Shown here in pieces: positions 1 to 64,000 of a stretch of 64,000 bases of DNA. Position 1 is the first letter of the stretch, and each line of letters begins with the position of its first letter. Source of the DNA: Actinopolymorpha singaporensis (GTDB lineage Bacteria; Actinomycetota; Actinomycetes; Propionibacteriales; Actinopolymorphaceae); the NCBI RefSeq assembly GCF_900104745.1, contig NZ_LT629732.1, forward strand, positions 1,674,001 through 1,738,000, written 5' to 3'. The position numbers and the translations under genes were made by a program. The notes under the pieces are model-generated. The model saw nothing but the letters and a program-made list of their open reading frames with translations, was not told the origin of the DNA and did not search any database.

Positions 1-140
1 TTGTGGAGACCGGCCACACGATCGGGAAGGTCGTCGTTGCCGCCGAGGAATAGCAGTCTGGTGCGCGTAGATCACGACCTGCTCGATGTCTTGTGTGTCG
101 ACCTGCTGAAGAACCGACAAGCTGTTGACCTGCGGAGATG

Positions 141-185
141 TGGTGGGCAGGGGCGGGGTCGAACCGCCGACCTTCCGCTTTCAGG
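141..185. repeat. att copy 1 (tRNA-Phe 3' end), distal end of island
   Basis: This copy of the 3' part of tRNA-Phe matches the tRNA gene at 42156-42201 apart from one missing T in the T-run. It is the att copy farthest from the tRNA, so it marks the distal end of the stacked island. The sequence on its right resembles that right of att copy 5, with shared blocks near 215-237 and 260-287. Confidence 0.85.
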
Positions 186-608
186 TCGAGGGAGATCGCG
201 AACGGGGGTCTTCGCGCTCGTCATGATCTTGGTCGGGTGCGTCCTGACCGGCATCGAGCGGGTCTGTTGGCGTCACCGTTGGCGTCTGAGCCCGCGCCGA
301 TCCGATCAGCCGAGCCGGCCCTCGGCGAGACGGCTCCTCGAGGACGGTGAAGTCGGCGGGTGCGGCAACCCCCGTATTTGCCCAGCAATACGGGGCATAG
401 GTGTCGGCATGAATCGCGCCCCTGTTGTTCTGCACGTCTCCGCCGTGAGCTGCGCCCCCGACAGAGAAGACATCGCCTCCGGGCCGACGGAATACGCTCC
501 GGTCCGCTTGTCCTTCCCGCGATCGCCCCGTCCGGTGAAGCGTACGGCTGACCCACAGCGGGGCGGGTCAGCCGGCCGTCTCGGGGGTGCGCAGATCGGT
601 GGTGCTCG
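186..608. other. Non-coding or decayed stretch with arm-type repeats
   Basis: No convincing intact gene is visible. Positions 267-275 and 279-287 carry a TTGGCGTCA/TTGGCGTCT direct repeat with 12-bp spacing, also found inside the other ends of this element family. On the minus strand about 300-470 reads as protein-like sequence (GAIHADTYAPYCWANTG), which could be the end of a decayed secreted-protein gene. It has no supported start and runs into the arm region. Confidence 0.4.
267..287 (+). promoter_or_regulatory. Arm-type direct repeat, family 1 (right of att1)
   Basis: Two 9-mers, TTGGCGTCA and TTGGCGTCT, start 12 bp apart. The same arrangement occurs at 3224-3244, 15774-15794 and 42087-42107, always inside an element end. 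Tyrosine integrases commonly bind such paired arm sites; the role here is inferred. Confidence 0.5.
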
Positions 609-2015
609 GTGACGGCGGTCGACGCGAAGCCCTCGGGCGTTCGGCCGGTCCGCTGGCTTGGGCGATGGACGCCACGAGCGCTGTGGGCGCCGCGGGCGGG
701 CCGGCTGCGGATTTTGCTCATGCTGGTGCTGCTGGCCGCCGCGATGCCGCTGCGGATCCCGCTCCCTTGGCCGGTCGTCGGATCGGTCATCGGCTCGGTG
801 TCGATCCTCGATCTGCTGCTCCTCGTCGCTGCTGCCAGCCTCGTCCCGAACCTCCTGCGGCGGCGCCTCAACCTCGGCTACCGCACACTCGCGATGGCCC
901 TCGCGATCCCGCCACTGGTCGCCGCGCTGTCGCTGCTGTGGAGCCAGGACCGGGCCGAGTCGCTGCGCACCACGCTCATCTCTGTCGAGGCGTTCATCGC
1001 GTACCTGTTCATCACCCGCGAGCTCGAAGGGCTGTCCGCCGAGCGGGTCGTGGCATACCTCGGGCGGTATGCCTGGCTGGTGCTCGTGCCGGCCGTGCTC
1101 CTGATGCTGCACGTACCGGGCTTCGGGCCGTACGGATCCGACTACCACACCGGGTACGCCGTCTCCTACTACGCCCGGCTCTCCCACCCGGTGCTGGGTG
1201 GGTCGAACAATCTCGCCACCGTGCTCGCGATCCTCGTTCCGCCGCTGCTGTACTGGGGCCACAGCCGCCGAGACTGGCGCGCCACCCTGGCCGGTCTGAT
1301 CGCGGCAATGGGCGTCGTCTGCACTCTCTCGCGTGGTGTGCTCGCTGCATCGGTGATCGCGGGCGTCGGATACCTGGCCCTGCTTCCGATCAGTCGCCGA
1401 CCCTGGGCTCGGCGACGCCCGGTGCCCGGCAAGGTGCTCGGCAAAGTGCTCATCGGGACCTTGAGCCTCTCCGCCGGGGCGGTCGCGCTCTACAGGTTCA
1501 ACCCGCCGACGCATGAGTACATCAGCGGCCGCCTGTCGCCGGACAGCATCCTGAAGCGCGTCGAGTTGTACTCGGAGGCTTCCGAGAAGATCGGCGCACG
1601 CCCCTTCCTCGGGTACGGTGCGGGCGTCATCCCCTACGGCGACCCGGTGAACCCCGTCGACGTACACAACACGTATGTGCAGCAGGCGCTGTCGTTCGGG
1701 CTGCCGCTGGGCGTGATCGTCGGCGTCGCGATCGCCGGCCTTCCGCTCTTCTTCCTCCTGCGCCGCCGGGTGCATCCGCTGGCCGGGCCGCTCGGGTACG
1801 CGGTTCTGGTCGAGGTGGTGACGTTCGCGTTCGAGTCCAGCTACGAGGGCACCGTCCTGCGAGTCCTCTTCTATCTCCTCCTGGCTATGCTCGCCGGCCT
1901 GTTGCGAGCCGCCACGATTGAGAGCACGGCCACAAGGTCCGGCCCCGATGGGCGTAGCCGCTCAGCCCGAACGACGGCCCGCTCCCGGTCGGTGTCGGTC
2001 TTCCCCTCGGCATGA
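609..2015 (+). CDS. O-antigen ligase-like polytopic membrane protein
   Basis: The 468-aa product is a multi-spanning membrane protein with about ten hydrophobic segments. It resembles the O-antigen ligase / polymerase (WaaL/Wzy-like) superfamily. Near residues 330-355 it has the family's extracytoplasmic signature: a conserved Gly-Tyr-Gly-Ala-Gly followed by DVHNTYVQ. In actinomycetes such proteins are thought to act in surface glycan assembly at the membrane. The GTG start gives MTAVDAKPSG; a short basic N-terminus precedes the first helix. The last 30 residues are Ser/Arg-rich and atypical, so the 3' end may have been altered by integration. It is the only intact gene in this unit. The glycan substrate cannot be told from sequence. 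Confidence 0.8.
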   Translation: MTAVDAKPSGVRPVRWLGRWTPRALWAPRAGRLRILLMLVLLAAAMPLRIPLPWPVVGSVIGSVSILDLLLLVAAASLVPNLLRRRLNLGYRTLAMALAIPPLVAALSLLWSQDRAESLRTTLISVEAFIAYLFITRELEGLSAERVVAYLGRYAWLVLVPAVLLMLHVPGFGPYGSDYHTGYAVSYYARLSHPVLGGSNNLATVLAILVPPLLYWGHSRRDWRATLAGLIAAMGVVCTLSRGVLAASVIAGVGYLALLPISRRPWARRRPVPGKVLGKVLIGTLSLSAGAVALYRFNPPTHEYISGRLSPDSILKRVELYSEASEKIGARPFLGYGAGVIPYGDPVNPVDVHNTYVQQALSFGLPLGVIVGVAIAGLPLFFLLRRRVHPLAGPLGYAVLVEVVTFAFESSYEGTVLRVLFYLLLAMLAGLLRAATIESTATRSGPDGRSRSARTTARSRSVSVFPSA

Positions 2016-2086
2016 CCCAGTGAGTCACCCGGGGCCGGGCGCGGTCGAGCATCACGCCCGGCCCGTTCGACATCACCGGGAGCACT

Positions 2087-3208
2087 ATGGCTGCTCCCAC
2101 TGAGCTTGCGCCTAGCCGCAAGCGTCGCGCCAACGGCAACGGCACCCGTTTATCAGCGCAGCGACGGACGCTGGGTGGCGCGGGCGTACGTGCTCATGCC
2201 AGACGGCACGACTGCCAGGCGTGACTACTACGCCACCAGCGAGAAGGCCGCGAACCGCAAACTCGTTGAGGCGATGTCCAGGTCGCATCAGGGGATCCCG
2301 GCGGAGGCCACGGGCTGGACTGTCGAGCGGTTCCTGCTCTACTGGCTCGAACACGTCGTCCGGCCCGCGCGTAAGCCGAAGACCCATCAGGGCTATGGCG
2401 TCGTGGTGCGCGTGCACCTGATCCCGCAGCTGGGGCGGAAGAAGCTGCACCGGCTGACCGGTGTCGACGTCCGGCAGTTCCTGGCCAGGCTTCGCAACAC
2501 CTGTCTGTGCTGCCTGCACGGTGTCGACGGCCGACGGCCTGTGGGGGAGCGGAAGTGCTGCGCGATCGGACGGTGTTGTGAGCGGGTCCCGTCGGCCCGC
2601 TTGGTCCAGCAGGTGCACTCGGTATTGCGGAACGCGCTGCAGGCCGCCGTCGGGGAAGAACTGCCGGCGCGGAAGGTCGCGAAGCTCGTCCAGGTGTCCG
2701 CCCCCACGTATGAAGTGAACCGCGGAGTCGGCGTTGCCGAGGCGAGGGCCTGCTCGAGGTGCGCCCGGAGCCTGCAACGGGTCGACGGTCACCTCCAGGC
2801 GGTGACCCCAGGAGCAGAACCTCGCGACGGACGGTGCCGCTGGTCGGAGTCTGCGTCGACGCGCTGAAGGACCACCGGGAGCGGCAGGCCAGGGAACGGC
2901 AGCTCGCGGGGGAGACCTGGGTGGAGTCCGGGCACGTGTTCACAAGCAGGACCGGGACGCCGGTGGAGCCGGACAACCTGCGGCGCAGCTGGTACCCGAT
3001 CCGGGAGGCGGCCGGGCTGGACGCGGTCCGTTTCCACGACCTGCGGCACAGCTGCGTGACGTTGCTCCTGGAGCTCGGTACGCCGCCGCACATTGTCCGG
3101 GACATCGTGGGCCACTCCGACATCGACGTCACGATGACGATCTACGCGCACGCGTCGTTGGAGGAGAAGCGGGCAGCGCTGAGGAGGCTCGATGAGCGAC
3201 TCCAATAA
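2087..3208 (+). pseudogene. Tyrosine integrase pseudogene (paralogue of the AICE integrase)
   Basis: From the ATG at 2087 this aligns along its length with the intact integrase at 40836-42071, and both stop the same distance from an att copy. Three lesions are visible by comparison. One extra C lies near 2151 (ACC-C-GTT). A net deletion of about 119 nt after 2744 removes the segment coding GLRRGELLGLRW with the first catalytic Arg. One base is missing near 2810. The 3' part still reads FHDLRHS, GHSDIDVT and the Tyr-containing MTIYAH. The enzyme cannot be active. It marks unit 1 as a relative of the AICE. Confidence 0.9.
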
Positions 3209-3223
3209 CGCCCGCGGACGCTG

Positions 3224-3244
3224 TTGGCGTCAGCGCTGGCGTCA
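3224..3244 (+). promoter_or_regulatory. Arm-type direct repeat, family 1 (left of att2)
   Basis: TTGGCGTCA at 3224 and CTGGCGTCA at 3236 lie between the integrase pseudogene and att2. They are nearly identical to the pair left of the tRNA-Phe att core. The role as an integrase arm site is inferred. Confidence 0.55.
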
Positions 3245-3292
3245 TTCCGACCAGCGCGGGTTCACGTCGAAAGTGAATCCGCAGGTCAGAGG

Positions 3293-3338
3293 TGGTGGGC
3301 AGGGGCGGGGTCGAACCGCCGACCTTCCGCTTTTCAGG
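3293..3338. repeat. att copy 2 (tRNA-Phe 3' end)
   Basis: This is a 46-nt copy identical to the tRNA-Phe core at 42156-42201. The left flank is shared with the tRNA copy (integrase 3' flank). The right flank, beginning GGCCACGGACCCACGTTC, is shared with att3, so two different element ends meet here. Confidence 0.9.
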
Positions 3339-3432
3339 GCCACGGACCCACGTTCACCGGCCTCCGCCGGGGAACGTCTGCGCAGATCAAGCGCGATCGG
3401 CGACCGCCGCTGATCATCGGCGGACGTAAGCG

Positions 3433-3455
3433 AATGAGACCACGTCAAGGACCAG
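3433..3455. promoter_or_regulatory. Arm-type repeat, family 2 (right of att2), partly degenerate
   Basis: AATGAGACCA is followed after a short gap by a diverged second copy (AAGGACCAG). It aligns with the perfect pair right of att3 at 9391-9410. Confidence 0.45.
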
Positions 3456-3506
3456 GAGTCGACAATCCAAGCCATCGCGGCCGGGACAGGGTTGATCTTG
3501 GCGTCG

Positions 3507-3905
3507 TCATTCTGCCGCTGGACGATGGCGTGCTCGACTAATGGCCGGACGAAGCCATAGGTAGGTATGCGGGGCATCGCGTATCTGCCGCGCGTTGCCC
3601 AGTTCGCTGCGCGCGGGACCGCACTCCAGCTCGGACAGCTCGCCGGCGGTGATGTCGACTGAGACTTCCGGGCTCGTGCACCAGTCGATACGGAGCCGGA
3701 CGTGGTGGGTTCCCGGAGTCAACGTCACAGTGGTCGACTCGCCTCGTCGCACCCTTCCGACCTGGACCCCGTCGACCAGGATCCGATACGCGCGCCACTT
3801 GTCCCGCCACTTGGCGGGCTCGCGTGCCACGCGCAGCGCTCCGATCCCGCTGGGGGTGCCGTCGGCACGACCATCCTCCGAGCCACCTTGCAGCTGATCG
3901 TTCAC
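3507..3905 (-). CDS. Small beta-rich protein with PEGA-like repeat
   Basis: The 132-aa product has no signal peptide or membrane segment. Its centre (about residues 42-90) reads RILVDGVQVGRVRRGES, then TLTPGTHHVRLRIDW. This is the pattern of PEGA-type beta-sandwich modules: 'a value presented on the protein, then made to be held in the context of the cell'. The GTG start at 3905 overlaps the stop of the upstream membrane gene by 4 nt (GTGA), so the two are probably translationally coupled. It is the last gene of a three-gene operon running from 4940 to 3507. No enzymatic motif is visible; a structural or binding role is inferred only from fold-like patterns. Confidence 0.6.
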   Translation of the reverse strand: MNDQLQGGSEDGRADGTPSGIGALRVAREPAKWRDKWRAYRILVDGVQVGRVRRGESTTVTLTPGTHHVRLRIDWCTSPEVSVDITAGELSELECGPARSELGNARQIRDAPHTYLWLRPAISRARHRPAAE

Positions 3906-4365
3906 GGCTCTTCTCCTCGCTCACCGGAGGGCTCATCGGCACGACGGCGCGGTGACGATAGCGAACGGGTCTGGTCCCGCAGATGCGGGGGAACCACCCA
4001 ACGCGGCCGGTTGAACCAGATGACCGCGATCCCGGTCCACGCGCTCCCCGTCACGCCGACGAGCAACACCAGCAGCAGGACCGCGAATGCCTCTGGCGGC
4101 CGTTGGTGCGCCCCTTTCAGGTGGCTGGTCGCACGGAGCCCGCCCACCACCACGATCAGGATGCCAGCAGGTAGTGGAACACCGCGAAGGTCGGCATGCT
4201 CGCCTCGAACCCCGCCCGGAACCCGTCGGTAAACGGGACCCCTCGCGTCTGGTCGCCGGGGGCGATCTGCTGCCGCCAGCTCCGTACGCCGAGCCTGACC
4301 AGCGCGGTACCTGCCGTGAGGCAGTACGCCGCAGCCAGGCACACGACGACCATGGGTTGCCTCAC
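3902..4365 (-). pseudogene. Frameshifted small membrane protein gene
   Basis: The GTG start at 4365 overlaps the stop of the YcxB-like gene by 4 nt. The first frame reads a membrane segment (MVVVCLAAAYCLTAG) and ends in FAVFHYLLAS at 4156. A second frame continues with ILIVVVGGLRATS, another membrane segment (FAVLLLVLLVGVTGSAW) and an acidic/basic tail. It stops at 3902, exactly where the next gene starts with a 4-nt overlap. The two frames therefore make one protein broken by a single-base shift near 4165. This could be a true mutation or an assembly error. The intact protein would have about 150 aa and three membrane helices. The function is unknown. Confidence 0.65.
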
Positions 4366-4940
4366 CGCCTCGCCGGTCGGTGGCAGTGGGTTTCGAGCAA
4401 GGTCCGCAGCGGCGAGGGATCGCCCGCCGCCGGTAGCCCGCGCTTCGGTAGCACGAGTACCACGGCACCAGGCCGCTCGGACGCGCACAGAACAAACGAT
4501 CGTTCTGTCTCGACGACCTGCGGGTACTGGGACCATGCGGCTGTTTCGCTCCGACTGGCGCTGGTGAGACGTAACCCGACGTCATCGACGACGGCTCGAA
4601 TGGGCTCGGACAGACCGGGATTCCCGCTCATGATCAGGCGTGCCTGCCAGCGGTAGGGCCAGCGAGCGGCGACGAGGAGCCGGAACAGGAGCAAGCCGAG
4701 GCCGGTGGCGCCGAGCGCCACCGCGGCGAAGGCTGTGATGTCACCCGCCGAGATGGACCGAAAGCCGCCAGATGCGACGAGCCCATGGAGAATTCCGTCT
4801 AGTGCGGCGACGATTAGTACCGGGAGCAACCAGGGACGCCGGGCGCGGCGCCGATGGGCGAGGAAGCCGTCAAGCACGTCGTCCTCGGTGAGTGTGTAGC
4901 TGAGTTCGACCGGGCCCACGGTGACCTGCTCGGATGACAT
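4362..4940 (-). CDS. YcxB-like membrane protein
   Basis: The 192-aa product starts at ATG 4940 (MSSEQVTVGPVEL). After a short soluble N-terminus it has two hydrophobic segments (about residues 38-58 and 65-90). A cytoplasmic C-terminal domain follows, containing WSQYPQVVETERSFVL and a later FVL/VVLVLPKRGL stretch. A tandem membrane pair followed by a domain with W-x3-P/V-E-T-x2-F is the usual form of the YcxB-like family, whose function is unknown. It heads a three-gene operon in which each stop overlaps the next GTG start. Confidence 0.65.
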   Translation of the reverse strand: MSSEQVTVGPVELSYTLTEDDVLDGFLAHRRRARRPWLLPVLIVAALDGILHGLVASGGFRSISAGDITAFAAVALGATGLGLLLFRLLVAARWPYRWQARLIMSGNPGLSEPIRAVVDDVGLRLTSASRSETAAWSQYPQVVETERSFVLCASERPGAVVLVLPKRGLPAAGDPSPLRTLLETHCHRPARR

Positions 4941-5057
4941 GGGAGGGCAGTGTATTCACTACGCATGTCTGGCCGCGGCCATCGCGGCGGTCGGGGCCGC
5001 GTATGCCAGGATCTGCGCCACGACAGCGCGTCGGGGCTCGCTGTTGTTGTGGAGCTC

Positions 5058-5104
5058 ATTGGATGTAACTGCCAAAACGAGACTCGGGCGGCTTAAGCAG
5101 CACG
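5058..5104. repeat. Dispersed ~47-bp repeat, copy A
   Basis: The sequence ATTGGATGTAACTGCCAAAA and what follows, ending AAGCAGCACG, recurs in diverged form at 8976-9023 and 9541-9589. A shorter match is at 15465-15493. All copies lie in or at the edge of the integrase-less units. It is not coding as far as can be seen. Confidence 0.5.
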
Positions 5105-5188
5105 TCCATGCCACGCACCCTTCTGCTTGTCTCACGCGTCAACCCTGACGCGAGGGACCGTTGCACCCGAGGTCCGCGCGGTGCTGAG

Positions 5189-5545
5189 TTACCAAAAGCC
5201 GCGGTAGCCGAGGTGCACGGCCAGGGCGGCGGACTCGGTGGCGAAGAAGACCGCCCAGCCGACGAGCTTCCGGGAGCCTACCCGCCGGTGGGCGATGAGC
5301 GCGCCGATGAAGTACAGCTCCAGACCAACTGCGGCGAGCAGCCCCAGCAGTGGCACCGCGAACCCGGCCACCAGGCCCACGGCTCCGGCCGCCAGCAGGC
5401 TGCCCAACTTCGGTCCCCACGAGAGTGGCAGCCGCTTCATCGCCATTTGCGCCTTGGGGTAGTCGTGGCCGATCAGGTAGGTGACGGCGGCGCTGCCGGT
5501 GAAGACGGCGGCCAGGATGGTCACCGTGACGTAGGCGATGAACAT
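5189..5545 (-). CDS. DoxX-like small membrane protein
   Basis: The 118-aa product is almost entirely four hydrophobic helices. It starts MFIAYVTVTILAAVFTG and ends near ALAVHLGYRGFW. Length, helix number and the small-residue pattern fit the DoxX-like family of actinomycete membrane proteins, whose biochemical role is mostly unknown (some act in redox or quinone-linked complexes). It lies 148 nt downstream of the SRPBCC-like gene on the same strand and may belong to that transcript. A frameshifted paralogue lies at 8276-8649 in the same unit. Confidence 0.65.
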   Translation of the reverse strand: MFIAYVTVTILAAVFTGSAAVTYLIGHDYPKAQMAMKRLPLSWGPKLGSLLAAGAVGLVAGFAVPLLGLLAAVGLELYFIGALIAHRRVGSRKLVGWAVFFATESAALAVHLGYRGFW

Positions 5546-5692
5546 GGTCTCCCTTTCCGGGGACGCTGGGAGTTATCTGAGACGGCGCCTTCGCAGGTCG
5601 CGACGGCAGCGCCGTCGCACTCCGGGTGTCCGCTGAGGGGGACCCCACACCTTCGGCGGCGCGACCCCATATCCGTTGGACCTTCTGCAGTA

Positions 5693-6187
5693 CTACTGGG
5701 GCTCCTGCGCACGCGCGGAGGCTCGCCTCGCCATTCGGTGGATCACCCTGGAGCCCGCGGAAGCACCGAGGGCGTGTGACAACGGGTGGAGGAGGCGGGC
5801 GCCGGGTACGCGAAGCGTCCCCATGAACGCGAACCTTGTCCGGTCCGCCTCGGCCGCGGCCGCCATTCCTCCCAGCAGGAACCGGCTCTGCATCCAGCAC
5901 CATCCCGGCCGGAGCACGACATCGAACCGGGCTCGCTGCCCGAAGCGTCCTCGTGCCAAGGCCTCCAGCCGTTCTCCGTCCGCCCGGGTGATTCGCATGG
6001 TGCGGACGTCGGTGAGCAGCCGCGGGAATTCGTTTTCGAGGTCGGCGGCGACCGCCCAGACCTCGTCGAAGGACAGGGGTAGGACGTCTTCGGCGTACAC
6101 CGCGCCGGGGATGACCGCTGCCATGACGCGCAGGCGGCGTACGGGGTCGAGGTCGGCCTCGGGCCAGATCGTGTCGGTCATCTCCAT
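5693..6187 (-). CDS. SRPBCC-like protein encoded next to a sigma factor
   Basis: The 164-aa soluble protein starts MEMTDTIWPEADLDPVRR. It shows the general pattern of an SRPBCC/polyketide-cyclase fold: YAEDVLPLSFDEVWAVAAD near residues 31-50, RFGQRARFDVVLRPGW near 80-97, and a C-terminal helix. The start overlaps the end of the sigma-factor gene by 10 nt, so the two are probably co-translated. It could bind a small hydrophobic ligand or modulate the sigma factor, but no residue evidence decides this. An alternative ATG lies two codons downstream. Confidence 0.5.
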   Translation of the reverse strand: MEMTDTIWPEADLDPVRRLRVMAAVIPGAVYAEDVLPLSFDEVWAVAADLENEFPRLLTDVRTMRITRADGERLEALARGRFGQRARFDVVLRPGWCWMQSRFLLGGMAAAAEADRTRFAFMGTLRVPGARLLHPLSHALGASAGSRVIHRMARRASARAQEPQ

Positions 6188-6681
6188 GCCTTCCGGAAGC
6201 TGAGCCGCGCCCTGTGCAGCCGGGACTTCACCGTCCCGGTCGATATCTCCAGCAGTTCGCCCACGGCCCGTTCGCCGTGACCCTCCAGATCACGAAGCAC
6301 GAGGACCGCGCGGTGCTCTGGTGACAGTCGGCACAGGACATCGCGGACGTCCGCGGCCAGGAGGGGATCGCCGGGCTGTGGCACGTCGTCCAGGTCAGTG
6401 GCGCGGGTGTGCTGCGAGCGTCGCGCCATCCGTATCGCCTCGCGAATCGCGATCGACCGAGCCCACCCGAAGACCGCTGCGGGATCGCGCAGCCCCCGGA
6501 TGCCACGAAAGATCGCGATGAGCGCTTCTTGTGCGGCGTCGGGCCCGTCATCCAGTGCGATCGGGCCGCAGATCCGGCCGACGTAGGGGGCCAGCAGGTC
6601 GAGCAGATCGTGCATGGCCATGCGGTCGCCCCGCTGGGCGGCCCGGACCAGAGCGGCGGCGTGCTCGGAGTCGCCGTTCAC
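6178..6681 (-). CDS. ECF-type RNA polymerase sigma factor
   Basis: The 167-aa product has the two conserved sigma-70 regions. Region 2 (about residues 10-85) includes DAAQEALIAIFRGIRGLRDPAAVFGW. Region 4 (about 105-165) includes LSPEHRAVLVLRDLEGHGERAVGELLEISTGTVKSRLHRAR, the helix-turn-helix that binds the -35 element. It would direct RNA polymerase to a small regulon. The start overlaps the stop of the hydrolase gene by 4 nt and its end overlaps the SRPBCC-like gene, giving a three-gene operon of hydrolase, sigma factor and SRPBCC-like protein. No classical zinc-binding anti-sigma factor gene is next to it, so its control is unclear. Confidence 0.88.
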   Translation of the reverse strand: MNGDSEHAAALVRAAQRGDRMAMHDLLDLLAPYVGRICGPIALDDGPDAAQEALIAIFRGIRGLRDPAAVFGWARSIAIREAIRMARRSQHTRATDLDDVPQPGDPLLAADVRDVLCRLSPEHRAVLVLRDLEGHGERAVGELLEISTGTVKSRLHRARLSFRKAWR

Positions 6682-7577
6682 CCGACCGGTTCCTGCGCGT
6701 GCGCGAATCCGGCGGACAGCGACCTGATCGCGTCCGCGACGAGGCCGGGCTGCTCATCGGCGAGGTAGTGGCCGCCCGGAACGACGCGAACAACCAGATC
6801 GGTGGCGTGCCGTTCGCCTCCTGCCAGTGCCTCGGGCGACATGGCGAAGTCGTCTGTGCCGAAGAGGAGTGTCGTCGGCACGGTCAGCCGGAGCGCACGG
6901 TGGCGGCCGATGAGGAGCCGTGGGATGTCCCGCAAGACGTACTGCCAGTGCAGCGCCCGGCCCGCATGGGCCCGCGCCCGCGCTCGTACGGACTCAGTGA
7001 ACTCGTCGAGGTCGGCACGTCGCCACACATCCGGGTTGGTCACTCCTCTGCGAAGGATGTATCTGGTGAACGTGGGCCAGTGTCGCAGCAGCGCGCCGCC
7101 GATCACCGGATACTCCCACGGGATCGTGTACCACTGCCGCCAGGCGTGCCGAATGAGGCGCCGATGCTCCGGCCACGGATGGATCATGCTGAGCGCGAGG
7201 AAGCGGTCGAAGCGTTCGGGTGCCCGGATACAGGCCATGAAGCCGACCCACGCCCCCCACTCATGGCCGACCAGAAGCACTCGGTCCAGTCCCAGCGCAT
7301 CCATCAGCGCCAGCACGTCGTCTGCTCGGGTGCCGGTGTCATAGCCCCGGTATGGGGCGTCGGACCATCCGAAACCCCGGAAGTCGGGCATGATCAGCCG
7401 GTGACGGCCGGCCAGCAGCGGGACTACGTGCCGCCACGCGTACCAGTGCTGCGGGAACCCATGGAGGAACAGAACCGGCGTTCCCTCCGCCGGACCCGCT
7501 TCGGCCACGTGGAAGCGCACCCCGCCCGCTTCGACAAACCGGTGCTCCACTCCTTCGACATACGGCATCGCTCGCAT
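6678..7577 (-). CDS. Alpha/beta hydrolase of the epoxide-hydrolase/dehalogenase type
   Basis: The 299-aa soluble protein has the oxyanion motif FLHGFPQHWYAWRHV (about 32-47), a nucleophile-elbow motif GHEWGAWVGF (about 103-112), a late acid in GTDDF, and the catalytic His in GGHYLADEQP. Epoxide hydrolases and haloalkane dehalogenases normally have GHDWG with Asp as nucleophile. Here that residue is Glu, so activity may be lost or altered. It heads the operon with the sigma factor, overlapping its start by 4 nt. The substrate is unknown. Confidence 0.8.
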   Translation of the reverse strand: MRAMPYVEGVEHRFVEAGGVRFHVAEAGPAEGTPVLFLHGFPQHWYAWRHVVPLLAGRHRLIMPDFRGFGWSDAPYRGYDTGTRADDVLALMDALGLDRVLLVGHEWGAWVGFMACIRAPERFDRFLALSMIHPWPEHRRLIRHAWRQWYTIPWEYPVIGGALLRHWPTFTRYILRRGVTNPDVWRRADLDEFTESVRARARAHAGRALHWQYVLRDIPRLLIGRHRALRLTVPTTLLFGTDDFAMSPEALAGGERHATDLVVRVVPGGHYLADEQPGLVADAIRSLSAGFAHAQEPVG

Positions 7578-8275
7578 CCGCGCTCTCTTCCCTACGGCTA
7601 CCGACTCGATGAATCACTTCATCCCTAAGGAGGCGCCGATCCACCTGAACGTTCCCGCCGATTTCGAGCTCGGCTCGTACCGAGCGCTCCGAGCCGCTCC
7701 TGAGCAACAACCCCGGAGGTCGCTGTGTCATCCGGGGTCATTGTTCACTTGGGCCGATCACCTGCCCAGGTTTCCTTCAGGTGGTCGGCCAGCTCACAGC
7801 ATCTTCTGACTTGATGCAGGTCACAGACCGCTTGGGGCGCTGTCGCTGCGGCACGTAGATTCAGGCGGTGCTCTGGTACTGGCTCGCAATCACGCGGCTC
7901 GTCGCGAGCGCGATCAGTGATGTGGCAGCCGGAGTCCAGGACAGAAGTAGCCGGCGGCGCCACGGCCGGACGAGATTGCCGCCGTAACCAGTCGGGCCTC
8001 ATTTCGTTAGTACAGCTAGCGTCGGTGCTGTGGAGGCCTGGCCGATGGTCGCCCCCGCTGATGGCCCGACCGAGCGCTTACCGACGCCGCCCGCGTTCCT
8101 ACGCCCCCTGGGAACGCGGGGTCACTCTGCCGCCCAGCGGGCGGGTACCCCGGACCTGGGGCGCCGCTCGCGGGCGGCGGGTGACGCTGACCACCGGCCG
8201 TGGCCGGATGAGCGGACGCATGTGAGCGGCGGACCGTCCACGTGCAGGCCCGCGACCTTCCGAGCTCGCAAAGGA
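7578..8275. other. Intergenic stretch without recognisable genes
   Basis: About 700 bases lie between the minus-strand hydrolase operon and the DoxX-like pseudogene. Short open frames occur on both strands but none has a plausible start, a conserved motif or a neighbour relation. The promoter of the hydrolase operon should lie just right of 7577; no clear -35/-10 pair is visible. Confidence 0.4.
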
Positions 8276-8649
8276 GTGTGCCGCGCGTTCGCCGCCTACA
8301 TCGTCGTCACTGTCGTGGCCGCCATTGCTTTCGCGTGCGCAGCCGCCATGAACTTCACCCACCACAGATCGGTCACCGAAACCGCGGAGCGCCTGGGCAT
8401 TCCGGTGTCCTGGCAGGTACCGCTCGTCTGCTGCTCGGAGCAGGCTCGGTCGGTCTGATCGCCGGCTTCGGCGTACCGGCACTCGGCACCGCCGCGGCAA
8501 GCGGCTTGGTCTTGTACTTCCTGTGTGCGGCCGGTGCACACGTCAGAGGTCGCGATACTCGGGTGGCAAGCTGGATCAACTGGTCGATCTTCTTCGGCTT
8601 GGCCGTCGCCGCACTTGCGGTGGGTTTAGCTCACCGCGGCGCGGTGTGA
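8276..8649 (+). pseudogene. DoxX-like membrane protein pseudogene
   Basis: A GTG at 8276 opens a frame reading RAFAAYIVVTVVAAIAFA and continuing to WQVPLV near 8430. After a frame change of one base the sequence resumes as SVGLIAGFGVPALGTAAASG and ends in ALAVGLAHRGAV at 8649. The pieces align in order with the intact protein at 5189-5545 (VGLVAGFAVPLLGLLAAVG; ALAVHLGYRG). One single-base shift near 8430-8440 breaks it. It probably arose by duplication or by independent acquisition within the same unit. Confidence 0.7.
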
Positions 8650-9108
8650 TCCTTATCGGGAGAAGACGCGCTGGTGCGAGAAGCAGGCCCGGCTGCTCCC
8701 TGCGGGTTCCCGAGCCATGCTCGGCGGGATGCCTACTTCGACGCGATGACAGGACACGGCGTGCTGTCCAACCTCCGTAGAGGAACGCCGACGAACCCGG
8801 ACACGACTCGGCTCTCGTGCATCCCTCTTGCTGGAACGGTGCCTTGGACGGCCCGATCGGTATGAAGGTCGGATCGAGAACGTCTGTCCAAGTGCGGCGA
8901 GCCTCAGGGACGGTCGCCCTTGGTAGACGAGTCAGCCCGCTACTTGCGCTGCGCTCTTGGCGGCGGTCTGGACTGGTTGGACGTAATTGCCATAACGATG
9001 CTCAGGCACGCTGAGCAGCACGTTCGCGGACGGGATACACGCCGTCAGGTTGCTCGTAGCCGAGGTGGCGACAAAGGTGTGTCCGCGTGTGGGGTGCTTG
9101 CCGGCATG
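8650..9108. other. Gene-free stretch with dispersed repeat copy B (8976-9023)
   Basis: No gene is visible. Positions 8976-9023 carry the second copy of the dispersed repeat (GTTGGACGTAATTGCCATAA), ending AGCAGCACG, just left of the conserved 140-bp block that precedes att3. Confidence 0.45.
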
Positions 9109-9249
9109 CTTCCGAAGCGGAGCCTCACAGGGCCGCTGACCAGGCACGATGCCGTGGCCGGTCTCAGTTTCAGGGCTTGCTGGTCTCAGCTGCGACGGCT
9201 CCCGACAGCCATCTGTCGGGAGCCTCTAAGCCGCTGACCTGGGGGAATG
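9109..9249. repeat. Conserved left-end block of family 2 units (before att3)
   Basis: About 140 bp immediately left of att3 are closely similar to 11402-11541 (before att4) and 15505-15644 (before att5). All start CTTCCGAAGCGGAGCCTCAC, contain two GGTCTCAG copies 22 bp apart (here 9158-9167 and 9180-9189), then a hairpin, and end in TGACCTGGGG before the core. This is the shared terminus of the integrase-less units. Confidence 0.8.
9197..9224. other. Perfect 12-bp hairpin beside att3
   Basis: GGCTCCCGACAG, the loop CCAT and CTGTCGGGAGCC form a perfect 12-bp stem. The equivalent before att5 (15592-15619) has one mismatch; the one before att4 is weaker. There is no T-run, so it is not a typical intrinsic terminator. 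Its constant position between arm repeats and core suggests a role in recombination or insulation (inference). Confidence 0.5.
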
Positions 9250-9295
9250 TGGTGGGCAGGGGCGGGGTCGAACCGCCGACCTTCCGCCTTTCAGG
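9250..9295. repeat. att copy 3 (tRNA-Phe 3' end)
   Basis: This 46-nt copy of the tRNA-Phe core has one substitution near the end (CGCCTTTCAGG). Its left flank is the family 2 block; its right flank is like that of att2. Confidence 0.9.
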
Positions 9296-9390
9296 GCCAC
9301 GGACCCACGTTCACCACTCGCCGCCCAAGTACGTCTGCGCAGGTCAGCGCTATCCGCGGCCGGCGCCGACCACCGGCGAACGAGTGCGAA

Positions 9391-9410
9391 TGAGACCAAG
9401 TCTGAGACCA
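9391..9410. promoter_or_regulatory. Arm-type direct repeat, family 2 (right of att3)
   Basis: TGAGACCA at 9391-9398 and 9403-9410 are perfect copies starting 12 bp apart. They are the reverse complement of TGGTCTCA, the repeat found left of att3, att4 and att5. Both ends of these units therefore carry the same word in opposite orientation, as expected for arm sites of one recombinase (inference). Confidence 0.55.
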
Positions 9411-9540
9411 GCACCCAACCGGATTCCACCTGTACTGAGTTGAGACGACCGCCTTGCGGCACCTGCACGAGTCATGAGTGGGCGGCGGAGGAGCTCCGCC
9501 TGCGTCACCGCGAGCAGTCGCTGGTCGTCAGCCTTGGACC

Positions 9541-9589
9541 TGTTGGACGTAATCGCCAGAACAGGCCTCAAGCGGTGAGCAGAGGAACG
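9541..9589. repeat. Dispersed ~47-bp repeat, copy C
   Basis: TGTTGGACGTAATCGCCAGA and the following bases to GGAACG resemble copies at 5058-5104 and 8976-9023. The surrounding 9411-9840 stretch holds no recognisable gene. Confidence 0.45.
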
Positions 9590-9840
9590 TTCCGTTGGCG
9601 GTGCTTGGCCCACGAGCTGCGGTGTCGGCGGGCCGCAACCTGTCCGTCACAGCGCACCATCACCTCCTGCGGGGAGGCGGTGCCCGACTGAGGAACCAGC
9701 GTTGTTCAGTCGGGCGCTCTGTTGTCGTGGTCGCCGCCGCTTCCGCAAGGGACGCGGACTCCCCGTCGCTCGGGGGATGGCGATCCTTCGAAGAACCGAT
9801 GCCGTCGTATCGAAGCGCAACGGCCACAAAGCTGGGTGGC

Positions 9841-10998
9841 TCACTCCGGAGGTGCGGGCGCGGCCGCCAGGTCGGTGCAGGAGCGAAGGTCGGCGAAGTC
9901 CTTCCGCATCTCCTCCGCCTTGTCGCCGTCGGCGAAGTGCGGCAGCCCGTTCGAACGGATCATGGCCGGTGACCAACGTGCCGCCGTCACCCTACGCCCC
10001 TTCATGGTCAAAGTGAGCACGCCGGTGGTCGACGTAGTCGTCGTGGTCTGGTTCGGCCACACGAAGTTGCCCAGGCCGTAGCCGACGTAGGTCCGGCCCA
10101 GCCACCCTGCGCCTAGCAACATGTGCGCGTGGGTGCCGATCACGACGTCGGCGCCGGCGTCGGCGAGCCTTCGGGCGAGGTCCTCCTGCTTGTTGGTCGG
10201 ACACTGGTTCAGCTCCTCGCCCCAGTGCAGGTAGACGACCACGACGTCGCTGGTGCGTCGGGCCTGCCTGACCGCGGCGATCAGCCGCTGCGGGTCCACC
10301 GCGGACGCGACACCGGCCCGGCCCTCACCAGCGGGGAAGTTACGTGACGTCGGATCGTTGACCTGGGTGGCACCGATCACCGCCACCGACGTTCCCTTGA
10401 TCCTCACCACGTGCGGCCCGAACGCCTGCGCGGCGTCCTGGCCGATACCGACGACCGCGAGCGGAGCGTCGTTGATCGCCGCGAGCGTGTCCGAAAGCCC
10501 GTCCGTCCCGAAGTCGACGCCGTGGTTGTTGCCCATGCTCGCCACGTCGACCCCGGCCGCCGCGAGCGCCTCGAACGCAGCTGGCGGCGCGCGGAAGGTG
10601 AACTCCTTGTCCTCGGGTTCACCGCGCGTCGTGATGGCCGTCTCGAGGTTCACGACGGTGAGGTCAGCGGCGGCGAGCTCGGATCGAATTGGCTCCAAGG
10701 CGCTCTCGGGATCGTCGAGCCGCTGGCGCAGCACACTCTCCCACCGGATGTCGCCCGCGAAGGCGAGCGTGAACGTCGCGTTGTTCTTCGCCTCGTTTTT
10801 CGGTGCCACCCGTGCGCGGTCCGACCTGTTTGTCGGACCATTCGACGGGTCTGGTGTCGACATTTCTGTCGCGCCCGCGGGAGTGACGTGGGGCGTGGAG
10901 GTGGGCGAGGCGACGTCTTTGCCTGCAATGCCACACGCCGACGCGCAACACACCAGGGCGAGGAGGAGCAGCAGAATTCTTTTAAATGCTCGAGGCAT
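9841..10998 (-). CDS. CapA-family poly-gamma-glutamate synthesis-like lipoprotein
   Basis: The 385-aa product begins with a lipoprotein signal peptide (basic MPRAFKR, a Leu-rich core, then lipobox ASAC with Cys near residue 22). A Ser/Thr/Pro linker of about 50 residues follows. The rest is a CapA/PGA_cap metallophosphatase-like domain: FAGDIRWE at its start, NLETAITTRGEPE, SMGNNHGVDFG, VVYLHWGEE, and DVVIGTHAHMLLG with the metal-binding His residues. CapA proteins act outside the cell in gamma-polyglutamate or related polymer production. It would be anchored on the outer face of the membrane. No capB/capC partner is nearby, so its substrate is uncertain. It is the sole intact gene of its unit. 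Confidence 0.88.
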   Translation of the reverse strand: MPRAFKRILLLLLALVCCASACGIAGKDVASPTSTPHVTPAGATEMSTPDPSNGPTNRSDRARVAPKNEAKNNATFTLAFAGDIRWESVLRQRLDDPESALEPIRSELAAADLTVVNLETAITTRGEPEDKEFTFRAPPAAFEALAAAGVDVASMGNNHGVDFGTDGLSDTLAAINDAPLAVVGIGQDAAQAFGPHVVRIKGTSVAVIGATQVNDPTSRNFPAGEGRAGVASAVDPQRLIAAVRQARRTSDVVVVYLHWGEELNQCPTNKQEDLARRLADAGADVVIGTHAHMLLGAGWLGRTYVGYGLGNFVWPNQTTTTTSTTGVLTLTMKGRRVTAARWSPAMIRSNGLPHFADGDKAEEMRKDFADLRSCTDLAAAPAPPE

Positions 10999-11240
10999 AT
11001 CGCCAAACTAGTGGCGAGGGATGCACCGATCAGGAAAGTCCGCCGCAGTTGGATTTGCGCCCGATCCAAATAGAACCGGCCGGATTCGACGTCCCGCAAT
11101 ACCGCTCGCCAGAAAATGCGTCTCGCCATATTGCGGCGACGAAATCCATGCGCAGGAATGTGTCCGAGGAAAAGGGTCGTCCGCCGGTGCCCGACGGCCG
11201 CCTGCGATACCAGGTCAGCGACCAGACGGGCCGGGTCAGC

Positions 11241-11370
11241 ATGGACACAAGAATCAGGGGTAGAGCTGCGGAACTGGAGAAACTATCAGGTCTTCTGCGC
11301 GTAGGTTCGCCAGATCCAGTGGAGCCCGTTATCATTTACGGGATGTCAGGAGGTGGAAAAGACCAGCATT
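11241..11370 (+). pseudogene. Truncated 5' end of an NTPase gene (STAND-like)
   Basis: From the ATG at 11241 the frame reads MDTRIRGRAAELEKLSGLLR, then EPVIIYGMSGGGK. That is the usual opening of a P-loop NTPase of the STAND/AAA type: a short 'GR-x-x-E-L' helix followed by a Walker A. The Walker A is cut just after the Lys, about 30 bp before the conserved 140-bp end block of the unit, so the remainder of the gene is gone. An open frame continues upstream without a motif. The truncation suggests that a deletion at the unit's end removed a larger gene, perhaps a defence NTPase. Confidence 0.5.
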
Positions 11371-11401
11371 GCTACGTGGCGACGTCCTGGCGACCGTCCG
11401 C

Positions 11402-11541
11402 CTTCCGAAGCGGAGCCTCACAGGCCGCTGACTAGGCACGATGCAGTCGCCGGTCTCAGTGTCCAGGCCAGTTGGTCTCAATTACGACGGCTCGCGACGG
11501 TCATGTGCCGGGAGGCTCTCAGTCGCTGACCTGGGGGAATG
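11402..11541. repeat. Conserved left-end block of family 2 units (before att4)
   Basis: This is the second copy of the block described at 9109-9249. GGTCTCAG-type repeats lie at 11450-11459 and 11472-11481 (22 bp apart). The hairpin is imperfect here. Confidence 0.8.
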
Positions 11542-11587
11542 TGGTGGGCAGGGGCGGGGTCGAACCGCCGACCTTCCGCTCTTCAGG
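11542..11587. repeat. att copy 4 (tRNA-Phe 3' end)
   Basis: This 46-nt copy has one substitution (CGCTCTTCAGG). The right flank (GGCCAAGCACCCACGT, then GCGTCTGCGCAGGTCAGCG) matches the att2/att3 right flanks for about 60 bp, then diverges before the TGAGACCA pair. Confidence 0.9.
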
Positions 11588-11671
11588 GCCAAGCACCCAC
11601 GTCCGCCGCCCACCGCCTGGATGCGTCTGCGCAGGTCAGCGTGGAGTCAACGGGGCGCTAGCGTGGGACAC

Positions 11672-11744
11672 GAGGGGTAGATCCCTTTCGGTGAGCAGGA
11701 CGGTTGGTCGCACTTCCATCCTGCCGTCGGGCGATCTACCCCTC
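11672..11744. repeat. Inverted repeat that can fold into a long hairpin
   Basis: GAGGGGTAGATC (11672-11683) and GATCTACCCCTC (11733-11744) are perfect 12-bp inverted copies. Inside them GCAGGACGG and CCATCCTGC can pair with one mismatch. No T-run follows, and no gene overlaps it. The remaining stretch to 12150 shows no recognisable gene. Confidence 0.5.
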
Positions 11745-12150
11745 CCTCACGCCCCGGCCACCGTCAACAACCTCATGAGCCGCAACATCTAGCCGCTCGT
11801 GTGCGGCTTGGGGGGGATTCGTCGCCGTAGAACAGGGGACGGCTGGACCACAGTTAGCGTCCTCGTGTCAGCCCGTCCACCCCCTCGCCACGAGCCCGGA
11901 TTTGCCTCGGTTCCGTGGCATGGCCTTTCTTCGCTTCGGGCACGTTTCCTGGCGAGAGCATCCTTTCATACGCGGATCGAGTTACGCCCGTATGTGTCGT
12001 GCTAATCGGGGGAGGGACATTGGAGAGGTCGCCTTTGAGTACGCGGAACGTGGATTGGCGTCATAGTGAATTCTCATCGAAGACGGTGTACGTCCCGCGC
12101 TTCTATCGCGGTAGCTGCAGGCGTGGGTTAGGTGCACTGGACCGATCGTG

Positions 12151-14259
12151 ATGGATTTGCATGGTCGTGCGTCCGTGTCCGGGTCCGGACGGTTGGCGGC
12201 GCCGGATGCTCACTCGGTGTCGCGGCTCGACATCCAAGGCTTGCGGGCGGTTGCCATCTTGTCGGTGCTCCTCTACCACATATTCCCTCGTCTGCTTCCG
12301 GGCGGCTTTCTTGGTGTGGACATCTTCTTCGTCATCTCCGGTTTCCTGATCACCGGAATTTTGACTCGTGAACTGCAGCGGACCGGGAGGATCCGGCTCG
12401 GACGGTTCTGGGCGCGCCGCGTCCGGCGCCTGTTGCCGATGGCGTCTTTGGTCACCGCACTGACCTTGGTCACGTCGATATTTGTGTACAGCCCACTACG
12501 CGTACCCGAGCTGGCTACTGACGCCCGCTGGGTGGCTTTGTATCTGCCGAACTACTGGTTCGCGGCGCGGCAAACCGACTACCTGGCCAACCAAGCACCA
12601 CCGTCACCGTTTCAGCACTTCTGGTCGCTCGCGGTTGAAGAGCAGTACTACTTCTGTTGGCCCATCCTCATGCTCGCAGCCGTCCTGGCAGCGACAAGGA
12701 TCCGATGCGCACCTGTCGCCAACCTCCGGCTACTCCTCCTCGGCTTGACCGCGATGATCACCGCCGTGTCGATGCTCGTGTCGTGGCAGCTGACCCAACC
12801 ACATCAGCCGTGGGCGTTCTTCGGCCTACCGGCCCGCGCCTGGGAACTCTCGGCAGGTGGACTGCTCGCCATCACCATGCAGAAACCGCCGCGACTGTCC
12901 CGTGCCGTCGCCACTGCGAGCGTCGGCGCCGGCATTGTCCTTCTGACTGGGTCATTGATCTGGTTCTCTGCTGACCTGGTGTTCCCAGGATTGTGGCCGG
13001 TGATTCCGATTGCCGGGACGCTCCTCCTGCTGTGGGCAGGCAACGCACCACGGGCCAAGCTGCTGCATGTTCTGACGGAGAACAAGTCGAGCGTGTATGT
13101 CGGCACCATCTCCTACTCGTTGTACTTGTGGCACTGGCCGGTGCTGATCTTGTCCCGGGCACGCTTCGGCTTCGACCACGAAGTTGCGCTTGGTGCCGGC
13201 TGTATCGCCGTCTCGCTTGCCTTGTCCTGCGTGTCCTACCGATTTCTGGAGAACCCCGTCCGCCAGTCCGCGAGGCTGCGGCGTGTGGTCTGGCCGAACT
13301 ACGCACTGCTGTTCGCCTCGACCACGACCGTGCTAGCAGCATGCACAGCGACCGCCAGCGTGTCGGCAACCCACGGCAGCGAGACCGTTCGACGACCCGA
13401 GAACAGTTCCGCACAGCCGCCCGGGCCAACCCCGCGCTCTGCCACGACGGTCTCTGCCAGCACCGTCCCCACCACGGTCCCTGCCACCACCCGGCCTAGC
13501 CTCGAGATCGCCAGGAAAGACCAGCCTGCTCTGGGCTTGTGTGGGGTCGCGTTTCATATCGCCACCCCACGTGTATGTCAGTACGGTGACCACAAGGCCT
13601 CCAAGTCGATGGTGCTGTTCGGTGACTCGCACGCAGCGCAGTGGTTCACTCCGATCAGCAGCTTTGCCCGGCAGCATGGCTACAAGATCTTCGTGATCCT
13701 CAAGTCGAGCTGCCCAGCCGCCAGTAACTACCGGTTTGTGAGCTACGCCGTGGGGCGGGAGTTCTACGAGTGCGAGTCCTGGGTGCGGCGATCAATTGGC
13801 CAGATCAACCATCTTCGGCCCGACATCATCGTCGTGAGCAACGCCACTCTTGGCTACACCGAGCCGATCGGCGGTCATTACCCCGACGCGTGGCACGACG
13901 GCCTCAGCCGAACCTTCGCCGCGCTCCCATCGGCCACCAAGAAGATTCTCATACTCGACACCCCGCGCTTCTTCGAGACCCCGCCCACGGAATGCCTGGC
14001 CGCACACTTGAACGATCCTGCTTCCTGTGGTGTCGACGTCACCAAAACGATCAGCCAAGGTGCGCGGTCTGCCGAGAAGGCCGCGGCGGAAGCGCATCAG
14101 GTCAACGTCGTGGACCCTGTCCCGTGGCTGTGCACCAAGACCTGCTACGGGATCGTTGGCGACATCATCATGTACGCCGACTCGAACCACATGACCAACA
14201 CCTTCGCCAGCACGCTGTCACGGCGACTCGCCGTCCAACTCGGAAACTTGCTCCGTTAA
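12151..14259 (+). CDS. OafA/YrhL-type membrane acyltransferase with C-terminal SGNH domain
   Basis: The roughly 702-aa two-part protein is of the OafA type. The N-terminal acyltransferase-3 part (about residues 18-400) has some ten membrane helices and the motifs LDIQGLRAVAILSVLLYH (catalytic His) and FFVISGFLITGIL; FWSLAVEEQYYF follows. After a Ser/Thr/Pro-rich linker (about 415-455) comes an extracytoplasmic SGNH-hydrolase-like part. It has VLFGDSHAAQWF as block I and a late DSNHMT with the Asp/His pair. Such enzymes O-acylate surface glycans, cell-wall sugars or exported metabolites. A GTG lies one codon upstream of the chosen ATG; neither has a clear ribosome-binding site. It stands alone on the plus strand. 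Confidence 0.92.
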   Translation: MDLHGRASVSGSGRLAAPDAHSVSRLDIQGLRAVAILSVLLYHIFPRLLPGGFLGVDIFFVISGFLITGILTRELQRTGRIRLGRFWARRVRRLLPMASLVTALTLVTSIFVYSPLRVPELATDARWVALYLPNYWFAARQTDYLANQAPPSPFQHFWSLAVEEQYYFCWPILMLAAVLAATRIRCAPVANLRLLLLGLTAMITAVSMLVSWQLTQPHQPWAFFGLPARAWELSAGGLLAITMQKPPRLSRAVATASVGAGIVLLTGSLIWFSADLVFPGLWPVIPIAGTLLLLWAGNAPRAKLLHVLTENKSSVYVGTISYSLYLWHWPVLILSRARFGFDHEVALGAGCIAVSLALSCVSYRFLENPVRQSARLRRVVWPNYALLFASTTTVLAACTATASVSATHGSETVRRPENSSAQPPGPTPRSATTVSASTVPTTVPATTRPSLEIARKDQPALGLCGVAFHIATPRVCQYGDHKASKSMVLFGDSHAAQWFTPISSFARQHGYKIFVILKSSCPAASNYRFVSYAVGREFYECESWVRRSIGQINHLRPDIIVVSNATLGYTEPIGGHYPDAWHDGLSRTFAALPSATKKILILDTPRFFETPPTECLAAHLNDPASCGVDVTKTISQGARSAEKAAAEAHQVNVVDPVPWLCTKTCYGIVGDIIMYADSNHMTNTFASTLSRRLAVQLGNLLR

Positions 14260-14399
14260 CATTACGACTGGTCCCTGAAAGTCGATGAAATAGCACTTGT
14301 CGTACGAGATTATGCCCGGAGCTTGGCTACCTCTCGTCTGTCAGAATGCCTCACCGTCGGTTCGAGATCGCCACAATTGCGGCGGCCCGGGCGTTGCGG

Positions 14400-14684
14400 T
14401 CGACGCGACGGAGCGAGAGTCGAATACAACACCGGGTCGGGCTGGAAGGTCGCGTCCGTACTGCCCAACGTCAACGGTGAGGACACTCCAGCCGGAGAGC
14501 GCATCGGGCAGAGAGGTTCGGCGGTGAGTCCCACGGATTCGGCGGCACGAGATACGACCTGTCCAGGCTGGCCGGCAAGGCGGTGAGGCTCCGCTTCCAC
14601 ATCAAGAAGGTCGACGGGGATCCGGAGACAGCCGAGGAATCCAGCTGGTATGTCGACATCCTCAAGATCGACACGTGCATCTGA
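14400..14684 (+). pseudogene. Decayed 3' end of a secreted protein gene
   Basis: One frame reads RVEYNTGSGWKVASVLPNVNG. After a shift another reads FGGTRYDLSRLAGKAVRLRF and ends with SSWYVDILKIDTCI and a stop at 14684. This is the pattern of a beta-sandwich C-terminal module found in large secreted actinomycete proteins ('D-L-S-x-L-A-G-K-x-V-R-L-R-F'). At least one frameshift lies near 14520 and the 5' part of the gene is absent. Confidence 0.5.
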
Positions 14685-14710
14685 GACGGACCCGTGGTGC
14701 CAACGCGTCG

Positions 14711-15340
14711 TTAGATGTGCCTGACGTCTTCTGACTCTGCACTGTTCGCAGGTTCGACGCGCGTCAGGCAGGTGGCGTCGTTCCAGATGTAGACAACCTC
14801 GTCGAGAAGCACACCTGAGTCGTCGAAGTGTCGCTGGCCGAGCAGGGTGCCGCCGATTCTTTCGTAGAAGGCGCGGGCGGGTGCGTTGACGGCGAGTACA
14901 CCGATCGCCAGTCTCCGTCGTCCTCGCGAGACGAGGAACGTGGCCAGGTCTGCGAGCAGCGCCCGTCCGATCCCGCTGCGCTGTCGAGTGGTGTGCACAT
15001 ACAGCGAGTAGCATTCGCCGGTCGGGTGGGCGGCACGGTTCGCGTCGTCGAAGGGCCAGTCTGCCGGCGGCCCGCCCATGGCGATGCCGACGATCTCGCC
15101 GGCCGTGTCCTCGGCGACGCAGACGTACTCTTGCGGATCTTCGGCCGCTGCGATCTCGCGTAACGTCCGCTCCCACCCCTGGGTGGATGACTCGTACGTG
15201 CGCTCCAGCAGAAGATGTTCGGGGATCTGGCCACGGTGGGCGGTGCGGAACGTGTCGACGAACACCCGAGCCATCGCCGGAGCATCTGCCAAGGTCGCTG
15301 CTCGGACCTTGAACCCGCGACGCTCGCGCGCCTCACCCAT
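14711..15340 (-). CDS. GNAT-family N-acetyltransferase
   Basis: The about 209-aa soluble protein begins MGEARERRGFKVRAATLAD. It has the GNAT fold markers: VRAATLADAPAMARVFVD at the N-terminus, a central strand YVCVAEDTAGEIVGIAMGG, and the acetyl-CoA pyrophosphate-binding motif RQRSGIGRALLADLA with Q/R-x-x-G-x-G. Then come VLAVNAPARAFYERIGG and a C-terminal tail. The substrate is not predictable. In-frame starts exist upstream (GTG at 15355, ATG at 15445); the ATG at 15340 gives a normal family length. It is the last gene of its unit and transcribes away from att5. Confidence 0.85.
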   Translation of the reverse strand: MGEARERRGFKVRAATLADAPAMARVFVDTFRTAHRGQIPEHLLLERTYESSTQGWERTLREIAAAEDPQEYVCVAEDTAGEIVGIAMGGPPADWPFDDANRAAHPTGECYSLYVHTTRQRSGIGRALLADLATFLVSRGRRRLAIGVLAVNAPARAFYERIGGTLLGQRHFDDSGVLLDEVVYIWNDATCLTRVEPANSAESEDVRHI

Positions 15341-15464
15341 CCGGTCGTCCGTCACAAGATCACATGATGGTCCGCAGACGCCCAGGCCGTCATCGAAACG
15401 GATCAACTCTTCCGGACCGCGACGCTTAGGTGTCGTGCCATGCATCTGCGCCGGTGCGCGGACG

Positions 15465-15493
15465 CATTGGACGCAATGGCCAGAACCCCTGGG
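15465..15493. repeat. Dispersed repeat, short copy D
   Basis: ATTGGACGCAATGGCCAGAA resembles the core of the dispersed repeat at 5058, 8976 and 9541. It sits just left of the conserved end block before att5. Confidence 0.35.
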
Positions 15494-15504
15494 CCGACCG
15501 TCCG

Positions 15505-15644
15505 CTTCCGAAGCGGAGCCTCACAGGCCGCTTACCAGGCGCGATGCCGCCGCTGGTCTCAGTTCCCGGGCCCGCTGGTCTCAGTTAGAACGGCTCCCGA
15601 CAGACGTCTGCCGGGAGCCACTGAGTCGCTGACCTGGGGGATTG
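15505..15644. repeat. Conserved left-end block of family 2 units (before att5)
   Basis: This is the third copy of the 140-bp block. CTGGTCTCAG occurs at 15553-15562 and 15575-15584, 22 bp apart. A near-perfect hairpin lies at 15592-15619 around the palindrome CAGACGTCTG. Confidence 0.8.
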
Positions 15645-15690
15645 TGGTGGGCAGGGGCGGGGTCGAACCGCCGACCTTCCGCTTTTCAGG
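15645..15690. repeat. att copy 5 (left end of the intact AICE)
   Basis: This 46-nt copy is identical to the tRNA-Phe core. Left flank is the family 2 block; right flank resembles that of att1 (shared CGCTCGTCATGATCTTGGTC and TTGGCGTCA repeats). It is the inferred attL of the 26.5-kb element. Confidence 0.92.
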
Positions 15691-15773
15691 TCTGGGCAGA
15701 TCGCGACCGGTGTGGTTGTCACGCTCGTCATGATCTTGGTCGGATGCTTCAGGGCCGGTGTTGAGCGGGTGTG

Positions 15774-15794
15774 TTGGCGTCAGGGTGGGCGTCA
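15774..15794 (+). promoter_or_regulatory. Arm-type direct repeat, family 1 (right of att5)
   Basis: TTGGCGTCA at 15774 and TGGGCGTCA at 15786 start 12 bp apart. The pair matches those at 267-287, 3224-3244 and 42087-42107. Confidence 0.5.
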
Positions 15795-16129
15795 GGTCGG
15801 AGGCGCGACCTCTTCGTCCCGAAGCATGCCCATGATCGTCGGGTCCTGGCTCTTCATGCTCGTGGCAGCCTGCGTGCGGTGCATGGCTGTGCGGGGATGT
15901 CCGGTCAAATGCCGGTCGATTGTCACTCAGTTAGTCACTCACCGGAGACCAGCCCGGCTGGCCCGGTCTCGGAGGGTCTGCTTCATTCGTCGAACAGGTG
16001 TGCGACTCGGGGCGTATGCTGCTGCTCGGGCGGGAGGGCCGGCACCGACACTGGGCAGGGGATCGGCCGTATGGCCCTCCCCGCCCACCATCGGATTATG
16101 GAATCGGTATAGAAGTATCATTCCTCTCC

Positions 16130-16495
16130 ATGACCGAGACCTCGCCGGATCCCCGGGACCGTGCCATCGCTCAGTTCCTCATGACGCTGTCCACTGCGGC
16201 GGCCGAGCTGGCCGCGGCGTTCACCGCCAGGCCGATGGAACAGCCGGACTTCAGGGACCGCCTGGTCGGTTCGATGCAGCGGCAGGTGGCCGCGCTCCTC
16301 GACGTCAACGGGGAGGAGGGAGTGTCTCCTCGTCAGATCACCGAGATGCTCGGCCGCACGGACGACGGCAACGTGCGCAACACCCTCAACCGGTTGCGCG
16401 AGCTCGGTGTCGCGGAGTTGGTGCCGGGTTCGTCGTGGCCGCAGATGTGGCGGCCCACGGCGCTCTACCGGAAGGACTCGCCCGAAGCCGAGTGA
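16130..16495 (+). CDS. Winged-helix DNA-binding regulator
   Basis: The 121-aa product starts [18 protein letters not shown]. An alpha-helical N-terminal half rich in Ala is followed by a winged helix-turn-helix: [41 protein letters not shown] (about residues 64-105). It resembles MarR/IclR-type 'read the promoter and separate two helices' folds but has no family-specific ligand site. It probably regulates itself or the SOD-NiCoT genes downstream. A piece of its 3' end (GCGCTCTACCGGAAGG, near 16449) is repeated near 16862, so a local duplication occurred here. The upstream frame is open but lacks a better start. Confidence 0.65.
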
Positions 16496-17088
16496 TTGCC
16501 GGTCGGAGCTCGGTGCAGATGACTGATGCGATCGATGGGCCCGCATCCGGTGGGGCGAGGTCGGCAGGCTTGATGGGCGTGCGGACTTGGGCGGAGAGGT
16601 TGGCACTCCCTTGTCTGCGGCGGCCGGTGCACTTGAAAAGCGCTACCGAGGGACCCCTCGCGGTCATTGGTTCGAATCCCATGCCCTCCGCCCTGATCTG
16701 GCACTTAGCCGTCCTGACCTGCGGAAACGTGGTTCTGGTACGCCTTTTCGATCATGCTCGGCGAGGCTCGGTGTGGCTTGCTCTGTCCGGCCAGATCTCG
16801 GCGTTTGCGGGCCATAGGCGGGCCAGGGTCGGGCGTCGTGTCCGTAGGCGTGTGGCGTCCCACCGCGCTCTACCGGAAGGCCTCAGATGGTCCCGGCGAC
16901 TAAGAGGGACGTCGCGTCGCTCGCTGGTCGAGCGGCGTTTCGGGTCCGGCGATGTAGCCGTTGCAGGTGCTTCCGCCACCTCATCCTGTCGCGGGTGCGA
17001 TAGCTTGGCTATTGCGAGAGAGTTGCAACTAGCCTCGGATGGCCTGCCTGGCGCTGGTGCCGGAGTGGGCCGGGATGAAGGAGTGCAC
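16496..17088. other. Spacer with duplicated gene end and tRNA-like remnant
   Basis: About 590 bases separate the wHTH gene from the SOD gene. They hold the tRNA-Ser-like remnant (16590-16692) and a duplicate of the wHTH gene's 3' end near 16849-16887. No protein gene is supported. A GAAGGAG ribosome-binding site lies just before the SOD start. Confidence 0.45.
16590..16692 (+). pseudogene. Degenerate tRNA-Ser-like sequence
   Basis: The ends GGCGGAG and CTCCGCC can pair. An anticodon-loop-like CTTGAAA, a long variable-arm-like hairpin (CGAGGGACCCCTCG) and a T-loop GGTTCGAATCC follow in tRNA-Ser order. The D-arm region is about 8 nt too long and the anticodon stem is imperfect, so it is probably a decayed tRNA-Ser(TGA). 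Confidence 0.35.
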
Positions 17089-17712
17089 GTGAGCGACTAC
17101 ACCCTTCCTGACCTGCCCTACGACTACAGCGCTCTGGAGCCGCACATCTCCGGGCAGATCATGGAGCTGCACCACTCCAAGCACCACCAGGCCTATGTGA
17201 CCGGCGCCAACACCGCACTGGAGCAGCTCGCCGACGCGCGGGACAAGGACGCGCTCACGCCGGTGAACCTGTACGAGAAGAACCTCGCGTTCAACCTGGC
17301 CGGGCATGTCAACCACTCGGTCTTCTGGCCCAACATGTCACCCGATGGTGGTGACCGGCCCGACGGTGAGCTCGCGGCCGCGATCGAGGAGTACTTCGGT
17401 TCGTTCGACGGCTTCCGCGCCCACTTCACCGCCAACGCCACCAACCTGCAGGGGTCGGGCTGGTCGATCCTGGCGTGGGACAGCCTCGGTCAGCGGCTGA
17501 TCATCGAGCAGCTGTATGACCACCAGGGCAACCTTGCACCCGGGTCGGTTCCGCTGCTGATGCTCGACATGTGGGAGCACGCCTACTACCTGCAGTACCG
17601 CAACACCAAGGCCGACTATGTGACCGCCTGGTGGAACATCGCCAACTGGGCCGACGTCACACAACGGTTCGAGGCCGCCCGCAGCCAGACACCGGGACTG
17701 ATCACCCGATGA
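17089..17712 (+). CDS. Fe/Mn superoxide dismutase
   Basis: The 207-aa cytosolic enzyme converts superoxide to H2O2 and O2. It starts at GTG 17089 with a GAAGGAG site 7-8 nt upstream, reading [20 protein letters not shown]. Metal ligands of the Fe/Mn family are present: His in [13 protein letters not shown] (near residue 27), His in [10 protein letters not shown] (near 80), and Asp and His in [12 protein letters not shown] (near 165-169). Length is typical. The next gene overlaps its stop by 4 nt. Its place upstream of a Ni/Co transporter recalls Streptomyces, where nickel controls the switch between Ni-SOD and this Fe-type enzyme; a link here is inference. Confidence 0.95.
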
Positions 17713-18002
17713 CCGGCACCCCGGGACCGCGGGACCGTCCAGCCGGCAATCCTGACCTCGCCGGTCTCGTCGATGCCGCGCAGCGTGCCGCCGGGGTGTT
17801 GGCGGCCCGGCATCGCCACGATCCCGAAGGTGTCGCCGCGTTGATGAACACCTTCCCTAACGACCGGGCGCTGGCCGGCGGGTCACTTCTTCTCGCCGAG
17901 ATCGCCCTCGGGCTCTACCGGCAGCAGACAGGCCAGTCCATGGACGAGTGCGTGCACGAACTCGCCACCCAACTCGAGAACGCCGTCACCGGCCCTCCCT
18001 AG
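17709..18002 (+). CDS. Small hypothetical protein co-translated with SOD
   Basis: The 97-aa soluble protein starts at the ATG that overlaps the SOD stop (ATGA). It has an N-terminal Pro/Arg-rich stretch, then helical segments [19 protein letters not shown] and [19 protein letters not shown]. The end is [16 protein letters not shown]. No known domain is recognised. Overlap with the SOD gene argues for a shared transcript. Confidence 0.6.
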
Positions 18003-18062
18003 CCGGCGACCTGGGACCTGACCGCTCCTGTCCACTTCAACGCTCGCTCCAACCGAGGATTC

Positions 18063-19190
18063 ATGGCCACTCAGACGCAAACGACGGACGCTTCGGCCCG
18101 ACCTGGCCTTCGGAAGGCCTTCACCCCTGGTGAGTGGGGGTCGCTCGGCGGGATGGCCGGCTTCATCCTGCTCCTGCACGTCCTCGGGTGGGGGGTGCTG
18201 CTCCTGGCGGTGGCGCCCCGGGAGTACCACCTGGGCGGCGCCGGAGTGCTCGGTGCCGGGGTGGGGCTGACCGCATACCTGCTTGGTGTGCGGCATGCGT
18301 TCGATGCCGACCACATCGCCTGCATCGACAACACCACCCGCAAGCTCGTCGGGGAGGGCAAGCGCTCGGTGAGTGCTGGGTTCTGGTTCTCCCTGGGCCA
18401 TTCCTCGGTGGTGTTCGGTGCGAGCCTGTTGCTGTCGGTCGGGATCCGGTCGGTCGCCGGCGTGGTCCAAAACGACCAGTCCCAGGTCGGGCAGACACTC
18501 GGGCTGATCGGCACCATCGTCGCCGGCGCGTTCCTGTTGTTGATCGGCCTGATGAACCTGGTCGCGGTCGTCGGCATCGCCAAGGTGTTCCGCGGCATGC
18601 GTGCCGGACAGTTCGACGAGGCCGAGCTGGAGCGGCACCTGCACAACCGCGGCTTCCTCGCCCGGTTCCTCGGACGAGTCACCAAGCGGGTGTCCCAGCC
18701 CTGGCACCTGTATCCGGTGGGACTGCTCATGGGGCTCGGCTTCGACACCGCCACCCAGGTCGCCCTCCTGGTCCTCGCCGCCGGCTCCGCCGCCTTCGTG
18801 CTTCCCTGGTACGCCATCCTCGTGTTGCCGGTGCTGTTCGCCGCCGGCATGAGCCTGTTCGACACCGCGGACGGGGTGTTCATGTCCCGCGCCTACGGCT
18901 GGGCGTTTCTCAAACCGATCCGCAAGGTCTTCTACAACCTGACCGTCACCGTCTTGTCGGTCACCGTGGCACTGGTCATCGGTGCCCTGGTGCTGATCGG
19001 TCTCCTCGTGGACCGGCTGCACATCAAGACCGAGCCGCTGGCATGGCTGGCGTCCTTGGACCTGGAGTACGTGGGCTTCGGCATCGTCGGACTGTTCGTG
19101 CTCACCTGGGCCGCAGCCCTGACCGTCTGGAAGGTCGGCCGCATCGAACAACGATGGTCCGCCCGCACCCAGCCCAGTGAAAGCACGTGA
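18063..19190 (+). CDS. NiCoT-family nickel/cobalt permease
   Basis: The 375-aa membrane protein has about eight helices. The family signature RHAFDADHIACIDNTTRK lies at about residues 77-94, with the metal-binding His and Asp residues of helix II. The loop motif FSLGHSSVVF follows (about 108-117), and late helices end near LTWAAALTVW. NiCoT permeases import Ni2+ or Co2+ using the membrane potential. The gene follows the SOD and small hypothetical genes on the same strand after 60 nt, probably one transcript. A nickel-responsive control is plausible but no operator was identified. Confidence 0.93.
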   Translation: MATQTQTTDASARPGLRKAFTPGEWGSLGGMAGFILLLHVLGWGVLLLAVAPREYHLGGAGVLGAGVGLTAYLLGVRHAFDADHIACIDNTTRKLVGEGKRSVSAGFWFSLGHSSVVFGASLLLSVGIRSVAGVVQNDQSQVGQTLGLIGTIVAGAFLLLIGLMNLVAVVGIAKVFRGMRAGQFDEAELERHLHNRGFLARFLGRVTKRVSQPWHLYPVGLLMGLGFDTATQVALLVLAAGSAAFVLPWYAILVLPVLFAAGMSLFDTADGVFMSRAYGWAFLKPIRKVFYNLTVTVLSVTVALVIGALVLIGLLVDRLHIKTEPLAWLASLDLEYVGFGIVGLFVLTWAAALTVWKVGRIEQRWSARTQPSEST

Positions 19191-19671
19191 CCACCGCGCC
19201 GAGGCGGCGGCAACATCCGCGCCACAGGGCCGGAGGGTTTGGCCGGTGGCCTGGGTTGGTCCGGGAGAGTGGCGGCCCGTAGCCTCGTCCGGCGCGGTGG
19301 GCAGCTTGGCTGCCCGCCCGTAACCGCCCACCGTGGGCCGCCGCTCTTAGGGTCCCGGACCAAGCGAGGTGGCTAAAGCCTCCGGCCCGGCACCACCTAC
19401 GACGTACTGTCTCCCGCGGAGCGGGAGTTGATGAGGGTCGCCAGTTCTTCTGGCGGCCCTCTTGTCGCGCCCAGCCGCGCCGGCCGACCGGGCGCCGAAG
19501 GCGCGGAGGGAGAGCCGGCGCCGTCAGGCGGGCGCGCGGCGGCCGGTGGCCGCCTTGAAGACGTAGGGAAAGTTGTCACCATTTGATCAACTAAGCGCAT
19601 AAGACCCGAGTGCTCGCGCTATGCTCTTGGGTCACAACTGCAAACCACCCAGACCGGCATTGGGGGCACAA
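19191..19671. other. Intergenic region with two hairpins
   Basis: No gene is seen. CTCCCGC-GGA-GCGGGAG forms a 7-bp stem near 19411-19427. AGGGTCGCCAG and CTGGCGGCCCT (19434-19460) form a longer stem with a 5-nt loop, so transcription from the NiCoT gene may stop here. Base composition falls sharply toward AT to the right of 19560. Confidence 0.45.
19434..19460 (+). terminator. Possible intrinsic terminator after the NiCoT gene
   Basis: An 11-bp stem with one G-T pair and the loop TTCTT lies 240 nt past the NiCoT stop. The trailing sequence (CTTGTC) has only a weak T-run, so termination is a guess. Confidence 0.3.
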
Positions 19672-22539
19672 GTGGTCGTCACTGGATGGGAAGCTCCACT
19701 AGCACGGGCTGTCGCCGGCGGAGTAAGTAAGGTCGTCGGGACCGCTGTGCTGAGGGGGGTCAAGAGCCGCCGGCTTAAGAAGTATCTAGAAGAGACAGAT
19801 ATTACTCAACCAGATCTCCCTGTCGACCTTTCTGACGCCCTTGTGCCTCAGGTGAACCAGTTTGTTTCATCACCTGAGCTTGAGAATTTAGCGTTATCGA
19901 TTGCTTCGATCTTGCTTTTGGATCCAGCCGCCAAGGCCTCTGGTGAGCGCTTCCGGGATCTGCGGGAAGGGTTTCGCTGGACATGTCGTCTAACATTTAT
20001 CGGGCGTCCGGATGAAATAAATCGTCTTGGTGAAGCTCTATTCGATAGGGTATACGAGGCCGTAACTCGTTCGATCGCGGTTGGCCAGGCGGTCTCTACC
20101 CCCCACGCATCAATTGCCGCACAGGCGGCAGTTATGAAGGCAGCGAGCAGTGCTGCCGCAGCCTCTGTACGCAACACCAAATTACTCTCGCGCATCGAAA
20201 AACTGGACGAAATTCTTTCTTTTGAGAAGTCGTTGCGTACGCAGATAGCAAGTCTTCATAATGGAATCCGCGTACCTCATACAGACACGACGAAGAAAGT
20301 TTCGTACAGTAAGCTGTTTGTTCAGCCAACGCTACGACGCATTGAAGAAGACGAGGCTGAAAACGAACGTGATGTGAACGTCAACGTGCTCTTACTATCT
20401 ACCCTCCGCCTTATTATTCTGGGTGACCCCGGTGGGGGAAAGTCGACAACGAGCTTGAAATTGACATACGACGTCGCATCAGGTCGCCGCTCGCCTCTTT
20501 CGGCCACAGTGCCCTTCCTGGTGGTCCTGCGCGACTACGCGAAGGAATACTCGAAGTCGAGGATGCCTCTGATCGAGTACCTGGCCCAATTGTGTCGGAC
20601 TCCATATTCCGTTGAACCGCCCGAGGATGCCATTGAATACCTACTCCTTAATGGCAGAGCATTGGTTGTCTTCGATGGTCTCGATGAACTACTTGATGTT
20701 GCAGATCGACGGCAAATCGTTGAAATTGTCGAGGGATTCTGCTATCGGTACCCGACGACGCCCGTCCTCGTGACGTCGAGGCGAGTTGGGTACGAAGAGG
20801 CTCCTCTTGATAAGGACCTGTTCACTGTCGCTCAACTGCAGGAATTTGATGATGACCAAGTGGAAACCTACGCCCGCAAATGGTTTAGCTTGGACGGATC
20901 GATACCGAAGCCGCATCGTGAAGAGCGAGCTACATCTTTCCTGCGCGAAAGCGAGCTAGTCAAGGATCTTCGCGTTAATCCATTAATGCTTTCTTTGATG
21001 TGCAGCATCTACGCGTCAGAGAACTACATCCCGACGAATAGGCCAGAGGTCTACGAAAAGTGCGCGTTAGTGCTCTTTGACCGCTGGGACCGCCATCGTG
21101 GAATCGTTGCGCCATTGTCGTTTGATGCACATGTTCAATCCGCTATGCGTGCACTAGCTCTGTGGTTGTACTCCAAGCAAGAGAAGCAGGGTGGAATACC
21201 GCGTAAAGAGATCATTAGTTTTATGAAGGAATATCTTCTCAAAAAGCGCTTCGATAATGAAGAGGATGCTGAGAACGCGGCGACTGAATTTGTTGATTTC
21301 TGCAAAGGTAGAGCATGGGTGCTGACGGACGTCGGCGCCGACCTGTACTGGTTCACTCATCGTACATTCCTCGAGTATTTCGCGGCCAGCCAACTCGTTA
21401 GGCAGCATCCTAGCGCCCGAGATCTCTTCGCTGAGCTCCAAGACACAATATTCCGAACTCAGTCGGACGTTGTGTGTCAACTCGCCGTGCAGATCCTCGG
21501 CAGGACGGTTGAAGATGGGGCCGACGACTTCTTGGAACTGGCAGTCGACGCCTCTCACTCGGCGTCGGAAGAGCATCGCGTAAGCGCACTCTCGTTCGCG
21601 TCACGGTCTTTACGGTTTGTAGTGCCTCGCTCTGGGGTTGTTCGCAAGATAGTGGAGGCTTCCTTTGACATCTATGTCACTTCGCGTCCAGCCCTAGGGA
21701 CATCCCGTGTCTTCAGGGGGATTGCAAACTCAGAGTCAATTCCAGTACGCAACTTACTTGGGGCGTCACGCGAGAATATTCCGCTGATATCAAAGTATTT
21801 ACAAGAGAGAGCTGATGCAAGGTTGTCGACTGCGCTGGACGAACGCTGCCTGGCGCTAATGCTTTTAACGCCCTCCTTCTACGACGATTTCGGTTATTGG
21901 ACCGAATGGGCAGTCGATAACTGGGAGAGGATGGATAGCGTCATACAAAGGGCGCAAGTGCAATACTGGTGGATCGCGCTTGAGAAGGCTCAACGGACTG
22001 GCGATTTCAAAAGTTTGGTGACGCAACATGGTGTTGGAAGTCTATTCCAAAGTGTGGTCATAAATGAACTACCTCGGATACCGTTAGCTGCGGAAAGATT
22101 TATATTCCCACAATCTCACAAGCAGGATCTTGTCGCGAATCTGGCGGCGCTTGATCATTTTCTGACCACTAACGCCGCGCCGTGGTGCTACGAGGATGAT
22201 ATGCCTTGGCCCTTAAGCGCTTTTGTCTCTGATGAACTGCGGGTGATAGACCAGGTGTCGGAAAGAGAAGGTCGTTCCGTTTTGGTTAAGCTTGCCTTGC
22301 CCTTCATGGAGCTTCCTATCAAGATGAACCCGGACTCGCTTTTTCGAGGGGACTTCATTGGTGGAACCGACCACCCCTTACTGCATCTAGCACGGGGGAG
22401 GGTAAAGAAAAGCGAGTCCCAGAAGGTCAACGAGCTGATTCGCTCGCTCGACGTCAGTGCAGACACTGCAGATCTTCTCCGGGACTGGGCAAGGAATCGT
22501 GTGAGCCTGGTTGGGCCATCTAGGAGGGCTAGGAGCTAA
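19672..22539 (+). CDS. NACHT-domain STAND NTPase (candidate bacterial NLR-like defence protein)
   Basis: The about 955-aa product is chosen from GTG 19672, which has GGGGG about 7 nt upstream; an ATG at 19621 lacks such a site. The N-terminal about 115 residues are helical (APLARAVAGGVSKVVGTAVLRG), like the helical adaptor of bacterial NACHT proteins. A central NACHT core has Walker A GDPGGGKST (about 251-259), Walker B LVVFDGLDELLD (331-342) and a LVTSRR sensor segment. A helical region and a long repeat-poor C-terminal half follow, likely the ligand-sensing part. Many bacterial NACHT proteins protect against phage. Base composition is clearly more AT-rich than the AICE backbone, suggesting separate acquisition. 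No effector domain is recognised at either end. Confidence 0.85.
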   Translation: MVVTGWEAPLARAVAGGVSKVVGTAVLRGVKSRRLKKYLEETDITQPDLPVDLSDALVPQVNQFVSSPELENLALSIASILLLDPAAKASGERFRDLREGFRWTCRLTFIGRPDEINRLGEALFDRVYEAVTRSIAVGQAVSTPHASIAAQAAVMKAASSAAAASVRNTKLLSRIEKLDEILSFEKSLRTQIASLHNGIRVPHTDTTKKVSYSKLFVQPTLRRIEEDEAENERDVNVNVLLLSTLRLIILGDPGGGKSTTSLKLTYDVASGRRSPLSATVPFLVVLRDYAKEYSKSRMPLIEYLAQLCRTPYSVEPPEDAIEYLLLNGRALVVFDGLDELLDVADRRQIVEIVEGFCYRYPTTPVLVTSRRVGYEEAPLDKDLFTVAQLQEFDDDQVETYARKWFSLDGSIPKPHREERATSFLRESELVKDLRVNPLMLSLMCSIYASENYIPTNRPEVYEKCALVLFDRWDRHRGIVAPLSFDAHVQSAMRALALWLYSKQEKQGGIPRKEIISFMKEYLLKKRFDNEEDAENAATEFVDFCKGRAWVLTDVGADLYWFTHRTFLEYFAASQLVRQHPSARDLFAELQDTIFRTQSDVVCQLAVQILGRTVEDGADDFLELAVDASHSASEEHRVSALSFASRSLRFVVPRSGVVRKIVEASFDIYVTSRPALGTSRVFRGIANSESIPVRNLLGASRENIPLISKYLQERADARLSTALDERCLALMLLTPSFYDDFGYWTEWAVDNWERMDSVIQRAQVQYWWIALEKAQRTGDFKSLVTQHGVGSLFQSVVINELPRIPLAAERFIFPQSHKQDLVANLAALDHFLTTNAAPWCYEDDMPWPLSAFVSDELRVIDQVSEREGRSVLVKLALPFMELPIKMNPDSLFRGDFIGGTDHPLLHLARGRVKKSESQKVNELIRSLDVSADTADLLRDWARNRVSLVGPSRRARS

Positions 22540-22735
22540 GGTGGCGTAGGGGCGATGGGGCTCGAGGGTCCTTGCCTTTGGTCCGAGCCATCGCCAGCGC
22601 TTCGATGCCGAACTAAGTGGCGCAGGACGAGACAGAACGCATCGCTGGCTTCCGATGCCTGCCGTGCGTGCCTGGGCGTCGGTGAGCCGGGGCAGGCCCG
22701 GCCTAATGGAGTCCGCCGGTGTCGGAGGCGTACCG

Positions 22736-23842
22736 ATGGCGGACATAGAAGAGCTCGAGTGGACCGGGCAGAGGGTGACAGAGCCAGTGACTGTGAACGT
22801 GTGGTGGACCTCGGACGCGGCTGAGATCTACTTCATGGAAACCACTGACCGACGAGACATCGGTGTGGACCTACGCGCGCCGAAGTCGGATGACACTGGA
22901 CGGACACACCACGCGTATGCCCTTGTGCCCCACGTACAACCTGGCAACGTGGTGTTCCACTACCAACAGCCGTCGGGAATAGTCGCTTGGTCTCGAGTTG
23001 TTGGTGTGCCCTTCGAAGATGAGCTGGTGTGGGGTGCACGTGGACGCGTTGCGCAACGTGCCGGTGTCAAGCCATATCGACGGCCCGGATGGTGTGCACC
23101 GCTGGAGGGACCGTTCATGCTCCCCGCGCCGGTAACCCTGTCAAGGTTGCGCGCGCACGAAGTGAGGATTCGGGCAGCTATTGAGTCCACCGAGCGCGAT
23201 ATCACCGGCACGATTTATCGGCCTTTCCAGATTTCTGACAAGCAGCCGCTACGCGCAACACAGCACTATCTAACGAAGCTTCCCCTTGCCGTGGTGCTGG
23301 AGGTCCCGGAACTCCTCGCCGCTGCTGATCAGGCCGGCAATGGGGCTGCTGCTGCCATGTCATCGCCTTCTTTAGTCCCCGAAGCGCCACACGAAGGAGA
23401 AGTGCTCGGACAGTCCTACGTTGCTGCCGCCGAGCACGTCTCGACCGCTGAGAGAGATCCATTCAAAATTGATCCCTCTGTGATCGATCGCGGTGTCCAG
23501 GGTCATGCGATGACCCAGAACGCTCTAGCCACGGTGCTACGGCGGCGAGGACTTGAACCGCGCAGCCCCCAAGGGCGTGAACCGCAGTATGACTTGGCCT
23601 GGATTTACGGTGATCAGGTTAACGTCGTCGAGGTCAAGAGTCTGACCGTGGGTAACGAAGAGCGTCAGTTGAGGCTGGGGCTCGGTCAGGTGCTCCGCTA
23701 CCGGCAGGTACTGAGCAACGGTCCCGAGTCTGTACGAGCGGTCTTGGCAGTGGAACGGGCTCCTAGCGATTTGAGCTGGCGAGACCTCTGCTCGAACCTG
23801 GACGTTCTGCTTTGCTGGCCGCCTGACTTCGAAGGTCTGTGA
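22736..23842 (+). CDS. Candidate modification-dependent nuclease with PD-(D/E)XK domain
   Basis: The 368-aa protein starts at ATG 22736 (GGAGG upstream). The N-terminal half has the layout of a PUA/EVE-like reader: YALVPHVQPGNVVFHYQQPSG near residues 60-82, IVAWSRVVG, and a late PFQISDKQPLRATQHYLTKLP. The C-terminal about 115 residues form a PD-(D/E)XK-type nuclease domain: Asp in YDLAW (about 285) and VVEVKS with Glu and Lys (about 298-302), followed by RQLRLGLGQVLRY. The same C-terminal domain occurs in the gene at 61730-62974. I infer an enzyme that reads modified DNA or RNA and cuts it. It follows the NACHT gene on the same strand after about 200 nt. The reader assignment is tentative. 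Confidence 0.65.
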   Translation: MADIEELEWTGQRVTEPVTVNVWWTSDAAEIYFMETTDRRDIGVDLRAPKSDDTGRTHHAYALVPHVQPGNVVFHYQQPSGIVAWSRVVGVPFEDELVWGARGRVAQRAGVKPYRRPGWCAPLEGPFMLPAPVTLSRLRAHEVRIRAAIESTERDITGTIYRPFQISDKQPLRATQHYLTKLPLAVVLEVPELLAAADQAGNGAAAAMSSPSLVPEAPHEGEVLGQSYVAAAEHVSTAERDPFKIDPSVIDRGVQGHAMTQNALATVLRRRGLEPRSPQGREPQYDLAWIYGDQVNVVEVKSLTVGNEERQLRLGLGQVLRYRQVLSNGPESVRAVLAVERAPSDLSWRDLCSNLDVLLCWPPDFEGL

Positions 23843-24014
23843 ACTATGGTCAAGACTGGGGCGATAACGCACCCCTTGGCGAATGCTCCTTCAGCGGAGT
23901 GTCCGGCCCGCGTGCCGCGACGCGGAAGGTCCTACGCCACCAGAACGGGCTTGTATCCAATTCGGACCTGAGTACTTGCGACGGGAGCGATGTGCACCTG
24001 GCACCTCTGTCAGC

Positions 24015-24134
24015 CTACACATTCACGCCGAGTCGCTGCAGCAGACGCTTTAACACATTTCGGCCTGTAACTGCCTGCTGACGGTCGAGCTCGCGCACTA
24101 GCTGCGGGGTGTATGGCTCCCATACCTCTGGAGG
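24015..24134 (-). pseudogene. 3' fragment of an unknown minus-strand gene
   Basis: On the minus strand the frame ending at 24015 reads PPEVWEPYTPQLVRELDRQQ and ends KRLLQRLGVNV. Its upstream part is replaced by IS481-like sequence, so it is probably the end of a gene interrupted by that insertion. The family is not recognised. Confidence 0.3.
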
Positions 24135-24164
24135 GGCTGTACGAACCCATAGGCCAGCGCCCAC

Positions 24165-25213
24165 ATGACCGCCGCCCAAGCCGCGGTCGACGCCTGGCGC
24201 CGGGAGTACAACCATGTCCGGCCGCACCAGTCGCTGGGCATGACCACCCCGGCGCAACGGTTCGTCGCGGTGCCGACTGAGGAGCGGGCCCGGGTACCGC
24301 TGTGGATTCCGGCCGAGCTCACCGTCCACCGTGGACTCTCGTCCACTGGCACAGCCGAGAACACCAAGCCGCACCGCCCACCGTCACGGACTCGGCTGAC
24401 ATGGCCGCGATGGCGACGTTCGGGGTGCAGGTCGAAGCAGCACGGGTGGACCTGTCCGCACCCGAGGCGCGAGAAGCGATCGAGGTCGACCGGGTGGTGC
24501 CGGCCAGTGGGAATCTCATGGTCGGTCCGCAGCAGTTCTGGCTCGGGCGACCTCGGGCTGGGTCGGTGGTGCGGTTGTGGATCAGCACCAGGACCGTGCA
24601 CGTCAGCGTGGACGGCCAGCTGCACAAGACGCTGCCGTCGCGGTTCACCAGCGTTGACCTGGCCCGCCTGCGTGCCCACGGTGCACAAGCGGCAGGGCCG
24701 CCGCCGGCGCGTAGTGCTGCCGGACCGGGCACGACTGCGACGGTCGAGGTGCAGCGGCTGGTGAACGGCTGTGGTCTGGCCACCCTCGGCGGACACCAAC
24801 TCCCGGTCGGGACACCGCTGGCCGGTCGGCAGGTCACCCTGCGGGTCGAAGAGCACCTGGTCCATGTCCTCACCGACGGACAGGTCTGGAAGACCATCCC
24901 GCACACCGTCCCGCCGGCCAAACGCGTCCGGCTGCGTGGGACACAGATGCCCGCCCCGATCCCGGCCCCGAACCAGGCACCGATCCGGGTCCAGCGCCGG
25001 GTGTCGGCCCGCGGGGGGATCCAGGTCATCGGCCAGCGCGTCCAGGTGGGCTTCGCCCACCGGCACACCATCGTCACCGTCGAGGTCGACGACACGATGC
25101 TGCGCCTGCTCGACGAACACGACACGCTGATCAAGATCGTGCCCCGCACCAGCCGCAAGGAGGTCACCCGCTACAAGGCCTACACCGCCCAGGAACGGGC
25201 ACAGCAGGCCTAG
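24165..25213 (+). pseudogene. IS481-type transposase remnant, C-terminal part
   Basis: One frame begins with AVDAWRREYNHVRPHQSLGM, the end of the DDE domain of IS481-family transposases (the 'YN-x-x-R-P-H-Q-S-L' motif). A second frame from about 24400 runs to 25213. It ends with RGGIQVIGQRVQVGFAHRHT and VPRTSRKEVTRYKAY, the C-terminal extension of the same family. A frameshift near 24310-24400 separates the pieces and the N-terminal half is absent. It is a dead copy. Confidence 0.75.
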
Positions 25214-25272
25214 AACCCGTTACCCCTCAACTGAAGCCGAAGCGTCACCCATCATCTGGCACTAGGCAGGTC

Positions 25273-25455
25273 GTGGAAGCTGAGCGGTACGGGGTGACCC
25301 GTCAGAGCGTGCATGCGTGGCTGCGCCGGTACCGGGAGGAGAGGCCGTCTGGTCTGGTGGACCGTAGTCACAGGGTTCATCAGCATCCGTGGCGGATTTC
25401 TGCGGGTGTGGAGGCGGCGATTTGTAAGAGTCCGAGGACGAAGCCGGATCGCTGA
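25273..25455 (+). pseudogene. IS481-type transposase remnant, N-terminal helix-turn-helix part
   Basis: The 60-aa frame reads EAERYGVTRQSVHAWLRRYR, then GLVDRSHRVHQHPWRISAGVE. This is the N-terminal helix-turn-helix of IS481-like transposases. It stops before the catalytic domain. It lies downstream of the C-terminal piece, so the two parts are in reversed order, as expected after deletion between two tandem copies. Confidence 0.65.
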
Positions 25456-25496
25456 CCAAAGCCGAGGACGCGAGGTAGCAGCCAACCCCTCTGGCT

Positions 25497-25949
25497 CTAG
25501 TTACCGGTCCCCGGTATCTGGCCCGTGATGACGGCGGCTGCCACCGACACCACCACGTCGCGGCCGGCACTGCGGATCGCCTCCAACGCCCGGCGCGCGT
25601 TGCTCTTCTCGACCTCGGTCGGTGCGTTCTTCGCCAACGCTTCCAGCGCCGCCTCGATCCGGTCCGCTGCGGTCTCCGGCGATGGCCACGAACCGACGAC
25701 CCGCCGCGCCTCGCCCGTGACACCGAACACGTGGATGATGCCCGCGCCCCACGCGCCCTCGGTCTTCACGAAGTAGCCGCCGTGGTCGAGAGCTCGCAGT
25801 CCCGCGTGCACCTCGCTTTCGCTCATGCCGGACTCGGCTGCGATTCCGGTGAATGAGGCGCCGCCCGTTGCTGACTTGTCGCACAACCTGACGGTGGCCC
25901 GTAGCAGCGGCAGGTCGCGGGTGTACCAGGTGTCTTCAATCGGCTCCAT
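25497..25949 (-). CDS. Hypothetical winged-helix protein
   Basis: The 150-aa soluble protein starts MEPIEDTWYTRDLPLLRATVR. Residues about 30-65 look like a winged helix (GASFTGIAAESGMSESEVHAGLRALDHGGYFVK). The middle is a beta-rich IIHVFGVTGEARR, and the C-terminal half is helical with ARRALEAIRSAGRDVVVSVAAAVI. Similar small proteins are common in actinomycete accessory DNA; their function is not known to me. It faces the defence operon across a 310-nt gap. Confidence 0.6.
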   Translation of the reverse strand: MEPIEDTWYTRDLPLLRATVRLCDKSATGGASFTGIAAESGMSESEVHAGLRALDHGGYFVKTEGAWGAGIIHVFGVTGEARRVVGSWPSPETAADRIEAALEALAKNAPTEVEKSNARRALEAIRSAGRDVVVSVAAAVITGQIPGTGN

Positions 25950-26259
25950 GAGCGCGTGCCCCTTCTTCTGGCCTATCCCGACTTCGTGGCGGCTGTCTTA
26001 CATCCTTCGTGTGTGTACACCAGTCCCGGCCTTTCCCCTAGTCGGGGGCTTGACCATGCCGGAAGGGGCGGCGGGTTGTGGCCGCAGTCATGCTTGGACT
26101 GCGCGTCGACGTTTGTGGCCCCCGATGATCAAGGGCCTGGCGTCACCGGTTTGAGCCTGTGGGCGATGCGGCCGGTAGCAGTACGCACGGCAATAGTGAC
26201 GTTATGTCATGATTTGGTAGATCTACCCAGACCGGCCAGGATTCCAGGATGATGTTGGC
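25950..26259. other. Intergenic region upstream of the helicase-methyltransferase pair
   Basis: About 310 bases with no gene seen. It should contain divergent promoters for the gene at 25497-25949 and the helicase gene. The segment 26190-26240 is relatively AT-rich (GTGACGTTATGTCATGATTTGG), a possible promoter/operator region with the near-palindrome TGACGTTATGTCA. Confidence 0.4.
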
Positions 26260-29200
26260 GTGGCTCGGATCTTCGACAACATCAAGTTGGACCTCGGCTC
26301 CCACTTGACTAAGACGCTGCAGGTCTCTGACCGGATCGACGCGGCAGTTGGCTACTTCAACCTTCGCGGCTGGGCCTTGTTCGACGGCATCGTTCGAGGG
26401 AAGGCCGGCACCGCATCCGCAGCGCCAGTCATGCGCATCCTCATCGGGATGGCCACGAAAGGTCCTCAACAGGAGACGATCGCTGAGCTCGAAGCCAGCC
26501 TAGGCGCCGAGGTGGCACAGGAAGCCGACGCGAACGCGGCTCGAGCCCGCAAGGCGGAGCTACTCGAGCAGCTCCGCACGCAACTGATGCGTGGCGTGCC
26601 GACGAATGCCGACCGTAGGACCCTCCAGTCGCTACGCGACCTCTTGGCTGGCGGCGTTGTTGAGATGAGGGTCTTCACTCGCAGGCCGTTACATGGCAAG
26701 ACGTATGTCTGCCACCGAGACGATCTCAATAACCCCATCACCGGATTTGTTGGATCCTCGAACCTCACTATCCCGGGACTGACCAGCAACCTGGAACTCA
26801 ATGTCGACGTGATCGACGTCGACGGCGCGAGGGCCCTGGCCGACTGGTTCCAGGACCGATGGGACGACCGCTTCAGTCGACCCGTCACCGCCGACGTCCT
26901 GGACCTACTCGACGAGTCGTGGGCGAGGCGCGAACCGAGACGGCCCTATGAGGTGTTCATGAAAGTCTGCTACGACCTCTCACGCGACGTGCGCGAAGGC
27001 CTAGCCGAGTACTCGATCCCGACCAGCATCCGTAACCAGTTGCTGGATTACCAGGGCACCGCCGTCCAAGCTCTCGGTCGACGCATCGTTAGGCGTCGCG
27101 GCACGATGCTCGGCGATGTCGTCGGCCTCGGCAAGACGCTTACCGCCATCGCCGTGGCATTGATGCTTCGGGAGGAGCACGGATACATCCCGCTCGTGGT
27201 GTGCCCGAAGAATCTCGTCAGCATGTGGGAGGAACACCTCGACGCGTACGACCTTCCAGGGCGTGTGGTTCCTTACAGCCAAGCACACGCCACGCTACCG
27301 GAGTTACGACGCTTCCCATTCGTGATCGTCGACGAATCGCACACCCTTAGAAACGACACGCGCCGCGACTACAGGGCCATCCAGGACTACATCCATGCCA
27401 ACGACACTAAGGTACTGCTGCTCACGGCGACCCCATACAACATCCGCTTCAAGGACGTCGCGAATCAGCTTGGCCTGTTCATAGACGACGATGATGACTT
27501 GGGCATCTCTCCTGTCGGCGCCCTGACTGCTGACCCCAACCTGGGTGACAAGGTTGATGGCAAGATCACCACGATGGCTGCCTTCCGTCGCTCAGAGGAT
27601 CCCGAAGACTGGAAACGACTGATGAGCGAACACCTCATCCGTCGAACTCGCAGCTTCATTCGTGCCAACTATGCGCGTGTCGACGAGGACGGTGTGCAGT
27701 ACCTCGCGTTCGCGGACGGCAAACGGTTCAGGTTCCCCGACCGCATCGCAAGGCCAATTAGCCACTCTTTCGGTCCAGCTGACCCGGCTCGGGACATGGC
27801 AAGCCCACGGACCCTCGCCGCAATCCAAGGCCTTACGCTCCCGCGCTACCAGCTCGCCCGATACATCAACAGTGAGACACCGCTGACTGACGAAGACCGC
27901 CGTTTTCTCGACCGCCTCAGCCGCGGCCGCGGCAACGTCGCAGGGTTCGTCCGCACGACATTCTACAAGCGACTCTCCTCGTGCGGCTATTCGTTCACGC
28001 TATCCATCGAGAGACACATCGCCCGCAATGAACTCTTCCTGTACGCACTCGAGCACGGTCTCGCCATCCCCACCGGGACAATCGTCGACACCAACCTCGC
28101 CGACGATGACGATCCCACTGAACAGGAACTCAGCACAGTTGAGCATCTCAGTGACGACCCTGAACGCCGTTACAATGCGCTCCTCGGCGCGGACCCGGCA
28201 GGCATCACCTGGGTTCGATCGCAGTTGTTCACCGCAGACCTCCGTGCCGCACTTAAGGCAGACACTGCCACGCTGCGAAACCTTCTCACAACCTACGGCG
28301 GATGGAGTGCGGAGTGGGACTCAAAGCTTTCTGCGCTAGTCGACCTGCTTACCGTGACGCACCCGGACGAGAAGGTACTGGTCTTTACGGAATACAAGGA
28401 CACCGCCAACTACATCGGCAGTGCCCTTCAAGCTGCCGGTATCGGCAAGGTAGGTGTCGCAACCGGCGACACTGACGACCCCACGTCACTCGCTCATCGA
28501 TTCTCGCCCCGATCAAATGCCCTGCCAGGTCAAAGTGCCGTGGAGCAAGACCACGAACTGCGTGTCCTCATAGCGACTGATGTCCTCAGCGAAGGTCAGA
28601 ACTTGCAGGACGCCCACATCGTCGTCAACTACGATCTCCCGTGGGCCATAGTCCGATTGATCCAGCGAGCGGGTCGTGTTGATCGCCTCGGTCAACAGTC
28701 TGACACGGTTCTCGTGTATTCCTTCTTCCACGAGTCCGTTGAGAACGTCATCGATCTACGCCGGCGCATTAGCGCTCGGCTCAGCGCAAACGCATCAGCC
28801 TTTGGCTCCGACGAGCAGTTCTTTGGCAGTCCTACTGAGGTTAAGATGATTACTGACCTTTATAACGGTAATATCGATGACCAGGACCAGATAGACGATG
28901 TTGACGCATCCAGCTTGGCCTACGAACGCTGGAACAAGCTCGTACAAGAAGATCCCACTCTCGCTGCCCGCATCGCTGCGCTACCGGACATGATCGCCGC
29001 CACTCGCAAGCGGCGCCTGGCCGACGGTCCTGAGACCGTCGTCTGTTACGTGCGCACCGAATCCGGTGTGGACGGCTTCGGCGCGGCCTCACCAGCCGGT
29101 CCTCCACGGCTGTTCACCGGTCACGAGGCTCTCCGCGCATTCGAAGCCTCGCCGGACGAGCAGGGCCTGGATCACATGGAGAACCACGATCAACTGCTCG

Positions 29201-29523
29201 CCGAGCTGGTCCGCGGCCCGCTCGCAACACCGGCCCGAGTCGCTGGACGACTGCGGGGAGTACGACGCACCGTCTGGGCACGGCTCGGAGACCAACTGCA
29301 CGGCCATGACATCGAAGCGCAGCAAGCCTTAGACGCCCTGTTTCAGCATCCACTGACAGCCGAGGCCGACCGCCGGCTACGACGAGCCATCCGTAACGGT
29401 GCGACCGACCAGGAGTTGACGACGCGCGTTACGGCTCTACACCGCGACGAGCAACTAGTGATCGCAGCACGCGGAAATAAAGATCCTATTCGCATCGTCA
29501 GTAGCCTGGGGGTTGCACAGTGA
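26260..29523 (+). CDS. PLD-SNF2 helicase fusion, putative defence protein
   Basis: The 1087-aa product starts at GTG 26260. The N-terminal part (about residues 1-210) has a phospholipase-D-like nuclease half-site: LHGKTYVCHR (His-x-Lys near 144-147) and GFVGSSNLT (about 160-168). A SNF2/DEAD-type helicase follows: Walker A GDVVGLGKTLTA (about 285-296), Walker B VIVDESHTL (about 356-364), motif III LLTATPYN (about 387-394), and a helicase C-terminal part with VLVFTEYKDT, TDVLSEGQNLQDA and QRAGRVDRLGQ (about 706-815). It would translocate on DNA and possibly cut it. The stop overlaps the methyltransferase GTG start by 4 nt, so the two are a translationally coupled unit. Confidence 0.88.
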   Translation: MARIFDNIKLDLGSHLTKTLQVSDRIDAAVGYFNLRGWALFDGIVRGKAGTASAAPVMRILIGMATKGPQQETIAELEASLGAEVAQEADANAARARKAELLEQLRTQLMRGVPTNADRRTLQSLRDLLAGGVVEMRVFTRRPLHGKTYVCHRDDLNNPITGFVGSSNLTIPGLTSNLELNVDVIDVDGARALADWFQDRWDDRFSRPVTADVLDLLDESWARREPRRPYEVFMKVCYDLSRDVREGLAEYSIPTSIRNQLLDYQGTAVQALGRRIVRRRGTMLGDVVGLGKTLTAIAVALMLREEHGYIPLVVCPKNLVSMWEEHLDAYDLPGRVVPYSQAHATLPELRRFPFVIVDESHTLRNDTRRDYRAIQDYIHANDTKVLLLTATPYNIRFKDVANQLGLFIDDDDDLGISPVGALTADPNLGDKVDGKITTMAAFRRSEDPEDWKRLMSEHLIRRTRSFIRANYARVDEDGVQYLAFADGKRFRFPDRIARPISHSFGPADPARDMASPRTLAAIQGLTLPRYQLARYINSETPLTDEDRRFLDRLSRGRGNVAGFVRTTFYKRLSSCGYSFTLSIERHIARNELFLYALEHGLAIPTGTIVDTNLADDDDPTEQELSTVEHLSDDPERRYNALLGADPAGITWVRSQLFTADLRAALKADTATLRNLLTTYGGWSAEWDSKLSALVDLLTVTHPDEKVLVFTEYKDTANYIGSALQAAGIGKVGVATGDTDDPTSLAHRFSPRSNALPGQSAVEQDHELRVLIATDVLSEGQNLQDAHIVVNYDLPWAIVRLIQRAGRVDRLGQQSDTVLVYSFFHESVENVIDLRRRISARLSANASAFGSDEQFFGSPTEVKMITDLYNGNIDDQDQIDDVDASSLAYERWNKLVQEDPTLAARIAALPDMIAATRKRRLADGPETVVCYVRTESGVDGFGAASPAGPPRLFTGHEALRAFEASPDEQGLDHMENHDQLLAELVRGPLATPARVAGRLRGVRRTVWARLGDQLHGHDIEAQQALDALFQHPLTAEADRRLRRAIRNGATDQELTTRVTALHRDEQLVIAARGNKDPIRIVSSLGVAQ

Positions 29524-32276
29524 CGCGCCGTAGTCTGTTGCCGCTGGTAGATGCGGAAGACTTCCGAACGCTATTCATCGAAGAGTTGGGCTGGCTGAAC
29601 CCTGACCGGTCGGACCTCACAATCACGGTTAATGGCACGAAGCACACATTGACTCAGGTTGCCGGGTACAAGGGGCTCCGGATCTGGCACCATGCCGGTC
29701 TTCCACCGCGCAAAGTCCAGCGCGCAATAGACCTTGAGGTGGGCCGCGAAAGCACAGAGAGGCTCCTCATCTTCACGGGACCTCACCGGCAAGACTGGCG
29801 TTGGCCTCGTCGTGCCCTGCTCGGCGGTGCAAATGCTCAGCTCGTTGTCCACGAGCACCTCGTCGGATTGGCCCAACCCGACCTGGAACGAAGACTTCAG
29901 TCAATCTCCATCGACCTAGATGAAGATGTCACTCTAGTCGAATTGCTACAGCGGATGCGGGACGCATTCGACACCGTGTCCGAGACAGCCAGTGTCCAAG
30001 CTGCACGGCTAATGAACGTCCTCTACGGTGAGCTCGAAGCCGCCGGAGTGCCGCCGGTTTCTGCCACCCTGACCTTGGCTCGGCTACTGTTCCTATTGTT
30101 CGGTGACGACACCGAGATGTGGCGCGCCAACATGTTTAGCAGGTATATCGAGAATCATACGACGGCCGACACGTTGCATGCGGATCTCAGAGCCCTGTTC
30201 GACGTCGTAGATCAACCCGAGGAGTCGCGGGCATTGGCTCCTGGTTCGCCCCTGATCTCGTTTCGCTACATTAACGGCGGTCTTTACAAAAATAGCTTCG
30301 ATCTACCTCCCCTCACTTCCGCGTTCCGTGACGGCCTCCTTGAGGCGAGCAAATTCGACTGGGGGTTGATCTCCCCGGCCATCTTCGGGTCGATGTTCCA
30401 GACCGTGAAGGCGAAAGAGGCTAGGCGCGCAGGTGGAGAACACTACACCAGCGAGGAGAACATCCTTAAGACAATTGGACCTTTGTTCCTGGATGAATAC
30501 CGTGCCCGCCTAGAGGCAGCGTGGGATGACAAGCGGCGACTGACCGAGCTGCACAACGATCTCGGACGTCTCCGTATCATGGACCCTGCGTGCGGCTGCG
30601 GAAACTTTCTGATCGTCGCGTATCGGGAATTACGTGCGCTCGAACTGGACCTCCTAAAGCGCCGTCGCGACCTCGATGACTTGGACGGCAAGACCACAGG
30701 GCGTGGGAGCCGCGCACAGGGGGTATTCGACGTCACTGACCGCATCAAAGTCACCCTTGACCACTTCTATGGTATTGAAATTGAGGAGTGGCCGGCTCGC
30801 ATCGCCGAGACTGCGATGCTGTTGGTCGATCACCTGGCGAACCAGGCGATGGAAGAGGAGTTCGGCCTTGCGCCTGACCGCCTTCCGATTCGCGTCGCCC
30901 CCACTATCAAGCATGACAACGCCCTTCGCAATGACTGGGCTGCGATTCTACCGCCGAGCGATAATGTAATCATCCTAGGCAATCCGCCCTTTAGTGGCCG
31001 CGGCGACCGTGGACCGCAACAGACGGCCGATCAGAAGTTGGTGTGGGGCCCTCGATACAACATCAACCTGGACTACGTGACCTGCTGGTATCTACGCGCA
31101 ATCCAGTATTTCGGTCGCCATGCTGGCCGGTGGGCATTCGTGTCGACCAACTCGGTCTGTCAGGGCGAACCTGTAGCAACATTGTGGTCTCCGATACTCG
31201 ACGCCGGCTGGCGCTGTCGATTCGCCCACCGATCGTTCCTGTGGGAGTCGGAGGCAAGAGGGAAAGCTGCCGTCACGGTGTCCATTGTCGGGTTCGACCG
31301 GAACAAGACGTCTCCCAAACCTGTGCTCTGGACCTATCCGCCGGGCGGCAAAGGTGACGGCACTGCAGTCCCAGTAACCCGCATCAACCCCTATCTAATC
31401 GACGGACCGAACCTCCTTGTCCGAAAAAGCACACGGCCGCTGTCATCCCAGATGCCGGAGGCCAGCTTTGGAAGTATGCCAAACGACGGCGGTCATCTCC
31501 TGGTCGAAGCCAATGAGTACACGGAAGTCGCAAGTGACCCTGTGGCCAGCAAGTACCTCAGACGCTTTGTCGGCGCCAAAGAGTTGGTACACAATCGCGA
31601 CCGGTGGTGTCTCTGGATGGTTGATCTCGACCCCAAGGACCTCAGGAAGAGTAGAATTCTCCGCGAACGTGTTGCCGCTGTCCGCAACCACCGGTCAAGC
31701 AGCGCAAGCCCGACGACAAGCACGAGGCAACACCCGCCGCACCTGTTCGGCCAGCTCGCGCAGCCTAAGACCTCGTATCTGGCCATCCCCCGCCACGTCA
31801 GCGAGCACCGCCGCTTCTATCCGGCAGCTCGTTTCGATGCTGATGTCATCTGCGGTGACGCAAATTTCCTAATCCCTGATCCAGACGGTCTCGCACTAGC
31901 GATCGTCTCCTCCTCGATGTTCATGGTTTGGCAAAAGGCGATCGGAGGCAGAATTAAGTCTGACCTACGGTTCTCCAAAACCTTCACCTACAACACGTTT
32001 CCGCTCCCTGTGTTGTCCAAGAGGCAGTACGCCGCATTGTGTTCGGCGGGCACCGCTATCCTCACCGCGCGAGCGACCCATGTGGGCTGGTCTTTGGCAC
32101 GTATATACGAGTCGGACGCTATCCCGGATAACGTTGTAGCCGCCCACCTCGCCGTCGATAAGGTTCTAGACTCGACATTTGGTCGAGTAAGCCTGGACAC
32201 GGAGGGCGATAGGCAGCGGGCACTCTTCCGCGCCTACGCTGCGCTGAATGGTCAGGAGGCATTCCGTTCGACTTGA
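29520..32276 (+). CDS. MmeI-like N6-adenine DNA methyltransferase
   Basis: The 918-aa class I SAM-dependent methyltransferase has motif I DPACGCGNFLIVAYRELR (about residues 354-371) and catalytic motif IV NPPFSGRG (about 485-492). A helical spacer precedes it (TLARLLFLLFGDDTEMW, near 180-200) and a target-recognition-like region and C-terminal part follow. This resembles the MmeI family of modification/restriction enzymes. The N-terminal 150 residues (with ERLLIFTGPHRQDWRWPRRA) do not show the nuclease motif of MmeI, so cutting may be left to the partner helicase-PLD protein. It is co-translated with that gene (GTGA overlap). It probably marks host DNA at a specific site. Confidence 0.85.
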   Translation: MTRRSLLPLVDAEDFRTLFIEELGWLNPDRSDLTITVNGTKHTLTQVAGYKGLRIWHHAGLPPRKVQRAIDLEVGRESTERLLIFTGPHRQDWRWPRRALLGGANAQLVVHEHLVGLAQPDLERRLQSISIDLDEDVTLVELLQRMRDAFDTVSETASVQAARLMNVLYGELEAAGVPPVSATLTLARLLFLLFGDDTEMWRANMFSRYIENHTTADTLHADLRALFDVVDQPEESRALAPGSPLISFRYINGGLYKNSFDLPPLTSAFRDGLLEASKFDWGLISPAIFGSMFQTVKAKEARRAGGEHYTSEENILKTIGPLFLDEYRARLEAAWDDKRRLTELHNDLGRLRIMDPACGCGNFLIVAYRELRALELDLLKRRRDLDDLDGKTTGRGSRAQGVFDVTDRIKVTLDHFYGIEIEEWPARIAETAMLLVDHLANQAMEEEFGLAPDRLPIRVAPTIKHDNALRNDWAAILPPSDNVIILGNPPFSGRGDRGPQQTADQKLVWGPRYNINLDYVTCWYLRAIQYFGRHAGRWAFVSTNSVCQGEPVATLWSPILDAGWRCRFAHRSFLWESEARGKAAVTVSIVGFDRNKTSPKPVLWTYPPGGKGDGTAVPVTRINPYLIDGPNLLVRKSTRPLSSQMPEASFGSMPNDGGHLLVEANEYTEVASDPVASKYLRRFVGAKELVHNRDRWCLWMVDLDPKDLRKSRILRERVAAVRNHRSSSASPTTSTRQHPPHLFGQLAQPKTSYLAIPRHVSEHRRFYPAARFDADVICGDANFLIPDPDGLALAIVSSSMFMVWQKAIGGRIKSDLRFSKTFTYNTFPLPVLSKRQYAALCSAGTAILTARATHVGWSLARIYESDAIPDNVVAAHLAVDKVLDSTFGRVSLDTEGDRQRALFRAYAALNGQEAFRST

Positions 32277-32523
32277 AGGTAGTCCTCCAATCAACTGATG
32301 CTGCGCCAGCACCTCCGCTATGAAAGTGGCGCTGGTTCAATACAGGGTCTAACTTTCTGACACCTGGTGGGGCGCGGGCGGCGGGTGCGGTGGTGGCTCG
32401 CGCCGAAGGTGCACGCAAGCATGCCGCACCCGGACGTTACCTCTGCTCGATCGGAGAGCAAGCGGTGAGCCGACGCCTCGGACGGGTATGAGATGGTGTC
32501 GAGCCCTTCGGTAGCGTTACACC
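32277..32523. other. Short spacer between defence operon and AICE backbone
   Basis: No gene or strong hairpin is visible. It separates the cargo from the conserved AICE core that begins with the Nudix hydrolase. Confidence 0.35.
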
Positions 32524-33090
32524 GTGGCTGGCGATCGGAGTGACGTGGACGAAGTGGCCCGGTGGACGATCCATGAGGAGAGACTCGTAGACGACACCCG
32601 CAGACTGCGCCTGAGCATCGCTCACGTCGAACTACCTGACGGCGTGCACTTCGAGCAGTACGTCTTGCGCATGCCGAAGGCCTCGATCGCCGTCGTCCTG
32701 GACGACGCGGGTGAACGTGTCCTGATGATCTGGCGGCATCGGTTCGTGCCCGACCGTTGGACGTGGGAACTGCCCGGCGGCTACGTGGACCCCGATGAAG
32801 ATCCGCTCGACACCGCGGCTCGAGAGGTGGAGGAAGAGACTGGGTGGCGTCCGCGGAACATGCGCCCGCTCGGGAGCTTCCAGCCCCTGTCAGGGACGGC
32901 CGACTTCGAGAATTTGCTCTTCGTCTCCGAGGGGGCGGAGGACACCGGGAAGTCGCCTGACGTCAACGAGGCGTCGAAGGTGGAGTGGGTGGAGCTGTCG
33001 ACGGTAAGAGAACGGATCGCGCGAGGTGAGATCGACGGAGCGGCCGCTCAGATCGGTCTGCTTCACGTCTTGTTGTCCCGAGCTGGCTAG
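32524..33090 (+). CDS. Nudix hydrolase of the AICE backbone
   Basis: The 188-aa soluble enzyme has a complete Nudix box: G-x5-E-x7-REVEEETGW around GGYVDPDEDPLDTAAREVEE (about residues 94-117), which binds Mg2+ and hydrolyses nucleoside-diphosphate-linked substrates. The start is GTG 32524 (MAGDRSDVDEVARWTIHEER). A Nudix gene beside the regulator is a regular part of AICEs related to pSAM2, but its substrate there is not established. It converges on the regulator gene; the two stop codons share CTAG. Confidence 0.9.
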   Translation: MAGDRSDVDEVARWTIHEERLVDDTRRLRLSIAHVELPDGVHFEQYVLRMPKASIAVVLDDAGERVLMIWRHRFVPDRWTWELPGGYVDPDEDPLDTAAREVEEETGWRPRNMRPLGSFQPLSGTADFENLLFVSEGAEDTGKSPDVNEASKVEWVELSTVRERIARGEIDGAAAQIGLLHVLLSRAG

Positions 33091-34463
33091 GCCACTCGCC
33101 GGAGCGGGATGCGCTGAGCCGTCATCCGCTTGTAGACCCTACGTACGACCGGCTGCTGGCTGAAGGGTGACAGTCGAACGGCCACGTCGGTCATGTAGGC
33201 CGTCGTCCTTGTCGAGCGCACGCTGATGGTCAAGTCCAGCGCCTCGGTCGTGTACGCGACAGCCTCATCGACCTTGCCCTGGTCCGCCAGCGTGCCGGCC
33301 AGCAAGGCGGTGTTGAACACCCGGCCGCGGTCGTACCCCTCGGTCATCTGCAACGACTGACGAGCGAACTGCTCGGCGTCCGAGGCTTGGCCGAGCTCTC
33401 TCAATGTGTGGGCGAACTTCGCCGACAGGTACGCCTGGTCGAAGTAGACAAGCCATGTCGGTGCGTCGTTCGATCGCATGCGGCAGAAGTTCGTCTCGGC
33501 GTGCCTCAGTGCTCTCATGGAGGCGGAAGCATCCTGTCTCAGGGCGTGCGCATGGGCTTCCATCGCCGCGGCCTCGGCGACTAGTGCGGCTATGCCCGTT
33601 GGCTCTGCGAGCTGGCGTGCAGCCATGGCGAGGTCGAGGGCCTCGTCCGGTGCGTTGAAGAACGCTGCCTGATGGCTCATGCCCAAGAGCATCTCAGCGG
33701 CCAAGGCTCTGTCCACGGCTTCTCGTGCAAGTTGGAGAGCTTGATGGAGGAAGCGACGCCCGGCAGCTTGGTCACCGATGTCGTAGGACATCCAGCCGAC
33801 CAGCTGGAACAGCTCCGCAGCGCCGGCGAAGAGGTCGGCTCGGACCTTTGACGAGCCGCGGGACGTGCTCAGGAGGGGCGCGACACGGTTTTTGATGAAG
33901 GCGACGGCCTGCTGCAGACTCTCGCCGCCACCGAACCGGTTGTCCGCCTGCCGGAATGCCTGCGTCCAGTATTTCAGAGAGTCGACGTCCTTCGTCCCGA
34001 TGACGCGCGAAGGGCTAGCAGTAAGCACGCGGCCGGCGGCGTCTGAGGCTTCGGTGCCAAGCAGGACCGCTCCCACGCCGACTGACTTGAGTAGCTGTCG
34101 CCTGTCCACGTCCGGCTCCTCCTCGCTTGCATGCTCAACCTGGGCCGTCAGGTCGAACCACACGACATGTCGAGGGATGTGCAGGAGCCGCGCCCACTTG
34201 GCGAGCTTCTCCAGGTCGTGCGTATTGCTGCTCCCTCGCTCGATCCGGCTGACTTGCCCCTGACTGAGCCCCAGCCATCGAGCCAGTTGACTTTGACGGA
34301 CGAGAGGACTTTGCAGGTCCCTATAGGCCTTGAGCAGGTAGCCGAAGTTCCTGCTCCGGGCTGCATGCTGAATCTCTGCCTGCTGCCAGAACTCGTCAGG
34401 CAGGGTCGGCGGGCCCGCTTCCGTGTTTGCGGTCCCCTGAGCTTTCGCCTGGTGTACGCGCAC
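33087..34463 (-). CDS. XRE-family regulator with TPR-like C-terminal domain
   Basis: The about 458-aa product starts at GTG 34463, with AGGGGG about 7 nt upstream; longer frames run into the repeat-rich operator region. The N-terminal helix-turn-helix (about residues 45-95) reads QSQLARWLGLSQGQVSRIERG. The remaining about 300 residues are helical repeats of TPR type: DQAAGRRFLHQALQLAREA, AAAMEAHAHALRQDASASM, AEQFARQSLQMTEGYDRG. Such regulators control excision/transfer genes, often sensing a peptide or small ligand through the TPR part. It reads away from the transfer operon and shares the upstream control region 34464-34666 with it. Confidence 0.85.
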   Translation of the reverse strand: MRVHQAKAQGTANTEAGPPTLPDEFWQQAEIQHAARSRNFGYLLKAYRDLQSPLVRQSQLARWLGLSQGQVSRIERGSSNTHDLEKLAKWARLLHIPRHVVWFDLTAQVEHASEEEPDVDRRQLLKSVGVGAVLLGTEASDAAGRVLTASPSRVIGTKDVDSLKYWTQAFRQADNRFGGGESLQQAVAFIKNRVAPLLSTSRGSSKVRADLFAGAAELFQLVGWMSYDIGDQAAGRRFLHQALQLAREAVDRALAAEMLLGMSHQAAFFNAPDEALDLAMAARQLAEPTGIAALVAEAAAMEAHAHALRQDASASMRALRHAETNFCRMRSNDAPTWLVYFDQAYLSAKFAHTLRELGQASDAEQFARQSLQMTEGYDRGRVFNTALLAGTLADQGKVDEAVAYTTEALDLTISVRSTRTTAYMTDVAVRLSPFSQQPVVRRVYKRMTAQRIPLRRVA

Positions 34464-34532
34464 GTGAAACCCCCTGTGGTCGCGGCCGAGCTTACGACAG
34501 TGAGGGCACGCACGCGCTCCGTGACACGCGTC

Positions 34533-34575
34533 CGTATGCATCGCACGCATATGCGTTGGCCGCGTATGCATCGCA
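34533..34575. promoter_or_regulatory. Operator-like repeats between regulator and transfer operon
   Basis: CGTATGCATCGCA occurs at 34533-34545 and again at 34563-34575, 30 bp apart (three helical turns). Between them lies the perfect palindrome CGCATATGCG (34546-34555). They lie in the divergent promoter region of the XRE regulator and the SCO3933-type gene, where a control site is expected. Binding is inferred. Confidence 0.55.
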
Positions 34576-34666
34576 TTCGTGGCACGAGACGGCTTGCTGG
34601 GGATGTCATAGCGAACACGAGGCGTGGCGCCTCGTTTTCATCGGTCCCAGTCAAGGGAGTGCACTC

Positions 34667-34987
34667 ATGAAGTTGATCGTTGACACCTCGGTTCACACGT
34701 TCACGGTGACGAAGGCGGCGGAGCCGAAGACTGATCAGGATGGTCGGCACAAGGCCGATCGGAGGACCGGCGAGTTGTTGTTCGTCGTGCAGGTGATGGC
34801 GCTCGAACCTGAGTCCGGGGCGGACATCATCACGATCACTGTGGCGGGGCAACCGCCGAAGGTGGCCGTGGGGCAGTCCGTTACCCCGGTCGAGCTGGAA
34901 GCCATCCCGTGGGCGACGGGCGGCCGGAACGGTGTCGCCTTCCGTGCGAAGGCGCTGGAGGCCAAGCAGGCGGTCAAGGCGGCCTGA
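34667..34987 (+). CDS. SCO3933-family regulatory protein of AICE
   Basis: The 106-aa product starts MKLIVDTSVHTFTVTKAAEP (ATG 34667; AAGGGAG upstream) and ends AKALEAKQAVKAA. Its pattern of KxDQDGRHKADRRTGELLFVV and a central strand pair fits the SCO3933-type regulatory proteins found at the start of AICE transfer operons. It is not a canonical helix-turn-helix. It is the first gene after the operator region and probably the most highly expressed of the backbone. The exact function is not known. Confidence 0.8.
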   Translation: MKLIVDTSVHTFTVTKAAEPKTDQDGRHKADRRTGELLFVVQVMALEPESGADIITITVAGQPPKVAVGQSVTPVELEAIPWATGGRNGVAFRAKALEAKQAVKAA

Positions 34988-35003
34988 ACCCCAGGTCACA
35001 GCT

Positions 35004-35099
35004 GTGAACGCCGAGACACCGTTCGAGTTCGAGTGCCAACACATTGAGCAGCCTGCCAATCGTGGGCAGGTGGCGCCGCTGAGCGGCGCGAACAAGTAG
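35004..35099 (+). CDS. Possible 31-aa peptide
   Basis: A GTG at 35004 opens a short frame, VNAETPFEFECQHIEQPANR, ending GQVAPLSGANK. It lies between the SCO3933-type gene and the hairpins, in the position where AICEs often have a tiny gene. No ribosome-binding site is clear, so this is a weak call. Confidence 0.3.
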   Translation: MNAETPFEFECQHIEQPANRGQVAPLSGANK

Positions 35100-35101
35100 A
35101 A

Positions 35102-35123
35102 AGCGGCCCCCGAAGGGGCCGCT
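35102..35123 (+). terminator. Strong hairpin after the first backbone gene
   Basis: AGCGGCCCC, the loop CGAA and GGGGCCGCT form a perfect 9-bp GC stem (35102-35123). A second inverted repeat, GAGACCCGGAA / TTCCGGGTCTC (35138-35148 / 35165-35175), follows directly. No long T-run follows. The pair could be an attenuator or RNA-processing site that lets the first gene be expressed more than the transfer genes (inference). Confidence 0.45.
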
Positions 35124-35210
35124 CCCCAAAGACGGCGGAGACCCGGAACTTGGTCTGGAGAACCTTCCGGGTCTCTGCCTTCCACTCACCCTTGCTAGGA
35201 GGGCTGTGGC

Positions 35211-35783
35211 ATGTCTGATGCTACCCACAACCAGTCGCCTGAGGACCCGGTCTGGGACGCGATGACCCCTCAGGACGAGACGGCTGAAGCGCCCGACGGC
35301 GCTGATCACGAGTTCACAAACAACACCAATGGGCTCGCCGACGAGCCGGCCGAGGAGCCGGAGGCTGAGTCAGACACTGATGACGAGGACATCGATGACA
35401 TCGCTGGCCTGAGCTGGGCGTTGCGGCAGGGGCTGCTGCGTGGTTACCGGCTGATGGCGGTGTATGAGCATCTGCGCCAGGCGGTCGACTGGATGGCCGC
35501 GGAACTGAAAGCGCAGGAGCGGATCCTCGAAGACGCCCGTGACCTCGACGTCGACGACGCCGATCGAGGCAAGGGCGAGGCGGTGTTCGCCGATGCCACC
35601 GCGATGACCGCGGCGATCGCCGGCGAACGGGATCGTGCCGCGGAAGTGGTGTGCGCGATCTTCGGTCAGAACGCGTTCAAGACGGGCCAGGTCCACAAGA
35701 CCTTCTACAAGGCCCAAGCAGCCCTCGACGACGTCGCACGCGCAACCTCCGACACCCATGGAGGTGGCAACGATGCCGCGTAA
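35211..35783 (+). CDS. AICE conserved hypothetical protein
   Basis: The 190-aa product starts at ATG 35211 with CTAGGAGGGC upstream. The first about 65 residues are acidic and Pro/Glu-rich (ESDTDDEDIDD). The rest is helical: LSWALRQGLLRGYRLMAVYEH, LKAQERILEDARDLDVDDAD, and a late TFYKAQAALDDVARAT. There is no membrane segment or known motif. It overlaps the start of the membrane protein gene by 11 nt. Proteins of this form sit between the regulator and the translocase in many AICEs, suggesting a transfer-accessory role. Confidence 0.7.
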   Translation: MSDATHNQSPEDPVWDAMTPQDETAEAPDGADHEFTNNTNGLADEPAEEPEAESDTDDEDIDDIAGLSWALRQGLLRGYRLMAVYEHLRQAVDWMAAELKAQERILEDARDLDVDDADRGKGEAVFADATAMTAAIAGERDRAAEVVCAIFGQNAFKTGQVHKTFYKAQAALDDVARATSDTHGGGNDAA

Positions 35784-36681
35784 ACGAGGAGGCCGCAGTA
35801 ACCGGGCGCGTGCGGTGGAGAACGTCAAACCCCGCATCCACCAACGCTGGGGCGCGCAGCTGCTGCTCGCGTTCTGGCGGTGGCTGCCCGAATTGGCACT
35901 CGCCGGCACCACAGGGACGGTGTTCGTGTATCTGGTCCAGATGGACCTGCCCGCCTGGGCAGCCGGATCAGTGATCGTCGCACCCGTCGCCGTGGCGCTG
36001 GTGGTGCCGTACTCGGGCAGGGTGCTCGTGGCGGTGTTCTGGGTCGACGTGACCCGGCACCGGCTACGCACCTTCATGGCCGAGAACGGGCTACGCAACC
36101 GGTCCGGCAGGCTGCCGTGGCTGCTGTTCATCTACCCCACCAGGGTCGGTGAGCGGGCATGGATGGTCCTGGTCGGCGGGATCTGCGTGGAAGACGTCGA
36201 GGAACGCATCCGCTCCCTCGGCTCCACCTGCTACGCACGCTCCGGCCAAGTCCAGGTCCACCGCAAGTGGACGCACCTGATCCGCATCGACATCACCCGC
36301 CGGGACCCACTCGACTCCAAGACCCCTGTCGAGTCCGGCCTCATCCCCAAGGGCACCGAACAAGCCCTCATCCCCGCCAACATCCCCACCGCCGACCAGG
36401 CGGCTGGTGTGCGGGCTTCTGAGTGGGCCGTCGGCATCGGCCTACCCCTCGCCGACAGCGAGGACACAACTGAGATCCCCAGCCGTATGGGCGTCCGAGG
36501 TGGCGCCGGCGGCAAGGCCAACGGCCAGGCGACCGACACCACTTCTACGTCGGGGTTCGCCGCTGCGAAGGAGACCACCAGGAAACGAACCACGACCAGA
36601 AAGGAGACCCCGGCACCGACGCCAGATCGACCGGCTCCGGTGTTGTCGGCCTCCGGTGAGGACGTGTCCGATTATGTCTAG
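35773..36681 (+). CDS. AICE membrane protein, likely conjugation accessory factor
   Basis: The 302-aa product starts at ATG 35773, with GGAGG 9-13 nt upstream. After a basic N-terminus come two hydrophobic segments: LLLAFWRWLPELALAGTTGT / VFVYLVQMDL (about 30-60) and WAAGSVIVAPVAVALVVPYSG (about 64-84). A cytoplasmic domain follows, and the C-terminal about 90 residues are Thr/Lys-rich and probably disordered. It lies directly before the FtsK/SpoIIIE translocase and overlaps it by 8 nt. By position it would help anchor or assemble the DNA translocase at the membrane. Confidence 0.7.
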   Translation: MPRKRGGRSNRARAVENVKPRIHQRWGAQLLLAFWRWLPELALAGTTGTVFVYLVQMDLPAWAAGSVIVAPVAVALVVPYSGRVLVAVFWVDVTRHRLRTFMAENGLRNRSGRLPWLLFIYPTRVGERAWMVLVGGICVEDVEERIRSLGSTCYARSGQVQVHRKWTHLIRIDITRRDPLDSKTPVESGLIPKGTEQALIPANIPTADQAAGVRASEWAVGIGLPLADSEDTTEIPSRMGVRGGAGGKANGQATDTTSTSGFAAAKETTRKRTTTRKETPAPTPDRPAPVLSASGEDVSDYV

Positions 36682-37648
36682 CCGCCATCTCGGCGGAACG
36701 GTTCTCCCCGGCCCACGGGCCGGGGGCAACCCCCCATCCGCCCTCAACGAACCGACTCAGATCCTCCCCACCTACCCGCCGGCCGACGAACTCGCGCCGG
36801 CGCCTGCCGTCCCGCGGCGGCTGCTGCGTCGTCGACTCCGCCGTAACGGCGCGTCGGTGTCGGGGCTGTCGGCCTACGACAAGGTGCACTTCGGCATCGA
36901 CGAGTACGGCCGCCCCCTGCGCGTCGAGCTCGCCTCCCGCAGCCTCCTGGCTGGCGGGTTGTCCCGCTCCGGCAAGTCGGGGTTCATGTCTAACGGGGTC
37001 GGTCACATGTCCCAGTGCACCGACGCCCGCATCATCCTCATCGACGGCAAGATCGTGGAACTGATCCTGTGGAAGGAGATCGCCGACTTCTTCGTCGGCC
37101 CCGACGCCCACCTCGCCAATCACGTCCTCCAAGTGCTCCAGCAGGAGATGGACCGGCGGTATGAGTGGCTGACCGAACGGCGGCGGCGGAAGGTCGTCAA
37201 GGGCGACGGCATGGACCTGATCACCGTCTGGATCGACGAACTCTCAGTCTTCACCTCCGTCTACGGCACCAAGGAGTCCCAGGAGCGGTTCCTGTCCCTG
37301 CTCATGGACCTCGTACAGCGAGGACCGGCCGCCGGGATCGTCGTCGTCGCCGCGACACAGCGCCCGTCGGCCGACATCGTGCCCACGAGGGTGCGGGACG
37401 TGTTCTCCTACCGGGTCGCCTTCCGCTGCGCCACCGAAGCGTCCTCCGACATCATCCTGGGCACCGACTGGGCCGCCCAGGGCTTCGACGCCTCCAAGAT
37501 CCCGCCGAACCGGCCCGGCGTCGGGTACTGCCTCGCCGACGAAGGCCGGCCGTTCCGGTTCCGGTCGGTGTATCTGACCGATGACGAGATCGACACCCTC
37601 GTCGCCCGCTCCCTGTCCATCCGCGGCGGCCTCGGCGGTGCCGCATGA
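36674..37648 (+). CDS. FtsK/SpoIIIE-type DNA translocase for conjugal transfer
   Basis: The 324-aa ATPase starts at ATG 36674, inside the end of the membrane protein gene. It has Walker A GGLSRSGKSGF (about 94-104) and Walker B ITVWIDEL (about 182-189), then VVAATQRPSADIVPTRVRD, a conserved FtsK/TraB arginine segment. In AICEs a TraB-like hexamer moves double-stranded DNA between mycelial cells. At 324 aa it is shorter than full TraB and has no membrane part of its own; the upstream membrane protein may supply it. The next gene starts in its stop codon (ATGA). Confidence 0.9.
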   Translation: MSSRHLGGTVLPGPRAGGNPPSALNEPTQILPTYPPADELAPAPAVPRRLLRRRLRRNGASVSGLSAYDKVHFGIDEYGRPLRVELASRSLLAGGLSRSGKSGFMSNGVGHMSQCTDARIILIDGKIVELILWKEIADFFVGPDAHLANHVLQVLQQEMDRRYEWLTERRRRKVVKGDGMDLITVWIDELSVFTSVYGTKESQERFLSLLMDLVQRGPAAGIVVVAATQRPSADIVPTRVRDVFSYRVAFRCATEASSDIILGTDWAAQGFDASKIPPNRPGVGYCLADEGRPFRFRSVYLTDDEIDTLVARSLSIRGGLGGAA

Positions 37649-37890
37649 CCACGTACAAGCATGAGGCCGCGGCTATCCAGCTTCCTTACGAGGATCTGGC
37701 CGAACTTGCCCGCCGTATCGAGGCGCAGCGCCTGACCAGCTGGGACTACGCCTACGGCTACGTCGACCCAGGCGGCCCGACCGAGAAACAGATCCAGGCA
37801 CACAAAGACGCAGCCGGGCAGGTCGCCGAATGGCTGATCCGCCACGGCTACGACTACCTCCGGGCTCACGCCGAGAAGAAGCGGCCATGA
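37645..37890 (+). CDS. AICE small hypothetical protein
   Basis: The 81-aa soluble protein (MTTYKHEAAAIQLPYEDLAE) is mostly helical, with AAGQVAEWLIRHGYDYLRAH near the end. It overlaps the translocase stop by 4 nt and the next gene start by 4 nt, so it is part of the transfer operon. No known motif. Confidence 0.65.
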   Translation: MTTYKHEAAAIQLPYEDLAELARRIEAQRLTSWDYAYGYVDPGGPTEKQIQAHKDAAGQVAEWLIRHGYDYLRAHAEKKRP

Positions 37891-38351
37891 GCATCTACAA
37901 CGGACCCCGCAACGGCGGGCGCCGGCGGGCTCGTCGACGTCCTGGTGCTCGTCGACGTCGACGACTCGACACCCGCTTCTACGACCCGACCGGCGCCAGC
38001 CACGGCGGCACACCCACCTACCCGTGGCGGATGGCACCCGACGGGCTCGCCACCAGGCGGCAGCTGCTCGCTCTCGAGCTCCGACCGGGCGGCCAGCCCA
38101 TCGCGGCGCAGATCCTGTGGATCCGTCGCGGGAAGCCGGCTGTGGCCTACCTGTACCGGGTCGAGCAGGCGAAGCCGAAGCGCATCCCGTCGCTGGCGCA
38201 GCTGCACGCCATCGAGAAGGCCCTCGCGGCACGACGGGTCTGTCCCGACTGCGGCAGGGACGTCGGTTACACGATCCCGACGTCGCTGGGCTGCTGCGTC
38301 GACTGCCACCAGGCCCACCAGGCCGCTTCGGGCAGCAGGGCAGCGGCATGA
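37887..38351 (+). CDS. RRQRL-motif zinc-ribbon protein of AICE
   Basis: The 154-aa product starts at ATG 37887 (4-nt overlap). The first about 30 residues are highly basic (RRRARRRPGARRRRRLDTRF). A conserved block TRRQLLALELRPGGQ (about 54-68) corresponds to the RRQRL motif that names the family. Residues about 115-145 carry a Cys4 zinc ribbon: CPDCG and CCVDC. A nucleic-acid-binding role is likely. It is a regular member of AICE backbones between translocase and Rep. Confidence 0.75.
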   Translation: MSIYNGPRNGGRRRARRRPGARRRRRLDTRFYDPTGASHGGTPTYPWRMAPDGLATRRQLLALELRPGGQPIAAQILWIRRGKPAVAYLYRVEQAKPKRIPSLAQLHAIEKALAARRVCPDCGRDVGYTIPTSLGCCVDCHQAHQAASGSRAAA

Positions 38352-38629
38352 CTACGGGCGACAACGGCGCCGGCCGGGAACAGGCATACGCACAAAGGTT
38401 CAAGGCCCGGCTGATCCAGCGGGGCTATGACCGCGACACCGAGCAGGGCAACGCCTACACCCTCGGCGTCCTGCACTACATCCTCACCTCCGCCAAGGCC
38501 GCCCCGACGGTCGACCTGATGCGGGCGGAGGTCGACAAGGGCCTCGACGTCCTGGCTGCACTCGACGAGCTCACCGACCACCAAGACACCAACACGACGA
38601 AGACGAAGAAGGGAGGTGGCAGGCCATGA
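38348..38629 (+). CDS. AICE small hypothetical protein
   Basis: The 93-aa protein begins MTTGDNGAGREQAYAQRFKA. Its core is helical (LIQRGYDRDTEQGNAYTLGV; DLMRAEVDKGLDVLAALDEL) and its C-terminus is Thr/Lys-rich. It overlaps both neighbours by 4 nt. The function is unknown; by position it belongs to the replication part of the operon. Confidence 0.6.
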   Translation: MTTGDNGAGREQAYAQRFKARLIQRGYDRDTEQGNAYTLGVLHYILTSAKAAPTVDLMRAEVDKGLDVLAALDELTDHQDTNTTKTKKGGGRP

Positions 38630-38862
38630 CCGTGCGCTCGTACCAGGTGTGGGGCGCGGCGTGTGACTCCTGCGACGCCGAGTTCGAAACCAGCCACAAT
38701 GAGCTGCCCTGCGACCGCGAAGACCTCGCCGACTTCGGCTGGGCCGTCGACGGAGACAACGCCCTCTGCCCCGCCTGCGCCGCCAGGGAGGGCACCCGAC
38801 CCGAAGACCGCAAAATCACCCACCTCGCCGACAGGCGCAACAGCGCTGGACGGCGCGGGTGA
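38626..38862 (+). CDS. Small CxxC zinc-ribbon-like protein
   Basis: The 78-aa protein starts MTVRSYQVWGAACDSCDAEF. Two Cys pairs (CDSC near residue 14, CPAC near 52) suggest a small zinc-binding module. It overlaps the Rep start by 4 nt. No further family assignment. Confidence 0.6.
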   Translation: MTVRSYQVWGAACDSCDAEFETSHNELPCDREDLADFGWAVDGDNALCPACAAREGTRPEDRKITHLADRRNSAGRRG

Positions 38863-40616
38863 CCGACTCGACGACGACCATCACCCCCGACACCACACCC
38901 ACGGTGCCGGGGGCGGTGGCCGCTGCCGAGAACACCACCACCACCACCACCACCACCAACCGAGGTATCCCGTGGCTGGCCGACTACGACGAATGGCTCG
39001 CCGGCCGGGCGGAGCTCGTCGACGACCAGGACCGCTTCGCCACCCATTCGGCGATGCGACGGGCCACCCGCGACGACTACGGCCGCTGGCTGTCCCACGT
39101 ACACTCCGCTGCTGGCTGCACCAACCCCGTCCGTCTTGCCGGGAAGTTCCGTACCGCGACCGTCAACACCACCACCGGCGAGGTCACCGGCGAGGGCCTG
39201 GCACGTGCGACAGCTGACATGCCGGACGGGGTGATCTACAAGGCCTGCGGCAACCGCAGGGCGAGCGTGTGCCCGTCGTGTTCGGAGATCTACCGGGCCG
39301 ACGCCTATCAGCTCGTGCTCGCCGGAATGCGCGGCGGCAAAGGCGTGCCCGAGACCGTGTCCGGGCATCCGGCGGTGTTCGCCACCGTCACCGCCCCCGG
39401 CTTCGGCATCGTCCACACCACCCGCACCAGCAAGAAGGGCCAGCCCGCACCCTGCCGGGCCCGCCGGACACCGGACCTGTGCCCGCACGGTGTCGACATG
39501 CGATGCATGACACGACATGGCGACGGGGACGAGCGGCTCGGCCGGCCCCTGTGCCCGGACTGCTACGACTACGACCACCACGCCGTTTGGAACGGCCTGG
39601 TCGGCGAACTGTGGCGCCGCACCACCATGAAAGCCAACCGCGAACTCGGCAAGTGGGCCCGTCGCCACGGCTTGGCTGAGCGGGTCGTGAACCCGAAGAC
39701 GGGCAAGGTCACCTCGAAGGTGCCGGTGCGGATCTCGTTCGGGAAGGTCGCGGAGTTCCAGCGCCGCGGCCTGGTCCACTTCCACATCCTCGCCCGCTTC
39801 GACGGTATCCACCCCCTCGACCCCGACCAGGTAGTCGCGCCACCGGAGTGGGCGACCGTCTTCCTCCTGAGATGGATCCTCGAACACGCCGTCGCCGACA
39901 CCACCTGGCGAACACCGCCCCTCGTCGTCCACGGCCGCCACGGACGCCTCCTCGTCGACAAGCCCGACGGCTGGCTCCTGGCGTGGGGCGAACAGGTCGA
40001 CGTCCGCCCCGTCCGCCTACGGGGTGAGGACCAGCTCACCGGTGAACGGGTCGTCGACGAGCTCGACCACGCCGACGGGGCCAGCCAGACCGACAAGCAC
40101 GGGCGCCGGCGGCTCCTGTCCGGCCCGGCTGTGGCCGGATACCTCGCCAAGTACGCCACGAAAGCGACCGAGGCGACCGGGCACACCTCCCGCAAGATCA
40201 CCGACGAGACGGTCGACTTCTACGCCAACGACACCCACCCCGGCCGCATCATCGAGGCCTGCTGGCGGCTCAGCCAGAAAGGCCGACAACCAGCGCAGGA
40301 GTGGCGCGACAGCTGGTACTACGCGCTACGCAGATGGGCGCACATGCTCGGCTACGGCGGCCACTTCTTCTCCAAATCCCGCCGCTACTCCACCACCTTC
40401 AAACGCCTCCGCCAAGCCCGCATCGACTACCGCAGGGCCCACCACCAAACGTCGGATCACCTCGAGGAAAACGAGGTCCTGGAAGTCATCGGCGAACTCG
40501 TCTACGCCGGCACCGGCTGGCACACCACCGGCGACGCCATGCTCGCCAACACCGCCGCCGCCATGGCCCGCGAACAACGCCAAACTGCACGACTTGAGAT
40601 CGCAACATCAGGTTGA
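38859..40616 (+). CDS. RepSA-like replication initiator
   Basis: The 585-aa product starts at GTG 38859. After a Thr-rich stretch (eight Thr near residue 30) it contains RDDYGRWLSHVHSAAGCTNPV and the Cys region CGNRRASVCPSCSEIYRADA (about 128-147). Then comes the HUH-type metal-binding motif RRGLVHFHILARFDG (about 302-316). A Tyr-containing VAGYLAKYATKATE (about 426-439) is a candidate nicking site. RepSA proteins start rolling-circle replication of excised AICEs. It is followed by excisionase and integrase, the usual AICE order. Confidence 0.9.
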   Translation: MTDSTTTITPDTTPTVPGAVAAAENTTTTTTTTNRGIPWLADYDEWLAGRAELVDDQDRFATHSAMRRATRDDYGRWLSHVHSAAGCTNPVRLAGKFRTATVNTTTGEVTGEGLARATADMPDGVIYKACGNRRASVCPSCSEIYRADAYQLVLAGMRGGKGVPETVSGHPAVFATVTAPGFGIVHTTRTSKKGQPAPCRARRTPDLCPHGVDMRCMTRHGDGDERLGRPLCPDCYDYDHHAVWNGLVGELWRRTTMKANRELGKWARRHGLAERVVNPKTGKVTSKVPVRISFGKVAEFQRRGLVHFHILARFDGIHPLDPDQVVAPPEWATVFLLRWILEHAVADTTWRTPPLVVHGRHGRLLVDKPDGWLLAWGEQVDVRPVRLRGEDQLTGERVVDELDHADGASQTDKHGRRRLLSGPAVAGYLAKYATKATEATGHTSRKITDETVDFYANDTHPGRIIEACWRLSQKGRQPAQEWRDSWYYALRRWAHMLGYGGHFFSKSRRYSTTFKRLRQARIDYRRAHHQTSDHLEENEVLEVIGELVYAGTGWHTTGDAMLANTAAAMAREQRQTARLEIATSG

Positions 40617-40653
40617 CACCACAATTCCCCAGCAAGGAAGGAGAAAACGCCGC

Positions 40654-40839
40654 ATGGAACAGCTACTTCTGACGACGGCAGAGGCCGCGGAACGTCTCCG
40701 CATCGGCAAGAGCACCTTGTACGACCTGATCAGGTCCCGGCGCCTGCGGACGGTGAAGATCGGCAAGCGCCGGCTCGTGCCCGTCGACGCGCTGCCCGAG
40801 GTTATCGCCCGCCTGGTCGAGGAGGAGTCGGCGGCATGA
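40654..40839 (+). CDS. xis: Excisionase (MerR-like helix-turn-helix)
   Basis: The 61-aa DNA-binding protein starts MEQLLLTTAEAAERLRIGKS, followed by TLYDLIRSRRLRTVKIGKRR, the helix-turn-helix of excisionase-type (HTH_17) proteins. It bends DNA at the att region and favours excision by the integrase. AAGGAAGGAG lies 8-10 nt upstream. The stop overlaps the integrase start by 4 nt (ATGA), the usual xis-int coupling. Confidence 0.9.
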   Translation: MEQLLLTTAEAAERLRIGKSTLYDLIRSRRLRTVKIGKRRLVPVDALPEVIARLVEEESAA

Positions 40840-42071
40840 CGGAGCGGCAGCGGGAAAGCCGCAAGCGTCGCGCCAACGGCAACGGCACCGTCTACCAGCG
40901 CAGCGACGGGCGCTGGGTGGCGCGGGCGTACGTCCTCATGCCAGACGGCACCACTGTCCGGCGTGATTACTACGCCACCAACGAGAAGGCAGCAAACCGC
41001 AAACTCGTCGAGGCGATGTCCAGGTCACATCAGGGGATCCCAGCCGAGGCCACGGGCTGGACTGTCGAGCGGTTCCTGCTCTACTGGCTCGAACACGTCG
41101 TCCGGCCAGCGCGTAAGCCCAAGACACATCAGGGCTATGGCGTCGTGGTGCGCGTGCACCTGATCCCACAGCTGGGGCGGAAGAAGCTCCACCTGCTCAC
41201 TGGTGTCGACGTCCGGCAGTTCCTGGCCAGGCTCCGCAGCACCTGCCTATGCTGCCTGCACGGCGTCGACGGCCGGCGACCTGAGGGCGAGCGGAAGTGC
41301 TGCGCGATCGGACGGTGTTGCGAGCGGGTTCCGTCGGACCGCCTGGTCCAGCAGGTGCACTCGGTGCTGCGGAACGCGCTGCAGGCCGCCGTCCGAGAGG
41401 AGCTGTTGGCGCGGAACGTCGCGAAGCTCGTCCAAGTCTCCGCTCCCACGTACGAGGTGAACCGCGGCGTCGGTGTCGCCGAGGCGAGAAGGTTGCGGGC
41501 CGTCGTCGAACATGACCGGTTCTACGCGCTGTACGTTCTAGCGCTGTACGTCGGGCTGCGCCGCGGCGAGCTGCTCGGGCTCCGCTGGGAGGACCTCGAC
41601 CTCGACGCCGGGCTACTCGAAGTTCGTCGAAGCCTGCAACGGGTCGACGGTCAGCTCCAGGCAGTGACACCCAAAACCAGAACGTCGCGGCGGACCGTGC
41701 CGCTGGTCGGGGTCTGCGTCGACGCGCTGAAGGATCACCGGGAGCGGCAGGGCAGAGAGCGGCAGCTGGCCGGCACGGCGTGGGTGGACTCCGGGCACGT
41801 GTTCACAAGCAGGACCGGGACGCCGGTGGAGCCGGACAACCTGCGGCGCAGCTGGTATCCGATCCGAGAGGCGGCCGGGCTGAACGGGGTCCGCTTCCAC
41901 GACCTGCGGCACAGCTGCGTGACCTTGCTCCTGGAACTCGGCACGCCCCCGCACATCGTCCGGGACATCGTTGGGCACTCCGACATCGACGTCACGATGA
42001 CCATCTACGCGCACGCGTCATTGGAGGAGAAGCGAGCAGCGCTCAGGAGGCTCGATGAGCGACTCCAGTAA
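40836..42071 (+). CDS. int: Tyrosine site-specific integrase of the AICE
   Basis: The 411-aa tyrosine recombinase has an N-terminal arm-binding part with RRANGNGTVYQRSDGRWVAR and a core-binding part. The catalytic domain has Arg in YVGLRRGELLGLRWEDLD (about 238-255), FHDLRHSCVTLLLELG (His-x-x-Arg about 354-357) and the nucleophile Tyr in GHSDIDVTMTIYAHAS (about 389). It integrates and excises the element at tRNA-Phe, whose 3' end lies 84 bp downstream. A Cys-rich insert (CLCCLHGVDGRRPEGERKCC) sits in the core-binding part. The pseudogene at 2087-3208 is a close copy. All catalytic residues are present, so it is probably active. Confidence 0.95.
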   Translation: MTERQRESRKRRANGNGTVYQRSDGRWVARAYVLMPDGTTVRRDYYATNEKAANRKLVEAMSRSHQGIPAEATGWTVERFLLYWLEHVVRPARKPKTHQGYGVVVRVHLIPQLGRKKLHLLTGVDVRQFLARLRSTCLCCLHGVDGRRPEGERKCCAIGRCCERVPSDRLVQQVHSVLRNALQAAVREELLARNVAKLVQVSAPTYEVNRGVGVAEARRLRAVVEHDRFYALYVLALYVGLRRGELLGLRWEDLDLDAGLLEVRRSLQRVDGQLQAVTPKTRTSRRTVPLVGVCVDALKDHRERQGRERQLAGTAWVDSGHVFTSRTGTPVEPDNLRRSWYPIREAAGLNGVRFHDLRHSCVTLLLELGTPPHIVRDIVGHSDIDVTMTIYAHASLEEKRAALRRLDERLQ

Positions 42072-42086
42072 GGCCGGCGGACGCTG

Positions 42087-42107
42087 TTGGCGTCAGCGCT
42101 GGCGTCA
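42087..42107 (+). promoter_or_regulatory. Arm-type direct repeat, family 1 (left of tRNA-Phe core)
   Basis: TTGGCGTCA at 42087-42095 and CTGGCGTCA at 42099-42107 start 12 bp apart between the integrase stop and the att core. This is the best-preserved of the four pairs. Confidence 0.6.
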
Positions 42108-42155
42108 TTCCGGCCAGCGCGGATTCACGTCGAAGGTGAACCCGCAGGTCAGAGG

Positions 42156-42201
42156 TGGTGGGCAGGGGCGGGGTCGAACCGCCGACCTTCCGCTTTTCAG
42201 G
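42156..42201. repeat. att copy 6, inside the tRNA-Phe gene
   Basis: The 46-nt core runs from the CCA end into the anticodon loop of tRNA-Phe. It is the source copy for the five repeats farther left. Integration here leaves the tRNA intact because the element brings its own 3' part. Confidence 0.92.
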
Positions 42202-42232
42202 CGGACGCTCGTACCAACTGAGCTACCTGCCC
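42156..42232 (-). tRNA. tRNA-Phe (GAA)
   Basis: On the minus strand the gene reads GGGCAGGTAGCTCAGTTGGT at its 5' end, with anticodon loop CTGAAAA (anticodon GAA) and CCA encoded at the 3' end. The acceptor stem GGGCAGG/CCTGCCC is perfect. It is the integration target of the island. Confidence 0.97.
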
Positions 42233-42267
42233 ATACAACAAGGTGATCGGCTGTGCCGATCACCCAG

Positions 42268-42341
42268 CGACCCCGACGGGACTCGAACCCGCGGCCTCCG
42301 CCGTGACAGGGCGGCGCGCTAACCAACTGCGCTACGGGGCC
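42268..42341 (-). tRNA. tRNA-Asp (GTC)
   Basis: On the minus strand the gene begins GGCCCCGTAGCGCAGTTGGT and has the anticodon loop CTGTCAC (anticodon GTC) and T-loop GGTTCGAGTCC. CCA is not encoded. It lies 35 nt from tRNA-Phe. Confidence 0.96.
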
Positions 42342-42395
42342 ATGCGTCATGCGTTCTTGCCTTGCGACGTTGAATGCTATCGCACCCATCGTGCG

Positions 42396-42468
42396 TGCCC
42401 CCAACGGGATTCGAACCCGTGCTACCGCCTTGAAAGGGCGGCGTCCTAGGCCTCTAGACGATGAGGGC
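42396..42468 (-). tRNA. tRNA-Glu (TTC)
   Basis: On the minus strand the gene begins GCCCTCATCGTCTAGAGGCC, with anticodon loop CTTTCAA (anticodon TTC) and T-loop GGTTCGAATCC. It is the first gene of the Glu-Asp-Phe tRNA cluster in transcription order. Confidence 0.96.
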
Positions 42469-42632
42469 AAGTCCAGCCGGATCTCTCCGCCGTCAGGGAC
42501 CGCACAAGTGTATGGGTAGGCCGTCTGGCGGGCCAAACCGGGCACCCTCGAGCGCCCACGCTACCCGAGCTGGCCCCGCTGACCTGCGGATTTGCCCCTA
42601 TTGAGGCCGATCAGCGCCGGTCGACGGCCAGA

Positions 42633-44507
42633 TCATCCCGGGTTCGGTACGCCCTGCCTGGCCGCCCCGGCCGGCTCCCCGCCCGGCGAGGAGGTTTCGG
42701 ACGGAGTGGCGGGCGGCGACCCCGCCGGAGTCTCGCCCGGGGTCTTCGACGGCTCCTCGGTCGGCAACCGGGTGATCGTCGGGGTCGGCAGCGGCGAGTC
42801 GGGGTACGGCCCGGTCGGGGTGGGCACCGGGCTCGGCGTGGTCGCCTTCTCCGGCTTGACCTGGTGGCGTTCGATCTGGGCGGACGTGAGCCCGAGCCCG
42901 CCGAGGGTGATCTCGTCCCAGGCCTCGAGTTCCTGCGTCGACTTGTCGAGGTACAGCACCGACATCTCGATCGGCGCGGGCTTGGACTTCTCCAGCGCCC
43001 GCAGGCCGGCCCCGCCGGTCGTACCCTCCTGCATCAGCAGGCTCCCCTTGGGCAGCGTGAGGTTCAGCCGCTTGTGGGCGTGCCCGGTGAGGATCAGCGA
43101 CGCCTTGCCGTCGACGATCGCTGCGCCCGCGCTGTCGTGGTAGACGATCGCGTCGATCGCCGGCCGCGGGTTGAGGATCGGCTCGCCGTTCGGCCCGACC
43201 GTCTGGCCGGGCGAGGGCGTCGATCCAGGGGTCTCCCCGGGTGTCTCCCCAGGCGTGGCGGTGGGGTCCGGCGTCGCCCCGAGCTCCGACGGCGGCTCGT
43301 CCTTGTGCGACGCGTCGTACTTGTCGGCGACCCTGCCCAGCCCGATCGCCTGACGTACGACAGCCTCGGTCTCGGCCGGGATGTTCCGGTTGCTCCGGTC
43401 GGGGGTGAACCTCGGGTCACCCGCGCCCAGGAAGGTGATCCCCTTCACCTTGCGTACCGAGCCGTCCAGCACCACGACGTTCGGCAGCGCCTTCATCGCG
43501 TCCTCGGTGACGGTCGAGTCGTGGTTGCCGCGCACCCAGACGTAGGGCACCTTCAGCGACGGGATGCGGTTCAGGAAGACGTTCTCGGCGCTCGTCCCGT
43601 GGTCGGTGATGTCGCCGGAGTCCACGATGACGTCGACGCGGTACTGCTTGACCACGGACGCGATCACGTCCCACGCGTGCTCGCCGAGGTGCAGGTCGGA
43701 GACGTGCAGGACGCGGGTGACGTTGGAGTCCGGCTGGTACGCCGGCAGGGTGGCGGTGACGTCGTACAGCTTGGTGACGTTCGTGACCAGCCGCACGAGC
43801 TCCTTGGAGTACGCGTCGAAGTTGTGCGCCAGGTCCTCCGCGTCGCCGATCAACGACGGGGCGCCGGTCAGCAGTCCGGTGTAGCGGGGCTCGGCGATCG
43901 CCCGGGGATGCAGCGTGAGCCCGGCGAACGAGTAGATCCCCGCGATCGCCACCGCGGCCGCCCCGCCGGCCACCAGCGTCGGCCGGGGACGCCGGACCGC
44001 GATCAGCGTCACCAGCATCGCGCAGGCGGTCCCGGCGACCAGGCCGCGCCCGGCGGTGGCGTACACACCCTTGCGGACGTCGTTGATCACCTCGCCCTCC
44101 AGGCCGGCGAGGACGGTCGGGTCCTCGAAGATCCGCTTGGCGGCGTCCTGGTTGATCCGGTCCACGGTCACGTCGAGTTGCAGCGGCCCGTCGTGGCTGT
44201 TGATCGCCAGCGTCCCGAGTGGCGGGAGCGACAGGACCGACTCGCCGTGCAGGGACGGCGCCAGCCGCATGGACGTCTCCACCGGACCGATCGGCCGGCT
44301 CGTCGTACCCAGCACCGCCATTCCGAACCACGCGCCGGCGCCGGCGAGCAGCACCACCCCCGCGACCATGGCGGGCCGCCGGAGGTACGCCCCGAGCAGG
44401 ACGAGGAGTTGCGCCACCGCCCGTACGGCATTGGTCACCGTGCGCCTCAGCGCGGCCGTACGGGCGGCGAGATCGGAGCCGGGGGGCTGGTTCGGCTGGT
44501 CAGGCAT
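42633..44507 (-). CDS. Membrane-anchored metallophosphoesterase
   Basis: The about 624-aa product starts at ATG 44507 (MPDQPNQPPGSDLAARTAAL); a longer frame starts at 44603. It has membrane segments near residues 40-75 (VVLLAGAGAWFGMAVLG) and 160-210. A calcineurin-like phosphoesterase domain follows: VLHVSDLHLGEHAW (Asp/His metal ligands), VDSGDITDHG, VRGNHDS and LILTGHAHKRL. Two Thr/Pro-rich stretches, one inside the catalytic part (TPGETPGETPG) and one at the C-terminus, are likely flexible and extracytoplasmic. It hydrolyses phosphoesters at the cell surface; the substrate is unknown. It is convergent with the tRNA cluster's flank. Confidence 0.9.
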   Translation of the reverse strand: MPDQPNQPPGSDLAARTAALRRTVTNAVRAVAQLLVLLGAYLRRPAMVAGVVLLAGAGAWFGMAVLGTTSRPIGPVETSMRLAPSLHGESVLSLPPLGTLAINSHDGPLQLDVTVDRINQDAAKRIFEDPTVLAGLEGEVINDVRKGVYATAGRGLVAGTACAMLVTLIAVRRPRPTLVAGGAAAVAIAGIYSFAGLTLHPRAIAEPRYTGLLTGAPSLIGDAEDLAHNFDAYSKELVRLVTNVTKLYDVTATLPAYQPDSNVTRVLHVSDLHLGEHAWDVIASVVKQYRVDVIVDSGDITDHGTSAENVFLNRIPSLKVPYVWVRGNHDSTVTEDAMKALPNVVVLDGSVRKVKGITFLGAGDPRFTPDRSNRNIPAETEAVVRQAIGLGRVADKYDASHKDEPPSELGATPDPTATPGETPGETPGSTPSPGQTVGPNGEPILNPRPAIDAIVYHDSAGAAIVDGKASLILTGHAHKRLNLTLPKGSLLMQEGTTGGAGLRALEKSKPAPIEMSVLYLDKSTQELEAWDEITLGGLGLTSAQIERHQVKPEKATTPSPVPTPTGPYPDSPLPTPTITRLPTEEPSKTPGETPAGSPPATPSETSSPGGEPAGAARQGVPNPG

Positions 44508-44656
44508 CCCCACCGTTGTACCCCACGTCGCCCACGCCGTCGTACGGAGCGGCAGGGGAGCCGGGGGTGCCACGGCAGCTTGCCGGGTCCGATCCGGATT
44601 CACCGAGCATGATCAAGCGTCCAGCCGGGACCGTCCCGTTGTGCTCGAATGAGTAC

Positions 44657-45010
44657 GTGCTGGAGATCTCCCGCGAGCAGTTCGAGGAACTCGTCGGCAT
44701 CGCCTTGGACGAGGTGCCGCCCGAGCTGGCCGCCCTGATGGACAACGTCGCGGTCTTCGTGGAGGACGAGCCTCCGGCGGGGGAGCCGGACGACCTGCTC
44801 GGGCTGTACGACGGGACACCGCTCACCGACCGGGACCACAGCTACGCCGGGGTGCTGCCGGACCGGATCATGATCTTCATGCACCCGACGCTGCGGATCT
44901 GCGAGACGTACGACGACGTGGTGGACGAGGTGCACGTCACCGTCGTGCACGAGATCGCGCACCACTTCGGCATCGGCGACGCCAGGCTGCACGAGCTGGG
45001 CTACGACTGA
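44657..45010 (+). CDS. Small zincin-like metallopeptidase family protein
   Basis: The 117-aa product starts at GTG 44657 (MLEISREQFEELVGIALDEV). The C-terminal half has the gluzincin-like motif VVHEIAHHFGIGDARLHELGY: H-E-x-x-H with a further Glu. The N-terminal half contains NVAVFVEDEP. This is the typical length and layout of the actinomycete family of small metallopeptidases next to housekeeping genes. Its substrate is not known. A TTG six codons upstream is possible. Confidence 0.8.
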   Translation: MLEISREQFEELVGIALDEVPPELAALMDNVAVFVEDEPPAGEPDDLLGLYDGTPLTDRDHSYAGVLPDRIMIFMHPTLRICETYDDVVDEVHVTVVHEIAHHFGIGDARLHELGYD

Positions 45011-45091
45011 CCCCGAACGTGCGGCACCCGCCGGCCAGGACCCTCCATGGTCTTGACCGGCGGGTGCCGGTGTCGCCTCTCAGGCGGCGCG

Positions 45092-45565
45092 TCAGCTACC
45101 GGCCACCTGCACGATCTCGACACTGAGCTCGCCGACAGGTGCGGCGTAGGTGACCTTGTCGCCCACCTTGTGGCCCATCAACGCGCGACCGAGAGGGCTG
45201 CTCGGGGTGAGGGCGACCACGTCGTCGGCCTGTTCCTCGATCAGACCCACCTGGTAGGTCTCGGTGCTGCCGTCGTCGAAGCGGAGCGTGACGACGGATC
45301 CGACCGCAACCGTGTCTTCGGGTGCGTCACTGGCCACGGTCGTCGCCGACAGGAGCTCGCGGATGCGGCTCAGCCGGCGGTCGATGGACTCGATCTCGAT
45401 CTGCTGCGTCGCGAAGGACGCCTGGTCGACGAGATCGCCGCCGGTCTCGCTGCCCTGCTCGGCGACGAGCTCGGCCCGCCGGGCGGTGAGGTCGATTTCG
45501 TCCTGCTGCAGCCTCTTGCGCGCAGATGCGGAGAGCTGGTGTATTTGATGGTCGAGGACACTCAC
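45092..45565 (-). CDS. greA: Transcription elongation factor GreA/GreB family
   Basis: The 157-aa protein rescues backtracked RNA polymerase by stimulating RNA cleavage. It starts at GTG 45565 (GGGAG about 10 nt upstream; MSVLDHQIHQLSASARKRLQ). The N-terminal coiled coil spans about residues 1-75, with the acidic tip region near TGGDLVDQASFATQQIE. The C-terminal FKBP-like domain has VGSVVTLRFDDGSTETYQVG and SPLGRALMGHKVGDKVTY, the GreA signature. A strong antisense frame exists but is not a gene. Confidence 0.9.
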   Translation of the reverse strand: MSVLDHQIHQLSASARKRLQQDEIDLTARRAELVAEQGSETGGDLVDQASFATQQIEIESIDRRLSRIRELLSATTVASDAPEDTVAVGSVVTLRFDDGSTETYQVGLIEEQADDVVALTPSSPLGRALMGHKVGDKVTYAAPVGELSVEIVQVAGS

Positions 45566-45829
45566 GGCGACCACACTCCCTTTTACCCCCAGACGTGCCC
45601 GCGGGCAGGCGCACACACACCTGTCGGACCCCGGTACGCCGTCGTCGATGAAGGCACCTATCTTCTCACGGCGAAGGCGATCGCGCTGCTACGTATCAAT
45701 GCCTGGACGCCGTAAGTGAGTAGCCGGTTACGCACCGCTGGCATCGGATGGGACGGGGTGGAACCCGAGTGCAGCCAGCGTGCGACCGGCGTGCGACCGG
45801 CGTGGAACCGCCGCCCGAGGTGAAATGTC

Positions 45830-46390
45830 GTGGCCGGACCGGGCAGAGTGAAGGGCGTGTCCGAGACCGGAGGCGAGATCCACGCCGAGCACCCGTTCCT
45901 GCCGCCCCCGCACGAACGCAACCCGATCCGCCGGCTCCGCGGCCGGCTGGCTGCGCCGGTCACGTTGTGGACGGCCGCGCTGGGTTCGAGGCGCGCGGGA
46001 CTGCCGGTGTCCGGACTGGTCGTCGCGGACGGCGAACCCGGCAAGGTGCTCGGCCTGGTGGACGAGGACTCCGACCTGTGGCCGGTGGCCGAGGCTTCCG
46101 GCAGGTTCGCGTTGTCGGTGCTGCGCTGGGAGCACCGGTCGCTGGCCGACGCGTTCGCGGGCCTGATGCCGGCGCCTGGCGGGGCGTTCCGGCTCACCGA
46201 GTGGCGCGACACCGACTGGGGTCCGGTGCCGGTCTCGGTGCAGACCTGGGCCGGCTGCCGCGTGCTGGACACCCGGCCGATCGGCTGGGCGCTCGCTGTC
46301 GAGGCCGAACTCGAGCACATCGAACTCGGCGAGGAGAACGACCCGCTCCTGCACCGGCGCGGCCGCTACTTCACCGCGTCGGGGGAGTAG
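45830..46390 (+). CDS. Flavin reductase-like FMN-binding protein
   Basis: The 186-aa product has a split-barrel flavin-binding layout. RLAAPVTLWTAALGSRRAGLPVSGLVVADGEPGKVLGLVD lies near residues 39-80; SGRFALSVLRWEHRSLADAF and a C-terminal VEAELEHIELGEENDPLLHRRGRYF follow. Such proteins reduce flavin or act as the reductase part of two-component monooxygenases. GTG 45830 is used; another GTG eight codons downstream is possible. It is convergent with the oxidoreductase gene. Confidence 0.75.
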   Translation: MAGPGRVKGVSETGGEIHAEHPFLPPPHERNPIRRLRGRLAAPVTLWTAALGSRRAGLPVSGLVVADGEPGKVLGLVDEDSDLWPVAEASGRFALSVLRWEHRSLADAFAGLMPAPGGAFRLTEWRDTDWGPVPVSVQTWAGCRVLDTRPIGWALAVEAELEHIELGEENDPLLHRRGRYFTASGE

Positions 46391-46429
46391 CCGGGGCCGG
46401 AGGACAGCCGGCCGAAGACCGCCGCCGAC

Positions 46430-47923
46430 CTACATGCCGTACGTCTCGAGCAGTCGCAGCCAGACCTCGCTGACCGTGGGGTACGCCGGAACCGCGTGCC
46501 ACAGCCGGTCCAGCGGCACCTCGCCCACGATCGCGACCGTCGCCGCGTGCAGCAGTTCGCCCGCGGCCGGGCCGACGGCGGTGAACCCGACCGGGACCAG
46601 TCGCTCCTGGTCGACGACCAGCTTGGCGTGCCCGGTGTAGCCGTCGACGTAGAGCGCGGCGCCCGCGACGTTGCCGATCTCGTACTCCGCGACACGTACG
46701 GTCATCCCCTGGTCGATCGCGGCCTGCTCGGTCAGCCCGACCATCGCCACCTCCGGGTCGGTGAACACGACCGCCGGCACCGCGCCGTGGTCGGCGGTGG
46801 CGGCGTACGGCGACCAGGCCACCGGCGCGGCGTGCTCCCCGCGCGCCCGGGCGGCGATGGCGTCGCCGCAGACCCGCGCCTGGTACTTGCCCTGGTGGGT
46901 GAACAGCGCACGGTGGTTGGTGTCGCCGGCGGAGTACAGCCAGCCACCCTCGACGCCGTTGACCCGGCAGCTGTCGTCGACGTCGAGCCACCTGCCCGGC
47001 TCGAGCCCGACGGTCTCCAGGCCGAGCTCGCCGGTGGAGGGTTCGCGGCCGGTGGCGGCGAGGATCTGGTCGACGACGATCTCGCCCTGGTCGGTCTGGA
47101 CGCTGAGCGGGCCCACGTCCCCCTCACCGCCGCCTGTGCCGGCGAGCCGGGAGACCGACTGCACGGTGACGTTGGTGCGTACGTCGATGCCGGCCTCGAC
47201 GTGCGCCTTCGCGACGTACTCACCGGCGAATGGTTCCAGCGTGGGCAGCATCCGGTCCTCGGCGACCAGGAGCGTGACCTGCGATCCGAGGTCGTTCCAC
47301 GCCTGGGCCAGCTCGCTGCCGACCGGGCCGGCGCCGATGACGGCGAGCCGGCGGGGCGCCTCCTTCGCGCTGGTCGCGTCCCGGCTGGTCCAGGGGCGGA
47401 CCTCGCGCAGGCCGGGGATGTCGGGGATCCGGGGGAGCGAGCCGACGCAGGCGGCCACTGCGTGCCGGGCCTCCAGCGTGCGTTCCTCCCCGCCGGTGCC
47501 GCCCGTGCCGCCCGTGCCGCCGTTGCCGGCGTTGCCGTCGTTCAGACGTACGACCACCCGCTTGGGGCCGTCGAGCCGGGCGCGGCCCTTCAGGACGGTG
47601 ATCCCGGCGCCGTCCGCCCACTCCCGCTGGCTGGAGTCGTCCCAGTTCCTGGTGAACGAGTCGCGGCGTTCGAGCACCGCGGCCGCGTCGAGTTCGCCGG
47701 TCACCGCGGCCGAGGCGCCCTTGACGTTCTTCGCCGCGCGGAGCGCCTCGCCACTGCGCAGCAGTGCCTTGCTCGGCATGCACGCCCAGTAGGAACACTC
47801 GCCGCCGAGGAGCTCGGACTCGACGATCACGGCCGACAGGCCCCGCTTGACGACGCGTTCGGCGAGCACCTCGCCCACCGCGCCGCCGCCGATGACGATC
47901 ACGTCGTAGGTGTTGTCGGCCAT
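46430..47923 (-). CDS. FAD-dependent pyridine nucleotide-disulfide oxidoreductase
   Basis: The 497-aa product has FAD-binding VIVIGGGAVGEVLAERVV at the N-terminus and the redox-active pair in GGECSYWACMPSKALL (Cys-x4-Cys, about residues 42-57). The NAD(P)-binding motif VIGAGPVGSELAQ lies near 195. A late FAD block LYSAGDTNH is followed by the dimerisation domain with VFTDPEVAMVGLT and HAVPAYPTVSEVW. It resembles dihydrolipoamide dehydrogenase/mercuric reductase-type enzymes; the substrate disulfide is not clear. A Gly-rich repeat (GNGGTGGTGGTGGE) is inserted in the FAD part. The His-x4-Glu pair of lipoamide dehydrogenases appears as HAVPAYPTVSE. Confidence 0.88.
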   Translation of the reverse strand: MADNTYDVIVIGGGAVGEVLAERVVKRGLSAVIVESELLGGECSYWACMPSKALLRSGEALRAAKNVKGASAAVTGELDAAAVLERRDSFTRNWDDSSQREWADGAGITVLKGRARLDGPKRVVVRLNDGNAGNGGTGGTGGTGGEERTLEARHAVAACVGSLPRIPDIPGLREVRPWTSRDATSAKEAPRRLAVIGAGPVGSELAQAWNDLGSQVTLLVAEDRMLPTLEPFAGEYVAKAHVEAGIDVRTNVTVQSVSRLAGTGGGEGDVGPLSVQTDQGEIVVDQILAATGREPSTGELGLETVGLEPGRWLDVDDSCRVNGVEGGWLYSAGDTNHRALFTHQGKYQARVCGDAIAARARGEHAAPVAWSPYAATADHGAVPAVVFTDPEVAMVGLTEQAAIDQGMTVRVAEYEIGNVAGAALYVDGYTGHAKLVVDQERLVPVGFTAVGPAAGELLHAATVAIVGEVPLDRLWHAVPAYPTVSEVWLRLLETYGM

Positions 47924-48046
47924 CGGTGAACGACCCGCCTTCCGGGAGAGATCAAGGCTATGAGAGTAGTTACCGTTTCCTCCTGCGACCAACCACGCGG
48001 CGCCAGGGAGCGTCGGGTAGGGGTCGGGACCTGAAAGGCTTGGTGC

Positions 48047-51000
48047 GTGCACGTTCGGATGTTGGGCCCGCTGGAGCTGCGGGACGACGAGGGGCGACCG
48101 GTCGAGATCGGCGGGTCGCGACTGCGTGCACTCCTGATCCGGCTGGCCCTGCACCCGGACGCGATCGTCACGGTCGAGGCGCTGATCGACGGGCTGTGGG
48201 GTGAGGAGCCGCCGTCCGGCGCGTTGAACGCGCTGCAGTCGCTGGTGTCCCGGCTCCGGCGCGCGCTGTCGCCGGGCAGTCCGGGCCCGGGCTCCAACGC
48301 GGGTGCGGGCTCGGCGGCCGGCGGCCCGGCGCTGATCCAGTCGCATCCGGCGGGATACCGGCTGGTGGTGGACCCGGATCACGTGGACGCGCACCGGTTC
48401 GAACGCCTCGCCGCGAGAGGGCGGTCCGCGCTGGCGGCGGGAGAGTACGCCGAGGCGGCCGCGGTGCTGCGTACCGCCGAGGATCTGTGGCGCGGGCCCG
48501 CGCTCGCGGACGCGTTGGACGCTCCCTTCGCCGAGGCGGCCGCGGCCCGGCTGGCGGCTCTGCGACTGTCCGCCACCGAGGACCGGCTGGAGGCCGACCT
48601 GGCCTGCGGCCGGCACGCCGACGCGCTCGCCGAGCTGGAACGCCTCGCCGCCGCCCATCCGCTGCGAGAGCGGCTGCAGGGCCAGGCGATGCGCGCGTTG
48701 TACGCGGTGGGGCGGCAGGCGGACGCGCTGGCGACGTACGAACGGGTCCGGGTCGCGCTGGCCGACGAGCTGGGCGTCGACCCCGGCGCCGGACTCGCCG
48801 ACCTCCACCTCGCGATGCTGCGGCAGGACCCGAAGTTGCTGCCGGCGAGCGCGGCCGGAAGGACGGGGTTGGCGGGGGCGGACGGGACCTCGGCGGGAGT
48901 GGGTGGCGGTACGACTCACGAGGCCGGTTCCGACGCCGGTTCCGACGCCGGTTCCGGTTCCGGTTCCGAGGCCGACGCCGACGCAGGCTCCGGCTCCGCA
49001 CGCGAGCAGGCGCGGACCAACCTGCGCGTACCCCTCACCAGCTTCGTCGGCCGCGACGCCGAACTACGCAGCCTCGGCAAGCTGATCACGGAGGAACGCC
49101 TGGTCACCGTGGTCGGCTCCGGCGGCGCCGGCAAGACCCGGCTGGCCCTCGAGCTCGCCGCCCGCACCACGCCCGGGCCGGCCGAGGAGACGTGGTTCGT
49201 CGAGCTCGCGGCGATCGCCGAGCCGGGCGAGGTGCCGCAGGCGGTCCTGTCCACGCTGGGCGTACGCGACCTGGCGTTGCTGGCGTCGTCGCAGCTCACC
49301 GGGGCGCAGCTGGAGTCGGTGCCGGTACGCGATCCGGTGACCGTGCTGGTCGAGGCGTTCCGGGCCAAGCAGATCCTGCTGATCCTGGACAACTGCGAGC
49401 ACCTGGTGGACGCGGCCGCCGCGCTGGTCGACCGGCTGCTCGGCGCGTGCCCGGGGCTGCGCGTGCTGGCCACCAGCCGGGAGCAGCTCGGCGTACCAGG
49501 TGAACGTCTCTATCCGATCCCGCCGCTCGGCCTGCCGCCCGAGCCCGAGGTGGCGAGCACGGATCCGGTGGCCGGCGCGCTGGCGTACCCGGCGGTCAGG
49601 TTGTTCGCCGACCGTGCGGTCGCGGTGCGCCCGGAGTTCCAGATCACGCCGGACACGCTCGGGTCGGTGGTGGAGATCTGCCGGCGCCTGGACGGCATCC
49701 CGCTGGCGATCGAGCTGGCCGCTGCCCGGCTGAGGTCGCTGTCGGTAGGCCAGATCGCCGCGCGGCTGGACGACCGGTTCCGGCTGCTGACGGCGGGCCG
49801 GCGTACCGTCCTGGCACGGCACCAGACGCTGCGCGCGGTGGTCGAGTGGAGCTGGGACCTGCTGGAGGAGCCGGAGCGGATCCTGCTGCGGCGGCTGGCG
49901 GTGTTCCACGGCGGCGCGACGCTGGAGTTCGCCGAGCTGATCTGCGCCGACGACGGCGGCTGTGCCGCCGATGGTGCTGGCGACGGCGACCTGCCGCGGG
50001 AGGCGGTGCTCGACGTACTCGCAGCGCTGGTGGACAAGTCGCTGGTGGACGCGGTTATCGACCGGCGGCGCGGTGCCGGTGGCAGCGGCAGCGGTGGTGG
50101 CGCGGGCGCCGGCGGCGACGCCGGGGAGGTGCGGTACCGGCTGCTGGAGACGGTTCGGGCGTACGGACTCGAACGCCTCACCGAGGCCGGTGAGTCCCAG
50201 GCGATGCACGCGGCGCACGCCCAGTGTTTCGCCCGCCTGGTCGAGGAAGGCGTCCCCTACCTGCGCGGCGGCGAGCAGGTCGAGTGGATGGCCCGGCTAC
50301 GCGCCGAGCACGACAACGTCCTCGCGGCCATGCGTACCGCCGTGGACTCCGGAAACGCCGATCTGGCGGTACGCCTGGTCGCCGGGTTCTCGTGGTTCTG
50401 GTTCCTGGAGGGGCACCGCTCGGCTGCCACGAACTGGACCCGCGCGGCGCTCGCCGTACCCGGGGAGGCCCCGCCCGGACCACGCGCCCTGCTGCTGATG
50501 CTCGCCGGGTTCGGCTACCTCACGGCGGGGGACGCCGACGCCTGCAAGCGGTCGCTGCGGGAGGCGCTCGCGCTCGTCGACGCGCCCGGGTCGACGATCC
50601 GGGACGAGTTCCCCGAACTCGGGTTGCTGGAGTCGATGGCGCTGACGTTCGAGGGCGACAGCGAGGCCGGGCGGCGCCGGCTGGAGGAGGTGTTCCCCGC
50701 CCTGCGTCCGTGGGGGCAGGGAATGGCAAAGCTGTTCCTCGGCAACATCGAGGACAACGCCGGCAACACCGAGGTCGCCGAGGCCCATCTGCTCAGCGCA
50801 CTGGACCGGTTCACCGAACTCGGCGACCGGTGGGGGCGGGCGTCCGCGCTCCGCAGCCTGGCCGGGTTGTGGGGGAGAGCCGGCGGGTACGCACGGGCGA
50901 TCAACGCACGGGAGGAGGCGCTGGCGCTGCTGAGGGAACTCGGCAGTGACGCCGACCTGCCTGTTGCTCTGACCCAGATCGCCGGCGACCGGGCCCGCAC

Positions 51001-51577
51001 GGGGGACCTCGAAGGCGCCCGGGTCGACCTCGCCCGGGCCTACGCCCTCGTGGAGGCGGGGCAGGCGCCGGAGCTTGCGGCGTGGGTACGCCTGGGAGGG
51101 GCGGAGCTCGCGGTCCGTACCGGCGATCTCGCCGAGGCCCGGCGGCAGGCCGACCTGGTGCGCACGGACCTGGCCGGGCGCAGGCCGATGCCGCTGCCGA
51201 TGCGGATCGTCATCGTGGCCGGACTGGGGTTGGTCCTGGCCGCGGCGGGCGAGGTCGACGCGGCGGCGGACGTCCTGCGGGACGCGAGAAACTTCGCCGC
51301 CCACGGCCACGACCGGCCCATGCGGGCGATGGTCGTCCACGGCCTGGCGGCGGTGGCGTACCGGTCGGGTGATCCCTCGCGGGCTGCCTTCCTGCTGGGG
51401 GTCGCCGAGGCGGTCCGCGGCAGGCCGGACCGCAGCGGCGACGACCCTGGTCGTACGGCGGAGGAGGTCCGATCGCTGCTGGGGCCGGAGACGTACGACG
51501 CGGCCTACGCGCGGGGTGCGGGAATGTCGGACGAGGAGATCGTCGCCCTGGTCGGGCTGGAGCAACCGGCACCCTGA
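48047..51577 (+). CDS. SARP/BTAD regulator with NB-ARC-like NTPase and TPR-like region
   Basis: The 1176-aa product starts at GTG 48047. The N-terminal OmpR-like winged helix (about 1-95: LEIGGSRLRALLIRLALHPD) is followed by a BTAD domain (about 100-260, ending LADLHLAMLRQDP). A linker of Gly/Ser/Asp repeats precedes the NTPase: Walker A VVGSGGAGKTRLALELA (about 354-370), Walker B ILLILDNCEHLVD (about 443-455) and GIPLAIELAAARL. The C-terminal third has TPR-like helical repeats. AfsR/SARP proteins of this type activate secondary-metabolite genes and respond to nucleotide. No biosynthetic cluster is visible beside it. The frame-opposite strand is open but is an artefact of GC bias. Confidence 0.92.
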   Translation: MHVRMLGPLELRDDEGRPVEIGGSRLRALLIRLALHPDAIVTVEALIDGLWGEEPPSGALNALQSLVSRLRRALSPGSPGPGSNAGAGSAAGGPALIQSHPAGYRLVVDPDHVDAHRFERLAARGRSALAAGEYAEAAAVLRTAEDLWRGPALADALDAPFAEAAAARLAALRLSATEDRLEADLACGRHADALAELERLAAAHPLRERLQGQAMRALYAVGRQADALATYERVRVALADELGVDPGAGLADLHLAMLRQDPKLLPASAAGRTGLAGADGTSAGVGGGTTHEAGSDAGSDAGSGSGSEADADAGSGSAREQARTNLRVPLTSFVGRDAELRSLGKLITEERLVTVVGSGGAGKTRLALELAARTTPGPAEETWFVELAAIAEPGEVPQAVLSTLGVRDLALLASSQLTGAQLESVPVRDPVTVLVEAFRAKQILLILDNCEHLVDAAAALVDRLLGACPGLRVLATSREQLGVPGERLYPIPPLGLPPEPEVASTDPVAGALAYPAVRLFADRAVAVRPEFQITPDTLGSVVEICRRLDGIPLAIELAAARLRSLSVGQIAARLDDRFRLLTAGRRTVLARHQTLRAVVEWSWDLLEEPERILLRRLAVFHGGATLEFAELICADDGGCAADGAGDGDLPREAVLDVLAALVDKSLVDAVIDRRRGAGGSGSGGGAGAGGDAGEVRYRLLETVRAYGLERLTEAGESQAMHAAHAQCFARLVEEGVPYLRGGEQVEWMARLRAEHDNVLAAMRTAVDSGNADLAVRLVAGFSWFWFLEGHRSAATNWTRAALAVPGEAPPGPRALLLMLAGFGYLTAGDADACKRSLREALALVDAPGSTIRDEFPELGLLESMALTFEGDSEAGRRRLEEVFPALRPWGQGMAKLFLGNIEDNAGNTEVAEAHLLSALDRFTELGDRWGRASALRSLAGLWGRAGGYARAINAREEALALLRELGSDADLPVALTQIAGDRARTGDLEGARVDLARAYALVEAGQAPELAAWVRLGGAELAVRTGDLAEARRQADLVRTDLAGRRPMPLPMRIVIVAGLGLVLAAAGEVDAAADVLRDARNFAAHGHDRPMRAMVVHGLAAVAYRSGDPSRAAFLLGVAEAVRGRPDRSGDDPGRTAEEVRSLLGPETYDAAYARGAGMSDEEIVALVGLEQPAP

Positions 51578-51593
51578 CCTGGGCTCATCCGCG

Positions 51594-52546
51594 TCATTTG
51601 GCGGGCAGCACGGAGCGGAGCCTGTCGGCGAACGCCCGTGCCCGGCCGAGGTATCCGGTGTGGTCCCCGGCGAACTCCACGAACTCGGCGTACTCCGATC
51701 CGAGGCGTTCGGCCAGGGTCGCGCTCGCGCGATACGGGTAGTGGGCGCTGCTGCCGTGCCCGCCACCGAGGACAAGCCGGAGGCCGGCCTTGAAGCTGCG
51801 GTACGCAAGGCAGCGAGGTCCGGCTCGTAGCGTACGACCGGCAACAGCTCACCCAGGAACGTCTCGACGTTGTCCCCGAAGCGACGCTGGAGGTCGGGAT
51901 CGGGCGGGAACTCAGGGTCGTACTCGAACTCCGGAGCGTCGCCGCCGGAGTAGTCCGCGACGAACGCGGCCATCGCCTGGTCCGAGCCCTCGCTGAGGTA
52001 GAGCGCGTGGATCTGTTCGAAGCGGGCCAGGCGTTCCTCGGCCTCGGGGAGCACGGTGACGACCGGCGGTTCATGCGCGACGAGGGTGCGTACCCGCTGC
52101 GGGTGCCGCGTGACGAGGTCGAGGCCGACGATCGCGCCGCTGCTGCCTCCGAGGACGTACGCCGGGACAGGCTCGAGCTCGTCCGCCTGGGCTCTGCCGT
52201 ACTGGCCGGCGTCGCCGACCGCGTCCAGGATGGCCAGCGCGTCGGCTGTCTGCTCCTCGATGCGGGCCTCGCGCGGTGGGCTGGCGACGGTGCTGCGGGA
52301 GTTGCCACGCCGGTCGTACGTCACGACCCGGTAGGTGTCGGCGAGCGCCGGTGCGAGCGAACTGAAGACGCCGGCGTCGCCGAGGCCGCCCGGGATCAGC
52401 AGCAGGAGCGGTTTGGTGGAGCGCTCGGAGTTGTCTAGGCGTTCGAAGCCCCAGGTCTCGTAGTACAGGTGCGCGCCGGGCACTTCGAGCGTGCCGGCCG
52501 TCCTGCGCGGCCTGGTGGTGGCGGGGCCGACGTTGTGGCTGCTCAT
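51594..52546 (-). pseudogene. Alpha/beta hydrolase gene with a frameshift
   Basis: From ATG 52546 the frame reads MSSHNVGPATTRPRRTAGTL. It then shows an alpha/beta hydrolase: LLLLIPGGLGDAGVFSSLAP, VVTYDRRGNSRS and the nucleophile elbow VLGGSSGAIVGLDL. It remains in frame to LAALRTA near 51795. The expected continuation, LRLVLGGGHGSSAHYPYRA and the His-containing FAGDHTGYLGRARAFADRL, lies in the next frame and stops at 51594. A single-base shift near 51795 thus breaks a gene of about 315 codons. It could also be a sequencing error. Confidence 0.8.
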
Positions 52547-52764
52547 CCGGGTTCCTCTCGGGCGTTGGCGGGCGGGTCCGCCCTTCACAGTGGCCGGAGG
52601 CGCTGAGAATCCCCGTACAGCCGACTGACGCCTGCTGACGATCAGGTCCGGTACGCCGTCAGTGGACGCGCCGCGGGCGGTCGGTGCGGTTCCGGACGCG
52701 CCGTGACCAGGCGTACGCCCAGGCGCCATCAAGGCCGTCCCGCCCGGTAGGCTGCCGGATCACC

Positions 52765-52837
52765 GGGCCGTTAGCTCAACTGGCAGAGCAGCGGACTTTT
52801 AATCCGCGGGTTCTGGGTTCGATCCCCAGGCGGCCCA
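52765..52837 (+). tRNA. tRNA-Lys (TTT)
   Basis: The gene begins GGGCCGTTAGCTCAACTGGC, has the anticodon loop CTTTTAA (anticodon TTT) and T-loop GGTTCGATCCC. CCA is not encoded. Its 3' end is repeated at 58596-58634. Confidence 0.96.
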
Positions 52838-52839
52838 CC
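52801..52839. repeat. att site at tRNA-Lys, left copy
   Basis: These 39 nt of the tRNA-Lys 3' end match 58596-58634 with one mismatch. The pair bounds a 5.8-kb inserted segment. Confidence 0.8.
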
Positions 52840-53013
52840 GCGAAATGACCTGCGACAGCCCGTCCACCTGTCTCAGTCCGGATACGTGCGTGACACCAGC
52901 CATGGCACGAACTTGCTGATCTTCGTGTCTCTTCTGAGGTCCTCTGGACCTCAGAAGAGACAGCGCGGCTCGATCGACGTGCTACCGAGCGGGGCACTTT
53001 GAGTCCGTGTCTT

Positions 53014-53265
53014 CGCCGGAACCGATCCGCTCACCAAGCGCCGGCTCAGCCTCACGGAGGTTGTGCCGCCCGGTCCCAAGGCAGCGGCGCAGGCAGAGGG
53101 TCAGGACGCGCCTGCTCAACCAGGTCGACGCTGCGGACCTACCCGGGCTACGTCGAGAGGCACATCCGGCCGCTCATTGGGCACGTGAAAGGTTGGCGCC
53201 CTGGACGCCGACTGATGGACTCGTTCTACGTCGAACTCCGACGCTGCCGCGGTCATTGCGATCAA
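53014..53265 (+). pseudogene. Tyrosine integrase remnant beside tRNA-Lys
   Basis: Pieces in different frames read DPLTKRRLSLTEVVPPGPKA, RLLNQVDAADLPGLR, TYPGYVERHIRPLIGHVKG and DSFYVELRRCRGHC. These are the N-terminal and core-binding part of phage/AICE-type tyrosine integrases (TGR-x-DPLTKR ... RHIRPxIG ... LDSFYAELRRCRxHC). The catalytic domain is missing and several frameshifts are present. Its position beside tRNA-Lys fits the element that inserted there. Confidence 0.8.
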
Positions 53266-53311
53266 CGTACCGAAACCCGGCGCCAGCGCACCGCCGTCTT
53301 GAAGGCCCCAT

Positions 53312-53554
53312 GGATACTGCTTCGACCTCGGCAGCGGGCCAACGATCTTCCTGGTCAAGGTAAAAGAAGGCGGAGACGCGAGAGTTTCGTACCTTACCCA
53401 TGACTGGGAAGGCCCTGATTACGATATGCAATTGGTTACCTTCGGATCCAAGGACACAGAAGACACGTGGCGGAAATTGAAAGAGCACGACGTAACGGGT
53501 CCTGAATTGAGAACATACGATGGAAATCGAAAGAATTTCAATTCTACGACTTGA
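53312..53554 (+). pseudogene. 3' fragment of an unknown AT-rich gene
   Basis: One open frame without a start reads GPTIFLVKVKEGGDARVSYL, then QLVTFGSKDTEDTWRKLKEH, and ends RKNFNSTT with a stop at 53554. Base composition is clearly lower in GC than its neighbours, so it came from another source. The family is not recognised. Confidence 0.45.
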
Positions 53555-53642
53555 ACGAAAACAGATTCGACGTTGGTCGGCTTCATTGTGCTGCTAGATC
53601 AACTCCTGACAGACCTTTGCGGAACTGGACTTTCTGGTGGGG

Positions 53643-53777
53643 TTGATGGAACCCCGGCCGGTCCATCTGGTCACCCTCGCGCCGAAGGTGGAGGTCTGCC
53701 GGCAGCGGAACGCGACCCGTGAACTCAGCGAACGGTGGGAGTTCGACGGCTGCTGCCTTCGGCGCCCTCGTACTTGA
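53643..53777 (+). pseudogene. Fragment of an AAA-type ATP-binding kinase gene
   Basis: The frame reads LMEPRPVHLVTLAPKVEVCR, then QRNATRELSERWEFDGC, and stops at 53777. This matches the middle of small P-loop kinases/phosphotransferases ('RPVHLVTLAP-x-x-EVCR-x-RNATR ... FDGY'). The N-terminal P-loop part and the C-terminus are missing. Confidence 0.5.
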
Positions 53778-54142
53778 CGCCTACCATCCCCGATGACGGC
53801 CTATGCCCGCCGGTAAACGTTAGGCAATGAGTCTGACAACTTGTGCGACTCCCCTTGATCATGAGGGGACGTGGCGCGCATTGAAAGGGCTGGGGGCCGC
53901 AACATGAAAGTCACTCGTCATCGGGTTGCCGGTTGCTGCCGTGAGGCACGCACGCGATAGGGCACCGGGGATCCTGACTCGATAGTTCACCGCAGGCGAG
54001 TTCACCGCGGGCGGTTCTTTCCGCCTGTCACAAGCCGGAAACGAGACACCCCGGCGTCGTCCCTGCTCGCTCCGTCGCGCCCGCTCACTGCCATGCCCGA
54101 CCGCTCTCGTGACTCGCTTACCTGGTTCAAGGAAGGAACACG
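53778..54142. other. Gene-free stretch before the 252-aa hypothetical gene
   Basis: No gene is supported. It ends in a good ribosome-binding site (AAGGAAGGA) for the next gene. Confidence 0.35.
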
Positions 54143-54901
54143 ATGGATTCCGCCCGCAACGACGCTTCCAATGACACGGGTGCCATGGAAGCGGGGTTCG
54201 CGCCGCAACCGTTCCCCGGCTGGCCGTTCCCGCACCGGCCGTTCCCGCCGGACCCGCAGCCGACCCCAGCGCCGCCGGCGTTCCAGGCAGCGCACTACAC
54301 CGCCCGGTTGGAGTCGATTCAGATCCTCAACACCCGGTCACGACACGAGGACAGCGACAAGGCCTCGGTGACGGTTGCCGTCAACAACAATCAGCCGGTG
54401 ACCGTCACCAAGGACCTCGGTGACCTGAACAACGGCACGTACCAGGTCGGCCTCCAGGTGCCGAACGTGTCCATCACCGCGCCGACGGACAAGTTCGCCT
54501 TCAACTATCTCGTGGTGAACAGCGGACACGCCGACTGGGAGAAGACCAACGCCACGCTCCACCAGATCGGCGGACAACTGGCGTCCGCTGGTGCCAAGGC
54601 AGCCACCACAGCCGCCGGCACACTCATCGGCGCATCCATCGGCGGCCTCGTCATGCCGGTCATCGGCAGCATCCTCGGCGCCGCCGCCGGCTGGCTCGTC
54701 GACCAGGTCACCTCCCTGCTCACCGCGAACTGCGACGGCCCGGTCGCTCTCGAGCAGGTGGGGCTCACCGGTGAGCAACTGTGGTTGAACACCCTGCACG
54801 GCGCCTTCCGGCACACCACCTACCACCCCGGCATCGATTCCAACGCCGGCTGCGGCAGCAACTCGATCTACCTCGCTACCTGGTCGATCAGCCGCAGCTG
54901 A
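54143..54901 (+). CDS. Hypothetical protein with glycine-zipper-like segment
   Basis: The 252-aa product starts at ATG 54143 with AAGGAAGGA upstream. The N-terminal 50 residues are Pro/Phe-rich (GWPFPHRPFPPDPQPTPAPP). A beta-rich part (about 50-125: TVAVNNNQPVTVTKDLGDLN) follows. Residues about 145-195 form a small-residue hydrophobic stretch resembling a glycine zipper: AAGTLIGASIGGLVMPVIGS, then ILGAAAGWLVDQV. The C-terminus is polar with two Cys. The zipper-like helix could insert in a membrane, as in pore-forming or envelope proteins. No known family is recognised. Confidence 0.65.
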   Translation: MDSARNDASNDTGAMEAGFAPQPFPGWPFPHRPFPPDPQPTPAPPAFQAAHYTARLESIQILNTRSRHEDSDKASVTVAVNNNQPVTVTKDLGDLNNGTYQVGLQVPNVSITAPTDKFAFNYLVVNSGHADWEKTNATLHQIGGQLASAGAKAATTAAGTLIGASIGGLVMPVIGSILGAAAGWLVDQVTSLLTANCDGPVALEQVGLTGEQLWLNTLHGAFRHTTYHPGIDSNAGCGSNSIYLATWSISRS

Positions 54902-55258
54902 CGCCAACCCAGGCGTTTCCCCGACCGCGTGGATCCGAGCCGTCCACGCGTTGGACGGAGTCGGCTGGGCTCGACGGTTCGAGCAACACCGAAGGGGCGG
55001 CCGAGCGCGGCCACCGCCACCTGGCGGAAGGTCACCCGGGCGCCCCTTCGCATGCCCGGACCCGAACACCGGCAGGTGCGTGCAGCACGACCTCTTCACA
55101 TTGCCGGAGTGCGACGAGCGCACCAACCGGTTGGTGCCGGCTGCGGCCGCCTTGGGTAGGGATGACCACCTGGCCGGGTCGTGACAAGGGCGGAGGCGGC
55201 CACCCCTGGACGCGCGCCAGTCTCGTGCAGCGGGTTAGCCTGGGCTCGTGGTCGCCCG

Positions 55259-56533
55259 ATGAGAACCTTCCGGTTGGCGCGATCACTCTCCCCGGCGGTG
55301 CAGGTGCTGCTGGTCAACTCGTTCGGCATCGCGTTCGGGTTCTTCATTCTCATCCCCTTCCTCGCCACGTACCTTCGCGACGAGCATCACCTCACCGCGG
55401 CCGCCGTCGGTGCAATCCTCGGCCTCCGCGTGTTCTGTCAACAGGGCCTGACCCTGGTCGGGGGTATAGCGGCTGACCGGTTCGGCGCGCGGCCGGTGAT
55501 CATCATCGGATGCGGGTTGCGTTGTGTGGCGTTCGGCATGTTCGCCGTCGTCGACCAGGTGGTCGGACTCGTCGCGGCGTCCATGATGGTCGGCCTCGCC
55601 GGTGCCTTCTTCAGTCCGGCGGCGCGGGCCTACATAGCGGTCGAGGCGGGAGAGCGACGCCTCGACGCCTTCGCGTTGCAGAACATCGCGAGCACTGTCG
55701 GTGCGCTCACCGGCCCGTTGTTGGGCAGTGTCCTCGTCGCGGTGGACTTCCGGTGGACGGCCGGCGTCTCGGCTGGCATCTTCGCCATCCTCACCGTCTG
55801 GCAGTGCTTCGAGCTGCCGTACCGCCCGGTCGAACCGCTCGCCACCAGAGCGCTTGGCGTGGCGGTGCGCGACGCCCTGCACAACCGTTCGTTCCTCGGT
55901 TTCGCCGTAGCGACGTCCGTGCTCTTCCTGCTCTACAACCAGTTCTATCTGTCGCTTCCGCTCGAGGCCACGCGCGTCACGGGATGGGCAGGTGCGGCCG
56001 GGTGCGTGTTCCTCGTGTCCACGCTCCTGACCCTGGGAACCCAGCTCCGGATGATCAAGTGGCTCCACCGACTCCTCGCACCGGGGATGGCGATCGTCTG
56101 CGGTCTCGTCGCCATCGCGGCGTCGTTCGTCCCGTTGGCGTGGAGTACTACGTCGACGCCGGCGGACAGTTCGGGCAGTCCGTCCACAGCGTGGGCCGTC
56201 GGCATCCTCGTAGCGGCGGCGCCGGTGCTGGTGGCGACACTGCTGTTGACGTTGGGGCTCGACGTCGCGCAGCCCTACGCGCTCGACCTCGTGACCGGCT
56301 TCGCGCCGGTCGGGCTCACCGGGACCTACATCGGGCTCGCGACGACTGCGGCGGGTATCACCACAGCGCTCGGCAACACCGCCATCGGCTATGCCGACGA
56401 CCTCGGCCGGCAGTGGTCGACACCCTGGATCAGCCCCGTCATGTTGGGAACCCTTGCAGTCGGGGCAGCGATCGCCGTCGCGGTGTTGCAGCGACGGGGA
56501 CGGCTCAGCCTCGACCCACCGGCGTCGACCTGA
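55259..56533 (+). CDS. MFS transporter
   Basis: The 424-aa product starts at ATG 55259 (MRTFRLARSLSPAVQVLLVN). It has twelve predicted membrane helices. The loop 2-3 motif GGIAADRFGARPVIIIGCGLR (D-R-x-G-x-R) near residues 66-86 is the classical MFS signature, and a central hydrophilic loop follows helix 6. It is a drug/H+ antiporter-like MFS protein. The substrate is unknown. It is convergent with the PhyH gene and probably moved with the element at tRNA-Lys. Confidence 0.9.
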   Translation: MRTFRLARSLSPAVQVLLVNSFGIAFGFFILIPFLATYLRDEHHLTAAAVGAILGLRVFCQQGLTLVGGIAADRFGARPVIIIGCGLRCVAFGMFAVVDQVVGLVAASMMVGLAGAFFSPAARAYIAVEAGERRLDAFALQNIASTVGALTGPLLGSVLVAVDFRWTAGVSAGIFAILTVWQCFELPYRPVEPLATRALGVAVRDALHNRSFLGFAVATSVLFLLYNQFYLSLPLEATRVTGWAGAAGCVFLVSTLLTLGTQLRMIKWLHRLLAPGMAIVCGLVAIAASFVPLAWSTTSTPADSSGSPSTAWAVGILVAAAPVLVATLLLTLGLDVAQPYALDLVTGFAPVGLTGTYIGLATTAAGITTALGNTAIGYADDLGRQWSTPWISPVMLGTLAVGAAIAVAVLQRRGRLSLDPPAST

Positions 56534-56568
56534 CAGTTCCGACGTCCGCAATGGCCACGACGCAGCGG

Positions 56569-56604
56569 CGACCTTCCGCTCTTCAGGGCCACGGACACAC
56601 GTTC
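56569..56604. repeat. Fragment of a tRNA-Phe att right flank
   Basis: CGACCTTCCGCTCTTCAGGG and what follows, ending GACACACGTTC, matches the core end plus right flank of att2 and att3 with few changes. It is 14 kb beyond the tRNA-Phe gene, inside the tRNA-Lys element. It shows that sequence from the family 2 ends moved to another site. Confidence 0.65.
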
Positions 56605-56620
56605 GCCCGATCGTCGAGGC

Positions 56621-57508
56621 TCAGCCGCCTACCGCGTTGTGCGGGAAAGCTTCGGCGGCCAACGTCCGTCCAGGGCGCATCCGCGGTGCCGTCGGCATCA
56701 CGATCGCGCGGCGGACCGGAGACAGGCGGGCCATCAGCTCCTCCGACGGCAGGTAGTTCATGCGCGGTGCGAGTAGATGCGGTGCGTACCGGTAGATCAG
56801 CACCCGCCGCTCGCCCGGATTCGTACGCGGCATCGAACCGTGGCAGATCCCGTCGGTGAACATCACTGCGTCACCGGCGCGCAGGTGCACCTCTCGCATG
56901 CCGATCGCCTGGTCCGCGCTGTGCCCGGCACTCCAGTTGCTGTGCGGATGCACGCTGTGCGCCTTGTGGCTGCCCGGCACGATCGTCGTCGCGCCGTCGC
57001 CGTAACCGATGTCGGTCAGCGCCATCAGGACGTTGATCTGGCCGACCGCCCAGTTGCCGTTGTGCCAGCGGAACAGCCCGGTGAACCGTACGTTGTCGCC
57101 GCCGGAATGGATCGGGATGTAGCCGCCACTGCGCCGGACGTTCAGGAAGCACTCGTCGATCCGCAAGTGCTGGTGCGCGCCGGAGATGATGTAGCGCCGC
57201 ACCTCGTCGATCCATGATGGATGGTCGATCAGTTCCTCGAAGGCCGGCCCACCCTCGATGATGTTCTGGAAGTTGACGCCATCCTCCGCGCCGTACGTGT
57301 GCACCTCGACGTCGCCGATCCATTCGCCTGGACGCAGGGCGCTGGGGTCCTGCGCGTCAACCCAGGCGTTGATCGCCTGCAGCTGGTCTCCGCTGAGCGC
57401 GCCACGCAGGACGCGGTAACCGTTGACGTCGAAGAGGTAGTCGCGTTCCTGCCGCGTGAGCGCTTCGTCGCTGGGCGAGACGACATCGGCGTTGGCCACT
57501 GTGGTCAT
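56621..57508 (-). CDS. Phytanoyl-CoA dioxygenase (PhyH) family protein
   Basis: The 295-aa Fe(II)/2-oxoglutarate-type oxygenase has the PhyH layout. It begins QERDYLFDVNGYRVLRGAL and goes on to a metal-binding region near FRWHNGNWAVGQINVLMALTDIGYGDGATTIVPGSHKAH (about 140-180). The distal His lies in GICHGSMPRTNPGERRVLIYRY (about 230-250), with the Arg that binds 2-oxoglutarate. It would hydroxylate a small organic substrate. It is transcribed divergently from the AraC gene, which probably controls it. Confidence 0.88.
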   Translation of the reverse strand: MTTVANADVVSPSDEALTRQERDYLFDVNGYRVLRGALSGDQLQAINAWVDAQDPSALRPGEWIGDVEVHTYGAEDGVNFQNIIEGGPAFEELIDHPSWIDEVRRYIISGAHQHLRIDECFLNVRRSGGYIPIHSGGDNVRFTGLFRWHNGNWAVGQINVLMALTDIGYGDGATTIVPGSHKAHSVHPHSNWSAGHSADQAIGMREVHLRAGDAVMFTDGICHGSMPRTNPGERRVLIYRYAPHLLAPRMNYLPSEELMARLSPVRRAIVMPTAPRMRPGRTLAAEAFPHNAVGG

Positions 57509-57626
57509 CTGGTAACCTCCGAACGGATGGAGCCGCCTTTGCTACCGCAACAGGCTGACATGCTCCAAAGCGTCTCCGCATTACCGCTCGTTCTGTCTTT
57601 ATTGCATCTGGTCAGGTGAGCTCACT

Positions 57627-58517
57627 ATGCCGGTACGCGCAGCGGCCGAGCTCCAACCCGCCACCGATCTGCGGATCGCGCCGGACCGGGACGGTTGGAC
57701 GAGCCTGCACCAGGCATGGGCGGTACCCGCCATGCGTCGGGATCATCGGCACGACGAACTCGAAGTCAACCTCGTCCTGGACGGGTGGGCGGAGTACCTC
57801 GTCGCCGGGCTGCGGGTCCACCTGCCGCGCCATGGCCTGGGCTGGTTGCTGCCCAGCCAGCCGCATCGGCTGATCAACCGTTCTCCCGACCTGCAGATGT
57901 GGATCGGTGTGTTCTGTCCCGCGCTGGTCGCGTCGAACGCCACACCTGCGGCCGACGGCGCCGGCCCTCCGGTCGCGTGGCTGTACGAGTCGCCGGAGGA
58001 GACGCTGGTCCGCGTACCCGGCACGTCCGAAACCCGTGAGTTGGCGAGGCTTTTCGCGCAACTGGACGATCCAGGCATGTCCACGAAGCGGCATCGGATC
58101 GGGCTGGCATGGCTGCTGGCGGAGTGCTGGCGAGCATTCCAGAGTGCCGATCTCGCACTCACCGGAGATCACCTGCATCCGGCTGTCGAGCTCGCAGCGC
58201 GATGGCTGTTCGACCATTCCGGCGACGCCGAGGCCAACGACTTGGAGGCGCTGGCTAGCCGCTGCGGGGTAAGCCGTCCGTGGTTGAGCACCCTGTTCCA
58301 GCAACAACTCGGCGAGTCGATGACCGACTTTCGCAACAAGCAACGCCTGCAGCGTTTTCGTGAACTGATCGCCCACCCGATGGGCATGCCCATGACAGCA
58401 GCCAGTTTCGCCGCGGGGTTCGGCAGCTACGCCCAGTGCTACCGCACCGTACGCCGCTACACGGGACTCTCCCCACACGATCTCCTCACCGAGGCCCTCG
58501 CCGACGGCAACAGATGA
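57627..58517 (+). CDS. AraC-family transcriptional regulator
   Basis: The 296-aa product starts at ATG 57627. The N-terminal cupin-like ligand domain has MRRDHRHDELEVNLVLDGWAEYLVAG (about residues 35-60). Two helix-turn-helix motifs form the C-terminal domain: LASRCGVSRPWLSTLFQQQLGESMTDFRNKQRLQRFRELI and FAAGFGSYAQCYRTVRRYTGLSPHDLL (about 205-290). It is divergent from the PhyH gene with 118 nt between, the usual arrangement for a regulator and its target. It ends 79 nt before the right att copy of the tRNA-Lys element. Confidence 0.92.
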   Translation: MPVRAAAELQPATDLRIAPDRDGWTSLHQAWAVPAMRRDHRHDELEVNLVLDGWAEYLVAGLRVHLPRHGLGWLLPSQPHRLINRSPDLQMWIGVFCPALVASNATPAADGAGPPVAWLYESPEETLVRVPGTSETRELARLFAQLDDPGMSTKRHRIGLAWLLAECWRAFQSADLALTGDHLHPAVELAARWLFDHSGDAEANDLEALASRCGVSRPWLSTLFQQQLGESMTDFRNKQRLQRFRELIAHPMGMPMTAASFAAGFGSYAQCYRTVRRYTGLSPHDLLTEALADGNR

Positions 58518-58595
58518 TCGCCGCCGAGCCGATGAATGCCGGGGTCACGGTCAGGTTCGCAAGATGACGCACAGCGCGGACAGCTATCTTGATCA

Positions 58596-58634
58596 AATCC
58601 GCGAGTTCTGGGTTCGATCCCCAGGCGGCCCACC
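58596..58634. repeat. att site at tRNA-Lys, right copy
   Basis: These 39 nt match the 3' end of tRNA-Lys at 52801-52839, differing only in GCGA versus GCGG. It is the distal boundary of the inserted segment and not a functional tRNA, since no 5' half is present. Confidence 0.8.
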
Positions 58635-58705
58635 AATCCCCAGGTCCGAGCGGGTCCCCCGCTCCTCGTCCTGGCGGGCAGGCCAACCGGGCGAAAGGAG
58701 CACCG

Positions 58706-59122
58706 GTGTTTTCGATTGACGAGCTCGCAGCTTGTGTGGATGCGGACCTTCGCGCACTGAGCGACCGCTGGTCGGTCGAGATCGTGACGACGGAGGGCGT
58801 GCCCGATCAGGTACGCGAGACCGCGGCCTCGCACGGGTTGAGTATTCCGGAGCTTTTCCCGCAGGCAGTGTCGGTTCGGCATGACGGATTTCCGTACAGC
58901 CGGTTGACCCTGAGTTCTGGGCCCGACGAAGGCGGCGAGCAACTCGAGGCGTCGATCGAGCAGCTGAAAACCTTCGTCGCCGAGGTGACTACCGAGGAAT
59001 GGCCGGGATGCCCGCACCACCGCCATGCACTGGTGCCGACGTACGAAGACGGCTCGCTCGGCTGGGCATGTCCGTCGTCACACGAGGTGCTTGTCCCGCT
59101 CGGTGGCCTGTCCCAGCTCTGA
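58706..59122 (+). CDS. Hypothetical protein
   Basis: The 138-aa soluble protein starts at GTG 58706 with GAAAGGAG upstream (MFSIDELAACVDADLRALSD). It is mixed alpha/beta, with RWSVEIVTTEGVPDQVRETA and a C-terminal CPHHRHALVPTYEDGSLGWACP in which Cys and His residues could bind metal. The pairing of 'CPxHRHALxP' and 'GWACP' resembles small actinomycete proteins of unknown function. Confidence 0.6.
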   Translation: MFSIDELAACVDADLRALSDRWSVEIVTTEGVPDQVRETAASHGLSIPELFPQAVSVRHDGFPYSRLTLSSGPDEGGEQLEASIEQLKTFVAEVTTEEWPGCPHHRHALVPTYEDGSLGWACPSSHEVLVPLGGLSQL

Positions 59123-59130
59123 ACACGTCC

Positions 59131-59444
59131 GGCGTGTACGTGGCCGGGCTGCTCGTCGGCACGCTCACGCACGTGAGCGACCTCGTCCGGTATGGCCTGT
59201 ATCCGTACGCCTGGGCGCCGGACTGGCTGAACGTCTGCTGGACCTCGCCTTCCTCAGCGTCGTCACCGACCTCGCCGCCAACTTCTACGCCACGTACGGC
59301 AACCAGCACCTCGACCTCGGATCCGCCCCGGGGCTCCAGCGGCTCACGGCCTTCACCCTTCTCCTGCTGGGAACGGCACCTCTCGTACGCAGGCATCTCG
59401 TAGGTCCTTGCGCAGCAGGACGCACGTCGTCTCGATCCGGGTGA
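59131..59444 (+). pseudogene. Frameshifted small gene
   Basis: The first frame reads VYVAGLLVGTLTHVSDLVRY and YAWAPDWLNV to about 59235. A second frame then continues LLDLAFLSVVTDLAANFYAT and GNQHLDLGSAPGLQRLTAF, with a stop at 59444. One base shift near 59238 would join them. The 3' end overlaps a minus-strand small gene, so the true end may be earlier. The family is unknown. Confidence 0.45.
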
Positions 59445-59560
59445 CCGTGCCGTCGGCCAGTTCGTCGTCCCACGCGCTGGTCTTGCTGCGCTGGTCTTGC
59501 CGCGCTGGTCTTGGTGCCGTACGTGCCCAACAGGTCGCGAATCGTGACGTCCAGGGTCAT
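59353..59560 (-). pseudogene. 59-aa gene disrupted by a 14-bp tandem repeat
   Basis: From ATG 59560 the frame reads MTLDVTIRDLLGTYGTKTSA. It then meets two extra copies of a 14-bp unit (28 nt), which put the rest out of frame. Removing these copies gives 180 nt, exactly 60 codons: the reading continues WDDELADGTVTRIETTCVLL, then KDLRDACVREVPFPAGEG and a stop at 59353. The disruption is therefore clearly explained by repeat expansion. The function is unknown. Confidence 0.6.
59474..59515. repeat. 14-bp tandem repeat, three copies
   Basis: GCGCTGGTCTTGCT, GCGCTGGTCTTGCC and GCGCTGGTCTTGGT follow each other without gap. A change by three units would be neutral to frame, but one or two are not, so this repeat can switch the reading frame of the small gene by slippage. 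Confidence 0.75.
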
Positions 59561-59716
59561 ACGGACGGGTTCGGTTGCTCGTCGCTCGTTCACCCGCCCG
59601 ATTCTGCTCCGCGAGCCTCGGGCGGAGGTGAGGTCAGGACGGGGTGCCCGGGCCAGGTAGCCTCGACGGTCGACGGCACCGGCGCCGTCGTTCCGACATC
59701 CACACTCGGCTGCTGA

Positions 59717-61102
<1,386 letters not shown>

Positions 61103-61729
61103 TCTCGCTTATTGCACGCTTGGTACGCCGGGCGCTGGATCAGTGCCGCTTCCTCATCTGAGGCGCATTGGACTGGTCCGGGATCGAGTTGTCCCGGGCC
61201 CCGTCGCGCGCGGATTTTACCGCGCGGCAACCGACCAGGCCGTAGCTGCTGTGTTCCGGGCTTCCAGTCCGGGACATTGTGGATCCAACGGCCTTGAGCG
61301 CCGACCCGAATAATCTCGTGACCGCACGCGCAGGAGGTGGTCTGCACCAGATCCTGCGTCAACCGCTGCGCTGGCGTTAGGGCCTCCGTTCCGTGGTGTC
61401 TTGGCTTGCTGTCGCCCAGTGGAGTCGAATCCGGCTCGCGGCGGCGCACCGGTGACACGGGCTGCTTCGGCGCGTACACGGGTGGCGGTCTGCGAGACCA
61501 GCGCCACGCGGGTGGAGCCGGTCCAGATCCTGCACGAACGCCATCTCGCGCAGGTCGTGACCAGCACTGAGGTTACTTTTGGGTACTCCCAGCGCGACGG
61601 CTGGTGCGCCTATACCTGCAGTGCTCGTGGTGAGCTGCACGGCCAGGTTGCCCACGGTGCCGCCCCTTCGGCACTGACCGGCCGAGGATTTACCCTCACA
61701 CTGACTAACCCGGCACCCATTGAGATGAC
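61103..61729. other. Intergenic stretch with a possible gene fragment
   Basis: No intact gene is supported. On the minus strand about 61190-61380 reads VQTTSCACGHEIIRVGAQGR, then WIHNVPDWKPGTQQLRPG, which has the look of a Cys/His-containing fragment, without a start or conserved end. The rest shows only short open frames. Confidence 0.4.
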
Positions 61730-62974
61730 TCACCCGCCCATGCGGTAAAGCAGGTGATTCGCCGACTCGGGCCATGCCAGCGTCACGTCATACTTTGCGG
61801 CCAGGTCAATCCATCGGTGCTCTCTAGGCTTGCCTTCAACGTACAAAACCGGACTAACGTCCTCCCCGCGCGTCGTGAGTGTGTCCGTGTAATCAAGTAC
61901 CTGTCCGAGGCCCATACGGAGTTGACGCACCTGGTTCGCAGCAGTGAGACTTTTGACTTCAACTACGACCATCTTGCTGCCGGCATGCCAGGCGAGGTCG
62001 AAATCGGGGTCATGGACCGAAGGTGATAGCGGGGTTAGGCCGGAGTCCTTAACATGTGCCGCGAGGAGATTCTGAAGTCTTCGATGGGCCGACAGGCCGC
62101 GGCCGTAGGAGTCTGGATCAGGGCTACGGGGTTCACTCAACTTGGGAAGGACGAGCTCGTCCTGGTGTCGGTACGGTGCCCCTAGGTCCTTCTTCGGTAG
62201 TGACGTTGGAGGGGACGAGACCGGGCGCAGGCGGAAGATGATCACCTTTCTGAGCTTGTCGCTATCGGTCTGGGCGGCCATCGCATATTGATACGGCTGT
62301 ACATCGTCGAGGACGAACTCGCCAACGTACGTGACAAATCCGCCGGCACCTTCAAAAAGCCGGAGGGCCCGACCATCCTCTGCGTGGTCCCGGATGGCTT
62401 TATTGCCGCTAACGAACTGTTGATCGCCGCGTTGACCGCGGCCCGTGTAAAGGAAACTGCCGTCCGTGTCCCACTCGTCTTCGTAGCCATGTCGTGACCC
62501 GGACCTGGGGTCAGTAAATAGGAAGACATTAGCGCTCTGGCGCGAAGGGCTTACTCCGTCCTGACCGGAACCACCATATTGGGCATGAAGCTCAGTTCGC
62601 TTGATAATTTCGCCCGGCACCAAGTGCCACTCTTTTGCTGATGTGGAGAGGCGCGACTGTTCAAATGATCCTTGGAGTCCCTCGGGGTTAGCGACGGTGA
62701 AACCGAGTTTCTCAAGGAGGGAAAGAACCGTCTTCTCGCCACCAGAGAATTCGGACGCAGTAAGCGCTCGCTCACCCGGGTACTGCTTCGAGTATGCCAC
62801 TCCCACGATCGCCTTGGAAGGATATCTCCTGTCTCCCAAATAGAGTTCATATGACCTTGCTCGGCCAAAGCCATATCGCTTGTGGAACGTCTCTTCGCCA
62901 AGCTCGTCATACTCAGCAGCTGCCGCAATAATCGCTGCCGAATCCGTGACATCCGATAGTCGACGCGTGCCCAA
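61730..62974 (-). CDS. Candidate type IV restriction enzyme: HEAD-like, SRA-like and PD-(D/E)XK domains
   Basis: The about 414-aa product starts at TTG 62974 with GGGGGG about 8 nt upstream; the frame is open to 63193 but lacks a better start. The N-terminal about 95 residues (IIAAAAEYDELGEETFHKRY) resemble the head domain of ScoMcrA. The middle (about 125-250) resembles the ScoMcrA-like SRA/PUA modified-base reader: LHAQYGGSGQDGVSPSRQSA, a central FLYTGRGQRGDQQF and a C-terminal VTYVGEF. The last about 115 residues form a PD-(D/E)XK domain: DFDLAW (Asp near 326), VVVEVKS (Glu/Lys near 339-341) and RQLRMGLGQVLDY. It probably cleaves modified (for example methylated) foreign DNA. The same nuclease domain occurs at 22736-23842. 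Confidence 0.75.
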   Translation of the reverse strand: MGTRRLSDVTDSAAIIAAAAEYDELGEETFHKRYGFGRARSYELYLGDRRYPSKAIVGVAYSKQYPGERALTASEFSGGEKTVLSLLEKLGFTVANPEGLQGSFEQSRLSTSAKEWHLVPGEIIKRTELHAQYGGSGQDGVSPSRQSANVFLFTDPRSGSRHGYEDEWDTDGSFLYTGRGQRGDQQFVSGNKAIRDHAEDGRALRLFEGAGGFVTYVGEFVLDDVQPYQYAMAAQTDSDKLRKVIIFRLRPVSSPPTSLPKKDLGAPYRHQDELVLPKLSEPRSPDPDSYGRGLSAHRRLQNLLAAHVKDSGLTPLSPSVHDPDFDLAWHAGSKMVVVEVKSLTAANQVRQLRMGLGQVLDYTDTLTTRGEDVSPVLYVEGKPREHRWIDLAAKYDVTLAWPESANHLLYRMGG

Positions 62975-63271
62975 CTTAGGTTCCCCCCGGAACGCCCGTG
63001 CACCCCAGCAGCCAGGCGGTCCGGTTAGGCCAGCGCCAGCTGCTCCATGATCATCTTCGTTGATCTTACGGCACCGCTCCGCCAGAACGCCGTCTTTGTC
63101 AAGGTCCGATGACCGCCCCAGATACGTTGCGGGCGGCCACGCCGGGTTACCCGACGCGCTCGCCCTGCATGCGGTGTCAACGTCGTAGAGCATCCGAGCG
63201 ACCGCGTTCGTGGGGCGACTGCTATGGGCGCCCGCCGTTGACCGGTGAGCGCCTGTAGCTGCAGCGGAGGA

Positions 63272-64000
63272 CTACTGCTGGCCGAGCCAGAGGTCGGGGC
63301 CGAAGACCTCGTAGTGGATGGCTTCCGGAGTCAGGCCGAGGGCCAGCAACTGTCCTCGTACGGCTCGCAGGAAGGGCAGCGGCCCGCAGAGGTATGCGGT
63401 CGCGTCGGACGCGATCGACAGCCCGCTCAGATCGACGAACCCCGTCCGCTCAGCCGGCCACTCACCCTCAGGAACCTCGTACCACACCGCGGCCTGGGCG
63501 TTGCCCAGCTTGGCGACCAGCTGTTCCAGGTCGGAGCGGAACGCGTGCGTCGCGGGGGAGTAGTCGCCGTGGGCGACGGTGACGTGCCGGGCGGAGTTCG
63601 TGGCGGCGAGGTGGTCGAGCATGCTCATGATGGGCGTGCAGCCGATGCCCGCGGAGGCGAGCACCACCGGGCCGTCCGCGTCGTCCAGGCTCACGTCGCC
63701 GAACGGCGCGCTCACCCGCAGGACGGCGCCCTCGTGCACGCGGTCGTGCAGGAAGTTGGAGACCTCGCCGTCCGGGGCGCCGACGATCCGCTTGACCGCG
63801 AACCGCAGGGCGTCCGGCGCGGTCCCGGACAGGCTGTACTGCCGGATCTGGTGCGCACCGTCGGGCAGTTCCACCTGCACCGAGACGTACTGTCCCGGAC
63901 GAGCCGGCGGCAGCGGGCCCTCGTCCACCGGGCGTACGAGGAACGTCGCCACGTCCGCGGTCTCCTCATAGCGTCCGACGACGCGGTACTCGCGCCAGGT
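63272..64000 (-). CDS. hmp: Flavohemoprotein (NO dioxygenase), reductase part, truncated by window end
   Basis: The C-terminal about 242 residues are visible; the globin part lies beyond position 64000. The FAD-binding segment has GQYVSVQVELPDG and RQYSLSG. The NAD(P)H-binding part has ASAGIGCTPIMSMLDHL (G-x-G-x-T-P). It ends with YLCGPLPFLRAVRGQL and IHYEVFGPDLW, the typical Hmp C-terminus. Flavohemoproteins detoxify nitric oxide to nitrate using NAD(P)H. The start and the regulator cannot be seen. A globin-lacking oxidoreductase is possible but the WREYRVV start fits the Hmp linker. Confidence 0.85.
   Translation of the reverse strand, partial: TWREYRVVGRYEETADVATFLVRPVDEGPLPPARPGQYVSVQVELPDGAHQIRQYSLSGTAPDALRFAVKRIVGAPDGEVSNFLHDRVHEGAVLRVSAPFGDVSLDDADGPVVLASAGIGCTPIMSMLDHLAATNSARHVTVAHGDYSPATHAFRSDLEQLVAKLGNAQAAVWYEVPEGEWPAERTGFVDLSGLSIASDATAYLCGPLPFLRAVRGQLLALGLTPEAIHYEVFGPDLWLGQQ

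Follow-up and report, generated by a model that had tools for sequence, protein, structure and literature searches.

Integrase-less units with their own arm-type repeats in a tRNA-Phe array of Actinopolymorpha: candidate cassettes for movement in trans

In the window, a 64-kb stretch of the Actinopolymorpha singaporensis genome, a tRNA-Phe attachment core occurs six times, always in one orientation, and the units between these copies have two kinds of ends (Table 1). Comparison of the core neighbourhoods gives good support to two arm specificities that share a single tRNA-Phe core, as a sequence-only reading of the window had proposed; the second tRNA-Phe recombinase that this reading called for was not found in the searches described below. 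We lean towards an explanation in which an unseen tRNA-Phe integrase, of a type recognizing GAGACC arms, acts in trans on the integrase-less units 2-4 and their relatives, which would be non-autonomous cassettes. Their recombinase thus probably has an outside source. The observed basis for this consists of the anatomy of the ends, the B segments without an integrase match, the sharing of these segments between species and the neighbourhood of each arm word with one integrase clade.

The cores are 46 bp long, with the sixth copy starting at 42156 as the 3' part of the tRNA gene, and a seventh lies 3.8 kb beyond the left edge of the window. The genome of the window (G000, grouped with Actinopolymorpha) was compared with five other genomes of the genus (G001-G005) and with a sister genus (G006). 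Units 1 and 5, which bear integrases, have TTGGCGTCA pairs with 12-bp spacing at both ends, as had been claimed, and each pair consists of one exact copy and one copy a single mismatch away (A-type ends). In all four intact A-type integrases seen (G000, G003, G005 and the sister-genus G006), an A pair lies right after the stop codon. The resident integrase at 40836-42071 would belong to a separate TTGGCGTCA system, in which this protein presumably binds this word.

Table 1. Attachment cores, arm-type repeats, integrase genes and units in the window
Feature	Position	Strand	Remarks
A-type arm pair, unit 1 left end	267..287	+	members at 267 and 279
A-type arm pair, unit 1 right end	3224..3244	+	members at 3224 and 3236
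A-type arm pair, unit 5 left end	15774..15794	+	members at 15774 and 15786
A-type arm pair, unit 5 right end	42087..42107	+	members at 42087 and 42099; ~15 bp past integrase stop
Broken A-type integrase, unit 1	2106..3208	+	in two frames, with pieces that match the unit 5 integrase at 77 and 86% identity
A-type tyrosine integrase, unit 5, 411 aa	40836..42071	+	Pfam PF00589 and PF14659
Intact tRNA-Phe gene	42156..42232	-	ARAGORN and core scan; 3' part is the core common to all units
att core copy, unit 0/unit 1 border	141..185	+	core scan; 1 base short
att core copy, unit 1/unit 2 border	3293..3338	+	core scan
att core copy, unit 2/unit 3 border	9250..9295	+	core scan
att core copy, unit 3/unit 4 border	11542..11587	+	core scan
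att core copy, unit 4/unit 5 border	15645..15690	+	core scan
B unit 2	3293..9249		alpha/beta hydrolase, ECF sigma factor, DoxX-like
B unit 3	9250..11541		PGA_cap capsule-synthesis-type protein
B unit 4	11542..15644		acyltransferase-SGNH protein and GNAT acetyltransferase; no left arm pair
A unit 5	15645..42155		26.5-kb integrase-bearing element adjoining tRNA
B left pair, unit 2	3435..3454	+	members at 3435 and 3447; second copy decayed
B left pair, unit 3	9391..9410	+	TGAGACCA-N4-TGAGACCA, 12 bp; members at 9391 and 9403, exact
B right pair, unit 2	9159..9188	+	members at 9159 and 9181, 22 bp apart; orientation opposite to that of left pairs
B right pair, unit 3	11451..11480	+	members at 11451 and 11473
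B right pair, unit 4	15554..15583	+	members at 15554 and 15576
Hairpin, right pair to core, unit 2	9197..9224	+	fold z -5.5
Hairpin, right pair to core, unit 4	15592..15619	+	fold z -3.1
Pseudo-core in B right end	15501..15517	+	TCCGC-TTCCGAA-GCGGA (tRNA site TCCGC-TTTTCAG-GCGGA); fold not significant, z -1.7

The B-type ends of units 2, 3 and 4 are built differently. The proposed right pairs of GGTCTCA, 22 bp apart, are present in all three units, the first member being CGGTCTCA in two of them, although some of the coordinates first given were 1-2 bp off; of the left pairs, with 12-bp spacing, only that of unit 3 is intact. The right end as a whole is a conserved block of about 200 bp that includes the hairpin and the pseudo-core. 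B ends are present in all six genus genomes examined at a fixed distance from the core, with the left pair 140-142 bp past the core start (15 ends) and the right pair 90-92 bp ahead of it (17 ends), in ends that were found via their arms. Among ends picked by other motifs, both GGTCTCA copies were exact in 15 of 21 on the right, with one mismatch in two more; on the left, 12 of 16 had both copies of TGAGACCA exact and one more had one mismatch. Conservation at the left end (n=19) is 0.98 in the arms, 0.83 on the core side and 0.41 on the cargo side, which indicates that homology ends at the arms. A right-arm value of 0.99 vs 0.76 was dropped as strong evidence because the ends had been chosen by their arms, and with other selectors in an ungapped register the contrast between arms and surroundings is modest (0.71 vs 0.67 right, 0.79 vs 0.68 left). 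Several B units are decayed or fused; most B segments are still bounded on either side by a core and an arm pair, equivalent to the attL and attR of cis-mobilizable elements (CIMEs). The largest array found is that of A. rutila DSM 18448.

The arm words occur more often than chance predicts. There are seven copies of TGGTCTCA in the window vs 1.9 expected, a count reached by one of 100 shuffles, and six of TTGGCGTCA vs 0.5 expected, with no shuffle of 100 as high; two of these six (12055 and 54899) lie away from any unit end. The right-end pair pattern has 14 matches in four of the six genus genomes (three in G000, one in G001, three in G002, seven in G004, none in G003 or G005), and read backwards it has none in any of the six. 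Similarly, out of 391 genomes of the order, 19 contain TGAGACCANNNNTGAGACCA, the genus accounting for six, with a backwards control of 0/391. An unbiased 8-mer search around 29 genus cores placed the B words high in its lists and the A words low: TGAGACCA ranks 3 of 66 in right flanks (16/23 flanks) and TGGTCTCA 10 of 160 in left flanks (16/29), whereas the A words rank 143 and 144 of 160 in left flanks (5/29) and are missing from the right-flank list. The p-values of this search are inflated because the cassette ends are homologous. The A and B families of arms are both real, but a count of two is too low, since TTGATGTCA pairs are found at tRNA-Phe cores of G001 and G003.

None of 19 B segments matches any of 13 A-, T-, Ser- or phage-type integrases, and a scan of selected B-unit proteins, a subset of the genes, detected no integrase or transfer family, as in CIMEs. 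Stretches of at least 1 kb are shared between species in differing order. Nine of the 13 are 94.6-97.9% identical, with tRNA-side flanks at 88.0-91.6%, and the other four are just 77-93% identical. An A-type element common to G000 and G005 is 88.3% identical, close to the flank value of 88.0%. A 621-bp stretch to the left of the array is 98.2% identical between the same two genomes, so high identity is not unique to the cassettes.

The B left-end pattern, TGAGACCA-N4-TGAGACCA, is also the presumed arm site of a different integrase clade, found at tRNA-Thr and tRNA-Ser. The N-terminal, presumably arm-binding, domains of the tRNA-Thr and tRNA-Ser members compared are 44-64% identical to each other and 26-33% identical to those of the A integrases; the catalytic parts of these members are 38-42% identical, below the N-terminal values, while their tRNA targets differ. 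In the clade elements the left-end word is about 97 bp from the crossover, matching the B left end (hand count, one tRNA-Thr and one tRNA-Ser element). A direct right pair with 12-bp spacing just after the integrase characterizes the clade, and the B right pair is inverted, has 22-bp spacing and adjoins no integrase; the clade match is therefore good at the left end only.

In the proposed mechanism, either end of a cassette would be complete as an attachment end; the left one consists of the core, about 95 bp and then the TGAGACCA pair, and the right one of GGTCTCA-N15-GGTCTCA, the hairpin and the core. A circular cassette, a form we infer, would then have an attP whose tRNA-Phe core is flanked by two arm pairs, one inverted to the other. 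A putative helper tyrosine integrase from the GAGACC-arm clade, with tRNA-Phe core specificity, would act in trans to insert such circles at the tRNA, and repeated insertion would build the tandem array. The fixed geometry, the B segments devoid of integrase matches and the reordered stretches shared between species all favour this explanation, as do the left-end word and crossover distance, the greater likeness of the clade's N-terminal domains and the state of G002. This last genome has B cassettes and seems to hold neither an A nor a GAGACC-type integrase: its best match to the tRNA-Thr integrase is at 1e-7, and A integrases match the same query at 1e-20 or better in the same search. The explanation is weakened by the failure to find a tRNA-Phe GAGACC integrase, the inverted 22-bp right pair, the decayed or fused units, which relics would also show, the modest arm conservation, the four less similar shared stretches and the high identity outside the cassettes.

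The search for a helper covered several collections. As suggested beforehand, other genomes were inspected; B pairs do recur there at tRNA-Phe cores, but no integrase that goes with them at this tRNA was found in the six genus genomes. The tRNA-Thr integrase as query retrieved nothing at tRNA-Phe except A types from six genus and two sister-genus genomes. PF00589 has 11 matches in G000 and 77 in G001-G005, part of which were taken as loci, and 12 other genus integrase loci have no GAGACC pair past the stop; among these loci, one in G005 (C5) is at tRNA-Thr(TGT), and L103 has no tRNA. The left-end pattern gave 0/394 in the class sample, a search without a positive control, the copy in the window's own genome having a mutated core, and 0 in viral contigs. 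The right-end pattern matched 11 stretches in genome contigs (seven Actinopolymorpha records and four others) and six in viral contigs, five of which carry one common tRNA-less stretch. The right-end pattern lies at tRNA-like sequence in a phage contig with 31 tRNA genes and 44% G+C (L161) and in a Myxococcales MAG (L125). The ten matches outside Actinopolymorpha were considered as helper candidates and judged by eye to be chance. Against plasmids, the B right end hit four records, almost by the tRNA core alone, with no more than 27% of the query matched. The genus genomes, the class sample and the genome and viral contigs yielded no element that combines an integrase with B ends on either side. 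A third recombinase, at 105-113 bits, is present in all six genus genomes; the two copies read resemble Xer and have no arm-binding domain.

It is possible, if rather unlikely, that the B units are CIME relics whose ancestor or ancestors were autonomous B elements before losing the integrase; as relics they would now move only by accretion, being excised with an adjacent A element via the outer cores, or by homologous recombination. Tandem CIME arrays are the nearest known kind to the B arrays: two sources describe tandem islands at one tRNA or tmRNA, some lacking integration genes and mixed with integrase-bearing ones (PMC3146451, PMC5704250). CIMEs are described as having decayed from an element with an integrase, whose ends they retain. 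The sources report 15 Dehalococcoides ssrA islands without an integration module, which, unlike the present elements, involve serine recombinases (PMC3146451), and tandem CIMEs in streptococci (PMC5704250). Fused and decayed junctions also exist in the arrays studied here. However, the B class differs from CIMEs in that its arm words, with their orientation and spacing, are peculiar to it, and many ends are intact even though none of the 19 segments has an integrase match. Single cassettes are shared in differing neighbourhoods, and in G002, G003 and G004 it is a B unit that lies next to the tRNA, which carriage in cis by A elements would not readily explain.

It is improbable that movement of the B cassettes is due to the resident tRNA-Thr integrase, which has the very same arm word as the B ends. 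Its 434-aa gene is intact in G000 and has a 93% identical counterpart in G003, with a TGAGACCACAACTGAGACCA pair adjoining both, but its core is tRNA-Thr and differs from tRNA-Phe at anticodon-loop bases, where core identity is needed for integration. Moreover, the search with this integrase showed no close relative in G002 or G005 and mere fragments in G001 and G004, although B ends are present in these four genomes. Very improbable is a scheme in which one enzyme, the A integrase, handles A and B ends alike and the B words are accessory. The core and the array are the same, and G003 and G004 contain units that are B-type on the left and A-type on the right; but the G003 unit, tried as a case of one integrase using both ends, encloses an A left pair and a core in decay and is read as a fusion, all four intact A integrases seen have an A pair, and G002 has B units and seemingly no A integrase. 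Finally, that the words are regulatory or structural repeats unconnected to recombination can hardly be sustained, despite the conserved right-end block, given their fixed position relative to the core on either side and the left-end pair that also flanks integrase genes of other elements.

If cassettes are indeed moved in trans, small metabolic and surface-modifying genes would cross species as bare cassettes needing just two ends, and a shared arm code would decide which integrase can move a cassette. The GAGACC clade would also be a natural test of modular integrase design, with arm domain and word kept while the core target changes among tRNA-Thr, tRNA-Ser and, putatively, tRNA-Phe. The order of integrase stop, arm pair and core suggests a practical rule by which the integrase of an orphan island could be guessed. 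In integrons, recombinase-free cargo cassettes with attC ends accumulate at a single site, in an order that varies from strain to strain; B arrays would work in a similar way, with tRNA cores and arm pairs in place of attC. A broader proposal is tentative: an integron-like tRNA-Phe cassette family with its own attP class, a recombinase never in cis and a helper that keeps its arm code while its relatives switch tRNA target. No description of these cassettes was found in the literature covered, most subscription journals being outside its scope.

Phage attachment sites offer partial parallels. The attP of the cluster K1 mycobacteriophage CrimD has two arm-repeat pairs flanking the core, one inverted, like the B ends (PMC3203893). 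The CrimD sequence has a GTTGATG pair 11 bp apart, an ATCAAC pair 12 bp apart and a hairpin between the core and one pair; B ends likewise combine mutually inverted arm pairs with a stem-loop between the core and one pair. The likeness is one of architecture only, as CrimD differs in its tmRNA target, its word and its integrase in cis, and B cassettes have neither the K1 arm word nor a cognate integrase in cis. Kinship of the tRNA-Thr integrase with K1 phages, considered at first, is not supported by the CrimD sequence, whose integrase aligns only outside the N-terminal domain (27-32%); it scores higher with the A integrase than with the tRNA-Thr integrase. This loss leaves our preference for movement in trans unchanged, because that explanation did not rest on K1 kinship.

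The tRNA-Thr integrase shares 36.8% identity over 98% with the integrase of mycobacteriophage Fionnbharth, and its best match is an unannotated phage contig (40.6%). Fionnbharth has arm-like pairs 12 bp apart on either side, as in the GAGACC system, but with the word TTGGGTACA, direct pairs and an integrase in cis; its relatives presumably target tmRNA, the label applied to it in our domain comparison. The A ends resemble the attP of mycobacteriophage Giles, with direct 12-bp-spaced TTGGGGTCA pairs 221 bp apart, although Giles is a phage; its target is tRNA-Pro. The unit 5 integrase is 34.8% identical to that of Giles, which is among the 20 phage matches listed for it, all at this value.

The tRNA-Phe array of Actinopolymorpha singaporensis, within a complete 6.4-Mb chromosome, contains six copies of the 46-bp attachment sequence (core) inside the window and a seventh just to its left. 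The A-type units have an integrase gene and A arm pairs; the B-type units have no integrase gene and B arm pairs, 12 bp apart at the left end and, inverted, 22 bp apart at the right. Arm positions agree with the sequence-only reading to 1-2 bp, apart from unit 4, which lacks a left pair.

Units of the array and other features of the six Actinopolymorpha genomes (G000, A. singaporensis; G001, A. alba; G003, A. pittospori; G004, A. rutila; L numbers are loci)
Feature	Location	Description
Unit 0	partly outside window	bounded by tRNA-Phe cores
Unit 1		broken A integrase; bounded by tRNA-Phe cores
Units 2-4		without integrase; bounded by tRNA-Phe cores
Unit 5		26.5 kb; intact A integrase adjoining tRNA; bounded by tRNA-Phe cores
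Wzy_C gene	window 609-2015	O-antigen-ligase-like; in unit 1, adjoining the broken integrase
Pseudo-core	window 15501-15517	tRNA half-sites TCCGC/GCGGA around a different heptamer, TTCCGAA; also in many B right ends
Second tandem locus	G000:C1:2048774-2068936	at tRNA-Thr; TGAGACCA-type integrase and three exact pairs
TTGATGTCA pairs	L077; L073 18782; L074 6590	third arm word, at tRNA-Phe cores of G001 and G003
Extra TGAGACCA-type pairs	G004 59494, 64010, 67638; G002 29422, 35415; G005 C12 43632	joined-region coordinates
~160-bp repeat ending in core	L082, L083, L085, L080, L081, L049, L059, L063	GTGCAATCCACGTGCAAC or near variant

Single arm words are only moderately enriched in the window; the case beyond chance rests on the pairs and their position. 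Among ends located by their arms, B left pairs lie 140-142 bp past the core start (15 ends) and B right pairs 90-92 bp ahead of it (17 ends); among ends selected by other motifs, both words are exact at the right in 15 of 21 and at the left in 12 of 16. The right-end pattern has 14 matches in four of the six genus genomes and none in the reversed control, and B right ends are present in G003 and G005 despite the lack of an exact match, with other spacing or a changed core base. An unbiased search for 8-mers in the surroundings of 29 cores ranked TGAGACCA third of 66 on the right and TGGTCTCA tenth of 160 on the left, with p-values inflated because the ends are homologous; the A words ranked 143-144 of 160. 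The arm-repeat observation itself is real, and stronger than was visible to the sequence-only reading.

The B right end is conserved over about 200 bp and consists in order of a pseudo-core (TCCGC-TTCCGAA-GCGGA), GCTGACCAGGCACGATGCCG, the GGTCTCA pair, a hairpin, GCTGACCTGGGGGAATG and the core. The hairpin has a fold z of -5.5 in unit 2 and -3.1 in unit 4, against only -1.7 for the pseudo-core stretch, and CAGGTCAGC is common to left and right ends in inverted orientation. The attP of CrimD, a K1 mycobacteriophage, resembles the B ends in its inverted pairs and hairpin (PMC3203893; sequence checked), but its arm word and integrase N-terminus are unrelated to the B word and the GAGACC clade, the integrases of tRNA-Thr and tRNA-Ser elements with the B-type left word. 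The integrase of mycobacteriophage Fionnbharth is nearer to the tRNA-Thr integrase (36.8%), but its arm pairs are direct.

A hand list from the catalogue, excluding unit 4 of the window, contains 19 B segments in the six genomes, with a median span of about 3.6 kb (range about 0.9-11 kb, including 170 bp of end). No integrase match was obtained in any of them, and in three the left word is decayed or single. Ten segments bounded by B left and right pairs, one with a single left word, lie in the A. rutila array. Pfam families, from a selection of proteins of which several gave none, include a hydrolase with ECF sigma and DoxX, PGA_cap, acyltransferase-SGNH, GNAT, Zn-dehydrogenase, aldo-keto reductases, an FAD-binding protein with PadR and NmrA, FGE-sulfatase, MASE1, FG-GAP, MEDS sensors, HTH-AAA-TPR, an APH-type kinase and RibD_C, with NUDIX and MFS with TetR from fused stretches of G004. 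The unit next to the tRNA, conventionally taken as the latest arrival, is a B unit in G002, G003 and G004 and an A unit in G000 and G005; in G001 it belongs to the TTGATGTCA kind.

These cassettes have been exchanged between species. Leaving out the A elements and whatever lies left of the arrays, G000, G002, G004 and G005 share 13 stretches of array that are 1 kb or longer, nine of them at 94.6-97.9% identity. Against flank identities that cover aligned parts only, these are 97.9% (2844 bp) and 97.9% (1190 bp) versus 90.8% for G000-G004, 97.3, 94.6 and 97.6% versus 88.0% for G000-G005, 97.4, 97.4 and 96.8% versus 90.8% for G004-G005, and 97.5% versus 91.6% for G004-G002; the remaining four are lower (92.8, 91.2, 89.6 and 77.0%). 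For the more distant G001, array identity is 91.5% with G005 (against 77.5% in the flank) and 92-93% with G003 (against 76.2%). The A element, at 88.3% between G000 and G005, is close to its flank value, but 621 bp left of the array are 98.2% identical between the same genomes, which counts against the contrast of cassette and flank. Cassette order is dehydrogenase, hydrolase, PGA_cap, GNAT in G000 and PGA_cap, dehydrogenase, GNAT, hydrolase in G005, whose contigs C12 and C14 we infer to be one array. Three shared stretches start within 62 bp of a left pair (G004-G005 twice, G004-G002 once). The hydrolase stretch in G000 starts 1.5 kb inside its unit, which is therefore probably a fusion. A RibD-type cassette occurs twice in A. 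pittospori (L074, L076), at tRNA-Phe and at position 0.92 Mb, with 98% identity over 1.5 kb.

A pairs start 15-18 bp past the A integrase stop in units 1 and 5 and in G003 and G005; in the sister genus (G006), an A integrase adjoining tRNA-Phe is followed by GGTTGGCGTCACGGTTGGCGTCA, and mycobacteriophage Giles has direct TTGGGGTCA pairs. Within the order, 19 of 391 genomes contain the arrangement TGAGACCA-N4-TGAGACCA, 13 of them from outside the genus. In Actinopolymorpha it also flanks a tRNA-Thr element: both G000 and G003 have it past the stop codon of a 434-aa integrase (the two are 93% identical); in G004, a B-word pair lies past a fragment of this gene. The stretch around the pair contains a tRNA-Ser gene in nine of the 13 outside genomes, apparent tRNA-Ser fragments at L134 and L146, and neither at L138 and L139. 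Four integrases were obtained from these genomes (one without its first residues), and the pairs of two further tRNA-Ser members of the clade are TGAGACGG and TGAGACTA. The tRNA-Thr integrase is 44-64% identical to the tRNA-Ser members in the N-terminal region and 38-42% in the catalytic region; N-terminal identity to A integrases, Giles and Fionnbharth is 26-33%. A hand count in two elements, one at tRNA-Thr and one at tRNA-Ser, puts the left pair 97 bp away from the crossover, in agreement with the 95 bp between the 46-bp core and the B left pair.

With this end anatomy, B segments without an integrase match, exchange and word-to-clade neighbourhoods, the array works like a trans-mobilised cassette array, and we somewhat favor a GAGACC-clade integrase of tRNA-Phe specificity acting in trans on B circles. 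Such circles would form as intermediates, and the helper integrase, supplied in trans, would bind the B arm pairs. The chief weakness of trans-mobilisation is that no helper at tRNA-Phe was found in the six genus genomes or by pattern searches. The earlier proposal of two recombinases sharing one target is partly supported: A integrases precede A pairs, and the B word is found beside tRNA-Thr and tRNA-Ser integrases. The leading rival, which we consider less likely, is that B units are relics of cis-mobilizable elements (CIMEs). By membership the array is nearest to CIME arrays, whose defining features include derivation from an element that shares their ends; no integrase-bearing element with both B ends was found in the genomes and viral contigs searched.

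Six units bear a further TGAGACCA-type pair close to the right end; four of these have the right pair as well, and there the extra pair lies 188-191 bp inside it. Finally, the ~160-bp repeat, with a tRNA-Phe core at its end, is scattered in G001, G003 and G004 with a different right flank at each place, and may be an element that inserted at secondary sites.
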